Assembly: GCF_023336905.1 (NCBI RefSeq)
Contig: NZ_JAMBLS010000009.1
Coordinates: forward strand, 59,856 to 123,855
DNA: 64,000 nt
Direction of reading: 5' to 3'
Source: Bacteroides sp. ET71
GTDB taxonomy: Bacteria; Bacteroidota; Bacteroidia; Bacteroidales; Bacteroidaceae
A model generated the notes under the pieces. The model saw only the letters and a program-made list of their open reading frames with translations, had not been told where the DNA came from and did not search any database. This document shows, piece after piece, positions 1-64,000 of the stretch. Numbering within the stretch: position 1 is the stretch's first letter; each line of letters starts with the position of its first letter. Made by a program: the position numbers and the translations under genes.

Positions 1-457
1 ACATATCAAGTTCGAACTCGTATACTTTGACTACGTTTTTTACTGGATCTTCAAAAAATATTATCGAACAATGCATATTAATATCTGTTTTCAGTGTACG
101 TAACCTCCTCTTGAAATTAATATTCTCGACAATGGAAGTAACTTCGCCAATTCATGAACTTGAAGCCGACTTCATACCCCGTTACCGTCCACCCGAAAGA
201 AAACCTGCACGTCTGTTATCTGATTTTATCCGTATCATAAACCATTTGATCTCGTGAATGTGGTAAACTTTGGACAGAAGAGTTCCTAAAACATTACAGC
301 ATATCCAAGTTATGACAAACACTGCAGCGATTGTCTGCGCTAAAGGGGCAGCAAAAGGGAACTTGGATTTCCGTATATCCACCAAATATCCACCAAAAGA
401 GAATCTTCCGCATTAATGCCTTCTTGCCATATCTACGCTAACTTTTGGAGTCCGTAA
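1..457. other. Left-edge stretch with no supported gene
   Basis: I see no convincing gene here. A frame open from the left edge ends at a TAA at 101-103 and could be the tail of a gene lying outside the window, but the peptide is not recognisable. Short frames at 27-257 (+) and 182-385 (-) have no family resemblance, no promoter box and no ribosome-binding site. Together with the RtcB-like remnant that follows, the stretch looks like decayed coding DNA. Confidence 0.4.
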
Positions 458-556
458 AGCAAGCCGTTTTCCACCGAGCTAGACAAAGAGGATTGTGGCA
501 TAGCCTACTTGGTTGTTCACATCGGAAGCCGTAATTTAGGAAAACAAGTGGAGTAA
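440..556 (+). pseudogene. Degraded fragment of an RtcB-like RNA ligase
   Basis: From 458 to the TAA at 554-556 one frame reads FSTELDKEDCG, then YLVVHIGSRNLGKQVE. This closely resembles the RtcB (tRNA-splicing 3'-phosphate RNA ligase) segment with consensus HFIELDKDEDG and HSGSRNLGKQV, which carries a His active-site ligand region. Just upstream, in another frame, TTTGGAG could be the remains of the LGGGNHF motif. There is an in-frame stop at 455-457, no start codon, and nothing of the rest of a roughly 400-residue ligase. The fragment ends two bases before the stop of the converging HU-related gene. The similarity is from memory and the piece is short, so the call is moderate. Confidence 0.5.
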
Positions 557-557
557 G

Positions 558-959
558 TCATTTCTTCACCATTCCCTCCAGCTCCGTCCATTCCACCCGC
601 GAGGGGACGATGGTGCGTTTCTTCACCCGGCTGTTCTGCGCACGGCTGTATTCGGGAATGAAAGCCACCGTTACCTTGCGGAATTGCTCCGGACTGACTT
701 CCTCGGGCGTATCCACTCCTTGCCCGTTGGCGTTGCCCACCAAGTAGAAGGTGCCCAACCCGTCCAGTTTCACCGTGTTACCCATCTCCATCATGTCGCC
801 CAACACCTCGCCCAATCCCATGAGAACGGCATAGGTGTCGCCTTTGCTCACCGTCGACATTTCCGACAAACGCTCGGCCACGTCCTTCGTTCCATACGTG
901 CCTGCCGTAAACGAGCGGGGATACCATTTCTTCCCAATCTTCTGCTTTTTGTAATACAT
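558..959 (-). CDS. HU-related DNA-binding protein (Bacteroidetes HU_rel family), copy 1
   Basis: This 133-residue protein belongs to the Bacteroidetes HU-related family, small basic nucleoid-type proteins with a DNABII fold. It opens MYYKKQKIGKKWYPRSF and has the family core GDTYAVLMGLGEVLGDMM, the strand VKLDGLGTFYLVGNA, and a basic tail RVKKRTIVPSRVEW. I chose the ATG at 957-959 over the frame's first ATG (1029-1031) because the two paralogues in this window start at the same residue; a purine-rich GGAAAGG lies upstream. A -7 box TATCTTTG on the minus strand (1118-1125) precedes it, and a four-unit palindromic array (1024-1104) falls in the presumed leader. It is very similar to the copy at 59168-59551. 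Its DNA target is unknown. Confidence 0.85.
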   Translation of the reverse strand: MYYKKQKIGKKWYPRSFTAGTYGTKDVAERLSEMSTVSKGDTYAVLMGLGEVLGDMMEMGNTVKLDGLGTFYLVGNANGQGVDTPEEVSPEQFRKVTVAFIPEYSRAQNSRVKKRTIVPSRVEWTELEGMVKK

Positions 960-1023
960 ACTAACGTCCTTTCCTAAGTTAAGTCCATAGATGATCCTGG
1001 CTGAGTGCGGCAGCCAGGTGAGC

Positions 1024-1104
1024 ATCATCATGCATGATGCCTAGGATCATCGTACATGATGCCTACTATCATCGTATATGATGATACCCATCATCGTGCA
1101 TGAT
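1024..1104. repeat. Array A: four 22-bp units with palindrome ATCAT-N5-ATGAT
   Basis: Units start at 1024, 1046, 1068 and 1090, an exact 22-bp period. Each holds a 15-bp core such as ATCATCGTACATGAT. The array lies between the -7 box of the HU-related gene (1118-1125, minus) and its start codon (959), so it should be transcribed as part of the 5' leader. It could be a set of protein-binding sites or a string of small RNA hairpins. The same core word returns in array B, and the same layout in array C. Confidence 0.9.
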
Positions 1105-1117
1105 GACTACCTGGATG

Positions 1118-1125
1118 CAAAGATA
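1118..1125 (-). promoter_or_regulatory. -7 promoter box of HU-related gene copy 1
   Basis: On the minus strand this reads TATCTTTG, a full match to the Bacteroides -7 consensus TAnnTTTG. It is 13 nt upstream of array A and about 160 nt upstream of the start codon. A clear -33 TTTG is not visible. Confidence 0.6.
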
Positions 1126-1284
1126 AGGTTTGCTCACAATATATGCAAGCCTTCCTTTCTCCGTCAGTCAACTTTGCATGTGTTTAACAACACATGCCCC
1201 CCTCTTTTTTACTGCCTGTTCGCTTCCTTGATGCTCCACAGCGATACGTGTTCGTTACGGTAGCCTTCTTCGGTGACCGGGCTT

Positions 1285-2604
1285 CTATTCAATGCCCGTA
1301 GAAAGTTGGTCATTTCCCGCTTTTTCCAAAGCTTGCTCCAGGTCGGCGAGCAAATCCTCGATATGCTCCGTACCGATGGAGAGCCGGACGGTGGAAGGGG
1401 TAATATGCTGGGCTGCCAATTCTTCGGATGAGAGTTGTGAGTGTGTGGTGGTGGCAGGATGGATGACGAGGCTTTTCACGTCCGCCACATTCGCCAATAA
1501 AGAGAAAATCTGCAACGAGTCGATAAACCGCCAGGCGGCGTCCTGCCCGCCTTTTATCTCGAAAGTAAAGATGCTTCCTCCTCCGTTCGGGAAATAGTGT
1601 TGATAGAGCGCATGGCAAGGATGCTCCGGCAGAGAAGGATGATTCACACGTTCCACTGCGGGATGACGGTGCAGGAATTCCACCACCTTGAGCGCATTAG
1701 CCACATGCCGTTCCACACGGAGCGAAAGTGTTTCCAGGCCTTGCAAGAGCAGAAAGGCATTGAGGGGAGCCAATGTCGCCCCGGTATCCCGCAGCAGCAC
1801 GGCACGAATGCGGGTGACGAACGCAGCCCGGCCTGCCACATTGGTGAAAACCGCCCCGTGATAGCAAGGTTCGGGATGTGCCAGCGTGGGGAACTTGTCC
1901 GGATATTCCGCCCAGGGAAACCTGCCTCCGTCTACAATCACACCGCCAAGCGTCGTGCCATGACCGCCGATAAATTTAGTGGCGGAATGCACCACAATGT
2001 CCGCCCCGTGTTCGATGGGACGGATGAGGAAAGGTGTGCCGAACGTATTGTCTATGAGGAGCGGTACATGATGGCGGTGAGCCACTTCTGACACGCCCCG
2101 GATATCCGTCACCTCCGAGTTGGGATTACCGAAAGTCTCGGCAAACACCACTTTCGTTTCCGGACGGATGGCAGCATCAAGGGCAATGAGGTCGTTTATG
2201 GAAACAATGGTATGGTTGATGCCCATAGCTGCTAACGTGTGTACAATCAAGTTATACGACCCACCGTACAGATTGTCTGCCGCCACGATATGATCGCCAG
2301 GACGTAGGATGTTCTGCAAGGCATAGGTTATCGCCGCGGCACCGGATGCCACGGCCAACGCAGCCACGCCGCCTTCCAAGGCTGCCATACGGGTTTCAAA
2401 CACGGCCTGTGTGTCATTGGTCAGACGGCCATAGATATTCCCCGCGTCACGCAGGGCAAAGCGGTCTGCCGCATGTTTCGCATCGCGGAATACATACGAA
2501 GTGGTCTGGTAAATGGGTACGGCGCGTGCGCCGGTCGTGGGGTCGGGCTGTTCTTGTCCCGCATGCAACTGTAATGTTTCAAAATGAAGTTTCGTATTAT
2601 CCAT
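1285..2604 (-). CDS. metY: O-acetylhomoserine sulfhydrylase (aminocarboxypropyltransferase)
   Basis: A 439-residue PLP enzyme of the Cys/Met-metabolism family. It makes homocysteine from O-acetylhomoserine and sulfide in the cytoplasm, and may also act on O-acetylserine. The start [12 protein letters not shown], the motif YGRLTNDTQ (about 58-66), the PLP-stacking segment NLYGGSYNL, the IDNTFGTPF strand (about 184-192), and [11 protein letters not shown] with the Schiff-base lysine near residue 210 are all present. The length and the longer C-terminus separate it from the shorter cystathionine synthases and lyases. It is divergent from an Lrp/AsnC regulator across 162 bp, so that regulator may control it, as Lrp proteins often control neighbouring amino-acid genes. 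The function call is firm; the substrate preference is not visible. Confidence 0.93.
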
Positions 2605-2664
2605 AATTCATAATTATTTGTTCCATGCAAAGGAATAAAACATAGGCAAATCACACAATATGTA

Positions 2665-2694
2665 TTTGGATTTTAGAAAATATATCTATTTTTG
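2665..2694 (+). promoter_or_regulatory. Promoter of the Lrp/AsnC gene
   Basis: A -33 TTTG at 2665-2668 and a -7 TATTTTTG at 2687-2694 are spaced by 18 bp, the arrangement of the Bacteroides primary promoter. It drives the regulator that starts at 2767. Confidence 0.65.
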
Positions 2695-2731
2695 CACTAA
2701 CTATTAGATGAAATGCATAGTAAAACAACCC

Positions 2732-2752
2732 ATTCTGCACATGTGGCAGAAT
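2732..2752. promoter_or_regulatory. Candidate Lrp operator (inverted repeat)
   Basis: ATTCTGC at 2732-2738 and GCAGAAT at 2746-2752 form 7-bp arms around a 7-nt centre. The site lies between the promoter and the start of the Lrp/AsnC gene, where an autoregulatory operator would be expected. The binding partner is inferred. Confidence 0.5.
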
Positions 2753-2766
2753 AATATTCTTCGGCA

Positions 2767-3228
2767 ATGGATACATTAGACAAAACCGATTTGCAGATTC
2801 TCCGTACTTTACAGGAGAATGCCCGATTGACTATGAAGGAACTTGCTGCCCGTGTCAGCCTGTCTTCCACTCCCGTATTCGAACGTCTCAAACGGTTAGA
2901 AACTAACGGATACATCAAGAAATATATCGCCGTGCTCGATGCGGAGAAACTTGGCAAGGGATTCGTTATCTTCTGTCACGTCAAGATGGCACGACTCAAC
3001 CGGGAAATAGCGCAGGAGTTCGCACAAATCATCCGTGGAATTCCGGAAGTAACCGAGTGCTATAACATCTCCGGCAGCTTTGACTATCTGCTCAAGATTC
3101 ATGCACCGGACATGAAATATTACCAGCAGTTCGTGCTGAACGTATTGGGAACCATTGAGCATCTGGGTTCGTTGGAAAGCGTTTTCGTGATGGATGAAGT
3201 CAAACACGAATATGGGGTGAATGTGTAA
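2767..3228 (+). CDS. Lrp/AsnC family transcriptional regulator
   Basis: A 153-residue regulator with the usual two parts. The N-terminal winged helix (about 1-60) begins LDKTDLQILRTLQENARLTM and includes the recognition segment LSSTPVFERLKRLE. The C-terminal RAM/ligand-binding domain (about 65-150) includes EVTECYNISGSFDYLLK, the typical signature with a conserved glycine pocket. Members bind DNA as dimers or octamers and sense amino acids. It is divergent from metY, which suggests a role in methionine or cysteine metabolism. An inverted repeat upstream of its start could be its own operator. The specific ligand cannot be read from the sequence. Confidence 0.92.
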   Translation: MDTLDKTDLQILRTLQENARLTMKELAARVSLSSTPVFERLKRLETNGYIKKYIAVLDAEKLGKGFVIFCHVKMARLNREIAQEFAQIIRGIPEVTECYNISGSFDYLLKIHAPDMKYYQQFVLNVLGTIEHLGSLESVFVMDEVKHEYGVNV

Positions 3229-3237
3229 CAGGAGAGC

Positions 3238-4167
3238 TCATTTCCGGTTTTCTTCCCAGAAACGGACTGCCCCGTCAATCCATCCTTCGGCACTCGTCCC
3301 GATGCCCAGTCCGAAACCGTGGCGCAAGTTCGGACACAGGTGAAACTCTGCCGGGATGCCGATGGCTTTCAGGGCTTCCGTGCGGCGGCGCATCGTGTTC
3401 GGATTGGCTATGCCGTCGTTGCTCCCCACCACCGAATAGGTAGGCGGATCTTGCCGGGTGTATTCACTATGTCCCGTATAAGCCATTACCACTGTGCGCG
3501 GACGGGGAAGCTGTGCCGCTCCGAAAGCCGCCGTCCCATAAGAACCGATATACGCCGCCATCCGAGCTCCTGCCGAACTGCCCCACACGGAATAGCCTGC
3601 CGTATCGACCTGCAACTCCGTGACGTGGCGGAAGATGTATTCGATGCCTGCAGCCAAGTCCTCGCACGCCGTCTGTGCGCTGCCCGTCTGATACTGGATG
3701 ACGAAGGCATTGTAACCCATCCGGCTCAACGCCAAGGCGTGTGGGAATCCCTCATGGATGGAGCCGACATACGAGAATCCGCCTCCGGGACAGATGACGG
3801 CGAAGGGTGCTCCGGGCCGTCCGCGGAAGAAAAACAGCCCGGCATCGCGCCGCCCCAAGTCGTAATAAATCTTGCGCCCAGCCGCCACGGAGTCTATCAT
3901 CTGGTTGATGTAGCCCACGCATCGGCCGGCATCGATATAATTATGGTAAGGCAATAGCCGAGCCACCTGCGAAAGTGGCATCGCCTCGTCATAGCCCCAT
4001 TCCAACGGAAGGATGTACTGCGCAAAACCCTCGAAAGCCGGGTGAGCCAGAACATCGGCAATGGTACTACGGGTAGTAAGATGTCCCGTTGCAGCGGATG
4101 GCGTGGATAAATTCACTTTGCAGAACGTGGCGAACAGCATGATGAACAGCACGACAGGGAAGTCCAT
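3238..4167 (-). CDS. Secreted alpha/beta-hydrolase (acetylesterase-like)
   Basis: A 309-residue alpha/beta hydrolase of the esterase/lipase (BD-FAE-like) group. I place the start at 4167 because MDFPVVLFIMLFATFCKVNL then forms a signal peptide; the longer frame to 4287 adds a cysteine-rich stretch with no family likeness. The oxyanion motif CPGGGFSYVG, the nucleophile elbow WGSSAGARM, the acid region VVGSNDGIANP and the histidine in LRHGFGLG are all visible. Likely substrates are acetylated glycans or small esters, but this is inference. It faces an AraC regulator gene, with the two starts 173 bp apart and divergent, so co-regulation is plausible. Confidence 0.8.
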   Translation of the reverse strand: MDFPVVLFIMLFATFCKVNLSTPSAATGHLTTRSTIADVLAHPAFEGFAQYILPLEWGYDEAMPLSQVARLLPYHNYIDAGRCVGYINQMIDSVAAGRKIYYDLGRRDAGLFFFRGRPGAPFAVICPGGGFSYVGSIHEGFPHALALSRMGYNAFVIQYQTGSAQTACEDLAAGIEYIFRHVTELQVDTAGYSVWGSSAGARMAAYIGSYGTAAFGAAQLPRPRTVVMAYTGHSEYTRQDPPTYSVVGSNDGIANPNTMRRRTEALKAIGIPAEFHLCPNLRHGFGLGIGTSAEGWIDGAVRFWEENRK

Positions 4168-4305
4168 ACACAGATTACGGATTGAAGCACCAATTTCGAC
4201 GAAGGGGAACCACCCGGCCGGCAACCATAAACCCATTTCACAGAATCTTATACCGATTTTACAGAAAGTCCCGCCGCAAGGCACCAACCTTTCGGAAGAT
4301 ATCCG

Positions 4306-4313
4306 TACATTTG
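4306..4313 (+). promoter_or_regulatory. -7 promoter box of the AraC-type gene
   Basis: TACATTTG matches TAnnTTTG and lies 27 nt upstream of the start at 4341. No clear -33 element is seen. Confidence 0.45.
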
Positions 4314-4340
4314 GGCAATCAAACTAAAATATGAACAAGT

Positions 4341-5240
4341 ATGGGTGAAATAGTGGATTTGAAGACGATACACGACTACAACAAGTTTCTCGGGCTGGAA
4401 ACGCTCAACCCGCTGGTGAGTTTCGTCGATTTCTCGAAAGTGGAGGTACTTCCACACCGCTGTAAATGCTTCGGCTTCTATGCCATCTTCTTGAAAGAAA
4501 AGATTCACGGGCCTATCACCTACGGGCGCAGCAAGTATGACTATCAGGAGGGCACGCTGGTGTTTATCGCCCCCGGGCAGGTGGGCGGTATCAATGACGG
4601 CGGCGAGACGTTGCATCCGCAAGGATATGCTCTGCTGTTCCATCCCGACCTCATCCGGGGTACATCGCTGGCGCGGAAGATGAAGGACTACACTTTCTTC
4701 TCCTACGAAGTGAACGAAGCCCTGCACATGTCTGAACGCGAACGGCAAACTGTCCTCAACTGCTTCAATGAGATAGAGGAAGAACTCCGACACTCCATTG
4801 ATAAACACAGCCGAAGCATTATCGTCTCCAACATCGAAGTCCTGCTCAATCATTGCCTCCGATTCTACGACCGCCAGTTCGCCACCCGCGAAGCCATCAA
4901 TTCAGATGTCCTCACCCGCTTTGAATCCTTGCTGAATGAGTACTTCGACTCCCCAAAGCCGGAAGAACTCGGGTTGCCATCCGTTGCCTGGTGTGCCGAC
5001 CAGCTCCACTTCTCCGCCAATTACTTTGGCGACCTGGTGAAGAAGCAGACAGGCAAGTCGGCCATCGAATACATCCATTCCGCCATCATCAGCCGAGTGA
5101 AAGACCGCCTGCTGGAGACGAACAAAACTGTCAGCGAGATTGCCTACGAAGTAGGTTTCCAATATCCGCATCACTTGAGTCGGCTGTTCAAGAAGGTAAC
5201 AGGGTGTACGCCGAATGAGTATCGGATACAGGGAAAATAA
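4341..5240 (+). CDS. AraC family transcriptional regulator
   Basis: A 299-residue regulator. The first 190 residues form a cupin-like effector/dimer domain (GTLVFIAPGQVGGIN is the barrel turn). The C-terminal 100 residues hold the two helix-turn-helix motifs: the first around LHFSANYFGDLVKKQTGK, and the second in VSEIAYEVGFQYPHHLSRLF, followed by the AraC signature GCTPNEYR. It is divergent from the secreted esterase at 3238-4167 and may regulate it. Downstream lie array B and a strong bidirectional terminator shared with xylE. The effector is unknown. Confidence 0.9.
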   Translation: MGEIVDLKTIHDYNKFLGLETLNPLVSFVDFSKVEVLPHRCKCFGFYAIFLKEKIHGPITYGRSKYDYQEGTLVFIAPGQVGGINDGGETLHPQGYALLFHPDLIRGTSLARKMKDYTFFSYEVNEALHMSERERQTVLNCFNEIEEELRHSIDKHSRSIIVSNIEVLLNHCLRFYDRQFATREAINSDVLTRFESLLNEYFDSPKPEELGLPSVAWCADQLHFSANYFGDLVKKQTGKSAIEYIHSAIISRVKDRLLETNKTVSEIAYEVGFQYPHHLSRLFKKVTGCTPNEYRIQGK

Positions 5241-5283
5241 GTGTATTACTTTAAGCATAAAACCATAGGGTAGTATTCACCAA

Positions 5284-5342
5284 ATCATCGTATATGATTC
5301 TATAAATCATCGTACATGATTCCCATAATCATCGTATATGAT
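5284..5342. repeat. Array B: three 22-bp units, same word as array A
   Basis: Units start at 5284, 5306 and 5328, again exactly 22 bp apart. Cores are ATCATCGTATATGAT, ATCATCGTACATGAT and ATCATCGTATATGAT, the same word as array A 4.2 kb away. Unlike A and C, this array lies between two converging genes (AraC and xylE) and has no visible promoter next to it. Confidence 0.9.
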
Positions 5343-5425
5343 TTTATACTACGTAGCAATGGGTAATGACTTCAAGTAACATAGACCAACCTTGACCCTC
5401 CTACGTGACCTTATAACCACAGCAT

Positions 5426-5479
5426 ATACAAAGGATGCCACTCCGTAGTAGGTTTAACACAGAGTGGCATCCTTTGTAT
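5426..5479. terminator. Bidirectional terminator hairpin between araC-type gene and xylE
   Basis: Arms at 5426-5443 and 5462-5479 are perfect 18-bp reverse complements (ATACAAAGGATGCCACTC) with an 18-nt loop. The position between converging 3' ends suits a shared terminator for the xyl operon and the AraC gene. There is no long U tract. Confidence 0.75.
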
Positions 5480-5494
5480 CTCACGCACAACAAG

Positions 5495-6973
5495 TCATCT
5501 TCGTCCGCGTTCTTTCCACAAGCGAGTCATGTCCTCCAACGTCTTCCCTTTAGTCTCCGGTACCAGACGCCAAACAAACAGAGCAGCCAAGACGCATATT
5601 ACCCCATAAAGCGTATAAGTGAACCAATGCCCCAAATGCGGGTCGCTTGCTGATTGCATGTTAAACATCGGTACGAACGATGCACTGACAATCCAATTGA
5701 AAATCCACTGAAAAGCAACAGCAACGGCAACGGCAGCTCCACGTATCGTGTTCGGGAAAATCTCGGCAATAAGTACCCAGCAAATAGGCCCCCACGACAT
5801 CATGAAGGAAGCACTGTAAAGCATGATGCTGAGCATGGTTACCAATCCAAGACCCGATTGGCCAAACGTACAAGCCACGCCAAATGCCCCTAATGCCATG
5901 CCTATCGAACCGGTGATAAGCAAAGGTTTCCGGCCCCAACGCTCGACAGTAAAAATGGCTATTAACGTAAATAATATATTCACCACACCCATGATGACTG
6001 TCTGCATCATCGGGTCCTCCATACCCATATCACCAAAGATACGGGGTGCGTAATACAACACCGCATTGATGCCCACCGCCTGCTGAAACACACTGAGCAT
6101 GATGCCAATGAAAATAACCAGGAAACCATACGTTAAAAGACGTTCAGTACGTTCGCCAATGCTTTCTTTGATTTCCAACAACGTATTACGTCCATCAACC
6201 TTTCCGTTTATCTTACACAACACCGCCAGTGCCTTATCGTCCCGCCCGGCCATCACAAGATAACGTGGAGTCTCGGGAACAAAGCAAATAAGCACGGCAA
6301 ACAGGCCTGCCGGCAAAGCTTCGCTTCCGAACATGTAACGCCATCCCGTACTAATTGTCCATGGGTCACTGCCTGGAGCCACAGCATTGACTCCCTGCCC
6401 AATAGACTCGATAATAGGATTCGTATGCTCACCCAATATCAAGAAATTGACCATGTAAACCACCAACTGGCCAAAGATAATGGCAAACTGATTCCATGAC
6501 ACCAAAGTACCGCGGATACGGCTCGGAGCAACCTCGGCAATATACATGGGACAGATAGCAGAAGCCAGCCCCACACCTACACCACCAATAATACGGTAAA
6601 TATTGAAAGCTATCAATAAGCCCCAAGTAGGCTCACCGTGACGGAAAAAGAGAAACTCCGGCTCCATGGAACCCAAAGCCGAGATGAAAAACAAAATACC
6701 AGCCAGAATAAGAGAACGTTTGCGTCCCCAACCTGTGGCACAATAACCGGACATGGCACTTCCAATGACACAGCCAATCAATGCGCTGGCACAAGTGAAA
6801 CCATGCCACCCATCTGTATAGATAAAATCGTGGGCACCTAAGAAGAAAGCTTGCAGCCCTTTCTCTGCTCCGGAGATGACAGCCGTGTCATAGCCGAACA
6901 AAAGACCTCCCAACACAGCCACAAGCACAATGGAAAAAAGATAAGATAGACTTCCTTTGTCTGTTTGATTCAT
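5495..6973 (-). CDS. xylE: D-xylose:H+ symporter (MFS sugar porter)
   Basis: A 492-residue inner-membrane sugar porter of the major facilitator superfamily with 12 predicted membrane segments. Signatures are GYDTAVISGAEKG in helix 1, the RIIGGVGVGLASA segment, SRIRG after helix 4, PETPRYLV at the central loop, GRKPLL after helix 8 and VPETKGKTLEDM at the C-terminus. I start it at 6973 (MNQTDKGSLSYLF), since the upstream 13 residues lack family likeness. It is the last gene of the xylose operon and is separated from xylA by a hairpin. Xylose specificity rests on the operon context together with the close XylE-like sequence. Confidence 0.93.
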   Translation of the reverse strand: MNQTDKGSLSYLFSIVLVAVLGGLLFGYDTAVISGAEKGLQAFFLGAHDFIYTDGWHGFTCASALIGCVIGSAMSGYCATGWGRKRSLILAGILFFISALGSMEPEFLFFRHGEPTWGLLIAFNIYRIIGGVGVGLASAICPMYIAEVAPSRIRGTLVSWNQFAIIFGQLVVYMVNFLILGEHTNPIIESIGQGVNAVAPGSDPWTISTGWRYMFGSEALPAGLFAVLICFVPETPRYLVMAGRDDKALAVLCKINGKVDGRNTLLEIKESIGERTERLLTYGFLVIFIGIMLSVFQQAVGINAVLYYAPRIFGDMGMEDPMMQTVIMGVVNILFTLIAIFTVERWGRKPLLITGSIGMALGAFGVACTFGQSGLGLVTMLSIMLYSASFMMSWGPICWVLIAEIFPNTIRGAAVAVAVAFQWIFNWIVSASFVPMFNMQSASDPHLGHWFTYTLYGVICVLAALFVWRLVPETKGKTLEDMTRLWKERGRR

Positions 6974-7015
6974 GATACTAAATGGTTGATAGTTATGAAT
7001 TAATAATAACAAAAA

Positions 7016-7061
7016 GAAGGGGCGAAAACCGTAGGAAAACTCCCCTCATCTTCGCCCCTTC
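7016..7061. promoter_or_regulatory. Intercistronic hairpin between xylA and xylE
   Basis: GAAGGGGCGAA (7016-7026) and TTCGCCCCTTC (7051-7061) are perfect 11-bp arms around a 24-nt loop. It sits in the 97-bp gap inside the operon, with an A-run just outside that reads as U on the transcript. It could be a partial terminator lowering xylE expression or an mRNA-stabilising stem. Confidence 0.6.
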
Positions 7062-7070
7062 CTCATAGGG

Positions 7071-8387
7071 TCATGCGTACATGTTTACAATAGCTTCATA
7101 CAATTCCTGTTTGCCACTGATTTGCTTTGGTTCACCCTGTTGCCTAGCATAAGCAGCCAAATCTTCCAAAGTCAAACGGCCTTCTTCAAACTCCTTGCCT
7201 TTGCCACTGTCAAAAGAAGCATATCTTTCGGCCAACATGTGTCTATAAGGTGACTCCTCAAGCAACTGTGCCGCACTCTCCAGCGCACGAGCCATAGCAT
7301 CCATGCCGGCGATATGAGCAATAAAAATATCTTCTAAATCCGTAGAGTTACGGCGTGTTTTTGCATCGAAGTTTGTTCCCCCATTGTGGAAACCACCGTT
7401 CCGGATAATCTGCATCATAGCTTGTACCAGTTCATAATTATCTATGGGGAATTGGTCTGTGTCCCATCCATTCTGATAATCACCCCGATTAGCATCTATC
7501 GAACCTAGCATGTCGTTGTCCACAGCAACGCAAAGTTCGTGTTCAAATGTATGACCAGCTAATGTAGCATGATTTACTTCTATATTCACTTTAAAGTCCT
7601 TGTCCAATCCATGTGCACGCAAGAAACCTATGACAGTTTCCGTATCCACGTCATACTGATGTTTCATAGGTTCCATTGGCTTCGGTTCTACCAAGAATGT
7701 ACCGGTAAATCCATGTGCCCGTGCATAATCACGAGCGACACGAAGCATCTGAGCCAAATGTTCCTTCTCACGCTTCTGGTCGGTATTCAGGAGCGACATA
7801 TATCCTTCGCGTCCCCCCCAGAAAACGTAATTCGTCCCTCCCAATTCAATAGTAGCGTCAATGGCATTCTTAATCTGCACAGCAGCACGAGCCACCACAT
7901 TAAAATCAGGATTTGTAGCTGCTCCATTCATGTATCGTGCGTGCCCAAAAACATTAGCCGTTCCCCACAACAGTTTGATACCAGTTTCTTCTTGTTTTTT
8001 CTTTAGATACGCCACAATTTCTTTCATATTGGCCTCATACTGTTCAATAGTATCAGCCTCGGCGCACAAGTCAACGTCATGGAAACAATAATATTCTATG
8101 CCTAATTTCTGCATGATTTCAAAACCTGCATCAGCTTTATGCTTCGCTGCTTCTAAAGCATCGGAAGAATCGTTCCAAGGGAATTTCTTTGTACCTCCAC
8201 CAAACTGATCACCTCCTTCGGCACACAATGTATGCCACCAAGCCATGGAAAACTTTAACCAATCTTTCATCTTCTTTCCCATGACAACCTTCTCTGCATC
8301 ATAATACCGATAAGCCAAAGGATTTTTGCTCTCCTTACCTTCAAACTTAATTTTCCCTATTTCCGGGAAATACTCTTTTATAGCCAT
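7071..8387 (-). CDS. xylA: Xylose isomerase
   Basis: A 438-residue cytoplasmic metalloenzyme that converts D-xylose to D-xylulose. The start is [20 protein letters not shown], typical of the longer class II isomerases; the upstream 24 residues in the same frame are not family-like. Catalytic and metal-binding features include YYCFHDVDL (His near 103), the VFWGGREGY signature, the lysine motif [26 protein letters not shown], and the C-terminal metal-ligand region [11 protein letters not shown]. It lies between xylB and xylE in one operon. Start choice and function are secure. Confidence 0.96.
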
Positions 8388-8471
8388 ATATAATGTGTTT
8401 TTTAATGAGCTGTCTATACGACAGCACGGTTTAATAATATAATTAGATAAAAACTTCAATATTCGAGGGTG

Positions 8472-9956
8472 TCAAACATTACTTTCCAAACACTGCTTCC
8501 AGCGTTCGTAGGCATCAATGTACGCTTGCTTCTCACAAATGTCTGGTTCAACAACCGCCAGCCTCTCCAACATAGCAAAAGCCTCTCGGTTATCCTTATA
8601 GATACCAGCACCAATACCTGCACCTCTAGCTGCCCCCACTGCCCCATCTGTGTCATACAATTCTATGGTAGCTCCGGTTATACTGGCTAAAGTATCACGG
8701 AAAATAGGACTTAAAAACATATTGGCGTGCCCTGCATGGATGTTTTTCACCGATATTCCCATTTGCTCCATTATCTCTATGCCATACTTAAAGGCAAAAA
8801 CGATGCCTTCTTGTGACGCCCGTATCAGATGCCGGCGATCATGAATATTGAAATTCACATGATGAACAGAACAGCCTACCTCGCTATTCCCCAACATACG
8901 TTCCGCACCATTCCCAAAAGGCAAAATGCTGACACCTGCACTTCCGACTGGTACTTGGGCTGCCAAATCATTCATTTCAGCGTACGATATTCCTGCTGGA
9001 ACGACATTGCGCTTTATCCATGAGTTCAATATACCTGTACCATTGATGCAAAGTAAAACTCCCAAACGAGTTTGATTAGACGTATGGTTTACATGAGCAA
9101 ACGTGTTCACTCTACTTTGTGAATCATAATTGACGCATCCGTTCACACCGTACACCACACCACTTGTGCCTGCCGTCGATGCAATCTCTCCTGGATTGAA
9201 TACATTCAATGAAAGCGCATTGTTTGGTTGGTCTCCAGCTCGGTAAGTGATAGGAATCCCTGCTTTCAGTCCCAATGCCTGCGCGGCCTCTGTACTGACG
9301 CGGCCCTGCTCGGCAAAAGTCGGGCGAACATCAGCAATCAGCCCCTCATCGAAGCCGTAATAATCCATCAAGAAATGAGCAATGTTATCTTCCTTAAAAT
9401 CCCAAAACATGCCTTCCGACAATCCGGACACCGTCGTACAAATTTCCCCACTCAGACGCATAGCGATATAATCGCCCGGCAGCATAATCTTATATATCTT
9501 TTCATATATCTCCGGTTCGTTCTCTTTCACCCAGGCCAGTTTAGAGGCTGTAAAATTGCCCGGAGAATTGAGTAAATGTGACAAGCAGATGTCCGTTCCC
9601 AACTCTTTAAAGGCACGCTGGCCATAAGGAACAGCTCTTGAATCACACCAGATGATAGCCGGACGCAATACTCGTTGTTCATGATCTACACATATCAGTC
9701 CATGCATCTGATACGAAATGCCAATAGCCCGGATGTCTTCAGGTCTTATACCCGAATCATTCAAGACAGCCTGTGTGGCTAACTTTAAATTATCCCACCA
9801 CATCTGCGGGTCTTGTTCCGCCCACCCTGGGCACGCTGCTATAATGGGTGCCTCAGTCTTAGGGTAGAAAGCTGAAGCAATGCACTTTCCGGTCTCTGCA
9901 TTTACCAAACTCGCCTTGACTGACGAACTGCCGATGTCATATCCTAATAAATACAT
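8472..9956 (-). CDS. xylB: Xylulokinase (FGGY family)
   Basis: A 494-residue sugar kinase that phosphorylates D-xylulose to xylulose 5-phosphate for the pentose phosphate pathway. It starts MYLLGYDIGSSSVKASLVN, the phosphate-1 loop of the actin-like fold; the upstream 31 residues of the open frame are dropped. The substrate-binding MHGLICVD, the IIWCDSRA strand (DxR motif), SGLSEGMFWDF, and the adenosine-site glycines in GAVGAARGAGIGAG are present. It follows the Nudix regulator by 37 bp and precedes xylA by 84 bp, so these genes are probably one transcript. Confidence 0.94.
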   Translation of the reverse strand: MYLLGYDIGSSSVKASLVNAETGKCIASAFYPKTEAPIIAACPGWAEQDPQMWWDNLKLATQAVLNDSGIRPEDIRAIGISYQMHGLICVDHEQRVLRPAIIWCDSRAVPYGQRAFKELGTDICLSHLLNSPGNFTASKLAWVKENEPEIYEKIYKIMLPGDYIAMRLSGEICTTVSGLSEGMFWDFKEDNIAHFLMDYYGFDEGLIADVRPTFAEQGRVSTEAAQALGLKAGIPITYRAGDQPNNALSLNVFNPGEIASTAGTSGVVYGVNGCVNYDSQSRVNTFAHVNHTSNQTRLGVLLCINGTGILNSWIKRNVVPAGISYAEMNDLAAQVPVGSAGVSILPFGNGAERMLGNSEVGCSVHHVNFNIHDRRHLIRASQEGIVFAFKYGIEIMEQMGISVKNIHAGHANMFLSPIFRDTLASITGATIELYDTDGAVGAARGAGIGAGIYKDNREAFAMLERLAVVEPDICEKQAYIDAYERWKQCLESNV

Positions 9957-9993
9957 ATTTTGAATGATGCTTACAATAAATGTTATTCGATGC

Positions 9994-10731
9994 TTAACGC
10001 CTCGTCTTATTATAGATTTTCTTGTCAAAACGATAGAAACGGGCCGCACGATGTGCCACCCCTTGTTGTCTTTCTTCCAGCGGAATGACGTATTCCATCA
10101 GTGCTATTTTCTTGTGGAAGTTGCGGACGTCTACCGCTTTGCCGTAGACCAGCTCGTAAAGTGTACGTAATTGTGATGCGGTAAACTTCCTCGGCAGCAA
10201 ATCGAACAATGCGGCAGGATTGGCGTCAATATACTGGCGGATGTAGGCCATGGCTTCTTTGATGATGAGGTTGTGGTCGAATGCCAGGTCGCCGATATCT
10301 TGCAATGTCACCCAGCAGGCTTGATAGTCGTCCAGACCTCGGTTCAATGCACGGTCAATCTTTACCAATGAGAGGTATGCAATCGTGACAATCCGTTCGA
10401 CCTTGGATTGCATGGCACGTTCCAGCCAATGGACATCTTTGGGGTTCTTCGTACGGTCTTTGGAGCCGAAAGCTTTGAATTGGACCAGGCGGACATTCTT
10501 CAGCCCGGTCAATTCGTTCAGCACGCGGGCTGCTGCCTCGTCCAAGTCTTCGTCCATGTAGATGAGGCTGCCGGGCAGTTTCATGTCGTGGAAAACTTCT
10601 CCCTGCTCCTCACCCATGCGGCGTATCAAGAGGACTTTCAGTTGTTCGCCGTCAAAGCCTATCACCACACAATCTACGGATATATGGTTATTGGCCAGGG
10701 GCTGGTTGGGGGATTGATTTTTGTTTTGCAT
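9994..10731 (-). CDS. Nudix-type transcriptional regulator of the xylose operon
   Basis: A 245-residue protein with an N-terminal Nudix-like domain (about 18-150) and a C-terminal winged helix (about 160-235). The Nudix part has VDCVVIGFDGEQLKVLLIRR and LPGSLIYMDEDLDEAAARVL, but the catalytic GX5EX7REUXEEXGU box is degenerate (DEAAARVLNELTGL), so it probably binds rather than cleaves its ligand. The C-terminus, with FTASQLRTLYELVYGKAVDV and FHKKIALMEY, resembles the wHTH of NrtR/AraR-like Nudix regulators. In Bacteroides such proteins control pentose operons. It is first in the operon with xylB, xylA and xylE, so it is likely a xylose regulator that also controls itself. Confidence 0.88.
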   Translation of the reverse strand: MQNKNQSPNQPLANNHISVDCVVIGFDGEQLKVLLIRRMGEEQGEVFHDMKLPGSLIYMDEDLDEAAARVLNELTGLKNVRLVQFKAFGSKDRTKNPKDVHWLERAMQSKVERIVTIAYLSLVKIDRALNRGLDDYQACWVTLQDIGDLAFDHNLIIKEAMAYIRQYIDANPAALFDLLPRKFTASQLRTLYELVYGKAVDVRNFHKKIALMEYVIPLEERQQGVAHRAARFYRFDKKIYNKTRR

Positions 10732-10754
10732 GGAAAATGTTTATTAAAACGCTG

Positions 10755-10762
10755 CAAAGATA
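10755..10762 (-). promoter_or_regulatory. -7 promoter box of the xylose operon
   Basis: On the minus strand this reads TATCTTTG, 23 nt upstream of the regulator's start codon. The nearby A+T-rich repeats (10833-10910) lie further upstream and could hold operators. Confidence 0.55.
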
Positions 10763-10832
10763 AAGTCTGGTTATGAGATAAACAATAGCAAGATATATGT
10801 TATAAAACACTATTTCTCAATCAGATACATAT

Positions 10833-10910
10833 CTTATCTCGTACAATATATACAATAAGGCTTATCATATGATGTACAATAAATGCTTATCATACAACAT
10901 ACAATATAGG
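10833..10910. repeat. Imperfect A+T-rich repeats between xyl operon and fabD
   Basis: Three units begin CTTATC at 10833, 10861 and 10886, each followed by a variant of ACAATA. The spacing (28 and 25 bp) is less regular than in the other arrays. Located in the divergent region between the Nudix regulator and fabD, the units could be regulator-binding sites. The rest of this 318-bp gap holds only the two promoters. Confidence 0.45.
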
Positions 10911-11004
10911 AGGAAGGGGTTCAGGCCCTGCTACGATAAGGACAATTAAAGGGATGGGAGGTACAAAAAAAGGCGTTTTGTGCGGCTATTCGGCGGAAAA
11001 GACC

Positions 11005-11012
11005 TACCTTTG
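11005..11012 (+). promoter_or_regulatory. -7 promoter box of fabD
   Basis: TACCTTTG matches the Bacteroides -7 consensus. A TTTTG at 10976-10980 is a possible -33 element, with a 24-bp gap that is slightly long. The start codon follows at 11050. Confidence 0.6.
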
Positions 11013-11049
11013 CCCCATCTAATTAATCTTTTATAATCAGAAAGAAGAT

Positions 11050-11937
11050 ATGAAAGCATTTGTATTCCCCGGACAAGGTGCCCAGTTCGTGGGCATGGGA
11101 AAAGACTTGTATGACAACTCGCCCCTGGCTAAAGAGTTGTTTGAGAAGGCTAATGATATCTTGGGCTATCGCATCACAGACATCATGTTCAACGGTACGG
11201 ACGAGGATTTGCGCCAGACGAAGGTGACGCAGCCCGCCGTCTTCCTGCACTCGGTCATATCGGCTTTGTGCATGGGCGAAGGTTTCAAGCCTGAAATGAC
11301 TGCGGGGCACTCGCTGGGCGAGTTCTCGGCCCTGGTGGCTGCCGGCGCATTGACGTTTGAGGACGGACTGAAGCTGGTGTATGCCCGCGCCATGGCGATG
11401 CAGAAGGCTTGCGAAGCCCATCCGTCGACGATGGCCGCCATCATCGCCCTGCCGGACGAGAAGGTGGAGGAAATCTGCGAACAGGTGCAGGCCGAAGGCG
11501 AGGTGTGCGTGGCTGCCAACTTCAACTGCCCGGGCCAGATTGTCATCTCCGGTTCCATCGAAGGCATCAACAAGGCTTGCGAACGGATGAAGGCTGCCGG
11601 TGCCAAGCGCGCATTGCCGCTGAAGGTGGGTGGCGCGTTCCACAGCCCGCTGATGGAGCCTGCACGGGCCGAACTGGCTGCGGCTATCGAGGCGACGGAG
11701 ATTCACAAGCCCCATTGCCCGGTGTATCAGAACGTCGACGCCCTGCCCCATACCGACCCGGCGGAGATTAAGAAGAACCTGGTGGCCCAACTGACGGCCT
11801 CGGTGCGCTGGACGCAGACGGTGAAGAACATGATTGCCGACGGGGCGACGGACTTTACCGAGTGCGGTCCCGGAGCCGTGCTGCAGGGGCTCATCAAGAA
11901 GATTGACGCCTCGGTGCCTGCACACGGCATCGCCTGA
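11050..11937 (+). CDS. fabD: Malonyl-CoA:ACP S-malonyltransferase
   Basis: A 295-residue cytoplasmic enzyme that moves malonyl groups from CoA to acyl carrier protein at the start of fatty-acid synthesis. It begins MKAFVFPGQGAQFVGMG, has the QPAVFLHSV strand, the nucleophile motif GHSLGEFSAL with Ser near residue 88, and GGAFHSPLM with the catalytic His near 198. The C-terminal FTECGPGAVLQGLIKK is standard. It has its own promoter and appears to be monocistronic; a long inverted repeat follows its stop codon. Confidence 0.96.
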   Translation: MKAFVFPGQGAQFVGMGKDLYDNSPLAKELFEKANDILGYRITDIMFNGTDEDLRQTKVTQPAVFLHSVISALCMGEGFKPEMTAGHSLGEFSALVAAGALTFEDGLKLVYARAMAMQKACEAHPSTMAAIIALPDEKVEEICEQVQAEGEVCVAANFNCPGQIVISGSIEGINKACERMKAAGAKRALPLKVGGAFHSPLMEPARAELAAAIEATEIHKPHCPVYQNVDALPHTDPAEIKKNLVAQLTASVRWTQTVKNMIADGATDFTECGPGAVLQGLIKKIDASVPAHGIA

Positions 11938-11976
11938 CGCCTGAGCCCTCCGCATATCCGCAGGATTAGGAAACCC

Positions 11977-12048
11977 ATTACGCCAATTACGCAAAATCAT
12001 TCGCCACCACCATTACCGGCGATACGAAATTTGTGTAATTGGCGTAAT
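11977..12048. repeat. Inverted repeat (cruciform or terminator) downstream of fabD
   Basis: Arms ATTACGCCAATTAC (11977-11990) and GTAATTGGCGTAAT (12035-12048) match perfectly over 14 bp across a 44-nt centre, which itself contains a TCGCC/GGCGA inner stem. It starts 40 bp after the fabD stop and may act as a terminator. There is no strong U tract, so a REP-like element is the alternative. The remaining fabD-HU gap carries the promoter and array C. Confidence 0.6.
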
Positions 12049-12109
12049 TTGTATCCCCATCCCGCCATCCTCCTATCCCCATCCCGGAACGATATATTAC
12101 CCTTCCCCC

Positions 12110-12140
12110 TTGCATATATTAGAAGAACTCGTTACCTTTG
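12110..12140 (+). promoter_or_regulatory. Promoter of HU-related gene copy 2
   Basis: TTG at 12110-12112 and TACCTTTG at 12133-12140 are 20 bp apart, a good -33/-7 pair. Array C begins 14 nt after the -7 box, nearly the same distance (13 nt) as at HU copy 1. Confidence 0.65.
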
Positions 12141-12154
12141 TGGCCGAAGGTAGA

Positions 12155-12235
12155 ATCATTGCCGATGATTCCCAGAATCATTGCCGATGATTCCTAGAAT
12201 CATTGCCGATGTTTCCTAGAATCATTGCCGATGAT
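12155..12235. repeat. Array C: four 22-bp units with palindrome ATCAT-N5-ATGAT
   Basis: Units start at 12155, 12177, 12199 and 12221, exactly 22 bp apart. The core is ATCATTGCCGATGAT; the third unit has one change (ATGTT). It occupies the presumed 5' leader of the HU-related gene, starting 14 nt after the -7 box. The spacer word (TGCCG) differs from arrays A and B (CGTAC/CGTAT) while the arms are the same. Confidence 0.9.
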
Positions 12236-12335
12236 TCCTGGGACCCTATCTAGGACATCCCGCAACAGTAAGTTACATAACCCGGCCGAAGATGCGACCC
12301 TTCCGCACCGAGGCCATAACCAAGGAGGACCCGAT

Positions 12336-12734
12336 ATGGCATTTTTCCGTAAACAAAAACTGAACGGCAAGTGGTACGCACGCGCCGTCAACCTGATGAG
12401 ACCCGCCACGACCGACGAAGTGGCCGACGAACTGGCCCTGATGTCCACCGTCAGCCGGGGCGACACCTACGCCGTGCTCTGCAACCTGGGCAAAGTCATG
12501 GGACGCATGATGGCCGACGGACGCTCGGTCAAACTCAAAGGCGTAGGCACCTTCTACCTCACCTGCCAGACCAAAGGCAAGGGCACCGACACCCCAGAGG
12601 AACTGAAACCGCAGCTAATCACCGACGTCCGCGTGCGCTTCATCCCCGAATACGAGCGCGGACAAAACCACAAAGTGACACAACGCGCCCTCATCCATTC
12701 CTCCCTGAAGTGGGTCGACGCCGACGACATATAA
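12336..12734 (+). CDS. HU-related DNA-binding protein, copy 2
   Basis: A 132-residue HU-related protein, more diverged than copies 1 and 3. It starts MAFFRKQKLNGKWYARAV and shares STVSRGDTYAVLCNLGKVM, VKLKGVGTFYLTCQ, GTDTPEELKP and RFIPEYERGQNHKV with its paralogues. The start at 12336 is supported by AAGGAGG nine bases upstream, a rare strong Shine-Dalgarno site for this lineage; the frame's earlier ATG at 12225 lies inside the repeats. The gene is expressed through a leader with four palindromic units. It sits between fabD and the rel gene and is probably transcribed alone. Confidence 0.85.
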   Translation: MAFFRKQKLNGKWYARAVNLMRPATTDEVADELALMSTVSRGDTYAVLCNLGKVMGRMMADGRSVKLKGVGTFYLTCQTKGKGTDTPEELKPQLITDVRVRFIPEYERGQNHKVTQRALIHSSLKWVDADDI

Positions 12735-12811
12735 CCACCCCCAAAACACCCCTCTTGTTGGGCGAAACAGAAATATACCATGCAAAATGCAAGCAAATCA
12801 GATTAAATCAC

Positions 12812-12819
12812 TATCTTTG
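12812..12819 (+). promoter_or_regulatory. -7 promoter box of the RelA/SpoT gene
   Basis: TATCTTTG matches TAnnTTTG and is only 20 nt upstream of the chosen start codon at 12840, implying a short leader. Confidence 0.6.
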
Positions 12820-12839
12820 TGCCGACAAAACCGACGATT

Positions 12840-15068
12840 ATGGAAACAAATGACTTCTTCCGGGACGATGAGAAGAAACAACTCTTCACCCTCTACCGCA
12901 AACTGCTCCGCCTCTCGGGCGACACACTGCTGAAGGACGACTGCCGACGCCTCCGCCAACGGCTGGGACACGCCTGGCAAGTCAATCCCACACCGCGCGA
13001 CGTCTTCGGACTGAACCCCCTTATCAAAGACATGCAGACGGCCGTCATCGTGGCCGAAGAGATAGGCATGCGCCGGGCCTCCATCCTGGGCGTCATGCTG
13101 CACGACACCGTGCGCACCGGCACCTACACCGCCGAAGAAATCGGCCGCGAGTTCGGCGAAGACGTGGCAGGCATCATCCGCGGACTCATCCGCGTGCAGG
13201 AACTCTACCAAAAGAGCCCCAGCATCGAGTCGGAGAACTTCCGCAAGCTCCTCCTCTCCTTTGCCGAAGACATGCGCGTCATCCTTATCATGATTGCCGA
13301 CCGCGTCAACATCATGCGACAGATAAAAGACGCCTCGGACAACGACGCCCGCCTCCGCGTGGCCAACGAAGCGGCCTACCTCTATGCCCCGCTGGCACAC
13401 AAGCTCGGCCTCTACAAGCTGAAGTCCGAACTGGAAGACCTCTCGCTGAAGTACACCGAGCACGACGTCTACTACCACATCAAAGACAAGCTGAACGAGA
13501 CGAAAGCCTCGCGCGACCGCTACATAGCCCGCTTCATCGACCCCATCCAACGGAAGCTCGAGGAAGCCGGGCTGCACTTCCACATCAAGGGACGCACGAA
13601 GTCCATACACTCCATCTACCAGAAGATGAAGAAGCAGAAGTGCCCCTTCGAAGGCGTCTACGACCTGTTCGCCATCCGCGTCATCCTCGACTCGCCGCTG
13701 GAACGGGAGAAGCAGGAATGTTGGCAGGTCTACTCCATCGTCACCGACATGTACCAGCCCAACCCCAAGCGGCTGCGCGACTGGCTGTCCGTGCCCAAAA
13801 GCAACGGCTACGAGTCGCTGCACATCACCGTGATGGGACCCGAAGGCAAGTGGGTGGAGGTGCAGATACGCACCGAACGCATGGACGACATTGCCGAACG
13901 CGGACTGGCCGCCCACTGGCGCTACAAAGGCATCAAGGGCGAGACGGGGCTGGACGAATGGCTCACCTCGGTGCGCGAGGCGCTGGAGAACTCGGAGAGC
14001 GACCTCGAGGCCATGGACCGCTTCAAGCTGGAGCTGTACGAAGACGAGGTCTTCGTCTTCACCCCCAAGGGCGACCTCTTCAAGCTGCCCAAAGGAGCCA
14101 CGGTGCTGGACTTTGCCTTCCACATCCACACAGCCTTGGGATGCCGCTGCATTGGCGCACGGGTGAACGGCAAGAACGTGCCCCTGCGCCAGCGGTTGCA
14201 GAGCGGCGACCAGGTGGAAATCATGACATCGAACACGCAAACGCCCAAACAGGACTGGCTGAACATCGTCACCACGTCGAAGGCACGCACCAAGATACGC
14301 CAGGCACTAAAGGAGATGGCCGCACGGCAGACGGCCTTCGCCAAGGAGATGCTGGAGCGCAAGTTCAAGAACCGCAAGATAGACTACGACGAGGCCACGA
14401 TGATGCGCCTCATCAAACGGCTGGGCTACAAGGTGGTGACGGACTTCTACCAGGCCATTGCCGACGGAGCGCTGGACGTGAACGACCTCATCGACCGCTA
14501 CCTGGAGCAACTGCGCCGCGATACGGCCGACACACGCGACGCCGCCACTTACCGCAGCGCAGAGGCCTACAACTTGACGCCTGCCACGCCCGACGACACC
14601 GGCACGGGCGGAGGCAAGGAGGACGTCCTGGTCATCGACCAGAACCTGAAGGGGCTGGACTACCGCCTGGCACGCTGCTGCAACCCCATCTACGGCGACG
14701 ACGTCTTCGGCTTTGTCAGCATCACGGGCGGCATCAAGATTCACCGCACCGACTGCCCCAACGCCCCCGAACTGCGCCAGCGATTCGGCTACCGCATCGT
14801 CCGCGCCCGTTGGGCAGGCAAGGCCGAGGGCACACAGTATCCCATCACCCTGCGCGTGGTGGGGCACGACGACATCGGCATCGTCACCAACATCACGTCC
14901 ATCATCTCCAAGGAAGACGGCATCACGCTGCGCAGCATCAGCATCGACTCGCACGACGGACTGTTCGGCGGCACGCTGACCGTCATGGTGGGCGACACCG
15001 GGCGACTCGAGGCCCTCATCAAGAAACTGCGCACAGTGAAGGGGGTGAAACAGGTGGCGCGCAACTGA
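12840..15068 (+). CDS. RelA/SpoT-family (p)ppGpp synthetase, hydrolase site apparently lost
   Basis: A 742-residue long RSH protein that makes the stringent-response alarmone (p)ppGpp. Order: degenerate HD hydrolase domain (about 20-190), synthetase (about 230-350), TGS (about 395-460), zinc-finger-like segment (LARCCNPIYGDDVFGF), and ACT domain at the C-terminus. The synthetase has GRTKSIHSIYQKM, FAIRVIL, NGYESLHITV and VEVQIRT. In the HD domain the usual HDxxEDT is HDTVRTGT and the NMR motif is altered (ADRVNIMRQI), so hydrolysis is doubtful. The start at 12840 is chosen because the seven earlier residues begin inside the promoter. The gene is followed by dgkA after 30 bp. Confidence 0.92.
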   Translation: METNDFFRDDEKKQLFTLYRKLLRLSGDTLLKDDCRRLRQRLGHAWQVNPTPRDVFGLNPLIKDMQTAVIVAEEIGMRRASILGVMLHDTVRTGTYTAEEIGREFGEDVAGIIRGLIRVQELYQKSPSIESENFRKLLLSFAEDMRVILIMIADRVNIMRQIKDASDNDARLRVANEAAYLYAPLAHKLGLYKLKSELEDLSLKYTEHDVYYHIKDKLNETKASRDRYIARFIDPIQRKLEEAGLHFHIKGRTKSIHSIYQKMKKQKCPFEGVYDLFAIRVILDSPLEREKQECWQVYSIVTDMYQPNPKRLRDWLSVPKSNGYESLHITVMGPEGKWVEVQIRTERMDDIAERGLAAHWRYKGIKGETGLDEWLTSVREALENSESDLEAMDRFKLELYEDEVFVFTPKGDLFKLPKGATVLDFAFHIHTALGCRCIGARVNGKNVPLRQRLQSGDQVEIMTSNTQTPKQDWLNIVTTSKARTKIRQALKEMAARQTAFAKEMLERKFKNRKIDYDEATMMRLIKRLGYKVVTDFYQAIADGALDVNDLIDRYLEQLRRDTADTRDAATYRSAEAYNLTPATPDDTGTGGGKEDVLVIDQNLKGLDYRLARCCNPIYGDDVFGFVSITGGIKIHRTDCPNAPELRQRFGYRIVRARWAGKAEGTQYPITLRVVGHDDIGIVTNITSIISKEDGITLRSISIDSHDGLFGGTLTVMVGDTGRLEALIKKLRTVKGVKQVARN

Positions 15069-15098
15069 CGGCTATGTACACTTAGAACAATAGAAGAG

Positions 15099-15470
15099 AT
15101 GAGATACGACCTCAAGAAACAACTCCGCAGCTTCCGCTACGCCTGGCAGGGAATCCGTCAGTGCGTGGGGCGCGAGCAGAACCTCAGCTTCCACCTCATC
15201 GTCACCGTCGCCGTGGTGGCCCTGGGCTTCGGCCTCGGCATCACGCGGGGTGAATGGGTGGCCGTCTGCCTGTGCATCGGGCTGGTCATCAGTGCCGAAC
15301 TGTTCAACACGGCCATCGAGCGGCTGGTCGACCTCGTGTCGCCCCAACGCCACCCCCTGGCCGGGCAGGTAAAAGACATCGCCGCCGGGGCCGTACTGGT
15401 GTGCGCCCTGGCGGCGATTGCCGTAGGATTGATTATCTTCGTGCCCTACCTGACACGCATCTTCTTATAA
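15099..15470 (+). CDS. dgkA: Diacylglycerol/undecaprenol kinase
   Basis: A 123-residue integral membrane kinase of the DgkA family that phosphorylates diacylglycerol or undecaprenol. It has an amphipathic N-terminal helix and three membrane segments. The catalytic signature AELFNTAIERLVDLVS (E-x3-NTAIE) is intact, and HPLAGQVKDIAAGAV gives the second conserved Lys-Asp region. It lies 30 bp after rel and is probably co-transcribed. Its 3' end overlaps the converging MFS-like gene by 25 bp. Gram-positive homologues of this size prefer undecaprenol; the preference here is open. Confidence 0.9.
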   Translation: MRYDLKKQLRSFRYAWQGIRQCVGREQNLSFHLIVTVAVVALGFGLGITRGEWVAVCLCIGLVISAELFNTAIERLVDLVSPQRHPLAGQVKDIAAGAVLVCALAAIAVGLIIFVPYLTRIFL

Positions 15471-16384
15471 TAGACCCGGGTGATGCCGGCGTACATTGCC
15501 ACGGCCACAGCCAGGCAGGCCAGCGGCATCCACCCCTCACAGCTACTGCCCCAGGGCAACGCCCCCACCTGGATGCCGAACAAGACGCCGACGGCCATCC
15601 AAAGGTGAAACGTCACATTGCCCGTGGCACGCTGACAGTGGTGAGACAGCTTAACGAACATCCGCACCATCCACGGGGACAGTACGGCCAGCACCAACAG
15701 TCCCGCCACGCCCCAAGGCCTGCACAGCGCCAGCCATCCGCAGGCAAACGCCAGCACCCCCACGTTCAGAGCCGGAAGCAACGCACGCCCCAGCAAGTAA
15801 CGGTCGGTGCTGCACACCGGCAAGCCGATGGGCGCACGAAACGGCACATACACCGCCGATGCAGCCAGGAAACCCAGCACACAGGCCGCAGCCGTCCACA
15901 TCCAACTGTAAGTCCCCGTAGCCAGCATCCACACCCCGGCCGCCACGCCCGCCGTCATGCCCAATCCGCAGACCAGGGCATACGTCCGGTTGGCCGCCGT
16001 GCGGTGGCCCGAATGTACCGAGTCGATGCTCAGCGTGATGCCGGCCGACATGGCCAGTCCGAAACACATGCCCTGCACCAGCGCCAACAAGGAGAACTGC
16101 TGGTCGGTCGTCGCGTAGATATTGCCCACAGCCACCAGCAACAGCCCCAAGAACGGATAGCTCAAGACGTGCTTCCGCCGGAACTTATCGGCCAGCCAGG
16201 CATGAAACGGCCCGACCACCAGCAACCCCATGGCAAAGGGGAAGCAGATGTCGCCCGGCCTCCCCGCCTGCCCGACCATGACGGACGCATACACCGAGGC
16301 ATACAGCAAGAAGCCTGCCACACACGTCAGCACGAAGTTGCGGTTGCAGGGCGAACCGCCGCCGTCAATACTGCTCTTTCTCAT
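15446..16384 (-). CDS. MFS-like membrane transporter, short
   Basis: A 312-residue hydrophobic protein with about nine to ten membrane segments. The pattern of [20 protein letters not shown], the loop [10 protein letters not shown] after the second helix (the MFS DRxGRR-type motif) and the glycine-rich fifth helix point to the major facilitator superfamily. It is shorter than the usual 380-420 residues, so helices may be missing. The start at 16384 ([10 protein letters not shown]) lies inside the 3' end of panB (20-bp overlap), which implies translational coupling; an ATG at 16432 is possible but even deeper in panB. Its stop overlaps dgkA. No substrate can be inferred. Confidence 0.65.
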
Positions 16385-17186
16385 TGGGGAAGTCCAGGTT
16401 CTTAACGTCCGAGATGTAGCGGCTGATGGCATCCGTCATCACCGTGTGCAGGTCTGCATAACGGCGCAGGAAGCGGGGGCGGAAGCCGTTGTTCATGCCC
16501 AGCATGTCCTGGACAACCAGCACCTGCCCGTCCACGTCTCCACCGGCCCCGATGCCGATGACAGGGATGGTCAGCTCGTGCGACACCCGCCCGGCCAGTG
16601 CGGCGGGAATCTTCTCCAGCACCAGGCCGAAGCACCCGGCCTCTTCCAGCAGGTGGGCATCGTGTATCAGCTTCTCGGCCTCAGCGTCGTCCTTGGCACG
16701 CACGGTGTAGGTGCCATACTTGTTGATGCTCTGCGGCATCAGCCCCAGGTGACCCATGACGGGGATGCCCGCACTGATGATGCGCTTCACCGTGCCGATG
16801 ATTTCCTCGCCGCCCTCCATCTTCAGGGCATCGGCGTGGCTCTCCTTCATGATGCGGATGGCCGATGCCAGCCCCTCCAGCTCGTTGCCCTGGTAGGAGC
16901 CGAACGGCATGTCCACCACCACCATCGCCCGCTTCACGCCGCGCACCACGCTCTTGGCATGGTAAATCATCTGGTCGAGCGTGATGGGCAGGGTGGTCAC
17001 GTTGCCCGCCATGACGTTGGAGGCCGAGTCGCCCACCAGGATGACGTCCATCCCGGCACCGTCCACAATCTGTGCCATCGTATAGTCGTAGGCAGTCAAC
17101 ATAGATATCTTTTCGCCTCTCTGCTTCATCTCTACGAGGCGATGCGTAGTCACCTTACGGTTATCTTCTGAAATGTATCCAGCCAT
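16365..17186 (-). CDS. panB: 3-methyl-2-oxobutanoate hydroxymethyltransferase
   Basis: A 273-residue cytoplasmic enzyme that transfers a hydroxymethyl group from methylene-tetrahydrofolate to 2-oxoisovalerate, giving ketopantoate for pantothenate and CoA synthesis. Characteristic motifs are [31 protein letters not shown] (metal ligand Asp), [29 protein letters not shown] and [20 protein letters not shown]. The length is normal. The 20-bp overlap with the following MFS-like gene suggests one transcript. No other pan gene is nearby. Confidence 0.96.
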
Positions 17187-17197
17187 GTTGTATAAAT

Positions 17198-17239
17198 GTT
17201 AATGATTAATGGTTAATGGTCAATGGTTAATGGTTAATA
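17198..17239. repeat. Heptamer repeat (GTTAATG)x6 overlapping a stop codon
   Basis: Six 7-bp units (GTTAATG, ATTAATG, GTTAATG, GTCAATG, GTTAATG, GTTAATA) fill the gap between the HAD gene and panB. The stop codon of the HAD gene (17220-17222 on the minus strand) and its last residues come from the repeat. Slippage here would change the C-terminus and the spacing to panB. Confidence 0.7.
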
Positions 17240-17876
17240 CGGCATCCATGTCCGCACAGGTGAAGCCACGGAAGTCGTCGATGACGTGGTGGCACAAGGG
17301 TGCGATGGCGTCGCGCGGGTTGGTGGTGGCCAGGCCGATGACCGTGGCTCCCGAGGCCATGCCGGACTTCAGGCCGTTGAAGGAGTCTTCGAAGACGCAG
17401 GTCTCGGCAGGGGTTGTGCCGAAGATTTGCATCCCCAGCAGATAGCAGTCCGGTGCGGGTTTGGAGCGGGTGAAGTGCTCGGCCGTGAGGATGCGGTCGA
17501 ACAAGGCAGGCACCTCGGGGCGGGCATGGTAGACGGCGGCCATCTTCTGCTCGTTGGAGCTGGTGACGACGGCCGTGCGCACGTCGTGGCGGCGCAGGTC
17601 GGCCAGGAAGTCCAGGATGCCGGGCACGTAGTCATACGTCATCTCCTGCTCGAAACGGACCAGGGCATCGGTCAGACGGGGCTGCACGGCAGGGTCGGGG
17701 AAAAAGGTCTCGAATATATACGTGAGGGTCTGCCCCTTCACACGGTCACCGAAGCCGGGGTCGCCCAGATAATCCTGGCCTATCTTGTTCCAGAACAGGC
17801 TGTATTGCCCTTCGGTGTCCACTATCACGCCGTCGAAGTCGAAAAGAACGGCCTTGCATGCTATAGCTGTATCCAT
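17220..17876 (-). CDS. HAD-superfamily sugar-phosphatase/phosphoglucomutase-like protein
   Basis: A 218-residue HAD subfamily IA protein. Motif I is VLFDFDGVIVDTEG with both aspartates, followed by a helical cap; motif II is VVTSSNEQ; motif III is the lysine in RSKPAPDCYLLG; motif IV is CVFEDSFNGLKSG. This pattern fits small sugar-phosphate phosphatases and beta-phosphoglucomutases. The cap residues do not give a substrate. It is upstream of panB on the same strand with a 33-bp gap and could be co-transcribed. Its last residues are encoded by a heptamer repeat. Confidence 0.88.
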   Translation of the reverse strand: MDTAIACKAVLFDFDGVIVDTEGQYSLFWNKIGQDYLGDPGFGDRVKGQTLTYIFETFFPDPAVQPRLTDALVRFEQEMTYDYVPGILDFLADLRRHDVRTAVVTSSNEQKMAAVYHARPEVPALFDRILTAEHFTRSKPAPDCYLLGMQIFGTTPAETCVFEDSFNGLKSGMASGATVIGLATTNPRDAIAPLCHHVIDDFRGFTCADMDAVLTINH

Positions 17877-17941
17877 AAGTCAATCTACCTTAAATCGGGC
17901 ACAAAGGTCTGAAATCTATCCGAGAGATGCAAGATATTTCG

Positions 17942-17949
17942 TACCTTTG
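17942..17949 (+). promoter_or_regulatory. -7 promoter box of MATE transporter 1
   Basis: TACCTTTG matches TAnnTTTG and lies 50 nt upstream of the start codon at 18000. Confidence 0.6.
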
Positions 17950-17999
17950 CGCGGTTTTTTATCCCATATCAATAGTAGTAACCATATAGACATAAGCGT

Positions 18000-19358
18000 A
18001 TGAACCAGAACAATCCTCATCTCATGGGCACGGAGCCTATCGGCAAGTTGTTGCTGCAGTACTCCATTCCGGCCATCATAGGCATGACCATTGTTTCGCT
18101 CTACAACATCATCGACAGCATCTTCATCGGCCACGGCGTGGGGCCCATGGCCATCGCGGGCCTGGCCATCACCTTCCCGCTGATGAACCTGACGGCGGCC
18201 TTCGGCAACCTGGTGTCGGCGGGCGGGTCGACCATCTCGTCCATCCGGCTGGGGCAGAAAGACCTGGTGGGCGTGAACAAGGTGCTGGGCAACACGTTGC
18301 TGTTGTGTATCATCAACTCCCTGTTCTTCGGGGGACTGACGCTGGTGTTCCTGGACGACATCCTGCGCTTCTTCGGGGCGAGCAGCGAGACGCTGCCCTA
18401 TGCGCGCGACTTCATGCAGATTATCCTGGCGGGCACGCCCTTTGCCTATGTGATGATTGGCATGAACTATGTGATGCGTGCCACGGGGCACCCGAAGAAG
18501 GCGATGCTGACGTCGATGACCAGCGTGCTGGTCAATGTGGTGCTGGCGCCGCTGTTCATCTTCCAGTTCGGGTGGGGCATCCGGGGGGCGGCACTGGCCA
18601 CCATCTGCGCGCAGTTCATCGGGATGCTGTGGGTGCTGAACCACTTCCTGAACAAGCGGAGCGACATCCGCCTGCAACGGCCCTACCTGCGGCTGGAGCG
18701 GCGCATCGTGGGAGACATCTTCTCCATCGGCATGTCGCCCTTCCTGATGAACGTGACGGCGTGCGTCATTGTCATCATCATCAACAACACGCTGCGCGAG
18801 CATGGGGGTGACCTGGCCATCGGTGCCTACGGCATCATCAACCGCCTGCTGATGCTTTACCTGATGATTGTCATGGGGCTGACGATGGGGATGCAGCCCA
18901 TCATCGGCTACAACTTCGGGGCGCGCAAGCCCGAGCGGGTGAAGCAGACGTTGCGCCTGGCCATCACCGCCGGGGTGTGCATCACCACGAGCGGGTTCCT
19001 CATCTGCGAGCTGGTGCCGCACGCCGTGTCGGCCATCTTCACTTCGGACGAGGGGCTCATCGGCCTGGCGGCGCACGGGTTGCGCATCTGCGTGGCCATG
19101 TTCCCCGTCATCGGGGCACAGATTGTCATCGGCAACTTCTTCCAGAACATAGGGCTGGCGAAGACCAGCCTGTTCATGTCGCTCACGCGCCAGCTCATCT
19201 TCCTGCTGCCGGGGCTGCTGCTGTTCCCCCGCTGGTGGGGCCTGGACGGGGTGTGGCTGAGCCTGCCGGCCAGCGACCTGCTGGCGTTCGTGACGGCCGT
19301 CGGGGCCTTGTGGTGGTACCTGCGGCGGCAGCGGCGGGCGGCGGCGCAGGAGGCCTGA
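18000..19358 (+). CDS. MATE family efflux transporter 1
   Basis: A 452-residue inner-membrane exporter with about 12 helices in two related halves, of the MATE/DinF type that couples Na+ or H+ entry to drug export. It begins with PIGKLLLQYSIPAIIGMTIV and SLYNIIDSIFIGHGVGPMAI, the family's helix 1-2 signature, and has NYVMRATGHPKKAMLTSM in helix 4-5. The second half repeats the pattern around GMQPIIGYNFGARKPERV. It starts from its own promoter and converges on an HU/DUF4469 gene 13 bp downstream. Substrate unknown. Confidence 0.92.
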   Translation: MNQNNPHLMGTEPIGKLLLQYSIPAIIGMTIVSLYNIIDSIFIGHGVGPMAIAGLAITFPLMNLTAAFGNLVSAGGSTISSIRLGQKDLVGVNKVLGNTLLLCIINSLFFGGLTLVFLDDILRFFGASSETLPYARDFMQIILAGTPFAYVMIGMNYVMRATGHPKKAMLTSMTSVLVNVVLAPLFIFQFGWGIRGAALATICAQFIGMLWVLNHFLNKRSDIRLQRPYLRLERRIVGDIFSIGMSPFLMNVTACVIVIIINNTLREHGGDLAIGAYGIINRLLMLYLMIVMGLTMGMQPIIGYNFGARKPERVKQTLRLAITAGVCITTSGFLICELVPHAVSAIFTSDEGLIGLAAHGLRICVAMFPVIGAQIVIGNFFQNIGLAKTSLFMSLTRQLIFLLPGLLLFPRWWGLDGVWLSLPASDLLAFVTAVGALWWYLRRQRRAAAQEA

Positions 19359-19371
19359 GCGGCGGCACAGG

Positions 19372-20148
19372 TCAATCGGAGCCGGCGGCCGGCAGGACTT
19401 GCAGGGGCGTGTCGTCCACGTAGCGGTTGGCTTGCCTGAGGGGCGCGGGGCCGCTGGTGCACTGGGTGGTGACGGCCAGGCGGTAGGTGCCCGCAGGCAG
19501 TTCGTCGGGCAGGCGGAGGCCGAGGCGGTTGCGGGCGTTCCAGAGGGGTGCGATGTCGTCGGGCGCGAAGCGGTGGACGAGGTCCCCCGTGTCGTAGTCC
19601 AGCAGTTCGACGCCGCGCTGGGGCAGGTCGCCGTTCATCAGCAGGTAGCGCCCGCGCAGGTAGACGTATCCGCCGGGCGTGAGCCGCTCGTTGTGCGTGC
19701 CGCTGGCCAGGTCGAAGATGTCCGTCACGCGCGGCCCCTGTGTGCGCCCCAGGTCTTCGTGGAACAGGGGGTTCTTGAGGGCTTCCTTCAGGCGGGGGCC
19801 GGGGGCGAAGGAGGCGGTGGCCTCGTTTGCGGCGCGGGCCAGTGGGTTGGCGCGGTCGGGGTTCCACGTGCCGGTGACCGAGGGGGTCAGCCGGCCCAGC
19901 GGGGTGTCGACGGCAAATCCGTCCACGAGGGCTTCGCACGTAGCGTCTATCAGATACTCTGCCGCCAGTTGCAAGGTACGGGCGTCGAACATGGTGCCGC
20001 GGCCTGCCGCCCAGCGGGCCAGCGAAGGCAGGTCGACCGTGCCGCGCAGCACGACGCGGGGCATGTCGGGCACGCGGGAGGCTTGGCCGGGCAGGTAGCT
20101 TTTGCGCAAGCTCACGTGCCATACGGGGCGTTTGTCTCTACTACTCAT
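19372..20148 (-). CDS. HU-like DNA-binding domain protein with DUF4469 domain, copy 1
   Basis: A 258-residue protein of a Bacteroidetes family that fuses an HU-like N-terminal domain (about 1-125) to a DUF4469 domain with a beta-sandwich look (about 150-250). The N-terminal part includes MPRVVLRGTVDLPSLARWAA, LQLAAEYLIDATCEALVDGF and TPLGRLTPSVTGTW. The C-terminal part includes LTPGGYVYLRGRYLLMNGD, then PAGTYRLAVTTQ. The second copy at 33354-34136 has the same order but diverged sequence. The gene is very GC-rich. A -7 box TATATTTG lies upstream on the minus strand (20176-20183), and array D lies beyond it. The biological role of the family is not established. Confidence 0.75.
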   Translation of the reverse strand: MSSRDKRPVWHVSLRKSYLPGQASRVPDMPRVVLRGTVDLPSLARWAAGRGTMFDARTLQLAAEYLIDATCEALVDGFAVDTPLGRLTPSVTGTWNPDRANPLARAANEATASFAPGPRLKEALKNPLFHEDLGRTQGPRVTDIFDLASGTHNERLTPGGYVYLRGRYLLMNGDLPQRGVELLDYDTGDLVHRFAPDDIAPLWNARNRLGLRLPDELPAGTYRLAVTTQCTSGPAPLRQANRYVDDTPLQVLPAAGSD

Positions 20149-20175
20149 AAGATTCTCATCGTTATTCTACTCAGG

Positions 20176-20183
20176 CAAATATA
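20176..20183 (-). promoter_or_regulatory. -7 promoter box of HU/DUF4469 copy 1
   Basis: On the minus strand this reads TATATTTG, 27 nt upstream of the start codon at 20148. Confidence 0.5.
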
Positions 20184-20271
20184 CGCAATACCCCCCAGTA
20201 TGCCTTCCCCCATAGGGTTAAGGTATGTGAAGCACATAGGGAACAGTCGTTATTATATATTAAATATGAAT

Positions 20272-20400
20272 GAATTACAGTTTAAATCCTTCTGAATTGT
20301 AATGATAACATATTCGTATTACAGTTGTCATACGGAGATATTTAAGTTGTAATCGCAAGGTATTTAAGTTGTAATTTATTTGTATTTAAGCTGTAATAAG
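20272..20400. repeat. Array D: five to six 22-bp units, word TATTTAAGTTGTAAT
   Basis: Units at 20339, 20361 and 20383 share TATTTAAGTTGTAAT with one change (AAGCTG in the last). A diverged unit at 20317 (TATTACAGTTGTCAT) and weaker ones at 20294 and 20272 keep the 22-bp step. The first units carry ATTACAG, roughly the reverse complement of the later CTGTAAT, so the array reads partly as inverted halves. It lies between divergent genes (HU/DUF4469 and a winged-helix protein). I see nothing else firm in the 461-bp gap apart from promoters. Confidence 0.75.
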
Positions 20401-20568
20401 ACCTGTGAAGTAGTGGGGTCACGTGACTGTGGCCTACATAGGGGGAATGGCTGTGTCTGCCATGAGACCCGTGTGTGTAAAGTGCAGATGCCCGCTCCAT
20501 CCTGCCCCGCAGGCTTATGGATGGGAAGAAAAAGCGCCCATGCATATGACAGTTTGAAAAAGAATCCG

Positions 20569-20576
20569 TATATTTG
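20569..20576 (+). promoter_or_regulatory. -7 promoter box of the winged-helix gene
   Basis: TATATTTG matches TAnnTTTG, 33 nt before the start codon at 20610. A TTTG at 20553 is too close (12 bp) to be a normal -33 element. Confidence 0.5.
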
Positions 20577-20609
20577 CCGACGATTTCTAACTATAACATC
20601 TTAGTCAGT

Positions 20610-20837
20610 ATGAACGTACAAACCATTGGAGAAAACGCCGGCATCGTCTACCGCGTGCTGGCAAGCGAGCACCGGGAGTGGTCGTACAGCGAAGTGAAGG
20701 AAAAGACGGGACTGCCCGACCGCGAACTGAACGCCGCCATCGGCTGGCTGGCACGCGAAGGCAAGCTGGGCATCGAGGAGACGAAGGCCGGACGACGGAA
20801 CCTCATCTACCTGACGCTGAGTTGCTATAACGGTTGA
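20610..20837 (+). CDS. Small winged-helix protein (DUF2582 type), copy 1
   Basis: A 75-residue protein that is essentially one winged helix. The order is helix 1 (IGENAGIVYRVLASEH), helix 2 (SYSEVKEKTGLPDRELNAAI), the recognition region GWLAREGKLGIEE, and a beta hairpin wing ending LIYLTL. This fits the DUF2582 family of Bacteroidetes and Firmicutes. I start it at 20610 because the 12 upstream residues are not family-like. It is monocistronic with its own promoter and a strong terminator. A second, 66-residue family member is at 58778-58978. Whether it binds DNA is not known. Confidence 0.78.
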   Translation: MNVQTIGENAGIVYRVLASEHREWSYSEVKEKTGLPDRELNAAIGWLAREGKLGIEETKAGRRNLIYLTLSCYNG

Positions 20838-20861
20838 TGTCTGCCGCAGACACCTGCAAAC

Positions 20862-20900
20862 AGAGGGGCATCCCCACAACGGGGATGCCCCTCTTGCTTT
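20862..20900 (+). terminator. Rho-independent terminator of the winged-helix gene
   Basis: AGAGGGGCATCCCC (20862-20875) pairs perfectly with GGGGATGCCCCTCT (20881-20894) around a 5-nt loop, followed by TGCTTTT. The stem is 14 bp and GC-rich. Confidence 0.85.
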
Positions 20901-20996
20901 TCCTGCCCGGGGGGTATCAAAAAATAGGTATCCATTTCCCCTCCTCCCCGGAGGAGGGGTGCCCAACGGGCGGGGTGGTAGGTAAAAATATGACCT

Positions 20997-21190
20997 TAAG
21001 TAGATATTGATATTTAGTTTATACTATCGATGTGTCTGTCATTCTGAGCGAAGCCCGCAGGGCGTAGTCGAAGAATCTCACTAAGGTCTCTGTCCGTCAG
21101 GCAGCACAAGAAGGAGATGTTTCGACTTCGCTGCGCTCCGCTCAACATGACAGATACACATCATATAAACTAAATATCAACAACTACTTA
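20997..21190. repeat. REP/MITE-like long-palindrome element 1
   Basis: The 194-bp element is one long imperfect inverted repeat. Outer arms are TAAGTAG/CTACTTA (20997-21003, 21184-21190), then TTGATATTTAGTTTAT (21007-21022) against ATAAACTAAATATCAA (21165-21180), GATGTGT/ACACATC, TGTCAT/ATGACA, and an inner part TGAGCGAAGC...TCGAAGAATCTC mirrored as GAGATGTTTCGACTTCGC. The core is the TGTCATTCTGAGCG type of bacterial intergenic repeat. It ends 12 bp from the stop of the ABC permease gene. No coding capacity. A shorter relative lies at 42383-42472. Confidence 0.85.
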
Positions 21191-21202
21191 TGATTCCCCC
21201 CC

Positions 21203-23536
21203 CTACTCGGCCTTGATGCTCTCCACGGGGTTCTCGTTGGCAATATGCCAGGCCTTCAGCACCACGATGCAGACAATGACCACCAGCAGCAGCACGGCCA
21301 GCCCGACGAAGTGCCAGGGGCTGATGCTGACCTGCCCGGCAAACTGCGTGAGCCACTCCGTGCCCACATACCAGGCCCCCCCCGTACCCACCGCCACGCA
21401 GGGCACGGCAATCAGCAGCACGCCGCGCGACAGCAGCCGCAGGATGTCGGCGGCCGACGCCCCGTTGACCTTGCGGATGGCTATCTCCTTGGCACGGCGG
21501 CCCGTCTCGTCGTTCACGTAGCCGATGAGGCCCATCAGCACGATGAGGATGATGAACACCGAGGCCAGGTAGACGGCGTTGCGGAAGCGGTACGTGTCCA
21601 TGTAGATGTAACGCTGCATCTCGACCACGCTGATGAAGTTGAGCGCCACGTCGGGGAAAGCCTCCGCCACGAAGTCGTTCAGCTTGTCCAGGTTCTCGTC
21701 ATACGGCTCCTTCAGGCGCACGTCGAAGGCATGATAGACGTTGCCGCACACCAGGGCGATGGCCTGCTGCTCCCACCGCATCCCCTTGTTGCGCACGTCG
21801 CGGAACACGCCCACGATGGGGCGGTCCGTCTTCTGGTCGATGAAGTTGTTCAAGCGCTTGCCCACGGCACCGTCCGTCCAGTTCATCAGGCGCACCACCT
21901 CTTCGTTCACCAGCACGTCGCCTATCTTCTCCATCGGCTTTCCCTCGATGATTTCAATGCCCATCACCTCCGCATAGTCCTTCTGGCAGGGATTATAGTT
22001 CAGCACGGTGATGCGCTTGCCGTCGTTGCCTATCAGCCCCTGCGTCCAATACTCGCCCAGCACACCCATGGCAGCCGCCGTGGCTCCCTCCACGTAGGGC
22101 TGGCGCTCGATATAGTCGCAGATGGTCTGCCCGCGGTCGGCCTGCTGCCAGCTCTCGGCCTGCACCAGCCCGGGGATGCGGAAGCCCATGTCGCCGTTCA
22201 TCAGCAGGCTGTACTGCATCACCGTCACCATCAGCAGGCCCAGCACGAAGCTGACGCCCGCAAACTGCACGGCCAGCAAGCCGCGCTTCCACCCCTTCTT
22301 GCCGTCCGTATAGCGGCGGAACACCTGCGTGACGGGTATCCGGGCAAACATCCGCCCCGGCAGCACGCCCGCCACCACGACCAGCAGCAGCACCGTCAGC
22401 AGCGGCACCCACAGCGTCTGCCACGTGAAGAGCGCCCCCACCGAGATGCCCAGCCACGACTCGATGCCCCCGGCAAACAGCCACAGCAGCAAGGCCGACA
22501 GCACGGCGGCGGCCAGCACCATCGCCCCCGTCTCCAGCATGAACATGGTGAACACCTGCCCCTCGCCTGCCCCGTTGCACTTGTGCACGCCCACGGCCTT
22601 GGCCCGGCGGCTCAGCGTGGCGATGGAGATGAGGATGTAGTTCATGGCCGCCACGAAGAACAGGGCAAAGCCCAGGAAGCCCAGGATGGCCAGGCGGCGG
22701 CGTATGTCAGGATAATCGGTATGCAGGTCGGGCAAGGGGATGATGCTGTACGTCGACTTCCACCCGTCCCAACTGGTCGACGTGTGCCGCTCGATAACCT
22801 GCTGTATGCGGTCGTTGACAGCCTCCACGTCTCCGGCCCGGCGCAGGCGGAGGATGGCATTGAACATGTCGTTTCCCCGCCATCCGTTGCCGTTGACGTA
22901 TCCGCCGTTGGCATGGACGGAAGCCACGAAGTCATAATGTCCCAGGAAGGTATTCTGCGGCATGTCGCGGTAGACGCCGCGCACGGTCAGCACATCCTGC
23001 TTGTCCAGCGTCAGCTCCTTGCCTATGGGGCTTTCGTCGCCGAAGGTAGCTTTGGCGAAGCTCTCGGAGACAAAGGTGGCACCCGTGCGCAGCAGGTCGC
23101 GCTGGTCACCCTCCAGTACCTCAATGCCCATCGTGCGGAAATAGGCCGTATCGGCCCGGATGTACGACGTGCCTTCCAGCAGCTTGTTGCCATAATACAC
23201 GTATCGTCCCCCATTGGTGTTGATGGTAGTGGCCGACTCCACCCACTCGGCCATCTCTTCGGCCAGGGTAGGCGCCACGACGTCATAGACGGTCCCGTCG
23301 TAGGGATAATCGCCGATGGCGGTCTTCAGCGCGTCGGTGTCTTCGGTACTGAGCTGGATGCGCACCATGGCCAACCGGTCGGGCTCGGGGTAACAGTTCT
23401 CATAATTCAGCTCGTAGGCTATCTGCGCGAAGAGCAGCACGCCCACCAGCAGGCCGAGGGTGAGCGACAGCAGCTTGATGAAGCTGGACGCACGGCCCCG
23501 GCGCAGGGTCTGTATGGTATAGTATAGGTATCTCAT
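21203..23536 (-). CDS. ABC exporter permease (MacB/FtsX type), protein 1
   Basis: A 777-residue inner-membrane permease. A first membrane helix (about 20-42) is followed by a MacB-like periplasmic domain (about 45-265), three to four helices around 285-420, a second periplasmic region, and three final helices. The FtsX-type coupling motifs RRAKAVGVHKCNGA and RRAKEIAIRKVNGA appear once in each half, as in duplicated permeases; the tail NENPVESIKAE is typical. The start at 23536 (MRYLYYTIQTLRRG) matches the start of its partner at 24486-26810. It is transcribed after the ATPase gene. Such systems export peptides, drugs or act mechanically on the envelope; the substrate here is unknown. Confidence 0.9.
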   Translation of the reverse strand: MRYLYYTIQTLRRGRASSFIKLLSLTLGLLVGVLLFAQIAYELNYENCYPEPDRLAMVRIQLSTEDTDALKTAIGDYPYDGTVYDVVAPTLAEEMAEWVESATTINTNGGRYVYYGNKLLEGTSYIRADTAYFRTMGIEVLEGDQRDLLRTGATFVSESFAKATFGDESPIGKELTLDKQDVLTVRGVYRDMPQNTFLGHYDFVASVHANGGYVNGNGWRGNDMFNAILRLRRAGDVEAVNDRIQQVIERHTSTSWDGWKSTYSIIPLPDLHTDYPDIRRRLAILGFLGFALFFVAAMNYILISIATLSRRAKAVGVHKCNGAGEGQVFTMFMLETGAMVLAAAVLSALLLWLFAGGIESWLGISVGALFTWQTLWVPLLTVLLLVVVAGVLPGRMFARIPVTQVFRRYTDGKKGWKRGLLAVQFAGVSFVLGLLMVTVMQYSLLMNGDMGFRIPGLVQAESWQQADRGQTICDYIERQPYVEGATAAAMGVLGEYWTQGLIGNDGKRITVLNYNPCQKDYAEVMGIEIIEGKPMEKIGDVLVNEEVVRLMNWTDGAVGKRLNNFIDQKTDRPIVGVFRDVRNKGMRWEQQAIALVCGNVYHAFDVRLKEPYDENLDKLNDFVAEAFPDVALNFISVVEMQRYIYMDTYRFRNAVYLASVFIILIVLMGLIGYVNDETGRRAKEIAIRKVNGASAADILRLLSRGVLLIAVPCVAVGTGGAWYVGTEWLTQFAGQVSISPWHFVGLAVLLLVVIVCIVVLKAWHIANENPVESIKAE

Positions 23537-23552
23537 AGATGATAATTTATAA

Positions 23553-23652
23553 GTTGACAAGGGGACAAGTTAACGAGTCAACAAGGCTTCGTTATGGTTG
23601 ACAAGGGATAAGTCCTGTCCTTGTAGCCTCGTTAACTTGTCTCCTCGTCAAC
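23553..23652. repeat. Octamer repeat with inverted second half (NNNACRAG family), copy 1
   Basis: Octamers GGGACAAG, TTAACGAG and TCAACAAG follow one another from 23553. The block is mirrored at 23628-23652: the two 25-bp arms (23553-23577 and 23628-23652) match at 23 positions. It fills the 127-bp gap between the permease and ATPase genes and can form a long mRNA stem within the operon. Confidence 0.8.
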
Positions 23653-23663
23653 TAAATTCCTAT

Positions 23664-24344
23664 TTACAAATTGTTCTTCGTGTTCGCCACCACGCTCCCG
23701 TCAAACAGGTGCACCGTGCGGTGGGCAAACGAGGCGTCGTGCTGCGAGTGCGTCACCATGACGATGGTCGTGCCCTCCTTGTTCAGCTCGGTCAGGAGGT
23801 TCATCACCTCAGCACCGTTCTTCGAGTCGAGGTTACCCGTCGGCTCGTCGGCCAGGATGAGCTTGGGGTTGGTGACGACGGCGCGGGCGATGGCCACGCG
23901 CTGCTGCTGTCCGCCCGAGAGTTGCTGGGGGAAGTGCTTGGCACGGTGGCCGATGTTCATGCGGCGCAGGATATTGTTCACCATCTCCTTGCGTTCGGCC
24001 GCCTTGATGCCGAGGTAGGTCAGCGGCAGCTCCACGTTCTCGAAGACGTTCAGCTCGTCGATGAGGTTGAAGCTCTGGAAGACGAACCCCAGCTTGCCCT
24101 TGCGGACGCGGGTGCGCTCCTTCTCCTTCAGTCCGGCCACCTCCTGGCCCAGGAGTTTGTAACTGCCCTCGGTGGGATTGTCCAGCAGGCCAAGGATGTT
24201 CAACAGGGTGGACTTGCCACAGCCCGACGGGCCCATGATGGCTACGAATTCGCCTTCCTTCACTTCGAGGTTGACGTGGTTCAAGGCTACGGTTTCTACT
24301 TCCGACGTGCGGAAGACTTTGCTGATGTCGTTAATCTGAATCAT
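23664..24344 (-). CDS. ABC exporter ATP-binding protein (MacB/LolD type)
   Basis: A 226-residue ATPase that powers the adjacent permeases. All motifs are intact: Walker A GPSGCGKST, the Q-loop region GFVFQSFNLID, signature LSGGQQQR, Walker B LILADEPTGNLD, and the switch histidine in MVTHS. Length and sequence fit the MacB/LolD/FtsE branch that pairs with FtsX-like permeases. It lies between two permease genes on the same strand, separated from each by gaps of 127-141 bp filled with octamer repeats. Confidence 0.95.
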   Translation of the reverse strand: MIQINDISKVFRTSEVETVALNHVNLEVKEGEFVAIMGPSGCGKSTLLNILGLLDNPTEGSYKLLGQEVAGLKEKERTRVRKGKLGFVFQSFNLIDELNVFENVELPLTYLGIKAAERKEMVNNILRRMNIGHRAKHFPQQLSGGQQQRVAIARAVVTNPKLILADEPTGNLDSKNGAEVMNLLTELNKEGTTIVMVTHSQHDASFAHRTVHLFDGSVVANTKNNL

Positions 24345-24387
24345 AATGCAGTATGTTTTTAGTTGTTAGTATTATATTATCTATTGA

Positions 24388-24470
24388 CGGGGAAACAAGT
24401 TAACAAGACTACAAGGTACGTTGTCAGACAGGGTTGAATCTACCCTTGTCAACTCGTCAACTTGTTCCCT
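24388..24470. repeat. Octamer repeat with inverted second half, copy 2
   Basis: AACAAG, TTAACAAG and ACTACAAG at 24388-24416 are mirrored by CTTGTCAA, CTCGTCAA and CTTGTTCC at 24443-24470. It lies in the 141-bp gap between the ATPase and the upstream permease and is closely related to the copies at 23553 and 34759. Confidence 0.75.
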
Positions 24471-24485
24471 ATCCACTAAAGTACG

Positions 24486-26810
24486 TCATTCGCTCTTCAG
24501 GCTGACAACGGGGTTCTCGTTGGCAATGTGCCACGTGCGCCACAAGACGCAGCCCAGGATGACCAGCAGGTTGACAAGTGCCACGAGCACATACATGGCC
24601 CAGCCCGACGGCACGGCGACGGAGAACATATCCAGCCACAACCCGTTGACATAGGCCGAGGCACCCACACCGATGACCACCGCGGGCACGGCCACCCAGA
24701 GGATGTCGCGGCCCAGCAATTCAAGAATGCCCGACGCCTCGGCGCCGTTGACCTTGCGGATGGCTATCTCCTTGGAGCGTCTTTGCACCTCGTCGGCCGT
24801 GTAGCCCAGCAGGCCCATCAGCATCACTAAGAACATGACCAAGGCGGCCACCATCATGGCGTTGCGCAGGACGCGGACGGGGTTGTAAAGACGGTCGGCT
24901 TCGCTCTGCATGGAGTAAATGTCAATGGTCTTATCTGGATAGGCATTGACGGTGGTCTGTTGCAGTTTCAGCAGGTTGTCGCCGAAGGGTTCCTTCAGCT
25001 TGAAGAACAGGTTGCCGCCGAAACTCGTTTTGGCGAAGCCGATGTAGGGTGCAGGCTGCTCGTAGAAACCGCCCATCTGGAAGTCCTTCAACAAGCCGAC
25101 CACCTTGACGTTCACTCCCATGGTGTTCACCATGCACCCCACCACGTCGTCACCCCAGTGCATCATGCGGGCCAGCGTCTCGTTCACCACCACCTCGTCA
25201 TACCAATGCTCCAGCCCTTCCAAGCGGGGCATACGGCCTTTCAAAAGGGTCATGCCCATGAAGTCGGCGTAGTTCGGACGGATTTGGTCGAAGCGGGCGG
25301 AGAAGAGCGAATTGCCGCCCTCGTCATTTATCATCGTGCCGCTGTAACCCATCAAGGGGTCGCCGCCGGCCGTCACATCCTCCACATAGGGCAGGGAGCG
25401 GAAGAAGTGTTCGGCACCCTCGCTCTCCTCGGCTGTTGCGAAAGGAATATAGCCCGTAGCCACACGCTCCGTGCTGAATCCCATGTCCTTACTGGTCACA
25501 TAATCATACTGCACCGTCACCATCCACATCACTCCGCAGATGAAAGCCACCCCGGCAAACTGCACGAACAGCAGCGGGCGCTTCCAACCCTTCTTGCCTT
25601 CAGTGTAGCGACGGAACACCTGCGTGACGGGTATCCTTGCAAACAGTTGCCCCGGCAACACGCCGCCTATCAGGAAGAGCAGCAGCACCGTCCCGACAGG
25701 CACCCACAGGCGGCTGCCCGTAAAGAGATTGCTGAGCTTCGTCGCCGCCGTATCCTCCACAAAGTCCTGGAAGGCAAAGAGCAGGAACACCATCAAGCAG
25801 AGAGACAGGAAAATGATGAGAACCGTCTCCACCAGGAACATCCCGAAGATGCCCGCCGAGCTGGCCCCGTTGCACTTCTGCACGCCCACGGCCTTGGCCC
25901 GCCGCGACAGGGACGAGATGGAGATAAGCGCATAATTCAGCGCGGCGATGAAGAGGATGGCAAAGCCCATCACCGTAAGGATAACTTTGGAACGCTTCAC
26001 GCTATCGTAACCCCGGTACGTGTCGCGCAGCGGGGCAATCTTGGCGGTATAGCCGTACTTCTTATCCTCCACCGGACGGTATTTATCTACCATCGCCCCC
26101 AAGCGACTGTTCAGCGCTTCAGCATCTGCACCCGGCTTCAGACGCACGTATTGCAGGTACGAATCTCCCCCGCTCCACGAGTAATTGGCCATCTCCGCCG
26201 CCCACGACGGAGGCAGGGAGACAATGCCCTCGGCCTTCAGCGTAGTGTTGTCCGGCAGATCGGCATACGTGCCCCGTACCGTCAGATCCCGCTCATGGTT
26301 ATAACTGATAACCTTGCCGATGGGATTCTCCGTACCAAACATTTTCCGCGCCAACGTCTCGCTCAGGTAAATGACGTTGGGCTGCTGGAGGTCCTGCACG
26401 GGATTGCCGCTCAGCACCTCGATGCCCATCGTACGGAAGAACAGGGAGTCGGCGGCAATCTTCTTGTCGTCAAAGCGGGTGTTACCATAATAAAGCGGAT
26501 TACTCACCAGCCAGTGCACGGTGCACGTGGCCGACTCTACCTGTTCAGGGAAGCTCTCCAGGATGGCGCCTGCCACGGGACCGCAGTTCATCTCTTGCCA
26601 ATCCAGCTTCTCGCCCTTCACCGTAAACTGGCTCCATACCTGGTAGAGACGGTCGGTATCGGGAAAGCAGGTGTCATAACTCTGCTCGAACGCCACGCGG
26701 GCAAAGAGCAGGATGCTCATGGTCAATCCCAAGCCCAGGGAGACGACTTTCAACAGATTGCTCCCCTTCGAGTGGAGCAGGGTCTGAATAACGTAATGCA
26801 GTTGCTTCAT
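24486..26810 (-). CDS. ABC exporter permease (MacB/FtsX type), protein 2
   Basis: A 774-residue paralogue of the permease at 21203-23536, with the same order of membrane helices and periplasmic domains. It begins MKQLHYVIQTLLHSKGSNLL and carries RRAKAVGVQKCNGA and RRSKEIAIRKVNGA in its two halves, ending NENPVVSLKSE. As the first gene of the three-gene block, it is likely transcribed from the divergent region at 26811-27167, opposite a metallophosphoesterase gene. The two permeases could form a heterodimer with the shared ATPase; this is inference. Confidence 0.9.
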   Translation of the reverse strand: MKQLHYVIQTLLHSKGSNLLKVVSLGLGLTMSILLFARVAFEQSYDTCFPDTDRLYQVWSQFTVKGEKLDWQEMNCGPVAGAILESFPEQVESATCTVHWLVSNPLYYGNTRFDDKKIAADSLFFRTMGIEVLSGNPVQDLQQPNVIYLSETLARKMFGTENPIGKVISYNHERDLTVRGTYADLPDNTTLKAEGIVSLPPSWAAEMANYSWSGGDSYLQYVRLKPGADAEALNSRLGAMVDKYRPVEDKKYGYTAKIAPLRDTYRGYDSVKRSKVILTVMGFAILFIAALNYALISISSLSRRAKAVGVQKCNGASSAGIFGMFLVETVLIIFLSLCLMVFLLFAFQDFVEDTAATKLSNLFTGSRLWVPVGTVLLLFLIGGVLPGQLFARIPVTQVFRRYTEGKKGWKRPLLFVQFAGVAFICGVMWMVTVQYDYVTSKDMGFSTERVATGYIPFATAEESEGAEHFFRSLPYVEDVTAGGDPLMGYSGTMINDEGGNSLFSARFDQIRPNYADFMGMTLLKGRMPRLEGLEHWYDEVVVNETLARMMHWGDDVVGCMVNTMGVNVKVVGLLKDFQMGGFYEQPAPYIGFAKTSFGGNLFFKLKEPFGDNLLKLQQTTVNAYPDKTIDIYSMQSEADRLYNPVRVLRNAMMVAALVMFLVMLMGLLGYTADEVQRRSKEIAIRKVNGAEASGILELLGRDILWVAVPAVVIGVGASAYVNGLWLDMFSVAVPSGWAMYVLVALVNLLVILGCVLWRTWHIANENPVVSLKSE

Positions 26811-26819
26811 ATCGTTGTG

Positions 26820-26916
26820 TTTATGATTAGTTTCTCACCTTTCTCTAATATGTCCGTACCGAAGTGTTTGCCCTCGGCAGTTGTATTTATGATTAGTTTC
26901 TCACCTTTCTCTAATA
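26820..26916. repeat. Perfect 31-bp direct repeat upstream of ABC permease
   Basis: The same 31 bases (starting TTTATGATTAGTTTCTCACC) occur at 26820-26850 and 26886-26916, 66 bp apart from start to start. The first copy starts 10 bp upstream of the permease start codon, so it spans the normal ribosome-binding region. It looks like a recent local duplication of the leader or promoter region. Confidence 0.85.
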
Positions 26917-26984
26917 CCAAAACCATGCCAAACTCATACAAGGCTGATAAACAACGACTTTAAGGATACGCCTTCGTACCCGGG

Positions 26985-27022
26985 TGTCTAATTTTTAGAC
27001 AACAGTGTCTATTTTTTAGACA
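26985..27022. repeat. Array E: two 21-bp units, palindrome TGTCTA-N5-TAGACA
   Basis: TGTCTAATTTTTAGACA (26985-27001) and TGTCTATTTTTTAGACA (27006-27022) are 17-bp palindromes 21 bp apart. The pair is framed by GGG/CCC, so the whole can also fold as one longer stem. It lies centrally between divergent genes (ABC permease and metallophosphoesterase) and resembles a pair of operators in phase on the DNA helix. Confidence 0.8.
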
Positions 27023-27097
27023 CCCGAGGACAGAAATACCCGTCATAAAGGATACTAAATAAGGTATATATATTATCAATGGTTAGATAGAAAACTC

Positions 27098-27105
27098 TAT
27101 CTTTG
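27098..27105 (+). promoter_or_regulatory. -7 promoter box of the metallophosphoesterase gene
   Basis: TATCTTTG matches TAnnTTTG and lies 62 nt upstream of the start at 27168. Confidence 0.55.
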
Positions 27106-27167
27106 CCACCGGTTTTGTAACATAATCCCCCAAGTTGTAACAAAATCTCCCAATTCACACGTTATAT

Positions 27168-27974
27168 ATGAAGAAACTGAACTACCTCATTCTATCAGTC
27201 GGCTGCCTGTTGTTTACGGGTTGCGACCTGATAGACTATCACCCTTATGATGTGCGCATCGAAGGAGAAACAGACATCAATGCGCATCACATCGAACAAA
27301 TCGAGGCCGCCTGCCTGGGCAAAGATACCATCCGCTTCGTCACGATGGGCGACTCGCAACGCTGGTATGACGAAACGGAGGACTTCGTCAACCACCTGAA
27401 CCTGCGGAACGATATAGATTTTGTCATCCACGGCGGTGATATGAGCGACTTCGGCCTGACGGATGAATTTCTGTGGCAACGCGACATCATGGACGGACTG
27501 AATGTGCCTTATGTCGTCCTCATCGGCAACCATGATTGCCTGGGCACAGGCGAGGAGACCTACCACAAGGTCTTTGGTGACCCTAACTTCTCGTTCATTG
27601 CCGGACGGGTGAAGTTCGTCTGCCTCAACACCAACGCTATTGAATATGACTACTCAACCCCGGTACCGGATTTTGAGTTCATCGAAGACGAACAAACCAC
27701 ACGTGCTGACGAATTCGATAAGACTGTTGTCTGCATGCATATCCGACCGGGATGCGGCGATTTTAACAACAATGTAGACCGTGTGTTCCAACACTATGTC
27801 ACCGGCTTTCCTGGCATACAATTCTGCACAGCCGCTCATGAGCACCGCGTGTTCGAAGAAGACCTTTTCGGCGACGGCATCATGTATTACATGAGTGACT
27901 GCATGAAGAATCGTAATTATTATGTATTCACCATTACCCCCGATGGTTATGAAAGAGAAATCATATATTTCTAA
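27168..27974 (+). CDS. Metallophosphoesterase lipoprotein
   Basis: A 268-residue calcineurin-like phosphoesterase, exported as a lipoprotein. The signal peptide ends in the lipobox LFTGC (Cys near residue 19). The metal-binding motifs are in the usual order: FVTMGDSQRW, VIHGGDMSD, LIGNHDCLG, VCMHIRPG and TAAHEHRVF. Family members hydrolyse phosphomonoesters, diesters or nucleotides; the substrate is not evident. Its end overlaps the start of the next gene by 26 bp, so the two are translationally coupled. It is divergent from the ABC exporter block. Confidence 0.88.
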   Translation: MKKLNYLILSVGCLLFTGCDLIDYHPYDVRIEGETDINAHHIEQIEAACLGKDTIRFVTMGDSQRWYDETEDFVNHLNLRNDIDFVIHGGDMSDFGLTDEFLWQRDIMDGLNVPYVVLIGNHDCLGTGEETYHKVFGDPNFSFIAGRVKFVCLNTNAIEYDYSTPVPDFEFIEDEQTTRADEFDKTVVCMHIRPGCGDFNNNVDRVFQHYVTGFPGIQFCTAAHEHRVFEEDLFGDGIMYYMSDCMKNRNYYVFTITPDGYEREIIYF

Positions 27975-28725
27975 TAATATATATAATGTGTATCGTGCAC
28001 TTATCCTCGGAGCTTTCTGCTTAGGCTTTCTGTGCACGGCCGGGGCTCAGGAAAGCGGACTGACAGACACGGTATTCATCATCAAAGAGGTGCACGACAC
28101 ACTGTGGCTTCCTCCCCATGCCGACCTACAAGACGTACACACAGGCCCAGCTTCCACCAGCCGCTACGACCGCCGTGTACACCGCTATCGTCGCCATTGG
28201 GCGGCTTTAATCCCTACACATACCAAAATGCAATTCGCCGGCAACATGGGCTTGTTGTCTTTTGGCTTCGGATGGGACTACGGCAAACGTAACCAATGGG
28301 AAACCGACCTTTCACTCGGCTTCGTACCCAAATACAATTCAGATAAAGCCAAGGCTACTTTCACCTTGAAACAAAACTATATCCCCTGGTCCTTACAAAT
28401 CAAACAAAGCCGTTTTTCTGCCGAGCCCTTGACGTGTGGCATATATTTCAATACCGTTTTTGGCAATGAATTCTGGGTCAGTGAACCGGAGCGTTACCCG
28501 AAAGGATACTACGGTTTCTCGTCCAAAGTACGCATCCATGCCTTCTTGGGACAACGCCTGACCTACGACATCGACCCCAAGCGCCGTTTTACGGCCAAAA
28601 ATCTCACGTTATTCTACGAAATAAGCACGTGCGACCTTTATATCATCAGTGCTTTTACCAACCGCTATTTACGCCCACGAGATTATCTGTCCCTATCTTT
28701 TGGTGTAAAGTTGCAATTACTCTAA
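27949..28725 (+). CDS. Putative outer-membrane beta-barrel protein (DUF3575-like)
   Basis: A 258-residue exported protein. The start at 27949 gives a signal peptide with the hydrophobic stretch ALILGAFCLGFLCTAGA and a cleavage site before QES. The mature part has alternating aromatic strands (MGLLSFGFGWDYG, WETDLSLGFVPKY, YYGFSSKVRIHAF, YLSLSFGVKL) that suggest a small barrel, with the C-terminal strand ending in LL. Resemblance to DUF3575-type proteins is weak. It overlaps the phosphoesterase gene, so the two probably act together at the envelope. Function unknown. Confidence 0.65.
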   Translation: MKEKSYISNNIYNVYRALILGAFCLGFLCTAGAQESGLTDTVFIIKEVHDTLWLPPHADLQDVHTGPASTSRYDRRVHRYRRHWAALIPTHTKMQFAGNMGLLSFGFGWDYGKRNQWETDLSLGFVPKYNSDKAKATFTLKQNYIPWSLQIKQSRFSAEPLTCGIYFNTVFGNEFWVSEPERYPKGYYGFSSKVRIHAFLGQRLTYDIDPKRRFTAKNLTLFYEISTCDLYIISAFTNRYLRPRDYLSLSFGVKLQLL

Positions 28726-28771
28726 TTACAGCTTTTCCACATACTCTTATACGCTATTCAAGTAAAAGACG

Positions 28772-28779
28772 TATTTTTG
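28772..28779 (+). promoter_or_regulatory. -7 promoter box of the sigma-54 response regulator gene
   Basis: TATTTTTG matches TAnnTTTG and lies 21 nt upstream of the start codon at 28801. This is a housekeeping-type promoter, not a sigma-54 one. Confidence 0.5.
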
Positions 28780-28800
28780 CGGGCAGTAAAACGATAAATC

Positions 28801-30135
28801 ATGAAGAAATACGGTAATATCCTTATCATAGATGATAACCAGGGCGTGCTAACTGCTCTGCAACTGTTACTGAAACCTTACTTCAACAAAATGGGGCTGT
28901 TGCCTTCTCCGATTACCCTGCCAGCCACCTTGAGGGAAGATGACTGGAACATCGTATTGCTCGACATGAACTTTACATCGGGCATTAACAATGGCAACGA
29001 AGGGCTGTATTGGTTACATGAGATACACCGTCTTCGCCCCAATCTGCCAATAGTATTGTTTACTGCTTATGCAGACATCGATCTGGCCGTACGAGGCATC
29101 AAAGAAGGAGCTACAGATTTTATAGTGAAACCGTGGGACAACCAGAAATTAGTGGACACTTTGCTCAAGGCGGCTGCTCCGAACAAGAAGGATGTTCCTG
29201 ATGCGCAAGAAGGAAGCTGCATGTACTGGGGAACAAGTCCCGCCATGCAACACCTGAGATTATTGGTAGAAAAAGTAGCGGCAACAGATGCCAACGTATT
29301 GATAACGGGTGAAAACGGAACAGGTAAAGAAATGCTGGCACGCGAACTGCACCGCCTGTCAAACCGCAAAAAGCAACCGCTAATCATTGTAGACATGGGT
29401 GCTGTGACAGAGACGTTGTTCGAAAGCGAATTATTCGGACATGTCAAAGGAGCTTTTACCGATGCACGAACGGACCGGCCAGGGAAATTCGAGGCAGCCA
29501 ACCACGGCACTTTATTTTTGGATGAGATTGGCAACCTGCCCTATCATCTACAAGCCAAACTGCTGACAGTACTCCAACGCCGCAGCATCGTACGCGTAGG
29601 AAGTAATACGCCTATATCCATAGACATCCGACTGATATGTGCCACCAACCGCGACCTGCCACTCATGGTACGTCAAGGAGAATTTCGCGAAGACCTGCTC
29701 TATCGCATCAACACGATACACTTGGAAATACCGCCGTTACGCAAACGGCCGGAAGATATTTTGCCATTAGCCAAGCAATTCATCACCCGATTCTGCAAAC
29801 AATATGGCAAACCAGAAATGCAACTCTCGGAAGCAGCCTGCAACAGAATGGAACAACATGTTTGGCAAGGCAACATCCGAGAACTGGAACACGCCATCGA
29901 AAAAGCTGTCATCATCAGCGATGGTTCGATATTACCGGCCGAAGCCTTCCCATTATCCCACATCAACCATGCTTCCGAAGAAAAAGATGTCTCAACAGCA
30001 ACCTTAGAAGACATGGAAAAGCAAATGATACGCAAAGCACTGAGTGCTTGCGACGGGAACCTGTCTGCCGTAGCTACCCAACTGGGTATTACACGACAAA
30101 CGTTATACAACAAAATGAAAAAATACGGGTTATGA
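28801..30135 (+). CDS. NtrC-family sigma-54-dependent response regulator
   Basis: A 444-residue regulator with receiver, AAA+ and Fis-type HTH domains. The receiver phospho-acceptor is Asp 55 in IVLLDMNF. The AAA+ domain has Walker A GENGTGKE (about 170-177), the sigma-54 contact loop as GAFTDA (about 217-222) instead of GAFTGA, and Walker B GTLFLDEIG (about 236-244). The C-terminal HTH ends GITRQTLYNKMKKYGL. It overlaps the kinase gene by four bases (ATGA), so the pair is coupled. The divergent ABC exporter block is the likely target, but no clear -24/-12 site was found there. Confidence 0.93.
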   Translation: MKKYGNILIIDDNQGVLTALQLLLKPYFNKMGLLPSPITLPATLREDDWNIVLLDMNFTSGINNGNEGLYWLHEIHRLRPNLPIVLFTAYADIDLAVRGIKEGATDFIVKPWDNQKLVDTLLKAAAPNKKDVPDAQEGSCMYWGTSPAMQHLRLLVEKVAATDANVLITGENGTGKEMLARELHRLSNRKKQPLIIVDMGAVTETLFESELFGHVKGAFTDARTDRPGKFEAANHGTLFLDEIGNLPYHLQAKLLTVLQRRSIVRVGSNTPISIDIRLICATNRDLPLMVRQGEFREDLLYRINTIHLEIPPLRKRPEDILPLAKQFITRFCKQYGKPEMQLSEAACNRMEQHVWQGNIRELEHAIEKAVIISDGSILPAEAFPLSHINHASEEKDVSTATLEDMEKQMIRKALSACDGNLSAVATQLGITRQTLYNKMKKYGL

Positions 30136-31481
30136 GACGGCTATGCTACACGTATCACGTCATCCTGTTGGTATTGACAACCCTACTGGCTGGAGGAGCA
30201 TGGACATTATGTTTCCGGGAAATGCCCACGAGGGAAGACCCATTCCGAGCCTTACCGTGGGCCATAGGCTTAACGTTTATAACCTGCTTCTTGCTGTATA
30301 GGCTGTATAAGCTGAACCGACAATACACCCAACAAGTGCTTTTCTTGCTCGATGCCATAGAGAACAACGACTACTCCATTCATTTTTCCGAAGACAAACG
30401 AGACAAGGATGCTCGTCTGGTAAACAAGGCATTAAACCGTATTACACACATATTACATAATGTGAAAAACGAGACTGCTCAACAAGAAAAATACTACGAA
30501 CTGATACTGGAATGTATCAACACAGGGATTGTAGTGCTGAACGGCAACGGAGCTGTCTATCAGAAGAATAACGAAGCCTTACGCCTGTTAGGATTGGAAG
30601 TCTTCACACACGTCAACCAATTAGACCGGATAGATCCACACCTCACCAATAGTTTCACGACATGCCGGGCAGGAGAAAGCTTTCAGATACCCGTCCAGAA
30701 CGAACGAGGCATGCTCCAATTATTTGTAAAAGTCAGCGACATTACCGTCCACCAAGAACACCTCCGCATATTGGCCTTGAACGATATCAACAATGAACTG
30801 GATGAAAAGGAGCTTGACTCGTGGATGCGCCTGACCCGTGTATTAACGCATGAAATCATGAACAGCGTCACCCCTATCACCTCACTAAGTGAGACTTTAT
30901 TAGAGCTGACCATGCAGAGGGCCCCGCAAGAAGAGATTGCCAATGGATTACAGACCATCCGGGCTACGGGTAAGGGGCTGCTATCTTTCGTAGAATCATA
31001 CCGCAAATTTACTCACATCCCCACACCCGTACCATCGCTGTTCTATGTAAAAGGGTTCCTTTCGCGCATGACCGACTTGGCGCACCACCAGCACCCGGAA
31101 GCTTGCATCGACTTCCACACCGAGGTCGAGCCCGACGACCTAATCTTGCATGCCGACGAGAACCTCATCGGGCAAGTCATGACCAACCTGCTGAAAAATG
31201 CCATCCAGGCCATTGAAACGGCAGGGAAAGGTAACGGAAAAGGACACATCGATCTACGGGCTTACTGTGACGACACAGAAGCCGTCATCATTGAGGTGAG
31301 TAACGATGGGCCGGCCATCCCCAAAGACGTGGCCGAGCATATCTTCATACCTTTTTTCACCACGAAAGAAGGAGGCAGTGGCATCGGGCTGAGCATTTCA
31401 CGCCAGATCATGCGCCTTTCGGGAGGAAGCATCACGCTATTGCCCAACAGAAAGACTACGTTCAGATTGACGTTTGACTAA
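30132..31481 (+). CDS. Sensor histidine kinase partner of the NtrC-type regulator
   Basis: A 449-residue membrane kinase. Two helices (about 8-26 and 42-58) enclose only a short periplasmic loop, so the signal is probably sensed in or near the membrane. A HAMP-like linker and a PAS domain (about 120-225, with GIVVLNGNGAVYQKNNEA) precede the phospho-acceptor His 240 in RVLTHEIMNSVTPI. The ATPase domain has NLLKNAIQAI, VSNDGPAIP and GGSGIGLSI. The start at 30132 overlaps the regulator stop (ATGA); the longer upstream frame lies entirely inside the regulator gene. Confidence 0.92.
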   Translation: MRRLCYTYHVILLVLTTLLAGGAWTLCFREMPTREDPFRALPWAIGLTFITCFLLYRLYKLNRQYTQQVLFLLDAIENNDYSIHFSEDKRDKDARLVNKALNRITHILHNVKNETAQQEKYYELILECINTGIVVLNGNGAVYQKNNEALRLLGLEVFTHVNQLDRIDPHLTNSFTTCRAGESFQIPVQNERGMLQLFVKVSDITVHQEHLRILALNDINNELDEKELDSWMRLTRVLTHEIMNSVTPITSLSETLLELTMQRAPQEEIANGLQTIRATGKGLLSFVESYRKFTHIPTPVPSLFYVKGFLSRMTDLAHHQHPEACIDFHTEVEPDDLILHADENLIGQVMTNLLKNAIQAIETAGKGNGKGHIDLRAYCDDTEAVIIEVSNDGPAIPKDVAEHIFIPFFTTKEGGSGIGLSISRQIMRLSGGSITLLPNRKTTFRLTFD

Positions 31482-31559
31482 AGGAAACTAACAAGCACGA
31501 TTTGTACAATAGTGTGCAAAATTATAGGACTTTCGTAGAGGAAGAACCACAAATATCCG

Positions 31560-31567
31560 TATATTTG
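31560..31567 (+). promoter_or_regulatory. -7 promoter box of the acyl-CoA ligase gene
   Basis: TATATTTG matches TAnnTTTG, 44 nt upstream of the start at 31612. Confidence 0.55.
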
Positions 31568-31611
31568 CGACATATTTTATTCACTAATCTGATCGAGACT
31601 ACTTAAAAGAC

Positions 31612-33279
31612 ATGGAACGAGCAGCCACTTTCATCGACTATATAGAACAAAGTATCATACAGAACTGGGACCGCGACGCGCTGACGGACTACAAGGGCAT
31701 CACCCTGCAATACAAGGACGTGGCACGGAAAATTGCCAAATTCCACCTGGTGTTGGAGAGTGCCGGCATCCAGCCGGGCGACAAAATAGCCGTGTGCGGC
31801 AGGAACAGTGCCCATTGGGCGGTGACTTTCCTGGCCACGGTGACCTACGGGGCTGTCATCGTACCGATACTGCATGAGTTCAAGGCAGACAATATACATC
31901 ACATCGTGAACCATTCGGAAGCTAAACTACTGTTTGTTGGGGCTCGTGCCTGGGAGGCGCTGGACGAGGCCGCCATGCCGCTGCTGGAAGGCATCGTGGT
32001 GCTGGAAGACTTCGAGCCGGTGGTGTGTCGCAACGAAAAGCTGATGGAGGCCTTCGAACACCGCAACGCACGCTACGGCGCCCGTTATCCGATGCGTTTC
32101 CGCCCGGAACACATCTGTTACCGCAAGGAAGAGTCGCCTGACGAGCTGGCCGTCATCAACTACACGTCGGGCACGACGGGCTATTCGAAAGGCGTCATGC
32201 TGCCCTACCGCAGCCTTTGGAGCAACGTGGACTATTGCCGCGAGATGATGCGCGTGCAGCCCGGAGACCACATCGTGTCGATGTTGCCGCTGGGACATGT
32301 GTTCGGCATGGTCTATGACTTCTTGTATGGATTTTCAGCAGGGGCTCACTTGTATTTCCTGACGCGGATGCCATCGCCCAAAATCATCGCTCAGTCGTTT
32401 GCCGAAATACGGCCGAAGGTCATCTCGTGCGTACCACTGATTGTGGAGAAGATTATCAAGAAAAACATCCTGCCACGGGTGGACAACACTATCGGCAAGC
32501 TACTGCTGCGGATTCCCATCGTCAACGACAAAATAAAGGAATCGGCGCGCAAGGAGGCGATGGAGATATTCGGCGGGCAGTTTGATGAAATCATCATCGG
32601 CGGGGCGCCATTCAATGCCGATGTCGAACGTTTCGTCAAGCAGATAGGGTTTCCGTATACCATTGCATACGGCATGACCGAGTGCGGCCCCATCATCTGC
32701 TCCAGTCGCTGGGAGACGCTGAAGCAGGCTTCGTGCGGAAAAGCTGCAGCGCGGATGGAGGTGCGCGTCGACTCGCCCGACCCGAGGAACGTGGCCGGCG
32801 AAATCGTGTGCCGGGGCACAAACACGATGCTGGGATACTATAAGAACCCAGAGGCCACGGCGCAGATTGTGGACGCAGAAGGCTGGCTACACACGGGCGA
32901 CCTGGCTACGATGGACGAGGACGGATACGTGACAGTACGCGGACGCAGCAAGAATATGCTGCTGACGGCCTCGGGACAGAACATCTATCCGGAGGAGATA
33001 GAGAGCAAGCTGAACAACCTGCCCTACGTGTCGGAGTCGCTCGTGGTCTTGCAAAACGACAAGCTGGTGGCATTGGTCTATCCCGACTTCGACGAGGCTT
33101 TCGCCAAGGGGCTGAAGCCCGAAGACGTGCCCGCCGCCATGGAGGCCAACCGCGTGGAGCTGAATCAGCAACTACCGGCCTATGCCCAGATATCGAAGGT
33201 GAAGATACACTTCGAGGAGTTTGAAAAGACGGCCAAGAAGAGCATCAAGCGCTTCATGTACCAAGAGGCGAAGGGATAA
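31612..33279 (+). CDS. AMP-forming acyl-CoA synthetase (long-chain fatty acid-CoA ligase)
   Basis: A 555-residue adenylate-forming enzyme that activates a fatty acid to acyl-CoA. The P-loop-like signature is INYTSGTTGYSKGVMLPY (about 180-197); YGMTECGPI is the A5 motif, WLHTGDLATMDEDGY the A7 motif with the conserved Asp, and the catalytic lysine lies in the C-terminal FEKTAKKSIKRF. Length matches the long-chain FACL group. The substrate length is inferred from family likeness. An HU/DUF4469 gene follows on the same strand after 74 bp, perhaps in one transcript. Confidence 0.9.
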   Translation: MERAATFIDYIEQSIIQNWDRDALTDYKGITLQYKDVARKIAKFHLVLESAGIQPGDKIAVCGRNSAHWAVTFLATVTYGAVIVPILHEFKADNIHHIVNHSEAKLLFVGARAWEALDEAAMPLLEGIVVLEDFEPVVCRNEKLMEAFEHRNARYGARYPMRFRPEHICYRKEESPDELAVINYTSGTTGYSKGVMLPYRSLWSNVDYCREMMRVQPGDHIVSMLPLGHVFGMVYDFLYGFSAGAHLYFLTRMPSPKIIAQSFAEIRPKVISCVPLIVEKIIKKNILPRVDNTIGKLLLRIPIVNDKIKESARKEAMEIFGGQFDEIIIGGAPFNADVERFVKQIGFPYTIAYGMTECGPIICSSRWETLKQASCGKAAARMEVRVDSPDPRNVAGEIVCRGTNTMLGYYKNPEATAQIVDAEGWLHTGDLATMDEDGYVTVRGRSKNMLLTASGQNIYPEEIESKLNNLPYVSESLVVLQNDKLVALVYPDFDEAFAKGLKPEDVPAAMEANRVELNQQLPAYAQISKVKIHFEEFEKTAKKSIKRFMYQEAKG

Positions 33280-33353
33280 GAGAATACACAAGGCGCGTGG
33301 CAGAGCCCATACGACTGCGCATACATTCATTAACCTAATAAAGACTGAAAAAC

Positions 33354-34136
33354 ATGGCTAAAAACATCCTGAAAGCATGGCTGGTGGACAACACCGTGAC
33401 CACCGACGACAAGACCGACAAGATTTTCCAACTGGAAAGCACCCGCACGGCCGACCTGGCATATATCATCGACCGCATGGTGGCGAAGAACCCCGGCGTG
33501 CTGCGCACGACGATGGAGATGATAGTGAAGCTGCACAACGAAGTGGTGGCCGAAGAAGTGCTCAACGGCGTCAGCGTCAACACCGGACTGTTCCGCGCCG
33601 TGGCCCAGTTCCGCGGCACGGCGGTGAACGACGCGTGGGACCCGAAGAAAGACTCCGTCTACGTCTCCTTCACCCAAGGCAAGACGCTGCGTGAGAGCAT
33701 CCAGGACACCACCGTCGAAGTCCTCGGCGACCGCCCCACGAAGTTCTACATCGGCAGCACCAACGACGTGGCCACCAAGGCGACCGACAACAGCGCCACC
33801 GCCGGGCGCAACCTCACGCTCTACGGCAAGAACATCCTGCCCGCGGGCGACGACCCCTCCGTCGGCGTCACCCTGACCAACACGGAGACGCAGGCCGTCA
33901 CGCGGCTGACGGAAGACATGATTGCCGTGGCCGAACCCTCGCGACTGGTCATCCTCATACCCTCCGACCTGGACGACGGCGAATACACGCTGACCGTCAC
34001 CACGCAGTACAGCGGTGGAGGGAAACTACGCTCTACACCGCAAAGCACCTCGCAAACCATCTACATCGGCGGCGCACCTCAAACTCCCGGCAATGGCGAA
34101 GATGATGACGACAGTGGCCAAGGCACCTTCGGATAA
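33354..34136 (+). CDS. HU-like DNA-binding domain protein with DUF4469 domain, copy 2
   Basis: A 260-residue relative of the protein at 19372-20148. The HU-like part (about 1-125) begins MAKNILKAWLVDNTVTTDD and includes ADLAYIIDRMVAKNPGVLR and EEVLNGVSVNTGLFRAVAQF. The DUF4469 part (about 150-245) includes NLTLYGKNILPAG, then LVILIPSDLDDGEYTLTVTT, an Ig-like beta sandwich pattern. The tail is acidic (EDDDD). No signal peptide is seen, so it is probably cytoplasmic. Array F begins 11 bp after its stop codon. The role of the family is not established; DNA binding is inferred from the HU-like fold. Confidence 0.8.
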   Translation: MAKNILKAWLVDNTVTTDDKTDKIFQLESTRTADLAYIIDRMVAKNPGVLRTTMEMIVKLHNEVVAEEVLNGVSVNTGLFRAVAQFRGTAVNDAWDPKKDSVYVSFTQGKTLRESIQDTTVEVLGDRPTKFYIGSTNDVATKATDNSATAGRNLTLYGKNILPAGDDPSVGVTLTNTETQAVTRLTEDMIAVAEPSRLVILIPSDLDDGEYTLTVTTQYSGGGKLRSTPQSTSQTIYIGGAPQTPGNGEDDDDSGQGTFG

Positions 34137-34146
34137 AAACAAGGCC

Positions 34147-34230
34147 GTCCAAACATCTTGGACAGGGCGTCCAAACATCTTGGACAAAGGCGTCCAAGCA
34201 TCTTGGACAGGGTGTCCAAACATCCTGGAC
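34147..34230. repeat. Array F: four units of GTCCAA-N5-TTGGAC, period 22-23 bp
   Basis: Units start at 34147, 34169, 34192 and 34214. Each is a 17-bp palindrome GTCCAAACATCTTGGAC or a one-base variant (AAGC in unit 3; CATCCTGG in unit 4). The array directly follows the HU/DUF4469 stop codon, so it would lie in that gene's 3' untranslated region. From 34231 to the next promoter (34440) I see no further structure. Confidence 0.9.
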
Positions 34231-34439
34231 AGAGCGGGGCATAATGAATACGGCACGCAGGCGACACCGGCGGAACAGATTTCCAAACACCTATTCCACT
34301 GCGAATCAACGACATATAATCAGCGGTCATCAGTCGCATCAGCGTCATCTGCGTGCCATTCACCTTCAGCCTCCCCTCCCGCGCCCTTCCCTTTTCCATT
34401 TTTTCACACCCGAAACGCCCGAAATTCCCCGAGAAAGCC

Positions 34440-34447
34440 TATCTTTG
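34440..34447 (+). promoter_or_regulatory. -7 promoter box of the TPR gene
   Basis: TATCTTTG matches TAnnTTTG and is 27 nt before the start codon at 34475. Confidence 0.6.
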
Positions 34448-34474
34448 CGACTGATTAATCAGAGAAACATCCGT

Positions 34475-34750
34475 ATGGAACAACTGACACTGATAAAAGA
34501 ACACCTCCGGCAGAACCAAGTAGCCGAAGCCATCGACGCGCTGGACGCCCTGCTGCAGAGCGACTTCCCACACAAAGACCAGGTCTACTACCTGCGCGGC
34601 AACGCCCACCGCAAACAGGCCGACTGGCGACACGCCCTCGACGACTACCAGCGCGCCGCCGACCTCAACCCCCGCAGCCCCGCCGTCGAAGCCCGGCGCG
34701 CACTGCTCGACATCCTCGAATTCTACAACAAAGACATGTTCAACCAATAA
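34475..34750 (+). CDS. Small tetratricopeptide-repeat protein
   Basis: A 91-residue protein made almost entirely of two TPR helix pairs: LIKEHLRQNQVAEAIDALDA with its partner, and VYYLRGNAHRKQADWRHALD followed by YQRAADLNPRSPAVEA. It has no signal peptide or membrane segment. I start at 34475, after a -7 box; the longer frame back to 34244 would lie in non-coding repeats. TPRs bind other proteins; the partner is unknown. The oxidoreductase operon follows on the same strand after 192 bp of octamer repeats. Confidence 0.82.
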   Translation: MEQLTLIKEHLRQNQVAEAIDALDALLQSDFPHKDQVYYLRGNAHRKQADWRHALDDYQRAADLNPRSPAVEARRALLDILEFYNKDMFNQ

Positions 34751-34758
34751 ACAGGGAA

Positions 34759-34885
34759 CAAGGGGACGAGGAGACGAGTTAACAAGGGGACGAGTTAACA
34801 AGTCAACAAGGAGACAAGTTAACAAGGCCACAAGGAACTTCCACCCCATCACCCACCCCCTCGTCAACTTGTCAACTCGTCAACT
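34759..34885. repeat. Octamer repeat with inverted second half, copy 3
   Basis: At least eight consecutive octamers fit NNNACRAG (GAGACGAG, TTAACAAG, GGGACGAG, TTAACAAG, TCAACAAG, GAGACAAG, TTAACAAG, GCCACAAG) between 34759 and 34837. The reverse-complement word returns at 34860-34884 (CTCGTCAA, CTTGTCAA, CTCGTCAA). It ends just before a 17-bp direct repeat (CTAACAAACTTAAAAA twice, about 34884-34916) that leads into the ferredoxin gene. Confidence 0.8.
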
Positions 34886-34942
34886 AACAAACTTAAAAAC
34901 TAACAAACTTAAAAACTCATAAACAAAAAGGAGAACGTAATT

Positions 34943-35176
34943 ATGGCAAAAATAAAAGGAGCAATCGTAGTAGACACCGAACGCTGCAAAGGCTGCAACC
35001 TCTGCGCCGTAGCCTGCCCGCTGCACGTCATCGCCCTCGCCAAAGAGGTCAACATGAAAGGATACAATTACGCCCGCCAGGTGCTTGACGATACCTGCAA
35101 CGGCTGCGCCTCCTGCGCCACCGTCTGCCCCGACGGCTGCATCAGCGTCTACAAAGTCAAGACGAATGAAGAATGA
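34943..35176 (+). CDS. Ferredoxin-like subunit of 2-oxoacid:ferredoxin oxidoreductase
   Basis: A 77-residue electron-transfer subunit with two [4Fe-4S] motifs: CKGCNLCAVACP (about 16-27) and CNGCASCATVCP (about 53-64). It corresponds to the delta subunit of four-subunit 2-oxoacid:ferredoxin oxidoreductases and carries electrons from the TPP centre to ferredoxin. It is the first gene of an operon with the alpha, beta and gamma subunits, and its end lies 35 bp upstream of the alpha start. AAAGGAG lies nine bases upstream of its start. Confidence 0.92.
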   Translation: MAKIKGAIVVDTERCKGCNLCAVACPLHVIALAKEVNMKGYNYARQVLDDTCNGCASCATVCPDGCISVYKVKTNEE

Positions 35177-35211
35177 TGAATGAAGAATCAAGAACTAAGA
35201 ACCTAACAGAT

Positions 35212-36291
35212 ATGGCAGAAGAAATAGTATTAATGAAGGGCAACGAAGCCATAGCCCACGCAGCCATCCGCTGCGGCGCCGACGGCTACTTCGGCTACCC
35301 CATCACCCCCCAATCAGAAGTCCTCGAAACCCTGGCCGAATTGAAGCCCTGGGAAACCACCGGCATGGTCGTCCTCCAGGCCGAAAGCGAAGTAGCCTCC
35401 ATCAACATGGTCTACGGCGGCGCCGGCGCCGGCAAAATGGTCATGACCTCCTCCTCCAGCCCCGGCGTCAGCCTCATGCAAGAAGGCGTCTCCTACCTGG
35501 CTGGAGCCGAACTGCCCTGCCTCATCGTCAACGTCATGCGCGGCGGCCCCGGACTGGGCACCATCCAACCCAGCCAGGCCGACTACTTCCAGACCACCAA
35601 AGGCGGTGGCCACGGCGACTACCGCCTCATCACCCTCGCCCCCGCCTCCGTGCAGGAAATGGCCGACTTCGTCCCTCTCGCCTTCGAACTGGCCTTCAAG
35701 TACCGCAACCCCGCTGTCATCCTGGCCGACGGCGTCATCGGACAAATGATGGAAAAAGTCGTCCTGCCCCCGCAGAAACCCCGCCGCACCGACGAGGAAG
35801 TCATCGCCCAATGCCCCTGGGCCACTACCGGCAAAACCCAAGGCCGCCGGCCCAACATCATCACCTCGCTCGAGCTCCGCCCCGAAGCCATGGAAGTCAA
35901 CAACCTCCGCTTCCAAGCCAAATACCGGCAGATAGAGCAAAACGAAGTCCGCTTCGAAGAAATCCAGTGCGACGACGCCGACTACCTCATCGTAGCCTTC
36001 GGCTCCATGGCACGCATCGGCCAAAAAGCCATGCAACTGGCCCGCGAAGAAGGCATCCGCGTCGGCATCCTTCGGCCCATCACCCTCTGGCCCTTCCCCA
36101 CGCAAGCCATTGCCGACCTCGCTCCCCGCATGAAAGGCATCCTCGTCACCGAACTCAACGCCGGACAAATGGTCGAAGACGTCCGTCTGGCCGTCAACGG
36201 GCAAGTTCCCGTCCAACACTTCGGACGCCTTGGAGGCATCGTCCCCGACCCCGACGAAATCGTCGAAGCCCTCAAGAAACTCATCGGCTAA
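35212..36291 (+). CDS. vorB: 2-oxoacid:ferredoxin oxidoreductase, alpha subunit (VorB-like)
   Basis: A 359-residue subunit with the pyrimidine-binding (PYR) domain (LMKGNEAIAHAAIRCGADGY, YPITPQSEVLETLAE), a glycine-rich centre (YGGAGAGKMVMTSSSSPG) and a C-terminal transketolase-like domain with GQMVEDVRLAV. It oxidatively decarboxylates a 2-oxoacid to acyl-CoA using TPP. The VorB naming (branched-chain oxoacids) follows usage in Bacteroides; 2-oxoglutarate is an alternative. I start at 35212 (MAEEIVLMKGNEAI), since the earlier ATG at 35173 overlaps the ferredoxin gene and adds unlike residues. Confidence 0.9.
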   Translation: MAEEIVLMKGNEAIAHAAIRCGADGYFGYPITPQSEVLETLAELKPWETTGMVVLQAESEVASINMVYGGAGAGKMVMTSSSSPGVSLMQEGVSYLAGAELPCLIVNVMRGGPGLGTIQPSQADYFQTTKGGGHGDYRLITLAPASVQEMADFVPLAFELAFKYRNPAVILADGVIGQMMEKVVLPPQKPRRTDEEVIAQCPWATTGKTQGRRPNIITSLELRPEAMEVNNLRFQAKYRQIEQNEVRFEEIQCDDADYLIVAFGSMARIGQKAMQLAREEGIRVGILRPITLWPFPTQAIADLAPRMKGILVTELNAGQMVEDVRLAVNGQVPVQHFGRLGGIVPDPDEIVEALKKLIG

Positions 36292-36312
36292 ACACACACG
36301 GGAAAAAAGACT

Positions 36313-36489
36313 ATGGATACCGACAAGATACGAAACATCCTCAACCTCATCTTCATGCTGCTGGCCCTGATGGCCGTCATCTTCTACTTCACGAAAGCCG
36401 ACGACCAACGCTTCTTCCTCTACACCTGCGGAGCCGCCATCGTGGTGAAGATAGCCGAATGTTTCATACGTTTCACTAAAAGAAAATAA
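36313..36489 (+). CDS. 58-residue two-helix membrane protein in the oxidoreductase operon
   Basis: This short gene reads MDTDKIRNILNLIFML at its start, then LALMAVIFYFTKADDQRFF, and ends VVKIAECFIRFTKRK. Two hydrophobic helices (about residues 9-27 and 34-51) flank a short polar turn, with a basic tail that predicts a cytoplasmic end. It lies 21 bp after the alpha gene and 11 bp before the beta gene, tightly inside the operon. The codons are normal for the operon. It has no recognised family. It could anchor the otherwise soluble oxidoreductase to the membrane. Confidence 0.75.
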   Translation: MDTDKIRNILNLIFMLLALMAVIFYFTKADDQRFFLYTCGAAIVVKIAECFIRFTKRK

Positions 36490-36500
36490 GGAAAACCACC

Positions 36501-37262
36501 ATGACAAAAGAAGATATCATCAAACCCGAAAACCTGGTTTACAAGAAACCCACTCTGATGAACGACAACGCCATGCACTACTGCCCGGGCTGTAGCCACG
36601 GCGTCGTACACAAGCTCATTGCCGAAGTCATCGAAGAAATGGGTCTGGCAGACAAAGCCATCGGCATCTCGCCCGTAGGCTGCGCCGTCTTCATCTACAA
36701 CTACCTCGACATCGACTGGCAAGAAGCAGCCCACGGACGGGCACCTGCATTGGCCACCGCCATCAAGCGCCTCTGGCCCGACCGTCTCGTGTTCACCTAC
36801 CAAGGCGACGGCGACTTGGCCTGCATCGGCACGGCTGAAACCATCCATGCCCTGAACCGCGGCGAGAACATCACCATCATCTTCATCAACAACGCCATCT
36901 ACGGCATGACCGGCGGACAGATGGCCCCCACCACCCTCGTAGGCCAGAAGACCTCCACCTGTCCCTACGGCCGCGACGTCCACTTGCACGGCTATCCGTT
37001 GAAGATTGCCGACCTGGCCGCCCAACTGGAAGGCACTGCCTACGTCACCCGCCAGAGCGTGCAATCCGTGCCTGCCATCCGCAAGGCCAAGAAGGCCATC
37101 CGCAAAGCTTTCGAAAATTCGATGAACGGCAAAGGTTCTAACCTGGTGGAAATCGTATCAACCTGCAACTCGGGCTGGAAGATGTCACCCGAAAAAGCCA
37201 ACAAGTGGATGGAAGAGAACATGTTCCCCTTCTACCCATTGGGAGATTTAAAGGATAAATAA
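36501..37262 (+). CDS. 2-oxoacid:ferredoxin oxidoreductase, beta (TPP-binding) subunit
   Basis: A 253-residue subunit that binds thiamine pyrophosphate through a domain with GDGDLACIGTAETIHALNRG and NNAIYGMTGGQMAPTT (the GDG...NN motif). An N-terminal CPGCSHG motif marks this class of archaeal-type oxidoreductases. With the alpha subunit it forms the catalytic centre. It follows the small membrane protein by 11 bp and precedes the gamma subunit by 24 bp. The GRAPALATAIKR segment is typical of the 2-oxoglutarate/branched-chain branch. Confidence 0.93.
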   Translation: MTKEDIIKPENLVYKKPTLMNDNAMHYCPGCSHGVVHKLIAEVIEEMGLADKAIGISPVGCAVFIYNYLDIDWQEAAHGRAPALATAIKRLWPDRLVFTYQGDGDLACIGTAETIHALNRGENITIIFINNAIYGMTGGQMAPTTLVGQKTSTCPYGRDVHLHGYPLKIADLAAQLEGTAYVTRQSVQSVPAIRKAKKAIRKAFENSMNGKGSNLVEIVSTCNSGWKMSPEKANKWMEENMFPFYPLGDLKDK

Positions 37263-37286
37263 CAAACGAAACTCGTAATAACAGAT

Positions 37287-37829
37287 ATGACCAAAGAAAT
37301 AATTATAGCCGGATTCGGCGGACAAGGTGTGCTCTCGATGGGCAAGATACTGGCCTACTCCGGCCTGATGGAAGGCAAAGAAGTCAGTTGGATGCCCGCC
37401 TACGGGCCCGAACAACGCGGCGGGACGGCCAATGTGACCGTCATCATCAGCGACGAGCGCATATCGTCGCCCATCCTCAGTAAGTACGACGCCGCCATCA
37501 TCCTGAACCAGCCCTCGCTGGAGAAGTTCGAAAGCAAAGTGAAACCGGGTGGTATCCTCATCTACGACGGCTATGGCATTATCAACCCGCCCACGCGGCA
37601 GGATATCCGTGTCTACCGCATTGACGCGATGGACGCCGCCAATGAGATGAACAACAGCAAGGCGTTCAACATGATTGTGCTGGGCGGACTGCTGAAGATT
37701 GAGCCGATGGTGTCGCTGGAAAACGTCATCAAGGGGCTGAAGAAAACGCTGCCCGAACGTCACCATCACCTCATCCCGATGAACGAAGAGGCCATCCGCC
37801 GGGGCATGGAGCTGATACAGCCGGTGTGA
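37287..37829 (+). CDS. 2-oxoacid:ferredoxin oxidoreductase, gamma subunit
   Basis: A 180-residue subunit of the CoA-binding gamma family. Features are EIIIAGFGGQGVLSMGKILA at the N-terminus (nucleotide-like glycine loop), SWMPAYGPEQRGGTANVTV (the conserved EQRGG segment) and PEYDAAIILNQPS-like strand ending before residue 80. It completes the delta-alpha-(small)-beta-gamma operon and is followed by a strong terminator. The length is normal for the family. Confidence 0.92.
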   Translation: MTKEIIIAGFGGQGVLSMGKILAYSGLMEGKEVSWMPAYGPEQRGGTANVTVIISDERISSPILSKYDAAIILNQPSLEKFESKVKPGGILIYDGYGIINPPTRQDIRVYRIDAMDAANEMNNSKAFNMIVLGGLLKIEPMVSLENVIKGLKKTLPERHHHLIPMNEEAIRRGMELIQPV

Positions 37830-37862
37830 AGCCTTGAGCGAGTATTGCACAGATAAAAAGAT

Positions 37863-37906
37863 AACGACCGTCTGCCTCCCTAACCTTTGAGCAGACGGTC
37901 GTTTGT
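37863..37906 (+). terminator. Terminator of the oxidoreductase operon
   Basis: AACGACCGTCTGC (37863-37875) pairs with GCAGACGGTCGTT (37891-37903), a perfect 13-bp stem with a 15-nt loop, followed by TGTTAT. The A-rich start (AAAAAGAT) also fits use from the opposite strand. Confidence 0.8.
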
Positions 37907-37908
37907 TA

Positions 37909-37941
37909 TGTCACAACGTGTGCTGTGTGTGTGTTGTGACA
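37909..37941. terminator. Second hairpin, towards the converging lipoprotein gene
   Basis: TGTCACAAC (37909-37917) and GTTGTGACA (37933-37941) form a 9-bp stem with a GT-rich loop. It lies 17 bp from the 3' end of the lipoprotein gene on the minus strand and could terminate it. Confidence 0.5.
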
Positions 37942-37957
37942 CGAACTCCCTCTCTTA

Positions 37958-39343
37958 TTATTCGTAGGTGAAGATGTATTCGTCGTCGTAGTAGGACTCG
38001 GAGATGCTGATGACTTCTCCGGTGGCAATCTCCGTGACGATGGTGCGCATGACGGCGCGGGCTGTTACGCGCGACAGGTAGTTCTCGGCCGTGAAGCTGT
38101 ATTCAAACGGCTCCCAATAATCCTCGTGGGTGGTCTCCGTAGTAGGTTCCGGTTCGTCGGGGTCGGGTTCTGGTTGCACGTCATATGCCCAGTTCACCAA
38201 GTCTTTCGTCACCAGGTTGCGGCTGTTCTGTCCCAGTAGGCGCAGGCTGAAGAGCATGTTCACGAGGTCGTTGTAGGTGTCTTCGGTGTTGCCGAAGAGG
38301 GGGCGGCTGCTCATCACATTGAAGTCCAGGCCGGGCGTCTCGTTCGGGTAGGAGGTGTATTCCCAGTCCATGAAGTCGTAGCCATAGCCGCCTGAGGTGT
38401 GCACCAGGTTGCCGTCTTGCCAGGTCATCAGCAGTCGTTCGTTGTTGAACGCGCGGGTGGAGGCCGATGCTCCCGAGTCCCAGCCGGGCGTGACTTCGTC
38501 GTCGTCATCGCCGTCGCCGTTGCCCGGTTCGTAGGTGTTGTTCTCGACGGCCTTCTGCAAGTAGCGGTTCTCGTCGTAGTCGAAGCGCCAGGCTGTCACG
38601 GTGCTGCTTCCGGTGTCTTCGTAGAGCAGGGCTATGTCGCCGGCGTCGTTCGTCTGGATGACGTAGGCGTGGTCATAGCCATAGTCCGAGTGCCTCTCGA
38701 TGCGTTGCAGGCGTGCGTTTTCGTCGTAGCCGAAGGCGTAGATGTCTTCCGAATAATAGGCTTGCTCGTCGCCGTAATAGGCAATGTCGTGCACCTCGCC
38801 CAGCAGCCCATCGCGGTTGTAGGCAAAGGTGAGGATTACTTTGGTGTAATAGTCGGGGTTGTCGCTGTTGATGCTGGTGTATTCCATGCGGGCCAACCGG
38901 TCGCCCTCCTGCGGCACCGACGGGGTGTCTCCGCCCTCGGTGGTGCCTTTCTGTTCGACGGTGATGGTGATGCGGCTGGCTCCGCACACGATTTCAATCT
39001 GCGCCTTGCGGTCTTGGCCTGTGAGGTTTTCGGTCAGGGTGAGGGTCAGCGTGTAGTCGCCGGGACCGCCGCTGTAAGCGCTCAAGGTCAGCCAGTCCAC
39101 CGTGCCGTCCGTGGTGGCTTTGGTGTCGGTCACGTCGGTCACTGTGGCCGTCCAGTCGGACAGGGCCGTGAAGCTGATGCCGCCGCCCGTGCCGCTGGTC
39201 TGGTCGGCATAGACGGTTTGCGTGGTCTGCGTATTGTCGGACAGGACGAGGTCGCGGGGCGCGTCGTCGTCGTCACTGCATCCGGCCACGAAGGCGGCCA
39301 GTAATAGGCTGAGGCAGCCTGCCAAGAATCGGTTCATACTCAT
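37958..39343 (-). CDS. BACON-domain lipoprotein with DUF4595-like region
   Basis: A 461-residue surface lipoprotein. The signal peptide ends in the lipobox FVAGC with Asp-rich residues after the cysteine, a surface-export signal in Bacteroidetes. A BACON-type Ig domain spans about 35-135 (LSDWTATVTDV, LTLSAYSGGPGDYTLTLTL, ITITVEQKGT). The remainder contains repeated YDENARLQRI-type strands (YAFGYDENARLQRIERH, WRFDYDENRYLQK) as in DUF4595 and YD-repeat-like proteins. It may start at 39343 or two codons later. Binding of host or dietary glycans is often proposed for BACON proteins; the target here is unknown. Array G lies upstream. Confidence 0.8.
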   Translation of the reverse strand: MSMNRFLAGCLSLLLAAFVAGCSDDDDAPRDLVLSDNTQTTQTVYADQTSGTGGGISFTALSDWTATVTDVTDTKATTDGTVDWLTLSAYSGGPGDYTLTLTLTENLTGQDRKAQIEIVCGASRITITVEQKGTTEGGDTPSVPQEGDRLARMEYTSINSDNPDYYTKVILTFAYNRDGLLGEVHDIAYYGDEQAYYSEDIYAFGYDENARLQRIERHSDYGYDHAYVIQTNDAGDIALLYEDTGSSTVTAWRFDYDENRYLQKAVENNTYEPGNGDGDDDDEVTPGWDSGASASTRAFNNERLLMTWQDGNLVHTSGGYGYDFMDWEYTSYPNETPGLDFNVMSSRPLFGNTEDTYNDLVNMLFSLRLLGQNSRNLVTKDLVNWAYDVQPEPDPDEPEPTTETTHEDYWEPFEYSFTAENYLSRVTARAVMRTIVTEIATGEVISISESYYDDEYIFTYE

Positions 39344-39394
39344 ATATACTTATTTATTAGAGGGTTAAACAGTCTCGTTTCTTCGGGATACTTT

Positions 39395-39540
39395 GGACAT
39401 AGGCGTCCACGTTCCCTGGACATAGGCGTCCACGCTCTCTGGACATAGGCGTCCACGCTCCCTGGACATAGGCGTCCACACTCTCTGGACATAGGCGTCC
39501 ACGCTCTCTGGACAAGGTTGCCCGGACATTGGCATCTATC
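39395..39540. repeat. Array G: five 23-bp units with GGAC-N6-GTCC, plus remnants
   Basis: Units GGACATAGGCGTCCACGCTCTCT or close variants start at 39395, 39418, 39441, 39464 and 39487, exactly 23 bp apart. Partial units (GGACAAGG at 39510, GGACATTGGC at about 39524) follow. The array lies 52 bp upstream of the lipoprotein start (minus strand). No TAnnTTTG box was found for that gene, so the array may contain or replace its promoter. Confidence 0.9.
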
Positions 39541-39576
39541 TTTTTCATGGTGCGGTGGCGGTTATAACCTGTCGGT

Positions 39577-40224
39577 TCAAGATTTACGGATGGGGATGAT
39601 GCCGCGCGAGACGGCGGTCATGATGAGGTCGGCCACGTTGCGCGCCTCCAGCTTCTCCAACAGGTGCCGGCGATGCGTATCCACGGTATTGACGGACACG
39701 CAGAGTTCGCAGGCTATCTCCTGCGTGTTTTTCCCTTCGGAGATGCGCTTCAGCACGTCCAGCTCGCGCACGGTCAGCTCCTCGCGTCGCCCCCCGTCCG
39801 AACGTTTCATCCGTGCCCGCACCCGTTCGGCATAGGGACAATAATAGGTTTGCCCTTCCAGCACTTTGCGGATGGCCTCGGCGATTCTGTTGGAGTTGAC
39901 GGATTTGAAAAGGATGCCCGACACGTTGCACTGCAACAGGTCTTTGATGAACCAGACCTCCTCGTGCATGGTATTGACGATGATACGCGCCTGCGGGTCT
40001 GTCCGGCGGATATGGGCAATGAGGTCCAGGCCAGACATGTCGGGCAATTCAATGTCCAGCAAAAAGAGGTCAAACTGTTCGGCAGCAATCCGTTGCAAGA
40101 CCTCCTGCCCGGTGGAAGCCGTACAAATGTGCTTGATTTCGGGCAACGAACATTCCACGATTCGCTTAAGCCCCTGAAGCACCAAATCATGATCGTCTAC
40201 CAATAGTATGCGTGTATCTTTCAT
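39577..40224 (-). CDS. NarL/FixJ-type response regulator
   Basis: A 215-residue regulator with a receiver domain (about 1-120; phospho-acceptor Asp 57 in LFLLDIELPDMSG) and a LuxR-type HTH (about 148-205: LTVRELDVLKRISEG, NTQEIACELCVSVNTVDTHR). The start at 40224 (MKDTRILLVDDHD) is the family start; an ATG 33 bases earlier adds unlike residues. It follows the kinase gene at 40315-42234 by 90 bp on the same strand and is its likely partner. Targets unknown. Confidence 0.93.
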   Translation of the reverse strand: MKDTRILLVDDHDLVLQGLKRIVECSLPEIKHICTASTGQEVLQRIAAEQFDLFLLDIELPDMSGLDLIAHIRRTDPQARIIVNTMHEEVWFIKDLLQCNVSGILFKSVNSNRIAEAIRKVLEGQTYYCPYAERVRARMKRSDGGRREELTVRELDVLKRISEGKNTQEIACELCVSVNTVDTHRRHLLEKLEARNVADLIMTAVSRGIIPIRKS

Positions 40225-40314
40225 TCTAACCGTTGTCTTTCCGTTATCACTCTGCAAAGAAAGCGGTTTTCAAGATACCGGGAATCACGAAAAACAATGA
40301 TTTATCCCACCCGT

Positions 40315-42234
40315 TCATGCTTTTCCGTCAGAAAGAGGCACCCTCAGGCAGAAAGTCTGCCCCGACTCGTCCGCCTCGACGTGCAACAGCCCTCCCAACG
40401 CCTTGGCCCGTTCGCGGATTGTGTCCAGCCCGATGCCATTCCCGTTGCCGTCCGCCGCCACAGGATTCAAGAAAACATCCCCGTCATCCGTCATGGACAA
40501 TACCAGTTGAGAAGCCTCCAGGGACAGGACAATTTCAATCCGGGTAGCATGCGCATGACGGACAATATTGGAAAGCAACTCTTGCATGACCCGGTACACC
40601 TCGTATGCCACCTGTTCGGGGATGCCGGCCCAACTACCTCCCCTGTTTTGCTTGCGGAAACAGATGGAAACCTGCCCGCGCAACGGATGACGCTCCACAT
40701 ACTCCTCCAGCATCTCGTCCAACGTCGTACACTTGAACTTAGGAGGCATCAGTTCATGCGAAATATTACGCACCTCCATACGCACCTGCTCGACCCAATC
40801 CACCATCTGCGCAGTAACCTCAGTGGCCGGAAGACACTGCATCTGCATCCCTATCCCCAACAAATCATTGCACACGCCATCATGCAAATCTTTGGCCAGA
40901 CGGGCACGCTCATTTTCCATTCCGTCGATATAGCTGCGGGCCAACTTCAACTCCTCTTCCCTGCGGACACGGCGCCAATGGAAAACATACCAAAGGACAA
41001 GCGTAAGAAGCAAGAAAAACAACCCGGAAGCCACGGCAATCCATTGCATGACCTGCGCACGCTGTTTCAGATGCTGCTCAGAAAGCCGGGCTATCTCAAG
41101 CTCTTTCTCCTGAGTCTCATATTTGACGGTCAGCTCCGACAGTTGCGCATCTATGTCAGCAGCATGAAGACTGTCAGAAACCTCATAAGTCAGTTCATAA
41201 TAACGGGCAGCCTGGTCATATTCATGCAGCGCCTGATGGTTGTGTGCCATATAGAGATAAAGTTGATTGACACCGCCCAATTGGTTCCTCCCAGGCCCCA
41301 TCAACAATTTCTGCTGAATGGACAGGCTTTCACGATAACGCCCCAAATCAGCCAAAATCTTATAAAGCATTTCCATGTAACCGACAGCCTCCGTCGATTC
41401 GGCAGGAACACGAAGAAACACCTTATCGGCCTGCTTCATATAGTAATCCAGAGAATCGCGCTGGCCGCTTCGCTGAAACATGCCCAGCAGGAAAGTGAGG
41501 CATTTCAGCTCCATCCCCGGCTTCTTTTGCTGGCGGGCCTTACTCAATACGGGATGTATCAATCCGGCAGCCTTGTCATTATGTCCTTGAAGCGCAAGAA
41601 TACTGCCGGCCGTAGTATAAGCATAAAAGGCCATATCTATTTCATCACACCGGTCAACCACCCGCATGGCACGCTCAGCATAAGACATAGCTTCCTTCAG
41701 GCGTGACATATTAGCATAAAGTACAGCAATACTTGTCAGCAGATGCGCCTCCTCACCATAAGCATCCTGATTTTGCAGCAAACCAAGTGCCCGGTTGTAA
41801 CACCACAATGCCGAATCAGGCTTTTCTTGCAGGCGATAGGTCACCCCTATCGAAGTAAAGGCAGTAGCACGGAAACAGGAATCACACCCCAACCGGTCAG
41901 CTTCATCCAACACATCCCACAGCAGCCGGCGTCCTTTTCCTAAATCTCCGGAAGAGATGTAAGCATTGGCCAAATTGCTCAGCAGAAAAAGATAAGGCTC
42001 GGAGCGCGAACGATCGGCATATTTCAATCCCAAGCCGCAATAATAACGAGTGGAATCCGCATCCCGATAGGCATAATATTCACCATAATGAGCATAGGCC
42101 GTAGCCAAGCTGTCCGCATTGTTTGAAGACAAAGCACGGGATAATTCAGCCCGGTATAAAGCCAACTCGGAATCTGAGGCACAGACAGCCACTGCGGTCT
42201 GAAACAAGAAACAGATAAGCAATAGAAATTTCAT
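40315..42234 (-). CDS. TPR-sensor histidine kinase (NarX/DesK-type)
   Basis: A 639-residue kinase with a cleavable signal peptide (MKFLLLICFLFQTAVAVC), a periplasmic row of TPR-like helices (about 25-365), a coiled coil, one membrane helix (IAVASGLFFLLLTLVLWYVF, about 390-410), and a HisKA_3 domain with the phospho-acceptor in RLAKDLHDGVCNDLL. The ATPase domain has ELLSNIVRHAHATRI (N box) and DGNGNGIGLDTIRERA (G box). The periplasmic TPRs imply sensing of a protein or peptide. The start at 42234 begins the signal peptide; a -7 box is just upstream. Confidence 0.92.
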   Translation of the reverse strand: MKFLLLICFLFQTAVAVCASDSELALYRAELSRALSSNNADSLATAYAHYGEYYAYRDADSTRYYCGLGLKYADRSRSEPYLFLLSNLANAYISSGDLGKGRRLLWDVLDEADRLGCDSCFRATAFTSIGVTYRLQEKPDSALWCYNRALGLLQNQDAYGEEAHLLTSIAVLYANMSRLKEAMSYAERAMRVVDRCDEIDMAFYAYTTAGSILALQGHNDKAAGLIHPVLSKARQQKKPGMELKCLTFLLGMFQRSGQRDSLDYYMKQADKVFLRVPAESTEAVGYMEMLYKILADLGRYRESLSIQQKLLMGPGRNQLGGVNQLYLYMAHNHQALHEYDQAARYYELTYEVSDSLHAADIDAQLSELTVKYETQEKELEIARLSEQHLKQRAQVMQWIAVASGLFFLLLTLVLWYVFHWRRVRREEELKLARSYIDGMENERARLAKDLHDGVCNDLLGIGMQMQCLPATEVTAQMVDWVEQVRMEVRNISHELMPPKFKCTTLDEMLEEYVERHPLRGQVSICFRKQNRGGSWAGIPEQVAYEVYRVMQELLSNIVRHAHATRIEIVLSLEASQLVLSMTDDGDVFLNPVAADGNGNGIGLDTIRERAKALGGLLHVEADESGQTFCLRVPLSDGKA

Positions 42235-42258
42235 AAAAGAGTTTATATCCTGTTGCCG

Positions 42259-42266
42259 CAAAAATA
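42259..42266 (-). promoter_or_regulatory. -7 promoter box of the TPR kinase gene
   Basis: On the minus strand this reads TATTTTTG, 24 nt upstream of the start codon at 42234. Confidence 0.5.
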
Positions 42267-42382
42267 CGCCTTTTCAGGTAATATCAAACTAAAAAGGAGA
42301 AGAAATATGCAATATAAAGCACTTGAATACCTACCCCAAGTTATATCTCCAGACTATTAGATTCTGTTTAAAATTCATGTTC

Positions 42383-42472
42383 CTGTCATCCCGAGCACAG
42401 TCGAGGGACCTCACTACGCGCCTGAAAAGTATTAGTGAGATGTTTCGACTTCGCTTCGCTCAACATGACAGA
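42383..42472. repeat. REP-like palindromic element 2
   Basis: TGTCATCCCGAGCACAGTCGA...CTCACTA is mirrored as TTAGTGAGATGTTTCGACTTCG...CTCAACATGACA. It shares the core and the right arm GAGATGTTTCGACTTCGCT...GCTCAACATGACAGA with element 1 at 20997-21190 but lacks that element's outer A+T-rich arms. It lies between the divergent kinase and porin genes. Confidence 0.8.
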
Positions 42473-42517
42473 ATGATAGCTGTTTGTCTTTATGATACAT
42501 CCCCACCCTCACGTTCT

Positions 42518-42577
42518 TTTGACGGGGGCGTCAAACATCCTTTTAACGGGGGCGTCAAACGTCCTTTTAACGGGGTC
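42518..42577. repeat. Array H: three 24-bp units, palindrome TTTGACG-GGGG-CGTCAAA
   Basis: Units at 42518-42535 and 42542-42559 are 24 bp apart; a third, partial one begins at 42566. The first is a perfect 7-bp-arm palindrome. The second has TTTAACG on the left and CGTCAAA on the right. The array lies about 90 bp upstream of the porin -7 box. Together with REP element 2 it explains most of the 448-bp kinase-porin gap. Confidence 0.85.
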
Positions 42578-42639
42578 TTAATAAGGATATTAACTTTTCT
42601 CCATAAACAACCTCTCCATTTACATAAATAAAGATTCAA

Positions 42640-42672
42640 TTGTACAGGCAAATGATAAAATGTTGTATCTTT
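42640..42672 (+). promoter_or_regulatory. Promoter of the porin gene
   Basis: TTG at 42640-42642 and TATCTTTG at 42665-42672 are 22 bp apart. The start codon follows 10 nt later at 42683, so the leader is very short. Confidence 0.6.
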
Positions 42673-42682
42673 GCCCCCAATT

Positions 42683-44788
42683 ATGAGACGAATTATACTG
42701 ACATATATCTTTTTGATGTCCATCGGCAGTCTGGCGATACAGGCACAAGTGCCTATCAATTCCATCGATTCAAACGGCACGATGCGTGATCAATATGGCA
42801 ATCAGATAGATCCATCCACCCAACCAGATAATTTGGAGGACAGCACCGGAATAGAAATACAAAGCATTCCACCCAAACTCTATATGTGGACGCTGAGCGA
42901 AACATTGGGTGAACGTACCATGATTCCGGCCGATACACTCAGCCTCAATTTCCAAAACACCAATTTGGTAGAAGGAATGACAGGACACTACAACTATTTG
43001 GGTAACTTAGGCACCCCCCGTCTTTCACGTCTGTTCTTCGAACGTCGTTACACAGACGAACCCACCACCTTTCTTGCCCCGCTCTCCAGCTTCTATGTAC
43101 GACCGGACGAATTGCATTTTACCAACAGCAACGTACCTTATACCAACCTGACCTATTACAAAGCCGGTAGCAAAGTCAATGGTGAAGACCGTTTCAAAGC
43201 CTACTTTTCTGTCAATGCCAATAAGCGTCTGGCATTAGGCTTCAACATTGACTATCTTTATGGCCGTGGTTATTATGCAGCCCAATCCACCGCCCATTTC
43301 AACGCAGGATTGTTCGCCAGCTACATTGGTGAGAAATACCAAATGCATGCTGCCTACAACAACTTTTACATGAAAATGAATGAAAATGGCGGCATCACCG
43401 ATGACCGTTATATCACACATCCCGATGAAATGGAAGATGTCGGTGGCAATCAATACATCCCTACCCGATTGGAAGAAACATCTAACCGCAACCACAACTT
43501 TTTCGTTTATCTCACTCATCGCTACCGTTTAGGTTTTCACCGCGAAGTCACTAAAATAGAAGAGACACAAGATCCTGTGGCCAGGCATAAAGCCAAACGA
43601 GACAGCACCGAAATACCCAAAGACACAATCCTCACAGAAGAATTTGTACCTGTCACCAGCTTTATACATACTCTCAAAATAGAACGTTCCAGTCGCCGTT
43701 ACCGTGCCGGTGTCGAACCGACAGGAGAAGACGCCATTTACGATAACACCTATTTCCAAGAAGGATCCAGCAACGACAGTACCATCGCACTGAGCGTCAA
43801 GAACGTATTGGGCGTATCATTGCTGGAAGGTTTTAACAAATATGCCAAAGCCGGATTGACAGCTTATGTATCGCACAAATTCAGCCGCTATACGTTAATG
43901 AACATGGACACTTCCATTCCTAATCCATCTCCTGTACAATATGACGAACACGAACTGTTTGTTGGGGGAGAACTGGCTAAACGCCAAGGAACCTTGTTGC
44001 ATTATAACGTTAACGGGGAAGTAGGTTTGTTAGGCGAAGCCATCGGGCAATTTAAGGTAAATGGCGACATGGACCTGAATTTCCGTTTAGGAAAAGATAC
44101 AGTCAATCTCTATGCGCGAGGACATGTAACCAATCTATTGCCATCATTCTACATGCGACACTACCATTCTAACCATTTTTCATGGGACAATGATTTGAAT
44201 AAAGAGTTCCGTACTGGCGTAGAAGGCGAATTGAATATCCAACGTTGGGGGACTAATCTACGTGCCGGTGTAGAAAACATAAAGAACTACACATACTTCG
44301 ATCAAAATGCATTGCCTGCACAACACAGCGGAAGCATACAAGTGATAGCAGCTACGTTAAATCAAAAATTTAAATTGGGAGTTTTTCATTTAGATAATGA
44401 AGTAACTTGGCAAAAATCAAGCAATTCCACTATCCTTCCTTTGCCAGACCTCTCGCTCTACCACAATTTTTATATATTAGGCAAACTGGCCAAAGTACTG
44501 ACTGTACAGTTTGGTGCAGATATGCGTTATTTCACCACTTATCACGCCCCAGCCTACATGCCAGCCATCCAACAATTTCATTTACAACCAGAAAACGACC
44601 AAGTGCAACTTGGAGGATACCCCATCATCAATGCCTATCTCAACCTACATTTGAAACGGACACGCATTTTCGTCATGATGTACCACGTCAATGCAGGTAT
44701 GGGCAACGGACAATCCTTCCTGGTTCCACATTATCCACTCAATTCCCGATTATTGAAGATAGGGGTATCCTGGAACTTTTACGATTAG
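42683..44788 (+). CDS. Bacteroidetes 'putative porin' outer-membrane protein
   Basis: A 701-residue outer-membrane protein. It has a signal peptide (IILTYIFLMSIGSLAIQAQ) and a long mature region rich in alternating aromatic strands (RFKAYFSVNANKRLALGFNI, FFVYLTHRYRLGFHREVT, FKVNGDMDLNFRLG, LLKIGVSWNFYD), as expected of a large beta barrel. The terminal strand ends with an aromatic residue near the C-terminus. It fits the 'putative porin' family (DUF-type, Bacteroidetes only). The solute is not known. A solute-binding protein gene follows after 36 bp and may be co-transcribed. Confidence 0.82.
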   Translation: MRRIILTYIFLMSIGSLAIQAQVPINSIDSNGTMRDQYGNQIDPSTQPDNLEDSTGIEIQSIPPKLYMWTLSETLGERTMIPADTLSLNFQNTNLVEGMTGHYNYLGNLGTPRLSRLFFERRYTDEPTTFLAPLSSFYVRPDELHFTNSNVPYTNLTYYKAGSKVNGEDRFKAYFSVNANKRLALGFNIDYLYGRGYYAAQSTAHFNAGLFASYIGEKYQMHAAYNNFYMKMNENGGITDDRYITHPDEMEDVGGNQYIPTRLEETSNRNHNFFVYLTHRYRLGFHREVTKIEETQDPVARHKAKRDSTEIPKDTILTEEFVPVTSFIHTLKIERSSRRYRAGVEPTGEDAIYDNTYFQEGSSNDSTIALSVKNVLGVSLLEGFNKYAKAGLTAYVSHKFSRYTLMNMDTSIPNPSPVQYDEHELFVGGELAKRQGTLLHYNVNGEVGLLGEAIGQFKVNGDMDLNFRLGKDTVNLYARGHVTNLLPSFYMRHYHSNHFSWDNDLNKEFRTGVEGELNIQRWGTNLRAGVENIKNYTYFDQNALPAQHSGSIQVIAATLNQKFKLGVFHLDNEVTWQKSSNSTILPLPDLSLYHNFYILGKLAKVLTVQFGADMRYFTTYHAPAYMPAIQQFHLQPENDQVQLGGYPIINAYLNLHLKRTRIFVMMYHVNAGMGNGQSFLVPHYPLNSRLLKIGVSWNFYD

Positions 44789-44824
44789 CCAAACTGGCAA
44801 TATTAAGCCTATTACAACTATAAT

Positions 44825-45670
44825 ATGACACTTTCATACCTGAAAAAACATAAAGCATGGATATATACAGGCATTACAGTTGCCGGACTTCTGGCACTAC
44901 TGATAATCACCTTCGCACTCAAAAAAATACCATCTTCGTCTTTACCTTCTATAAGGGATTATAACGACATAGTTGAAGAGGGTATTATACGAGCTACAAC
45001 TGAATATAACTCCATCAGTTTCTTCTTGGAAGGAGACACAGTAACAGGCTTTAATTATGAATTGCTTCAAGCTTTTGCCCGTGAACATAATTTAAAAGTA
45101 GAGATTCATCCAGAAATGGCCTTCAACACATGCTTGGAAGGACTCAACAATGGAACATTCGACCTTATAGCTAATGGGATTTTAGCTACTAGCGAACTGA
45201 AAGACTCGCTACTGCTCACCAATCCTATTGCATTAAGCCGACAGATTCTGATACAACGCAAACCAACATCAGACAACGATTCCCTCTACATAAAAAGCCT
45301 TCTGGATTTAGGGCAAAAGACAATTTATATTCCAAAAGATTCTCCCTATATGCTACGCCTGCGCAATCTGGAGGCCGAGATCGGTGATACTATCTATATT
45401 CAAGAAATGGATAAATATGGTTCTGAGCAACTTATTTCGCTAGTAGCCCACGGTGATATCAACTATGCCGTATGCGAAGAAAGCATAGCCATAGCCGCGG
45501 CTGATAGCTTGCCACAAATAGACATCAGCATAGCCATAGGCTTCACTCAATTTTATTCTTGGGCTGTCAATAAACAGTCTCCTATATTGCTAGATTCACT
45601 CAATGTATGGATTGATGACTTTAAAAAAAGGAAAGAATACAAAAGAATCTATCGCAAGTATTACCAATAA
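44825..45670 (+). CDS. Membrane-anchored solute-binding protein (SBP_bac_3 family)
   Basis: A 281-residue protein with one N-terminal membrane helix (about 12-32) and a periplasmic type-2 substrate-binding fold of the amino-acid-binding family. Family features include VTGFNYELLQAFAREHNL, then FDLIANGILATSELKDSLL and a second lobe with DLGQKTIYIPKDSPYMLRL. The anchor and the absence of a permease gene nearby recall the sensor or lytic-transglycosylase (MltF-like) branch, but no catalytic domain follows. It comes 36 bp after the porin gene. Ligand unknown. Confidence 0.8.
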   Translation: MTLSYLKKHKAWIYTGITVAGLLALLIITFALKKIPSSSLPSIRDYNDIVEEGIIRATTEYNSISFFLEGDTVTGFNYELLQAFAREHNLKVEIHPEMAFNTCLEGLNNGTFDLIANGILATSELKDSLLLTNPIALSRQILIQRKPTSDNDSLYIKSLLDLGQKTIYIPKDSPYMLRLRNLEAEIGDTIYIQEMDKYGSEQLISLVAHGDINYAVCEESIAIAAADSLPQIDISIAIGFTQFYSWAVNKQSPILLDSLNVWIDDFKKRKEYKRIYRKYYQ

Positions 45671-45768
45671 ATTGTTACTCTGCTATTGTACAAGCCCATC
45701 TAAGCATACATAAAAAAGCTGCAAACTCTTTTTTATCACAAATCAACAAATAAATAATAATAACACCC

Positions 45769-45799
45769 TTTGCAAATCAAAAGAAAAGCATTACCTTTG
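45769..45799 (+). promoter_or_regulatory. Promoter of rpsP
   Basis: TTTG at 45769-45772 and TACCTTTG at 45792-45799, 19 bp apart, form a very good Bacteroides promoter upstream of the S16 start at 45859. Confidence 0.7.
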
Positions 45800-45858
45800 C
45801 AGCCGCTATTACGAGTTATTAGCATAATTCAAATCATTAATTAAAAACATTTCATTAA

Positions 45859-46410
45859 ATGGCAACTAAAATCAGATTGCAAAGACATGGACGTAAAAGC
45901 TACGCATTCTACTCCATCGTCATCGCAGATGCAAGAGCACCACGAGATGGTAGATTCATTGAAAAGATTGGTACGTATAATCCGAACACTAATCCTGCCA
46001 CAGTAGATTTGAACTTTGACCGTGCATTGAAATGGGTTATGACAGGTGCACAACCCACAGACACAGTCCGTAACATTCTTTCCCGCGAAGGAGTTTACAT
46101 GAAAAAGCATCTTTTAGGCGGTGTAGCCAAAGGCGCATTTGGCGAGGCTGAAGCAGAAGCTAAATTTGAAGCGTGGAAGAATAACAAGCAGAATGGATTG
46201 AACGCTTTGAAAGCCAAGACTGAAGAAGCAAAGAAAGCTGCAGCTAAAGTCCGCTTGGAAGCAGAAAAGAAAATAAATGAAGAGAAAGCTAAAGCTTTGG
46301 CAGAAAAGAAAGCTGCCGAAGAAGCAGCTAAGGCTGCAGCAGAAGCTCCTGCAGTAGAAGAAGGCGCAGAAGCAACTGAAACACCTGCAGTTGAAAATGT
46401 TGCAGAATAA
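45859..46410 (+). CDS. rpsP: 30S ribosomal protein S16 with long C-terminal extension
   Basis: The first 80 residues are ribosomal protein S16 ([57 protein letters not shown]). The typical bacterial S16 is 80-90 residues; this one has 183. The extra 95 residues are rich in Ala, Lys and Glu ([20 protein letters not shown] and similar), predict a charged helix and then an acidic tail. Long S16 tails are usual in Bacteroidetes. It has its own promoter and a terminator right after the stop. Confidence 0.96.
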
Positions 46411-46446
46411 AGCAGTAACGTGTAAAAATTGGAATTAAATTATAAA

Positions 46447-46480
46447 ATCCTCTCCGAGCAACATCGGAGGGGATTTTTTA
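46447..46480 (+). terminator. Terminator of rpsP
   Basis: ATCCTCTCCGA (46447-46457) pairs with TCGGAGGGGAT (46464-46474), with one mismatch or wobble, and TTTTTT follows. The next gene's -7 box begins five bases after the U tract. Confidence 0.85.
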
Positions 46481-46484
46481 TTCC

Positions 46485-46492
46485 TATATTTG
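46485..46492 (+). promoter_or_regulatory. -7 promoter box of the TlpA-like gene
   Basis: TATATTTG matches TAnnTTTG and lies 38 nt upstream of the start at 46531, immediately after the rpsP terminator. Confidence 0.6.
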
Positions 46493-46530
46493 CAATCGCA
46501 AAAAACATTAACCCTATAAAAGAAAACGCA

Positions 46531-47628
46531 ATGAAAAAGTTTATTTATTTATTTGCTGCAGTTGCCTTTTTAGCAGCTTGTAACGGGAAAAAAGGTTATC
46601 AAATAACAGGAACCATAGAAAATGCTACCGATGGAGAAACAGTTTATCTGCAAAAGCCAGAAGGACGTCAACTGCAAAAACTTGATTCCGCCATCATTCA
46701 GGACGGCAAGTTCACTTTAAAAGGGCAACAGGATACTGCCTTAGTCTGCTATCTGACATACAAAGGAAAAGATACAGATAACGGAAAGAGTATGGACTTT
46801 TTTCTGGAAAACGGACAAATAAACATCCAATTAACAACAGATAACCACATTGCCACTGGAACTCCCAACAATGACATTTACCAAGCAATCAGACAACAGC
46901 TCAACGACCTGAACAAACAAATGTTCATTACCTATGAGTCTATGAGCGATACAGTTCTGACAGACGAGCAACGAGAAGCTAAGGCCAAAGAAATGGAAGT
47001 GCTTGATAAAAAGATGGTAGAGGTTACAAACGCTGCTATCACCCAAAACATCACTAACGCAGTAGGCATTTATTTGCTTAAGCGCAACTTCTACAACATG
47101 AGTGTGGAGGAGCTAGACCCATTGATAACAAAAATTCCTGCTGAATTTGCTAACGATGAAGCCATTGTTAAAATCAAAAATAACGTAGAAAAGATGAAAA
47201 TCACTGCCGTTGGCCAAAAATTCACTGACTTTACCATGCAGACTCCTGATGGCAAAGAAATAAAATTATCCGATTATGTAGGAAAAGGTAAAGTAGTGCT
47301 GGTTGATTTCTGGGCAAGCTGGTGTGGTCCTTGCCGCCGTGAAATGCCGAATTTGGTAGAGATTTATAAAAAATACAAGAACCAAGGTTTTGAAATTGTA
47401 GGTGTTTCGTTGGACAGAGATGCTGAAGCTTGGAAGAAAGGCATCGAACAATTACACATTACGTGGCCGCAAATGTCTGATTTAAAATATTGGGACTGCG
47501 AAGGTGCCAGGCTCTATGCCGTAAGCAGTATTCCCCACACGGTACTGATTGATGGTGAAGGTACTATCTTGGCACGTGGCCTGCATGGAGAGGAACTTCA
47601 GGAAAAAATAGCTGAGTCCTTGAAATAA
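46531..47628 (+). CDS. TlpA-like thioredoxin-fold lipoprotein with DUF4369 domain
   Basis: A 365-residue periplasm-facing lipoprotein. The signal peptide ends in a lipobox FLAAC. A DUF4369 domain (about 25-120: GYQITGTIENATDGETVYLQ, LDSAIIQDGKFTLKG) precedes a helical linker and a thioredoxin-like domain (about 230-365) with the redox motif WCGPC in LVDFWASWCGPCRREMP. It is a thiol-disulfide oxidoreductase of the ResA/TlpA group. The start at 46531 begins the signal peptide. It is monocistronic, with a terminator after the stop. Confidence 0.93.
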   Translation: MKKFIYLFAAVAFLAACNGKKGYQITGTIENATDGETVYLQKPEGRQLQKLDSAIIQDGKFTLKGQQDTALVCYLTYKGKDTDNGKSMDFFLENGQINIQLTTDNHIATGTPNNDIYQAIRQQLNDLNKQMFITYESMSDTVLTDEQREAKAKEMEVLDKKMVEVTNAAITQNITNAVGIYLLKRNFYNMSVEELDPLITKIPAEFANDEAIVKIKNNVEKMKITAVGQKFTDFTMQTPDGKEIKLSDYVGKGKVVLVDFWASWCGPCRREMPNLVEIYKKYKNQGFEIVGVSLDRDAEAWKKGIEQLHITWPQMSDLKYWDCEGARLYAVSSIPHTVLIDGEGTILARGLHGEELQEKIAESLK

Positions 47629-47655
47629 GGAAATCCTCCTTTAAATAATAAAAAC

Positions 47656-47695
47656 GGGTGCGCTGTAATGAGATATTATGGCGCACCCTGTTTTT
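47656..47695. terminator. Bidirectional terminator between TlpA-like and MATE genes
   Basis: GGGTGCGC (47656-47663) pairs with GCGCACCC (47681-47688). An A-run lies before it and TGTTTTTAT after it, so it can work for both converging genes. Confidence 0.85.
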
Positions 47696-47739
47696 ATAAT
47701 ATCATTCCCCAGGTTTACTACTATATATGCGAATCACAT

Positions 47740-49098
47740 TCATGCTTCTTTACGCTTCATCTCTGCCAACACGCCACAAGTTAAGGGAATGGCCAACACA
47801 AAGGTAAACATATCTGAAACAGCTTGGCACATTTCGACGCCTTGTAGACCTAGGAAATGAGGAAGGATGAAAATAAGAGGCACGAAAAACAATCCTTGAC
47901 GTGCCGATGAAAGGATGGTGGCACGTACAGATTTACGAATGGTCTGAAGCATCATATTGCTTACAATAATCCATGCACCTAAGGGATAAGTTACAAGTTG
48001 CCAACGCAAAGCCGATGCTCCGGTTGCAATGACAGCCGGGTCGCCTTTTCGGAAGAGTTCTACAACTTCCTCGGCATATCCAAAGCATAGCAAGGCGAAA
48101 ATGAACAAGAAGATGAATCCAATCTTGACACAGAACCAGAATCCTTGGCGTACGCGCCCATAGAGACCGGCTCCATAATTAAATCCGCACACGGGTTGGA
48201 ATCCTTGTCCGAAACCAATCAGGAAAGAGTTGATGAACATTCCTATTCGGGAAACAATGGACATGCCGGCAATGGCAGCGTCTCCATAGACTCCTGCTGC
48301 CAGATTGAGCAGCATCGTGGCCACGCTGGCCAAACCTTGGCGCGCCAATGAGGGAGTACCTCCTCCGATGATTTCTTTAATAAAGGCTATGGTCGGAGTG
48401 AAATTGCGATAGTGGATACGGATGTTTCCCCCGCGCCGCGTCATGAAAAGCAACAGAATGAAGCTGCACAATTGGCTGACAGCCGTGGCCCATGCTGCCC
48501 CGGAGATGCCCATTTCGAAGCTGAAAATCAGGATAGGGTCTAATACTACATTTATCACTGCTCCTGAAACAATGCCGACCATTGCATAGGACGCATTGCC
48601 CTGGAAGCGCATCTGATTATTCAGGACCAGGGAAGAAGTCATGAAAGGTGCGCCTAAAAGGATGATTCCCAAGTATTGTTCGGTATATGGCAAGATTGTG
48701 GGTGTTGAGCCCAGCAGGATGGAAAGCGGTGTAAGAAATATCAATCCCGCCATGGCCAAGGCCAAGCCAATGAAGAAGGCAAAAAAGAAACCGGTGGCAG
48801 CCATCTTTTCGGCATTAGCCGTATCTTGTGCTCCCAGTTTGCGCGAGATGTAATTGCCCGACCCATGCCCGAAGAAAAAACCGACTGCTTGTATGATGGT
48901 CATGAACGAAAAGACAACACCTACCGCCGCCGTGGCCTGCGTATTGATTTTTCCTACGAAATAGGTGTCGGCCATGTTATAGAACGAGGTCACCAGCATG
49001 CTGATAATGGTAGGCACTGCCAACGACATGATGAGCCGTGGCACGGGATAGGTTGTCAGATGGATGAAATTTTCTTGGGTCGTATGTGGATGTCTCAT
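47740..49098 (-). CDS. MATE family efflux transporter 2
   Basis: A 452-residue exporter of the MATE/DinF type with about 12 membrane helices. It starts MRHPHTTQENFIHLTTYPVP at 49098; the upstream part of the frame is not family-like. Signatures are MSLAVPTIISMLVTSFYNMA, DTYFVGKINTQATAAVGVVF in helices 1-2, and GFGQGFQPVCGFNYGA in the second half. It is only distantly similar to the MATE protein at 18000-19358. It lies alone between two converging or divergent neighbours. Substrate unknown. Confidence 0.9.
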   Translation of the reverse strand: MRHPHTTQENFIHLTTYPVPRLIMSLAVPTIISMLVTSFYNMADTYFVGKINTQATAAVGVVFSFMTIIQAVGFFFGHGSGNYISRKLGAQDTANAEKMAATGFFFAFFIGLALAMAGLIFLTPLSILLGSTPTILPYTEQYLGIILLGAPFMTSSLVLNNQMRFQGNASYAMVGIVSGAVINVVLDPILIFSFEMGISGAAWATAVSQLCSFILLLFMTRRGGNIRIHYRNFTPTIAFIKEIIGGGTPSLARQGLASVATMLLNLAAGVYGDAAIAGMSIVSRIGMFINSFLIGFGQGFQPVCGFNYGAGLYGRVRQGFWFCVKIGFIFLFIFALLCFGYAEEVVELFRKGDPAVIATGASALRWQLVTYPLGAWIIVSNMMLQTIRKSVRATILSSARQGLFFVPLIFILPHFLGLQGVEMCQAVSDMFTFVLAIPLTCGVLAEMKRKEA

Positions 49099-49227
49099 AA
49101 AAGCTATCGGACTAATTTCTTGCAAAGGTACGGGCATTGCTCCTATTTTGTTCTTCCGGGAAACAATAATTGCGGGCAAATTAATACAATTTCGCACGCC
49201 GACGCCCCTATTCTACCGAAAATGGCG

Positions 49228-49235
49228 TATCTTTG
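49228..49235 (+). promoter_or_regulatory. -7 promoter box of the DUF1573 gene
   Basis: TATCTTTG matches TAnnTTTG, 39 nt upstream of the start at 49275. Confidence 0.6.
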
Positions 49236-49274
49236 TCGCCATCGATGAAAAAGAATCTAAAAAATAAAGGAAAT

Positions 49275-49670
49275 ATGAGAAAAGCAGTTATGTGTCTGAT
49301 GCTCTTGTTGCTGAGCATCGGTTATGCATCGGCGCAAGCCAAGGCAGAAATCAAGTTTGACAAAACCACGCACGATTTCGGCACGTTTTCAGAAGAAGAC
49401 CCCGTGGTCACCTGCACGTTTACGTTTACCAACATCGGCAAGGCGCCGCTTGTCATCCACCAGGCCATCGCCTCGTGCGGATGCACCGTCCCCAAATATA
49501 CGCAAGAACCGGTGCTGCCGGGCAAAACGGGTACGCTGACGGTGACTTACAACGGGACGGGACGCTATCCCGGCCACTTCCGCAAGTCCATCACGTTGCG
49601 CACCAATGCCGAGACTGAAGTGCTCCGCCTTTACATTGAGGGAGAGATGAAGGCCAAAGGTGAAAAATAG
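49275..49670 (+). CDS. Secreted DUF1573 protein
   Basis: A 131-residue exported protein. The signal peptide is AVMCLMLLLLSIGYASAQ. The mature part is one DUF1573 domain, an Ig-like beta sandwich, with the family core KTTHDFGTFSEEDPVVTCTF and IASCGCTVPKYTQEPVLPGK (conserved CGC), and ending in VLRLYIEGEM. The family is abundant in Bacteroidetes; its function is not established. The start at 49275 begins the signal peptide and is preceded by AAAGGAAAT. Array I lies downstream, before the OPT gene. Confidence 0.85.
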   Translation: MRKAVMCLMLLLLSIGYASAQAKAEIKFDKTTHDFGTFSEEDPVVTCTFTFTNIGKAPLVIHQAIASCGCTVPKYTQEPVLPGKTGTLTVTYNGTGRYPGHFRKSITLRTNAETEVLRLYIEGEMKAKGEK

Positions 49671-49768
49671 CCGCCTTGCATGCCGCACGGAAAGAGGTTG
49701 TCCGACCCACACATCAGACAGCCTCTTTTCGTTGAACTTACCCTAAAGGATTCCGTAAAAGCGTTCTA

Positions 49769-49968
49769 CGTTATAAGGGAGAAACATCTTCCGCATAGTA
49801 AGGAGGAAACCTTCCGCATAGTAAGGAGGAAACCTTCCGCATAGTAAGGAGGCAGACCGCCGCATAGTAAGGAGGCAGACCGCCGCATAGTAAGGAGGCA
49901 GACCGCCGCATAGTATAGGTGGCAGACTACCACATAGTATAGGTGGGGGTGTACCACTCGGATAGGTG
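49769..49968. repeat. Array I: about nine 23-bp units (CGCATAGTAAGGAGG)
   Basis: Clear units start at 49792, 49815, 49838, 49861, 49884, 49907 and 49930, all 23 bp apart, with degenerate ones at 49769 and 49953. The arms change together along the array: CCTT...AAGG in the first units and CCAC...GTGG in the last two, as if the pairing were kept. It fills the gap between the DUF1573 and OPT genes; no TAnnTTTG box is seen for OPT, so its message may run through the array. Confidence 0.9.
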
Positions 49969-50013
49969 GAAGCATCCCGGAAAAGAATATTCAACCATTT
50001 AACAAGATAACCC

Positions 50014-52005
50014 ATGAAACAAGAAGAAGAACCATTGACCGGCCTTCCGGAGAACGCCTTCCGCGAACTGAAGCCGGGCGAAGTGTACAACCCGCTGATG
50101 AGTCCCGGCAAGACCTATCCCGAGGTCAACCTCTGGTCCGTGCTGTGGGGCGTGTGCATGGCCGTGCTGTTCTCGGCCGCGGCGGCCTATCTAGGCCTGA
50201 AGGTAGGCCAGGTATTCGAGGCGGCCATTCCCATCGCCATCATCGCCGTGGGACTGTCCACGGCAACCAAACGCAAGAACTCGCTGGGCGAGAACGTCAT
50301 CATACAGTCCATCGGTGCCTCGTCGGGCGTCATCGTGGCGGGAGCCATCTTCACCCTGCCCGCCCTCTACATCCTTCAGGAACGCTACCCGGCCGAGGTG
50401 ACCGTCACCTTCACACAAGTGTTCATCAGCTCACTGCTGGGCGGCGTGCTGGGCATCTTGTTCCTCATCCCCTTCCGCAAATATTTCGTCAGCGACATGC
50501 ACGGCAAGTACCCCTTCCCCGAAGCCACGGCCACGACGCAGATACTCGTCTCCGGGCAAAAAGGCGGCGACCAAGCCAAACCGCTGCTGACGGCCGGGCT
50601 GGTGGGCGGCTTGTATGACTTCATCACAGCCACCTTCGGCTTGTGGAACGAGAACTTCACCACACGCATCTGCGGCTTCGGCGAGATGCTGGCCGAGAAG
50701 GCCAAGCTGGTGTTCAAGGTCAACACCGGTGCCGCCGTGCTGGGTCTGGGCTACATCGTCGGGCTGAAATACGCGGCCATCATCTGCTTCGGTTCGCTCT
50801 TCGTGTGGTGGGTGCTCATCCCCGGCCTCTCGTTGGTGTGCGGAGACATGGTGCTGAACCAGTGGAACCCCGACATCACGCAAACCGTCGGCGCCATGTC
50901 GCCCGAAGCCATCTTCAACAACTATGCCAAGAGCATCGGCATCGGCGGCATAGCCATGGCAGGCATCTTGGGCATCATCAAGTCATGGGGCATCATCAAG
51001 AGCGCCGTCGGCCTGGCCTCCAAGGAATTGAAAGGCAAGTCAAACGCAGAAGCCCAAATCTTGCGCACCCAGCGCGACTTGTCGATGAAGTTCATTGCCA
51101 TCGGCTCCATCGTGACACTGATACTGGTCGTGCTGTTCTTCTACTTCGACGTCATGCAAGGCAACCTGCTGCACACCGTCGTAGCCATCATCCTGGTGGC
51201 AGGCATTGCCTTCCTGTTCACCACCGTAGCAGCCAACGCCATCGCCATCGTAGGCACCAACCCCGTGTCGGGCATGACGCTGATGACCCTCATCCTGGCC
51301 TCCGTCGTCATGGTGGCCGTGGGACTGAAAGGCCCCGAAGGCATGGTAGCGGCCCTGGTGATGGGCGGCGTGGTATGCACGGCCCTGTCCATGGCGGGCG
51401 GCTTCATCACCGACCTGAAGATAGGTTACTGGCTGGGCACTACCCCGGCCAAACAGGAGTCGTGGAAATTCCTGGGCACCATCGTCTCGGCAGCTACCGT
51501 GGGCGGCGTCATGATTATCCTGAACAAAACCTACGGCTTCACCAGCGGCGACCTGGCCGCCCCGCAGGCCAACGCCATGGCTGCCGTCATCGAACCACTG
51601 ATGAGCGGCGTACAAGCACCTTGGCTGCTCTACGGCATCGGTGCAGTGCTGGCCATCGTCTTGAACTTCTGCGGCATCCCCGCCCTGGCCTTTGCACTGG
51701 GCATGTTCATCCCCTTGGAATTGAACATCCCGCTGCTGGTGGGCGGAGCCATCAACTGGTATGTGACCACCCGCAGCAAAGACACAGAACTCAACACACG
51801 CCGCGGTGAGAAAGGCACATTGCTGGCCTCCGGATTCATTGCCGGTGGCGCCCTGATGGGTGTGGTCAGTGCCGGTATGCGCTTCGGCGGCATCAACTGG
51901 CTGAACGAAGCTTGGCTGGCCAATACATGGTCGCAAGTGGTTTCCCTCGCAGCCTACTGCCTGCTGATATTCTACTTTATCAAATCTGTTTTAAGAACCA
52001 AATAA
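50014..52005 (+). CDS. OPT family oligopeptide transporter
   Basis: A 663-residue inner-membrane transporter with about 14-16 helices. Family features are YPEVNLWSVLWGVCMAVLFS, AYLGLKVGQVFEAAIPIAI (the first conserved glycine motif), YPFPEATATTQILVSGQKGG (the PFPEA motif) and GTNPVSGMTLMTLI. Bacterial OPT proteins import di- and oligopeptides or metal-chelate peptides. A secreted esterase gene follows after nine bases, so the two probably share a message. The start at 50014 (MKQEEEPLTGLPENAF) is supported by the family-typical LPENAFRELKPGE. Confidence 0.93.
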   Translation: MKQEEEPLTGLPENAFRELKPGEVYNPLMSPGKTYPEVNLWSVLWGVCMAVLFSAAAAYLGLKVGQVFEAAIPIAIIAVGLSTATKRKNSLGENVIIQSIGASSGVIVAGAIFTLPALYILQERYPAEVTVTFTQVFISSLLGGVLGILFLIPFRKYFVSDMHGKYPFPEATATTQILVSGQKGGDQAKPLLTAGLVGGLYDFITATFGLWNENFTTRICGFGEMLAEKAKLVFKVNTGAAVLGLGYIVGLKYAAIICFGSLFVWWVLIPGLSLVCGDMVLNQWNPDITQTVGAMSPEAIFNNYAKSIGIGGIAMAGILGIIKSWGIIKSAVGLASKELKGKSNAEAQILRTQRDLSMKFIAIGSIVTLILVVLFFYFDVMQGNLLHTVVAIILVAGIAFLFTTVAANAIAIVGTNPVSGMTLMTLILASVVMVAVGLKGPEGMVAALVMGGVVCTALSMAGGFITDLKIGYWLGTTPAKQESWKFLGTIVSAATVGGVMIILNKTYGFTSGDLAAPQANAMAAVIEPLMSGVQAPWLLYGIGAVLAIVLNFCGIPALAFALGMFIPLELNIPLLVGGAINWYVTTRSKDTELNTRRGEKGTLLASGFIAGGALMGVVSAGMRFGGINWLNEAWLANTWSQVVSLAAYCLLIFYFIKSVLRTK

Positions 52006-52014
52006 GACGGAACA

Positions 52015-52896
52015 ATGAAACACATCCTTTCAACACTTACATTATTGCTTATGAGCAGCCTGCTACTTCATGCACAAACACCGGTCGAAATCCCCCTGTG
52101 GCCCCAAGGCGCCCCTACCGACAACGGGATGCGCGGCACGCAAGAAGACCTGAACGGCGGTGAGGAAGCCTTCATCCCCCACCCGTCCATCACCATCTAT
52201 CCGGCTTCCCGCCCCAACGGGATGGCCATCATCATGTGTCCCGGCGGCGGATACGCCCGACTGGCCCTGGGGCACGAAGGGCATGACATGGCGGCGTGGT
52301 TCAACGCACAAGGCATCACCTACGTCGTGCTGAAATACCGCATGCCCAACGGACACCGGGAAGTGCCCCTGTCTGATGCCGAACAAGCCATCCGCATCGT
52401 CCGGCAAAAAGCCTCAGAATTTGGAATCAATCCCAACCGGGTAGGCATCATGGGAGCATCGGCGGGCGGACACCTGGCCGCTTCGCTGGCCACGCTTTAC
52501 AGCAGCGACGAGACTCGCCCCGACTTTCAGATACTCTTCTATCCCGTCATCTCCATGAAACCGGGAATCACCCACGAAGGCTCGCGCTTCAACCTGCTGG
52601 GCGTCGACGTCCCGGCAGAATGGGAAGACCACTTCTCACTGGAGAAGCAAGTCACCGACCGGACGCCTCAAGCCTTCATCATGCTGTCTTCGGACGACGG
52701 GACGGTCATCCCCCAGAACAGCATCGACTATTACAGCGCACTGAACAAGCACCACATCCCTGCCTCTCTGCACATCTATCCGACAGGAGGACATGGCTGG
52801 GGCTTTGGCGACGGTTTCATCTATAAACGTCAATGGACCGGAGAGCTGGAAAAATGGTTAAAAGAAGGGCTTACGTTTACAACAACCAATAATTAA
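52015..52896 (+). CDS. Secreted alpha/beta-hydrolase (acetyl-xylan-esterase-like)
   Basis: A 293-residue exported hydrolase. The signal peptide is ILSTLTLLLMSSLLLHAQ. The oxyanion motif is MCPGGGYARLALGHEG, the nucleophile elbow GASAGGHLAAS, the acid region MLSSDDGTVIP, and the histidine lies in TGGHGWGFGD. This is the BD-FAE/acetyl-xylan-esterase-like pattern. It is nine bases after the OPT gene. It is related to, but clearly different from, the esterase at 3238-4167. Acylated plant glycans are a plausible but unproven substrate. Confidence 0.85.
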   Translation: MKHILSTLTLLLMSSLLLHAQTPVEIPLWPQGAPTDNGMRGTQEDLNGGEEAFIPHPSITIYPASRPNGMAIIMCPGGGYARLALGHEGHDMAAWFNAQGITYVVLKYRMPNGHREVPLSDAEQAIRIVRQKASEFGINPNRVGIMGASAGGHLAASLATLYSSDETRPDFQILFYPVISMKPGITHEGSRFNLLGVDVPAEWEDHFSLEKQVTDRTPQAFIMLSSDDGTVIPQNSIDYYSALNKHHIPASLHIYPTGGHGWGFGDGFIYKRQWTGELEKWLKEGLTFTTTNN

Positions 52897-52920
52897 ATAA
52901 TCATACTTAACAGAACAATC

Positions 52921-53712
52921 ATGAGAGTTATTACAAAAAAAAGTATTACTGCTTTCTGTGCATTGGCAATGTTATCCGTTTCTTATGCACAAGAAACAGA
53001 CAACGACATTATGCTGGCTAATGGAATTAAGTATCTGGGAACTCCCTATGCAGCACACACATTAGACACAAATGCCACGGAAGAACTTATCTTGAATTGC
53101 GACGAGGTAGACTGCACAACCTTCATAGAATATGTATTGGCAGAATCACTTTGCCCAATCATCAATGGTGACATTTCTGAAGGGACCTTTGCCCAGAAGT
53201 TGCAAATGATACGTTACCGTGATGGAAAGATAGATGGATACACTTCACGCCTGCATTATATTACAGATTGGATTAACAACGGCGTGCGAAATGGATTCTT
53301 GGAAGATATAACAGCCGAAAAGAGCAAAGAAACGCAAGTAGTCCAGCTCTCTTATATGAGTTCACATCCACAAGCTTACAAGCAACTGGCCAACTCTCCC
53401 CAAGAAGTTGAAAAGATAAAACAAATAGAAAAAGCTCTTTCCGGACAAACAGTGCATTATCTCCCCAAAAACAAATTACCCTATAATGGACTGAGTTGGA
53501 TAAAAAACGGCGACATCATCGCCATAACGACCAATATTCCAGGATTGGATGTGGCACACATGGGATTGGCTTTCTACGCAGACGGAAAACTGACCCTGAT
53601 TCACGCATCATCTTCAGACGGAAAAGTTGCAGCATCTACCATAGCTCTGTCACAAATGCTTAAAAACAATGCCAACTGGACCGGCATCCGAGTTTTACGC
53701 ATGAAAAAATAA
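52921..53712 (+). CDS. DUF1460 amidase-like exported protein
   Basis: A 263-residue exported protein with the DUF1460 (N-acetylmuramoyl-L-alanine amidase-like) domain, a papain-like NlpC/P60 relative. The signal peptide is ITAFCALAMLSVSYAQ. The likely catalytic cysteine is in LNCDEVDCTTFIEYVLAES, and the likely catalytic histidine in DVAHMGLAFYADGKLTLIH. Bacteroides homologues cut peptide links in peptidoglycan. It lies 24 bp after the esterase gene on the same strand and could be part of that transcript. Codon use is more A+T-rich than upstream. Confidence 0.82.
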   Translation: MRVITKKSITAFCALAMLSVSYAQETDNDIMLANGIKYLGTPYAAHTLDTNATEELILNCDEVDCTTFIEYVLAESLCPIINGDISEGTFAQKLQMIRYRDGKIDGYTSRLHYITDWINNGVRNGFLEDITAEKSKETQVVQLSYMSSHPQAYKQLANSPQEVEKIKQIEKALSGQTVHYLPKNKLPYNGLSWIKNGDIIAITTNIPGLDVAHMGLAFYADGKLTLIHASSSDGKVAASTIALSQMLKNNANWTGIRVLRMKK

Positions 53713-53745
53713 AGATTGAAACAGAGACGGATTCCGTAAACAGAG

Positions 53746-54603
53746 GTGTCTATGGAATCCGCCTCTCATGTATTGCCACATATGGTTCAAGAGGGCTTCC
53801 AAATCTACAAACCTTGCAAAGCACTGCAATCTTACGTCAGGTATTATTGGATATTCAAAAGCAAGCAACCATTGAATGTTCCCACCTTTCCCATAGGCTG
53901 TCCTCAAATCATTTTCCATAAGAAAACCCCACTTTACATACCAGAGCTAAAGAGTTATCAATCTGCATTGAGCGTCAGCGGTCAAGTGAATTATCCTGCT
54001 CATTTGTCTTCAGGCGGAAATACGAATATGATAACCATTGTGTTCCAACCTTATACCTTGGCTGCTTTCCTCCATCTGCCCATAAGCCTATTGCACAATC
54101 AAGAGATTTCCGGTTACGACCTTGAGAATAAACAATTAAACGAATTAGCCACACGTATTTTTGATTGTGAAGACGACCTCCTTAGCATCGGCATCATTGA
54201 ACAATGGCTACTAACCACAATCACTAACACGCCAAACAAGAAAGTAACATACAATCTAAATAGGATAACCGCTGCCCTAAATGAATTACTGACAAAACCA
54301 GGAACCTCTGTCAACAACTTGGCTGACATCGCTTGCTTAAGTAAAAAACAATTTGAACGTTTCTTCTATGCTACCGTAGGAAGTCTGCCCAAAGAATATG
54401 CCCGTATAGTGCGGTTTCAAAAATCTTTGAAACTACTGCAACACTGTTCAGAGAATATTAATTTTGCGCAAATAGCCTATCAAAGCGGTTACGCAGACCA
54501 ATCACATTATATCAGGGAGTTCAAACTATTCAGCGGCTACACTCCATCTGCATTGTTGAATGTTTGTACACCTTATTCAGATTTGTTTACCGATCCGGCA
54601 TAA
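53746..54603 (+). CDS. AraC family transcriptional regulator 2
   Basis: A 285-residue regulator with an N-terminal sensing domain (about 1-165) containing YVRYYWIFKS and FPIGCPQIIFHKKTPL, as in AraC proteins with a DUF6597-like part. The C-terminal HTH pair starts near VNNLADIACLSKKQFERFF and continues NFAQIAYQSGYADQSHYIRE with the signature FSGYTPSAL. It is followed by the CAT-family acetyltransferase after 76 bp; the regulator may control that gene. The gene is A+T-rich. The signal is unknown. Confidence 0.87.
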   Translation: MSMESASHVLPHMVQEGFQIYKPCKALQSYVRYYWIFKSKQPLNVPTFPIGCPQIIFHKKTPLYIPELKSYQSALSVSGQVNYPAHLSSGGNTNMITIVFQPYTLAAFLHLPISLLHNQEISGYDLENKQLNELATRIFDCEDDLLSIGIIEQWLLTTITNTPNKKVTYNLNRITAALNELLTKPGTSVNNLADIACLSKKQFERFFYATVGSLPKEYARIVRFQKSLKLLQHCSENINFAQIAYQSGYADQSHYIREFKLFSGYTPSALLNVCTPYSDLFTDPA

Positions 54604-54640
54604 TGTCCCTTTTATTCTATACATAAGCCAAAAAGCAGTT

Positions 54641-54648
54641 TACTTTTG
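54641..54648 (+). promoter_or_regulatory. -7 promoter box of the CAT-family gene
   Basis: TACTTTTG matches TAnnTTTG and lies 31 nt upstream of the start at 54680. Confidence 0.5.
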
Positions 54649-54679
54649 CAAAACGTTCAACCTAAAAAGCAAAAGTAAA

Positions 54680-55321
54680 ATGAAAGAAGTAAATCCTCAA
54701 GAAACGACACGTGCATATGCTTTTGACATGTGGATGAATGTCCCGATGCCTATGGTTACTTTTTTTAGGACTCTGGATGTAAGCCGGGTTCTTCAAGCAA
54801 GCCGGCGAAAAGGCTGTAAGTTCAACATGTTGATGTGCTGGTGCATCGGACGGGCAGCAAGCAGTATCAAAGAGTTCTACATGCTGCCCGTAGGCCAAAA
54901 ACTAATGCAATACGACAGTCTTGCCATATGCACCATCATCGCCAATCGGAAAGGCGAAATAAATTCCTGTGACATTCCCTTCTCGGACAATGTGCAACAA
55001 TTCAACCATGATTATATGGCATTGACAAAACGAGCGATTGAAAATTGCAAAAACCATGAATTGACAGAAAGCATGGTCATTGGCACATCAGCTCTCGCCC
55101 ATTACCCAATAGACGGTGCAGTAGGGATGTATAGCGGGATTTTCAACAATCCATTTTTGATTTGGGGCCAATACCGGTCTTGCCTATGGAAAAAAACATT
55201 AAACATATCTTTCCAGTTTCACCACGTCCAAATGGATGGAGCACATGCAGCACATTTCTTGGACAAACTACAAAGCGAAATCACCAATTTGCACAAGCAT
55301 CTTCCTCGTTTTCTGCCATAA
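54680..55321 (+). CDS. Chloramphenicol acetyltransferase-family protein
   Basis: A 213-residue acyltransferase of the CatA family, normal length. The catalytic motif is FQFHHVQMDGAHAAHF, with His 181/182 and Asp 186 matching the HHxxxDG motif of trimeric CATs. Other family-like parts are MCWCIGRAASSIKEFYM and IWGQYRSC. Chromosomal relatives are common in Bacteroidetes and many may not give resistance, so a resistance role is unproven. The start at 54680 follows a -7 box; the frame upstream runs into the AraC gene. An array of CTCTA-N3-TAGAG units follows. Confidence 0.82.
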   Translation: MKEVNPQETTRAYAFDMWMNVPMPMVTFFRTLDVSRVLQASRRKGCKFNMLMCWCIGRAASSIKEFYMLPVGQKLMQYDSLAICTIIANRKGEINSCDIPFSDNVQQFNHDYMALTKRAIENCKNHELTESMVIGTSALAHYPIDGAVGMYSGIFNNPFLIWGQYRSCLWKKTLNISFQFHHVQMDGAHAAHFLDKLQSEITNLHKHLPRFLP

Positions 55322-55394
55322 GATATTAAAGGGCTCTAGCAAACAGTTTGATTCTAGCGAAAAAGAAAGCGCCACTGTATCAGTGTTTTTTCAT

Positions 55395-55470
55395 CTTTAG
55401 GCTAGAGATATACAACTCTAACCTAAAGATGGCAATCTCTAGGATAAAGATTAGCATCTCTAACCTAGAG
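55395..55470. repeat. Array J: four 21-bp units, word CTCTAACCTAAAG
   Basis: Units start at 55395, 55416, 55437 and 55458, exactly 21 bp apart. The last is a 5-bp-arm palindrome (CTCTA-ACC-TAGAG); the others keep it in part (CTTTAGGCTAGAG, CTCTAACCTAAAG, CTCTAGGATAAAG). It lies between the CAT-family gene and a small doubtful gene. Confidence 0.85.
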
Positions 55471-55483
55471 ACATAAGAAATCT

Positions 55484-55744
55484 ATGACATCAAGAAACTT
55501 ATATCAAGACACAAAATCATTTTTCCTACAAATAAGATTAAGTACTGAAACAGCAGTCAATGCACATCAGGTATACAAGAAGGCTTCAACTTACTCATTA
55601 CAACTTTTGGAAAATCGGAAAGAAATGCCTAAGTTTGCTTATACAATCAAAGGAAAAAGTAAAATTTATAAGTATAAGAAGCTAAGAAATAGTTCTTTAC
55701 AAGTAACCCAAGACATTGATTCTTTTAAATACAACAACCAATGA
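55484..55744 (+). CDS. Doubtful 86-residue gene before the MBL hydrolase
   Basis: An 86-residue frame that ends with the four-base overlap ATGA at the start of the MBL gene, which favours a real coupled gene. The peptide is Lys-, Ser- and Tyr-rich (for example YTIKGKSKIYKYKK), has no signal, membrane segment or recognisable domain, and the composition looks like A+T-rich non-coding DNA. There is no clear promoter box upstream. It could also be the MBL leader read by chance. The ATGA overlap is the only support. Confidence 0.35.
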   Translation: MTSRNLYQDTKSFFLQIRLSTETAVNAHQVYKKASTYSLQLLENRKEMPKFAYTIKGKSKIYKYKKLRNSSLQVTQDIDSFKYNNQ

Positions 55745-56547
55745 GCATACAATTCATGAGCCTGGCCAGTGGCAGCAGTGGTAACTGTTACTATGTATCC
55801 ACCCGCGAAGGAGCCCTACTAATAGATGCAGGAATTGCTACACGCACCATACGTAAACATCTGGCCAATAATCGCCTGCCGATGGAACATATACATGCCG
55901 TCCTAGTCACCCACGACCATGCCGACCACATCAAAGGGCTTCCCGGGTTGGGAGAAGGCCTCCATATTCCAATCTATGCCACTGCAGCCACACACCGTGG
56001 CATCGCTCAAAACTATTGCACACGGCAAAAGCCGCTAGATACGTCTGCCCACACGCTTGTCCCTGGCCAACCATTCAAACTGGCAGGCTTTCAGATCGAA
56101 GCATTCACACTACCTCACGACAGCCAAGACTGCGTAGGTTATAGTCTGAAAGCCGACGGCCGTCATCTTGTGTTCATGACAGACTTAGGGCACATCCCAG
56201 ACCATGCTTTCCCATATATCTCTACCGCAGACTACCTCGTGCTCGAAGCCAACTACGATGAAGAAATGCTTCAAAGAGGCCCCTATCCAGCCTATCTCAA
56301 GGCACGTATTGCAAGTTCCACAGGCCACTTATCCAATCGCCAGGCTGCGACTCTGCTTGACCAACATTTCCCATCCCGCCTGCGCCATCTTTGGCTATGC
56401 CATCTCAGCCGTGAGAATAATTGCCCTAAGCAGGCAGAAGAATGTATCACTGCTATTCTCCGTCAACATCTTCCACCCCATGAAATGCCTGTTATGGTTG
56501 AAGCCCTACAACGCACATCGCCTTCGCCTCTTTATGAACTGACCTGA
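55741..56547 (+). CDS. MBL-fold metallo-hydrolase (YycJ/WalJ-like)
   Basis: A 268-residue metallo-beta-lactamase-fold hydrolase. It starts MSIQFMSLASGSSGNCYYVS, typical of the YycJ/WalJ group. The metal motif is VTHDHADHIKGLPG (His 58, 60, 63; Asp 62). Later ligands are DSQDCVGYSL, FMTDLGHIPD and CHLSRENNCPK. WalJ-type proteins are exonuclease-like and linked to genome integrity or cell-wall signalling in Firmicutes; the role here is open. The start overlaps the doubtful frame by four bases. tRNA-Lys follows about 100 bp downstream. Confidence 0.9.
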   Translation: MSIQFMSLASGSSGNCYYVSTREGALLIDAGIATRTIRKHLANNRLPMEHIHAVLVTHDHADHIKGLPGLGEGLHIPIYATAATHRGIAQNYCTRQKPLDTSAHTLVPGQPFKLAGFQIEAFTLPHDSQDCVGYSLKADGRHLVFMTDLGHIPDHAFPYISTADYLVLEANYDEEMLQRGPYPAYLKARIASSTGHLSNRQAATLLDQHFPSRLRHLWLCHLSRENNCPKQAEECITAILRQHLPPHEMPVMVEALQRTSPSPLYELT

Positions 56548-56591
56548 GAAATAGTCTCCCTTGCACACGCAACAAAATTCTATCCTGATTA

Positions 56592-56623
56592 TTTGCATAT
56601 ATTCCGGACAATATCTACCTTTG
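56592..56623 (+). promoter_or_regulatory. Promoter of tRNA-Lys
   Basis: TTTG at 56592-56595 and TACCTTTG at 56616-56623, 20 bp apart, are a strong Bacteroides-type promoter. The tRNA begins 22 nt downstream. Confidence 0.75.
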
Positions 56624-56645
56624 CGCCCCGTAAGGTTACGTAAGC

Positions 56646-56718
56646 GCACTCTTAGCTCAGTTGGTAGAGCAACTGACTCTTAATCAGTGGGTCCAGGGTT
56701 CGAATCCCTGAGGGTGTA
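56646..56718 (+). tRNA. tRNA-Lys, anticodon CTT
   Basis: The cloverleaf is complete. The acceptor stem is GCACTCT (56646-56652) with AGGGTGT, the D arm GCTC...GAGC, the anticodon stem ACTGA/TCAGT with loop CTCTTAA (anticodon CTT), and the T arm CAGGG-TTCGAAT-CCCTG. The discriminator base is A. CCA is not encoded. It is transcribed alone, from a strong promoter to a strong terminator. Confidence 0.97.
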
Positions 56719-56753
56719 CATTAAAAGCTTGCCATAAGGGTTAATAATAAGGG

Positions 56754-56800
56754 AATCCCCATTACCAGATTTGTTGAGTTTGGTAGTGGGGATTATTTTT
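56754..56800 (+). terminator. Terminator of tRNA-Lys
   Basis: AATCCCCATTACCA (56754-56767) pairs perfectly with TGGTAGTGGGGATT (56781-56794) except for one wobble, and ATTTTT follows. It ends the tRNA transcript. Confidence 0.85.
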
Positions 56801-56807
56801 AACCAAA

Positions 56808-56840
56808 TTCAGGCAAACCTGTCATGCAGGTCTGCCTGAA
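56808..56840 (-). terminator. Terminator of lepA
   Basis: TTCAGGCAAACCTG (56808-56821) and CAGGTCTGCCTGAA (56827-56840) pair with one mismatch around a 5-nt loop, right after the lepA stop codon on the minus strand. Confidence 0.75.
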
Positions 56841-56847
56841 CTATATA

Positions 56848-58629
56848 TTAATCTAATTTCAACACAGCCAAGAAAGCTTTCTGCGGGACCTCTACATTGC
56901 CAATCTGCTTCATTCGCTTCTTACCACGCTTCTGCTTCTCCAACAACTTACGCTTACGGCTAACGTCACCACCGTAACACTTTGCCGTCACATCCTTACG
57001 CACAGCTTTGATAGTCTCTCTCGCAATAATCTTTGCTCCAATAGCCGCTTGGATGGCTATCTCGAACTGCTGACGCGGAATAAGTTCCTTTAGTTTCTCA
57101 CACATACGGCGCCCCAGCTCATAAGCATTGTCAAAGTGTGTCAAAGTAGACAAGGCATCAACAGGCTCTCCATTAAGCAAGATGTCCAACTTCACTAATT
57201 TTGAGGGGCGAAAGCCATTGGGGTGATAATCAAACGATGCGTAACCTTTAGAGATGCTCTTCAGCTTGTCATAAAAGTCAATCACGATTTCCCCTAAAGG
57301 CATGTCGTAATAGATTTCTACACGATTTCCGGAAATGTATTCTTGCTTCACTAACTCCCCTCTCTTTCCAAGGCATAGGGTCATGATAGGACCAATATAC
57401 GTAGTAGCCGTAATGACAGACGCACGTATATAGGGTTCTTCAATATGATCAATCATGGTCGCATCGGGCATACTGCCGGGGTTGTGCACTTCGACAACAT
57501 GCCCTTGCTTGTCATAAACAAGGTATGACACATTGGGAACGGTAGTTATGACATTCATTCCAAACTCACGATCCAAACGTTCTTGAACAATCTCCATGTG
57601 TAGCAAGCCCAAGAAACCACAACGGAAACCAAAGCCCAATGCCAACGATGATTCTGGCTGGAAGGTAAGAGAAGCATCATTCAACTGCAATTTTTCCAGT
57701 GAAGAGCGCAAATCTTCAAAATCTTCTGCTTCAATAGGATATACCCCGGCAAAGACCATAGGCTTTACTTCCTCGAAGCCTGCAATGGCTTGCGAGCAAG
57801 GCCGTGCAATGTGAGTAATGGTATCTCCCACTCTTACCTCACGGGAAGTTTTTATACCGGAAATAATATATCCTACGTCTCCTGTACGTAATTCTTCACG
57901 CGGGACAAGTTCCATCTTTAACACACCTATTTCATCGGCCTCATACTCTTTACCGGTATTAAAGAATTTCACCTTGTCTCCTTTCCGGATGACTCCATTC
58001 TCTATCTTGAAGTAAGCAATGATGCCTCTGAAGGAATTGAACACCGAATCGAAGATGAGGGCTTGCAACGGGGCTTGTTCATCTCCTACCGGATGGGGAA
58101 TGCGTTCAATGACGGCGGCCAATATTTCCGGAACTCCCATGCCTGTTTTCCCTGAAGCACGGATTATCTCTTCGCGCTTACATCCCAGCAATTCGATAAT
58201 CTCATCCTCTACTTCTTCCGGCATGGCACTGGCCATATCACACTTATTTATCACAGGTATGATTTCCAGGTTATGCTCGATGGCCATATATAGATTGGAA
58301 ATCGTTTGTGCCTGTACACCTTGAGATGCATCGACAATGAGCAACGCACCTTCACAGGCAGCAATGGAGCGGGATACCTCGTATGAAAAGTCTACGTGTC
58401 CCGGAGTATCAATAAGATTCAGTACATATTTCTCACCTTTATATTCATACTCCATCTGGATGGCATGGCTCTTGATGGTAATGCCTCTTTCCTTTTCCAA
58501 GTCCATGTCATCGAGCATCTGTCCCTCGGTGATTTGTATCGTGTGAGTATATTCCAACAAACGGTCAGCCAACGTAGACTTGCCATGGTCAATATGTGCA
58601 ATGATGCAAAAGTTACGGATATTCTTCAT
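56848..58629 (-). CDS. lepA: Elongation factor 4 (LepA)
   Basis: A 593-residue ribosomal GTPase that back-translocates or assists the ribosome under stress. GTPase motifs are AHIDHGKST (G1, near 11-19), ITIKSH (G2 region), DTPGHVDF (G3) and NKCDM (G4). The later domains II, III and the LepA-specific C-terminal domain are complete ([34 protein letters not shown]). The length is typical. A -7 box lies 53 nt upstream on the minus strand and a hairpin follows the stop. Confidence 0.97.
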
Positions 58630-58681
58630 TTGCTATGTAGTAAATTGAATATTTTATGAACAATCTCAAAAAAAAGGTGTG

Positions 58682-58689
58682 CAAAGATA
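58682..58689 (-). promoter_or_regulatory. -7 promoter box of lepA
   Basis: On the minus strand this reads TATCTTTG, a full match to TAnnTTTG, 52 nt upstream of the lepA start at 58629. Confidence 0.6.
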
Positions 58690-58777
58690 CAAAAAAGGAG
58701 CAGATAATAAAAAAATGCGCAACGGACATGTACGTGTCTGCGCGCATCTTTTCAGCAAATGCCTGATTGTCTGAAAG

Positions 58778-58978
58778 TCATTTCAATTTGACAAAGAGTT
58801 CACCTTCCACTTCTGTTACTGACAGTTTGTCTTCGCGCAAAAGCCATCCAAAGCCCAGGTACAGGTCTTTGTCTATCGACTTCGTTACTTTTTTGATTTG
58901 CTTGACTGTCATGCCTTCAGTCCCATCCAAGGCTTTCCAGATTTTGCCTGCAATTTCACCTGCTTTTTCTTGTAACAT
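58778..58978 (-). CDS. Small winged-helix protein (DUF2582 type), copy 2
   Basis: A 66-residue single winged helix: helix 1 AGEIAGKIWKALDGTEG, helix 2 VKQIKKVTKSIDKDLYLGF, the GWLLREDKLSV recognition turn and a short beta hairpin ending FVKLK. It is related to the 75-residue protein at 20610-20837 by the GWLxREgKL turn. It is monocistronic, with a -7 box at 59066-59073 on the minus strand. DNA binding has not been shown for the family. Confidence 0.78.
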   Translation of the reverse strand: MLQEKAGEIAGKIWKALDGTEGMTVKQIKKVTKSIDKDLYLGFGWLLREDKLSVTEVEGELFVKLK

Positions 58979-59065
58979 TTTCTATTGTATTTAAGTTAGA
59001 CATTATTGGCCGCCACTTTTCCTCATCGACGGTTCTTGACAGCGGTCATGTTTTATTTCACGGGA

Positions 59066-59073
59066 CAAAGATA
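59066..59073 (-). promoter_or_regulatory. -7 promoter box of winged-helix copy 2
   Basis: On the minus strand this reads TATCTTTG. The leader to the start at 58978 would be about 80 nt. Confidence 0.55.
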
Positions 59074-59167
59074 ATATAAAAAAGCGAGATAGTGAGCGAT
59101 TTCATAGAAATATGATTGAGGATTAATGCTTTATGAGAGACGGTTACTTGCTCTTCTTTTCTGTGCT

Positions 59168-59551
59168 TCACATTTCCGTCCACTCCACCCGCTTGGGCAC
59201 GATGGTCTTTTCGGTCACCTGCCGTTTCTGTGACCGGTGGTATTCGGGGATAAAGGCCACGGTCAGCTTCTTGAATTGCTTCGGGCTGACTTCTTCCGGC
59301 GTGTCCACGCCTTCGCCGTTGGCATTGCCCACCAGGTAGAACGTCCCCAGGCCGTCCAGTTTCACTGAGTTGCCCATCGACATCAGCTCGCCCAGCACTT
59401 CGCCCAGCCCCAAGAGTACGGCGTAGGTATCGCCCACGGTCACGGTGGACATCAACGACAGCCTGCGGGCCACTTCTTTCGTGTCGATAGTATCGACGGT
59501 AAACGAACGCGGGTACCACTTCCCGCGCAATTTCTGTTTCTTGTAAAACAT
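59168..59551 (-). CDS. HU-related DNA-binding protein, copy 3
   Basis: A 127-residue HU-related protein that is nearly a twin of copy 1: MFYKKQKLRGKWYPRSFTVD, then GDTYAVLLGLGEVLGELM, VKLDGLGTFYLVGNANGEG, VDTPEEVSPKQFKKLTVAF and a basic C-terminus VPKRVEWTEM. Unlike copies 1 and 2 there is no 22-bp palindrome array upstream; instead a single inverted repeat (59564-59597) lies in front of the start. No TAnnTTTG box was found. The target is unknown. Confidence 0.85.
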   Translation of the reverse strand: MFYKKQKLRGKWYPRSFTVDTIDTKEVARRLSLMSTVTVGDTYAVLLGLGEVLGELMSMGNSVKLDGLGTFYLVGNANGEGVDTPEEVSPKQFKKLTVAFIPEYHRSQKRQVTEKTIVPKRVEWTEM

Positions 59552-59563
59552 GTCTTCTTAGTA

Positions 59564-59597
59564 TTAAACGTGAGTTCGATATAAGAAATCACGTTAA
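59564..59597. promoter_or_regulatory. Inverted repeat upstream of HU-related copy 3
   Basis: TTAAACGTGA (59564-59573) and TCACGTTAA (59589-59597) form 9-10-bp arms around a 15-nt centre, starting 13 bp upstream of the start codon. It may be an operator or a leader stem. The following stretch to 59807 shows no other supported feature; a 72-residue frame there looks accidental. Confidence 0.5.
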
Positions 59598-59807
59598 GTT
59601 AGAAATCCGTAAATAACAGGCTACTCTTAAAATGAAGTTTTTGCTAGAAGAACAACGATTTTCCTTAATTCTGTCAAGTATTAGCAAGTACACTCCACTA
59701 CATGATTTTGAGAAGAGATTAGATTTTTTGAGAAAAAGTTGTATATTATTGGGTCTTGTTTGTCTTATTTTGGGGCAAACTAATCTCCATCATACATCTT
59801 GTGTTCT

Positions 59808-60686
59808 TCAAATACGTTCTAATACAAGCTGGATTAAATCATCAATATGAGTTTTGTAGCTAGTATCTGCATTTTTCTCTATGCGGTTAGCAATAACCAT
59901 ACATACTGTCGTTGCTTTATGCCCAAGCAAATGTGCAAGTCCTGCTAATGCAGAACTCTCCATCTCATAATTAATAATTTTTTTTCCATTGTATTCAAAA
60001 CTTTCTATTTTCTTGTTTTGGTGAGGATCTGCTAAAGGAATGCGTAATCTTCGTCCTTGTGGCCCATAAAAACCTCCACAAGAGACTGTTACGCCTTTGA
60101 TAAAATCAGTGCTAGCAATGCGTCCTACAAGTTCTTCATCAGCGTGTACAATATAAGGGGCTGGTGCACAAAGATTACCAGTCCAACCTAAATGATTTAA
60201 TAGAGCTCTTTCCATAGGTAGGTCACATATGCAGTTACGTCCCTCGTAGAAATTTAGCAATCCGTCAAAACCTATCGATATTTCTGAGCAAAGGAATGTT
60301 CCTGTAGGTGTAAAAGGTTGTAGCCCTCCACATGTACCAATGCGTACCAATTCTAACTGCCGGAAAGTATCATTTTCTTTTCGATTTTTAAAATTAATAT
60401 TGGCAAGTGCATCTAATTCATTTACTACAATGTCTATATTATCGCATCCAATGCCTGTCGAAACAACTGTAATGCGTTTCTGCTTATAATATCCGGTAAC
60501 AGTATGAAATTCGCGATTTTGTATATCGCATTCTTTTTGAGTAAAATGTGAAGATACGATATTAACTCGTTGTGGATCACCAACTAAAATGACTTTATCT
60601 GCTAGATATTCAGGGCGGACATGAAGATGAAAGATGGAACCATCTTGATTGATAATCAGTTCTGATGAAGCGAAATATCTATCCAT
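59808..60686 (-). CDS. Nucleoside phosphorylase (uridine-phosphorylase-like)
   Basis: A 292-residue enzyme of the PNP/UDP family that splits a nucleoside with phosphate. Features are VILVGDPQRVNIVS (phosphate-binding glycine loop), VVSTGIGCDNIDIVVNELDA, LVRIGTCGGLQPFTPTGTF and NYEMESSALAGLAHLLGHKA (the ribose-binding MES motif). It fits uridine phosphorylase-like proteins, but the base specificity is not certain. It is the last gene of a presumed four-gene operon after floA. A+T-rich, like the whole operon. Confidence 0.88.
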   Translation of the reverse strand: MDRYFASSELIINQDGSIFHLHVRPEYLADKVILVGDPQRVNIVSSHFTQKECDIQNREFHTVTGYYKQKRITVVSTGIGCDNIDIVVNELDALANINFKNRKENDTFRQLELVRIGTCGGLQPFTPTGTFLCSEISIGFDGLLNFYEGRNCICDLPMERALLNHLGWTGNLCAPAPYIVHADEELVGRIASTDFIKGVTVSCGGFYGPQGRRLRIPLADPHQNKKIESFEYNGKKIINYEMESSALAGLAHLLGHKATTVCMVIANRIEKNADTSYKTHIDDLIQLVLERI

Positions 60687-60729
60687 AATATTCTATTAAA
60701 AATGTATGAAAAAGAGTGTTATAGGATTT

Positions 60730-61734
60730 TTATTTACGATTAGTTTCCGTTCCTGATTCTCCTAAAGAAGGGTGTGCAATAGTTTCTCTCATTTGTGTAT
60801 CTGCTTCAATATTTTTCATACGATAATAATCCATGATACCTAGATTGCCATTCTTAAAAGCTTCGGCCATGGCTTTAGGTACTTCAGCTTCTGCTTCAAT
60901 GACTTTGGCACGCGCCTCTTGTGCTTTGGCTTTCATTTCTTGTTCTGTTGCAACAGCCATAGCTCGCCTTTCTTCTGCTTTGGCTTGGGCAATGTTTTTG
61001 TCAGCATTAGCTTGATCCATTTGTAAAGCTGCACCGATGTTTTTGCCTATATCGATATCTGCAATATCAATGGAAAGAATCTCAAAAGCTGTACCGGCAT
61101 CCAAGCCTTTGCGAAGTACAAGTTTTGAAATAGAATCAGGATTTTCTAATACCATCTTATGACTTTCAGATGAACCAATACTAGATACAATGCCTTCACC
61201 TACTCTGGCTAGCACGGTATCTTCACCTGCTCCTCCTACTAGCTGGCGGATGTTTGCTCGAACAGTTACGCGAGCTTTTGCAATAAGTTGAATTCCGTCT
61301 TTGGCTACTGCTGTTACAGGAGGAGTATCTATCACTTTGGGATTTACAGACATTTGTACAGCTTCAAAAACATCACGACCTGCCAAATCAATAGCTGTAG
61401 CCATTTGAAATGGAAGTTCTATACGTGCTTTCGATGCAGATACTAAAGCATGAACTACTTTTTCTACATGCCCTCCAGCTAAATAGTGAGCTTCTAATTC
61501 ATCACGAGTAATATTGCTTAAGCCAGCCTTGTGGGCTTCAATTAATCCAGGAACAATTACGTAGGGTGGAACCTTTCGGATGCGCATTAGAAATAATTGT
61601 ATTAATGAGATATTCACACCTGATACTTTAGCTGAGAGCCATAAAAAGAAAGGAACATAATGAAAGAATAAGGCTAAAAATATGAGGCCGCCTATAATTA
61701 GAAAAATCATGAGATAAATAGAAGTTGTTTCCAT
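60730..61734 (-). CDS. floA: Flotillin-like protein FloA
   Basis: A 334-residue flotillin-like membrane-raft protein of the FloA (UPF0365) family. An N-terminal membrane hairpin ([20 protein letters not shown]) is followed by an SPFH-type domain ([38 protein letters not shown]), and a coiled region rich in Ala-Glu-Lys ([20 protein letters not shown]). Such proteins form functional membrane microdomains. The NfeD-like gene 26 bp upstream is the usual partner. Length fits the family. Confidence 0.94.
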
Positions 61735-61760
61735 GCGTTATAATGATAATTGGTTAATAA

Positions 61761-62228
61761 TCAATTCGCTTTTTCAACCATAATAGTACCATCTACTATG
61801 CGTACCACTCGTATGCAGGTATGTTCATTTAAAAGTTCGCCAGTAGACTTTACTTCGACTATTTCATCGTTTATTTTAGCATAACCTATAAGAGCTAATC
61901 GTGTGGTCGTAATTCCTATATCACCTATTTTGATACGCATTTCTGCAGTACGATCTATCTGAGAAGTGATATTTTGTTTTAACGATATACGGTCAAGAGT
62001 CTTGGAGCGCATAAAGAAAATGATAGAACCTACACAGACGATAATTGTTATTATTAAAGTTATGATACCGGCCACTATCCCTAGATACGTAAAGGCATAA
62101 TAGTTTACAAAAATAGCACATCCTCCTGCTAGAATGCCTGCAATACTTATACCTGGTACAATGAACAATTCAATTAAGAGTAATACCACTGTAGCTAAAA
62201 GTAAAAGGCAAATGATGAGTATATCCAT
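61761..62228 (-). CDS. NfeD-like membrane protein
   Basis: A 155-residue protein with two to three membrane helices (about 5-25, 30-50, 55-75) and a C-terminal OB-fold domain typical of NfeD (IKIGDIGITTTRLALIGYAK, EVKSTGELLNEHTCIRVVRI, TIMVEKAN). NfeD proteins accompany flotillin-like proteins and help form membrane microdomains. It is two bases after the TPR gene and 26 bp before floA, so the three are likely co-translated. Confidence 0.9.
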   Translation of the reverse strand: MDILIICLLLLATVVLLLIELFIVPGISIAGILAGGCAIFVNYYAFTYLGIVAGIITLIITIIVCVGSIIFFMRSKTLDRISLKQNITSQIDRTAEMRIKIGDIGITTTRLALIGYAKINDEIVEVKSTGELLNEHTCIRVVRIVDGTIMVEKAN

Positions 62229-62230
62229 AG

Positions 62231-63673
62231 TTATTTCTCTTTTATTACAGAGATTTCTGTATTTCGTACTTGTTTGACAATTTGCTTGATTTTGTTCTCC
62301 AATTGACTTAATCGATTTTCTATATCTAAAATGGCTGATGCCATTTGACGGCGTTTCTCAGGAGAAGCTAAGTTATAACTTATACGCAAATCTTCCAATT
62401 TACTATATTGTTGCTGGAGAACTTTCTGAATCTGGATATATTGTTGGAATAAAGCGAGAGCTTGAAGAGAATGGAAATCAGTCTCTTCATGATAAGTATG
62501 CATGTCATCTATTATGAAACTAAATGAATGCCTTCTTTTCTTATCGTCAAACATTGGATCTATTTTATGTAGACGAGTTAAGGCTTCATTTACTAAAATA
62601 GAATCACTCCATGTGTCTTTTAAAGAGTGTATAGCTGCTAATGAGCGTAAATTCTCTTTGTCCATTTGTTCATAATTATATACTTGCTTGATGGGATTAG
62701 GTATAAATACATAAATACATACACGACCATCTGGTTGGTAGCGATCGGAAGCAAACCATCCCAAATTATTATATTCATCTATAACATACATATAATCATT
62801 ATAAGGTGAATTGAAAGGCATGCCTACATTTTCTGATCGTAAAAAGCTGTCATTGTTAGTATTGTATCGTGTAACAAATATGTCATATCCTCCTAATGAA
62901 CTTTTACCTTCACTAGCATAGTAAAGGGTAAGTCCGTCTGACATAAGAAATGGATATGCAATGTTTACACTATCTGTCCAGTTGCCAACAAGTGGTAATC
63001 CTGGACTCCATTCTTCAAGTAGTTGTGTGCTTGTAAAAATATGCTGAATCCCATTGGGCATTATTTCTCCATAATAAATTTTGTTTCCCAGTTCATTCTC
63101 ATAGACAGTACTCCCTTCTTTTTCTGACATAGGAAAGTATTCTTTATAGGGGTATAAATGTCCCGTTTGTGGGCTGAGTTTATAAGCTTCAAGAAAATGC
63201 GCTTTATCTACAACAAAACTATCTATAATACATACACGTTCTACTCCTTTTAGCATACGCAAATGAGCGCGAAAAAGAGCCATTAATGAATCTGCTTCTT
63301 GTGTAGATCGACGGCGATGTTTTAATTCACTAATATAATCTTCAAATGTGCTAATGGCATCTTCATAACGATAAACACGATCATATGCCTGCCCTAACCA
63401 GAATTGGCCACTCGGAACACGTTTTTGTACGGCCTTTTCTAAACAGTCAATAGCTGTCTGAGCATTATTTGTATGGAGACAACATACTCCATACCACAAA
63501 TTATAATTACCATTGTTAGGAACTTGTTTCACATAACGTTGAAAGACAGGTTTCGCCTGTTCATATTTACCTTCTTCATAGAGTTTACGAGCTTCACTGA
63601 GAGTCTGAGCAGATGCCTCTACAACTATTGCTAAAAAGAGAAAAGAAAAATATAGAAAAGTATTTCTACTCAT
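62231..63673 (-). CDS. Exported TPR and PD40-type beta-propeller protein
   Basis: A 480-residue exported protein. The start at 63673 begins the signal peptide (NTFLYFSFLFLAIVVEASAQ). TPR-like helices (about 25-130: ARKLYEEGKYEQAKPVFQRY, NAQTAIDCLEKAVQKR) precede a beta-propeller-like region (about 215-330: FLMSDGLTLYYASEGKSSLG and YDIFVTRYNTNNDSF, a PD40/WD40-like pattern), and a C-terminal coiled coil (about 420-475). Such proteins occur near envelope machinery in Bacteroidetes. It is the first gene of the FloA operon, two bases from nfeD. Function unknown. Confidence 0.78.
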   Translation of the reverse strand: MSRNTFLYFSFLFLAIVVEASAQTLSEARKLYEEGKYEQAKPVFQRYVKQVPNNGNYNLWYGVCCLHTNNAQTAIDCLEKAVQKRVPSGQFWLGQAYDRVYRYEDAISTFEDYISELKHRRRSTQEADSLMALFRAHLRMLKGVERVCIIDSFVVDKAHFLEAYKLSPQTGHLYPYKEYFPMSEKEGSTVYENELGNKIYYGEIMPNGIQHIFTSTQLLEEWSPGLPLVGNWTDSVNIAYPFLMSDGLTLYYASEGKSSLGGYDIFVTRYNTNNDSFLRSENVGMPFNSPYNDYMYVIDEYNNLGWFASDRYQPDGRVCIYVFIPNPIKQVYNYEQMDKENLRSLAAIHSLKDTWSDSILVNEALTRLHKIDPMFDDKKRRHSFSFIIDDMHTYHEETDFHSLQALALFQQYIQIQKVLQQQYSKLEDLRISYNLASPEKRRQMASAILDIENRLSQLENKIKQIVKQVRNTEISVIKEK

Positions 63674-63703
63674 AATTACTAAAAATTGAAATTTCAATGG
63701 TGT

Positions 63704-63711
63704 CAAAGGTA
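63704..63711 (-). promoter_or_regulatory. -7 promoter box of the TPR-nfeD-floA operon
   Basis: On the minus strand this reads TACCTTTG, 30 nt upstream of the start codon at 63673. No clear -33 TTTG. Confidence 0.6.
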
Positions 63712-63925
63712 CGAAAAAAATTGTAAATTATAGCACCTTCTATTTTGATTAATTATTAAAATATGTTGCATATATTGATACTCCGGTACGATTCAATGTT
63801 CATATGGGCCTGTGTGTTCTTGCTGTACTTTTTTATCTCTGAAACTCTTTTTGTTATGTAAGAAAAATCTTCTTGCTTTGCCGACGCAGAATATGAATTA
63901 ATACCCTTGGAGCAAAGTTCTTTTT

Positions 63926-64000
63926 ATGCTCACTGAATTATTGACTCGTTGTTCTCATCTTTGGAAAACTCGTTTAGAAGTATCAACAATATACCTAATT
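63926..64000 (+). CDS. Possible gene start running off the window
   Basis: A frame begins ATG at 63926 (MLTELLTRCSHLWKTRLEVS) and is open to the edge, 25 codons. TACCCTTG at about 63902-63909 is one base from the -7 consensus. The peptide is too short to recognise and no good ribosome-binding site is seen. The rest of the 63712-63925 stretch is A+T-rich without visible features. Confidence 0.25.
   Translation, partial: MLTELLTRCSHLWKTRLEVSTIYLI

What the first reader, a model, noticed from the sequence alone, without database searches (positions are those of the whole stretch)
1024..55470. Locus-specific tandem arrays with a 21-24 bp period in at least ten intergenic regions
Arrays A (1024), B (5284), C (12155), D (20272), E (26985), F (34147), G (39395), H (42518), I (49769) and J (55395) have 2-9 units each, with periods 22, 22, 22, 22, 21, 22/23, 23, 24, 23 and 21. 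Most units hold a short palindrome, but the word differs between loci; only A, B and C share arms (ATCAT/ATGAT). A two-helical-turn spacing would put sites on one face of DNA, or give a series of equal RNA hairpins. They are not all in the same place relative to genes (leaders, 3' ends, divergent and convergent gaps). I know of no described system of this kind; that it is one system is inference.
Basis: partly seen in the sequence, partly recalled or inferred. Interest (0 to 1): 0.9.

Follow-up and report, generated by a model that had tools for sequence, protein, structure and literature searches.

The report
HU-protein genes with private tandem arrays
Gut Bacteroides carry many extra copies of a DNA-packaging protein gene (HU), and most of these copies sit beside their own short, evenly spaced DNA repeat array whose word often recurs elsewhere in the genome, which suggests a set of parallel protein-and-site systems.

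Summary
The arrays are real: 70 intergenic arrays of period 21-24 in 864 kb of the genome against 0.35 in dinucleotide shuffles, peaking at 22 bp. The words are not purely locus-specific; many form dispersed families. The key lies in the neighbours: window arrays A, C, D and F lie beside HU-superfamily genes. Of 34 such genes in the genome 25 have an adjacent array: HU-HIG genes (PF18291/TIGR01201) upstream (13 of 22), HU-DNA_bdg/DUF4469 genes 2-26 bp after the stop codon (8 of 12). In named Parabacteroides, Bacteroides, Phocaeicola and Prevotella records 8 of 11 HU genes have arrays, with other words; the three without look mobile (judged afterwards). 25 of 62 arrays away from HU genes carry the word of an HU-linked array (1.2 in shuffles). 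REP/RAYT, MITE and RNA-hairpin readings are not supported. Best reading: each array is a row of DNA sites for its neighbouring HU paralog, with outlying arrays as further sites. Linkage is shown; binding and function are inferred. Words and proteins did not covary significantly among paralogs, and 37 of 62 remote arrays match no HU word in hand.

The parts
1023..1111 (.). Array A, 22 bp x 4, dyad CATCAT-N5-ATGATG; cis array of the HU-HIG gene at 558-1025(-), in its probable leader
   Evidence: TRF score 99; adjacency; word family at further loci
558..1025 (-). HU-HIG gene (PF18291, TIGR01201 HU_rel); the start is probably Met23 (window 959), where its two window paralogs begin
   Evidence: Pfam 2e-16; NCBIfam 2.3e-25; alignment A1
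1118..1125 (-). TATCTTTG, fits TAnnTTTG (the Bacteroides -7 promoter box; name recalled); array A starts about 7 bp downstream of it
   Evidence: sequence
5282..5348 (.). Array B, 22 bp x 3, AATCAT-N5-ATGATT; remote array of the A/C family
   Evidence: 97% identical to the sister species, flanks 70%
12133..12140 (+). TACCTTTG, candidate -7 box directly before array C
   Evidence: sequence
12151..12239 (.). Array C, 22 bp x 4, GAATCAT-N5-ATGATTC; cis array of the HU-HIG gene at 12336
   Evidence: 99% identical in the sister species, flanks 78%
12336..12734 (+). HU-HIG gene (PF18291, TIGR01201)
   Evidence: Pfam 6.6e-15; NCBIfam 2.1e-24
19372..20148 (-). HU-DNA_bdg + DUF4469 gene
   Evidence: PF14734 4e-14, PF14848 2e-7; PF14848 match in genome search
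20273..20404 (.). Array D, six units of exactly 22 bp, upstream of the HU gene at 19372-20148(-)
26987..27028 (.). Array E, two units of 21 bp, TGTCTA-N5-TAGACA
   Evidence: read directly; found by TRF in the sister species
33354..34136 (+). HU-DNA_bdg + DUF4469 gene; homologue of solved structure PDB 4fmr
   Evidence: PF14848 3.9e-38, DUF4469 7.7e-27; 4fmr E 2.9e-106
34142..34236 (.). Array F, 22-23 bp x 4, GTCCA...TGGAC, starting 6 bp after the last base of the HU gene 33354-34136
   Evidence: adjacency from coordinates
39394..39514 (.). Array G, 23 bp x 5.3, TGGAC-N6-GTCCA; remote; one unit only in the sister species
42516..42575 (.). Array H, 24 bp x 2.5, TTTGACG-N4-CGTCAAA; remote; absent in the sister species
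49768..49950 (.). Array I, 23 bp, 6.4 units by TRF, about 8 by eye, with changing arms; remote
55393..55471 (.). Array J, about 21 bp, 2.7 units by TRF, 4 by eye, CTCTA/CTTTAG dyads; remote
59168..59551 (-). Third HU-HIG gene of the window, no array seen here; its likely counterpart in the sister species has one upstream
   Evidence: Pfam 9.1e-15

Best explanation
Many of these arrays are rows of DNA sites for an expanded set of HU-superfamily proteins. Each HU paralog has its own unit, usually a dyad of about 17 bp plus a short spacer, repeated every 21-24 bp beside its own gene. In HU-HIG genes the row lies upstream, often between promoter and start codon, so dimers filling it would repress or tune the gene's own transcription. 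In HU-DNA_bdg/DUF4469 genes the row starts right after the stop codon. Copies of the same word elsewhere, often just behind stop codons, would be further sites where that paralog shapes or closes off DNA between genes. Shown: the arrays, their period, their linkage to HU genes in two families of Bacteroidales, and words shared between HU-linked and remote arrays. Inferred: that each HU protein binds its neighbouring word, that binding is cooperative along the row, and what it does to expression or nucleoid structure.
For: HU genes were chosen by profile, not by arrays. PF18291: 13 of 22 have an array in the upstream gap (12 by script, L193 added) against 68 of 720 other genes, P 2.8e-8. PF14848: 8 of 12 have an array starting 2-26 bp after the stop (7 by script, F added) against 24-27 of 720 genes within 35 bp, P 8e-8 to 5e-9. 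Sister species: 8 of 12 untruncated HU genes, 9 with L138, P 5e-4 for 8. Named records: 8 of 11 HU genes, with other words. 25 of 62 remote arrays match an HU-linked word, 1.2 in shuffles. A TAnnTTTG box within 60 bp before the array in 5 of 14 upstream arrays, P 0.005. Compensated arm changes 10, against 0-5 when partners are slid. No G.U excess.
Against: No binding data. Among paralogs word similarity does not follow protein similarity significantly (Spearman 0.06-0.08, P 0.07-0.23), and one close pair (L194 and G058 L040:8758, score ratio 0.92) has unrelated words. 37 of 62 remote arrays match no HU word in hand. 9 of 34 HU genes have no adjacent array counted. Arrays occur in stretches of other genomes where my HU profile found no HU gene at all (G015, G057, G031, G060 and 20 further genomes of the genus). 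One slid control (-3) reached 5 compensated changes. Over 21 sites arrays as a whole are only slightly more conserved than flanking gap DNA (89 and 84%). HU proteins are usually thought of as weakly sequence-specific (recalled). A row after a stop codon is not an ordinary operator.
Confidence: 0.62

Rival explanations
1. Neutral minisatellites. Quasi-palindromes stimulate slippage on the lagging strand, producing tandem copies, and template switching perfects the arms; the arrays have no function.
For: Copy number and words turn over: G 5.3 units against 1, L117:13295 and F replaced, I rebuilt. Some arrays are less conserved than their flanks. Only two weak sub-threshold SbcD matches in this genome, so a hairpin nuclease may be missing.
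Against: It does not predict linkage to HU genes, or the same linkage with other words in another family. It gives no reason for a fixed 21-24 period. Several arrays are far more conserved than their flanks, e.g. C 99% against 78%, B 97% against 70%.
Confidence: 0.15
2. RNA elements. The arrays act in transcripts (leader of HU-HIG, 3' end of HU-DNA_bdg) as rows of hairpins bound by the HU protein or by other factors.
For: HU-linked arrays often lie where the HU transcript should be: after a candidate -7 box (5 of 14) or right after the stop. Remote arrays in codirectional gaps lean towards the upstream stop (mean fractional position 0.31, n 53).
Against: In the arms G.T is not commoner than A.C on the transcribed strand (13 and 20 in codirectional arrays; 14 and 27 in HU-linked arrays). 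The median unit hairpin is only -1.7 kcal/mol. 11 of 70 arrays lie in divergent gaps.
Confidence: 0.15
3. Mobile palindromic repeats: REP elements moved by a RAYT, or a MITE such as BrickBuilt.
For: Words recur at unlinked places. P. gingivalis has a MITE with a 23-nt tandem repeat (PMC4596501, abstract and passages).
Against: No Y1 transposase match in this 99.6% complete genome, though 45 of 60 genomes of the order have one. Flanks of nine loci of the A/B family in two genomes show no shared ends by eye.
Confidence: 0.04

Closest known systems
REP sequences and their RAYT genes
   Same: A protein gene flanked by its own palindromic repeat, with copies of the same word dispersed in intergenic DNA (general picture recalled; passages of PMC3733652 seen).
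   Different: Here the gene is an HU-superfamily gene, the repeats are tandem rows with a 21-24 bp period, and no RAYT is found in the genome.
BrickBuilt MITE of Porphyromonas gingivalis (PMC4596501)
   Same: Bacteroidales; 23-nt units in tandem without spacers; always intergenic (abstract).
   Different: BrickBuilt is one family with leader and tail subunits and inverted-repeat ends; here many words, no shared flanks seen, linked to HU genes. Whether BrickBuilt lies near HU genes was not tested.
Plasmid iterons and partition sites (recalled)
   Same: Tandem sites of about 20-22 bp beside the gene of the protein that binds them.
   Different: Dozens of parallel sets in one genome, often dyad units, HU-type protein; no replication or partition gene was looked for.
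HU-HIG and HU-DNA_bdg families (PF18291, PF14848; TIGR01201); PDB 4fmr
   Same: The proteins here are members by profile.
   Different: No array is mentioned in the short family descriptions returned by the tools; a 2017 paper on novel HU clades (recalled) is not held.
Tandem heptamer repeats in prokaryotes (PMC6344855, passages)
   Same: Widespread intergenic tandem repeats of unexplained period.
   Different: Period 7; a separate class that is also present in this genome.

Membership tests
HU-HIG (PF18291) / HU_rel (TIGR01201) | Profile score over curated cut-off | tested here: met
   Window genes 558-1025, 12336-12734, 59168-59551: TIGR01201 85-89 bits, cut-off 68.6; PF18291 55-61 bits, cut-off 26.2. 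PF18291 also rings in control genomes such as E. coli, so it catches HU/IHF relatives in general. L181 is under the TIGR01201 cut-off (56.3).
HU-DNA_bdg (PF14848) with DUF4469 | Profile score over cut-off; Ig-like DUF4469 behind the HU domain | tested here: met
   33354-34136: 130.7 and 93.6 bits; 19372-20148: 31.5 and 52.8 bits
REP/RAYT | Y1 tyrosine transposase gene in the genome | tested here: not met
   PF01797: 0 matches in G000 at E<=0.001
MITE (BrickBuilt type) | Common terminal inverted repeats or flanks at all copies | tested here: not met
   A/B-family and C-family loci share the units but not the flanks outside orthologous pairs (by eye, 9 and 6 loci)
Iteron or ParB-parS-like site row | Protein encoded beside the row binds it | not testable with these tools
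   Linkage shown; no binding data
RNA hairpin series | G.U tolerated in arms on the transcribed strand; stable hairpins | tested here: not met
CRISPR | Unique spacers of regular size between identical repeats | tested here: not met
   In the arrays printed, units adjoin with spacers of a few bases
CRISPR | cas genes nearby | not tested
   no cas search was made

The most novel reading that the evidence does not exclude
Bacteroidales run dozens of parallel, mutually insulated chromosome-marking systems: each duplicated HU protein has evolved its own tandem word, marks its own gene with a row of it, and addresses a private set of intergenic rows, so that protein and word diversify together like a growing code.
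Probability: 0.4. Interest if true: 0.95.

Novelty: categorically new. Interest (0 to 1): 0.88.

Why it matters
HU is the textbook packaging protein that binds DNA with little regard to sequence. Dozens of HU paralogs, most next to a private tandem site, would mean that Bacteroidales have turned HU into a family of addressed DNA-binding proteins. It would explain a large part of the intergenic repeats of these gut bacteria, give a function to HU-HIG and DUF4469 proteins, and make a natural case for studying how proteins and sites change together. The prediction is directly testable with one purified protein and two DNA fragments.

Tried and rejected
REP/RAYT: no Y1 transposase in the genome. 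MITE: no shared flanks by eye. Phage origin: 3 exact hits of a 17-mer in viral contigs, not followed up; HU-like hits in five phage records were listed but not read. Rfam: only a tRNA in the window. RNA hairpins: no G.U excess, weak hairpins. Two-turn phasing as the cause of the period: not tested. Word-protein covariation among paralogs: tested, not significant. Literature: searches on Bacteroides tandem repeats gave nothing on point except BrickBuilt; for HU with arrays, one search was too loose to use, one search listed seven papers seen as a listing only, none, one unrelated. That it is undescribed rests on these and on recall. Structure prediction was never accepted.

Rows dropped or added by hand: arrays at L180 were not counted as HU-linked (taken as part of the TGTCATCC-type element), though one search lists them, so its own totals are 13 upstream and 16 any of 23; L197 is counted as HU-DNA_bdg, not HU-HIG; L193's array is found by TRF on one strand only and is counted; array F was added because the scripts keep its 45-bp row (one search gives both counts); two HU genes of G058 cut by ends (L160, L167) are left out, and L138 is left out of 8 of 12 for the reason given for L180. 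L211 and L213 have no TRF row of this period; they were found by eye, then tested against mononucleotide shuffles. The split of the 11 named HU genes into chromosome-like and mobile-looking was made after seeing the arrays. L195 has a stop inside.
Full report
WHAT IS THERE. The window (64 kb, 50.7% G+C) is part of contig 9 of a 3.63-Mb draft genome; 158 genomes of its genus were searched. The closest relative found, G058, matches contigs of Candidatus Bacteroides merdipullorum, a metagenome-assembled genome. Nine of the ten reported arrays are recovered by TRF, the tenth by reading. In 863,855 bp of this genome (24%) there are 111 arrays in intergenic gaps, 70 of them with period 21-24 (39 at 22) in 62 of 444 gaps of 40 bp or more. 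Dinucleotide shuffles of the gaps give a mean of 0.35 such arrays (20 shuffles). The autocorrelation of gap DNA has sharp peaks at 22, 23, 24 and their multiples; coding DNA gives 3.6, 0.5 and 13.4 per 10 kb at these three lags. The density of arrays, wherever they lie, is 10.6 per 100 kb here and 10.8 in G058, 8-15 in three further relatives and 4 in another. Intergenic ones number 2.8 per 100 kb in stretches of 20 other genomes of the genus and 1.7 in stretches of 20 genomes of other families of the order, two of these short and fully masked. E. coli K-12, 200 kb, has three arrays, of periods 19, 20 and 21.

ANATOMY. Many units are a dyad with arms of 5-7 bp around 3-7 bp, plus a spacer, for example GACACTT-agcac-AAGTGTC. 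The per-array test is weak with such short units: 27.5% of 80 intergenic arrays reach P<=0.05, and 26% of 23 arrays classed as coding; mean best score 4.6 and 3.9 against 3.5 shuffled. Arrays can keep a rigid 22-bp register while the word changes along them, as in L026, L013 and window D. Adjacent units show 10 compensated double changes in the arms against 0, 0, 1, 1, 1 and 5 when the partner column is slid (81 arrays with arms of 5 or more). G.T pairs are not commoner than A.C on the transcribed strand, so the dyads look like DNA features, not RNA stems.

FAMILIES AND TURNOVER. Of 179 arrays in six genomes 101 fall into 28 word families, most with one period each. At 21 sites with both flanks in hand in G058, 16 have a TRF array of period 20-25 there too; the five without are B (whose three units are seen by alignment), G (one unit), H (absent), L024:4066 and L026:2865. 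One of the 16, L117:13295, has a different word. F, compared separately, also has another word in G058. Some arrays are much more conserved than their flanks (B 97 and 70%, C 99 and 78%, L106 96 and 72%), others less (L026:7138 57 and 75%, L122:12637 64 and 85%); over all 21 sites the figures are 89% in arrays and 84% in flanks. In gaps between codirectional genes arrays lie nearer the upstream stop (mean fraction 0.31, n 53).

THE LINK TO HU GENES. Pfam scans of 20 genes near the window arrays showed HU-superfamily genes beside A, C, D and F. Matches in the whole genome were then taken by profile. PF18291 (HU-HIG): 23 places; PF14848 (HU-DNA_bdg): 12 over cut-off. One place (L197) is on both lists and is counted with PF14848. 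Among 22 HU-HIG genes 13 have an array in the upstream gap and two downstream (L175, L176); seven have none counted (L180, L183, L186, L191, L192, L195, L196), among them one with an internal stop and two of about 90 aa, the size of ordinary HU. Among 12 HU-DNA_bdg genes eight have an array starting 2-26 bp after the last base of the gene (F 6, L024 10, L124 19, L197 26, L199 4, L200 13, L201 18, L202 2), two have one upstream (D, L203), two none (L198, L204). Other genes of this genome: 68 of 720 have an array upstream and 53 of 720 downstream; 24 of 720 have one starting within 35 bp of the stop, 27 if rows of period 43-47 are let in. Fisher P: 2.8e-8 upstream for HU-HIG; behind the stop for HU-DNA_bdg 8e-8 for 7 of 12 against 24, 5e-9 for 8 of 12 against 27; 2.8e-12 for any adjacency, 25 of 34. 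With upstream gaps of at least 100 bp only, the background is 18.8% of 329 genes against 13 of 22 HU-HIG, which includes L180 and lacks L193.

INDEPENDENT TESTS. In G058 eight of 12 untruncated HU genes have an adjacent array, nine with L138. In a genome of another family, G187, the only HU gene of this type found in the order stretches has two arrays upstream. My profile found no HU gene in the stretches of G015, G057, G031, G060, of 20 further genomes of the genus, of four genomes outside the order, or in E. coli, so these say nothing on linkage. In plasmid-database records found by tblastn with three HU proteins of this genome (two further queries had no match) all 11 hits were read. Eight, from Parabacteroides distasonis, Bacteroides finegoldii and Phocaeicola massiliensis records of one strain collection (probably chromosome contigs), have arrays: five HU-HIG upstream with period 21-22, three HU-DNA_bdg 5-22 bp behind the stop with period 23, with other words (L211 and L213 first seen by eye). 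Three have no convincing array: a Prevotella nigrescens and a B. finegoldii record with smalltalk or amidase genes nearby, and plasmid pCACC737_3 (weak, P 0.03). That these three are mobile-type was concluded afterwards.

REMOTE ARRAYS. Of 62 arrays in the 864 kb not counted as beside an HU gene (array F had dropped out of the list; the 62 include purine-rich arrays), 25 match the word of an HU-linked array at a level that shuffles reach 1.2 times (23 of 62 before the further HU-DNA_bdg loci were added). 37 remain unassigned. Among paralogs, protein similarity does not predict word similarity overall; close pairs mostly share words (L179 and L193; orthologues of C, D and L024) and one does not (L194 and L040:8758).

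HOW IT PROBABLY WORKS. HU proteins are two-fold symmetric dimers (established knowledge), which fits dyad units. In some HU-HIG genes the array follows a TAnnTTTG box, the Bacteroides -7 element (recalled), by 7-19 bp: 5 of 14 arrays within 60 bp, chance 0.086 each; L185 has its box behind the arrays, and L178, L179 and L184 have none. Where the box is used, a filled array would sit at the transcription start. The simplest mechanism is autoregulation by the paralog's own dimers filling the row, with remote rows as its other sites. For HU-DNA_bdg genes the row behind the stop may nucleate binding near the gene, or act on the transcript's end; this is open. A structure exists for a homologue of the F-linked protein (4fmr, E 2.9e-106), named there an uncharacterized hypothetical protein.

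STATUS. Existence of the arrays and HU linkage: shown. Cognate binding: likely, not shown. Function: inferred. Literature: no description found in the held library with the searches named; subscription papers are mostly not held.

Noticed in passing
window 42382-42473: Dispersed element CCTGTCATCCCGAGCACAGTCGAGGGACCT..., with many copies in G058 and G031; seen near arrays at H, L024 and L026.
   Followed up: partly
window 17198-17238: Heptamer array (GTTAATG)5.9 with short matches in four related genomes; periods 7 and 14 are a second repeat class.
   Followed up: no
window 34757-34930: Purine-rich octamer-based arrays (GGGACGAGTTAACAAG, periods 8/16/24), a third class, conserved in the sister species and dispersed (family of 8).
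   Followed up: partly
L107:3059, L121:6387, L122:17329, L011:1291: A 22-bp family of 13 arrays around CCGAACAAGAGCC without an evident dyad, in both sister species; no HU gene was tied to it here.
   Followed up: no
window 59168-59551: HU-HIG gene without a visible array in this genome, although its likely counterpart in G058 (L040:15017) has one upstream: a loss or a gain.
   Followed up: partly
L207: In P. distasonis an HU-HIG gene with its array lies next to rpsL-rpsG-fusA.
   Followed up: no
whole genome G000: SbcD matches are weak only (two, below the TIGR00619 cut-off), so a canonical hairpin nuclease may be missing.
   Followed up: no
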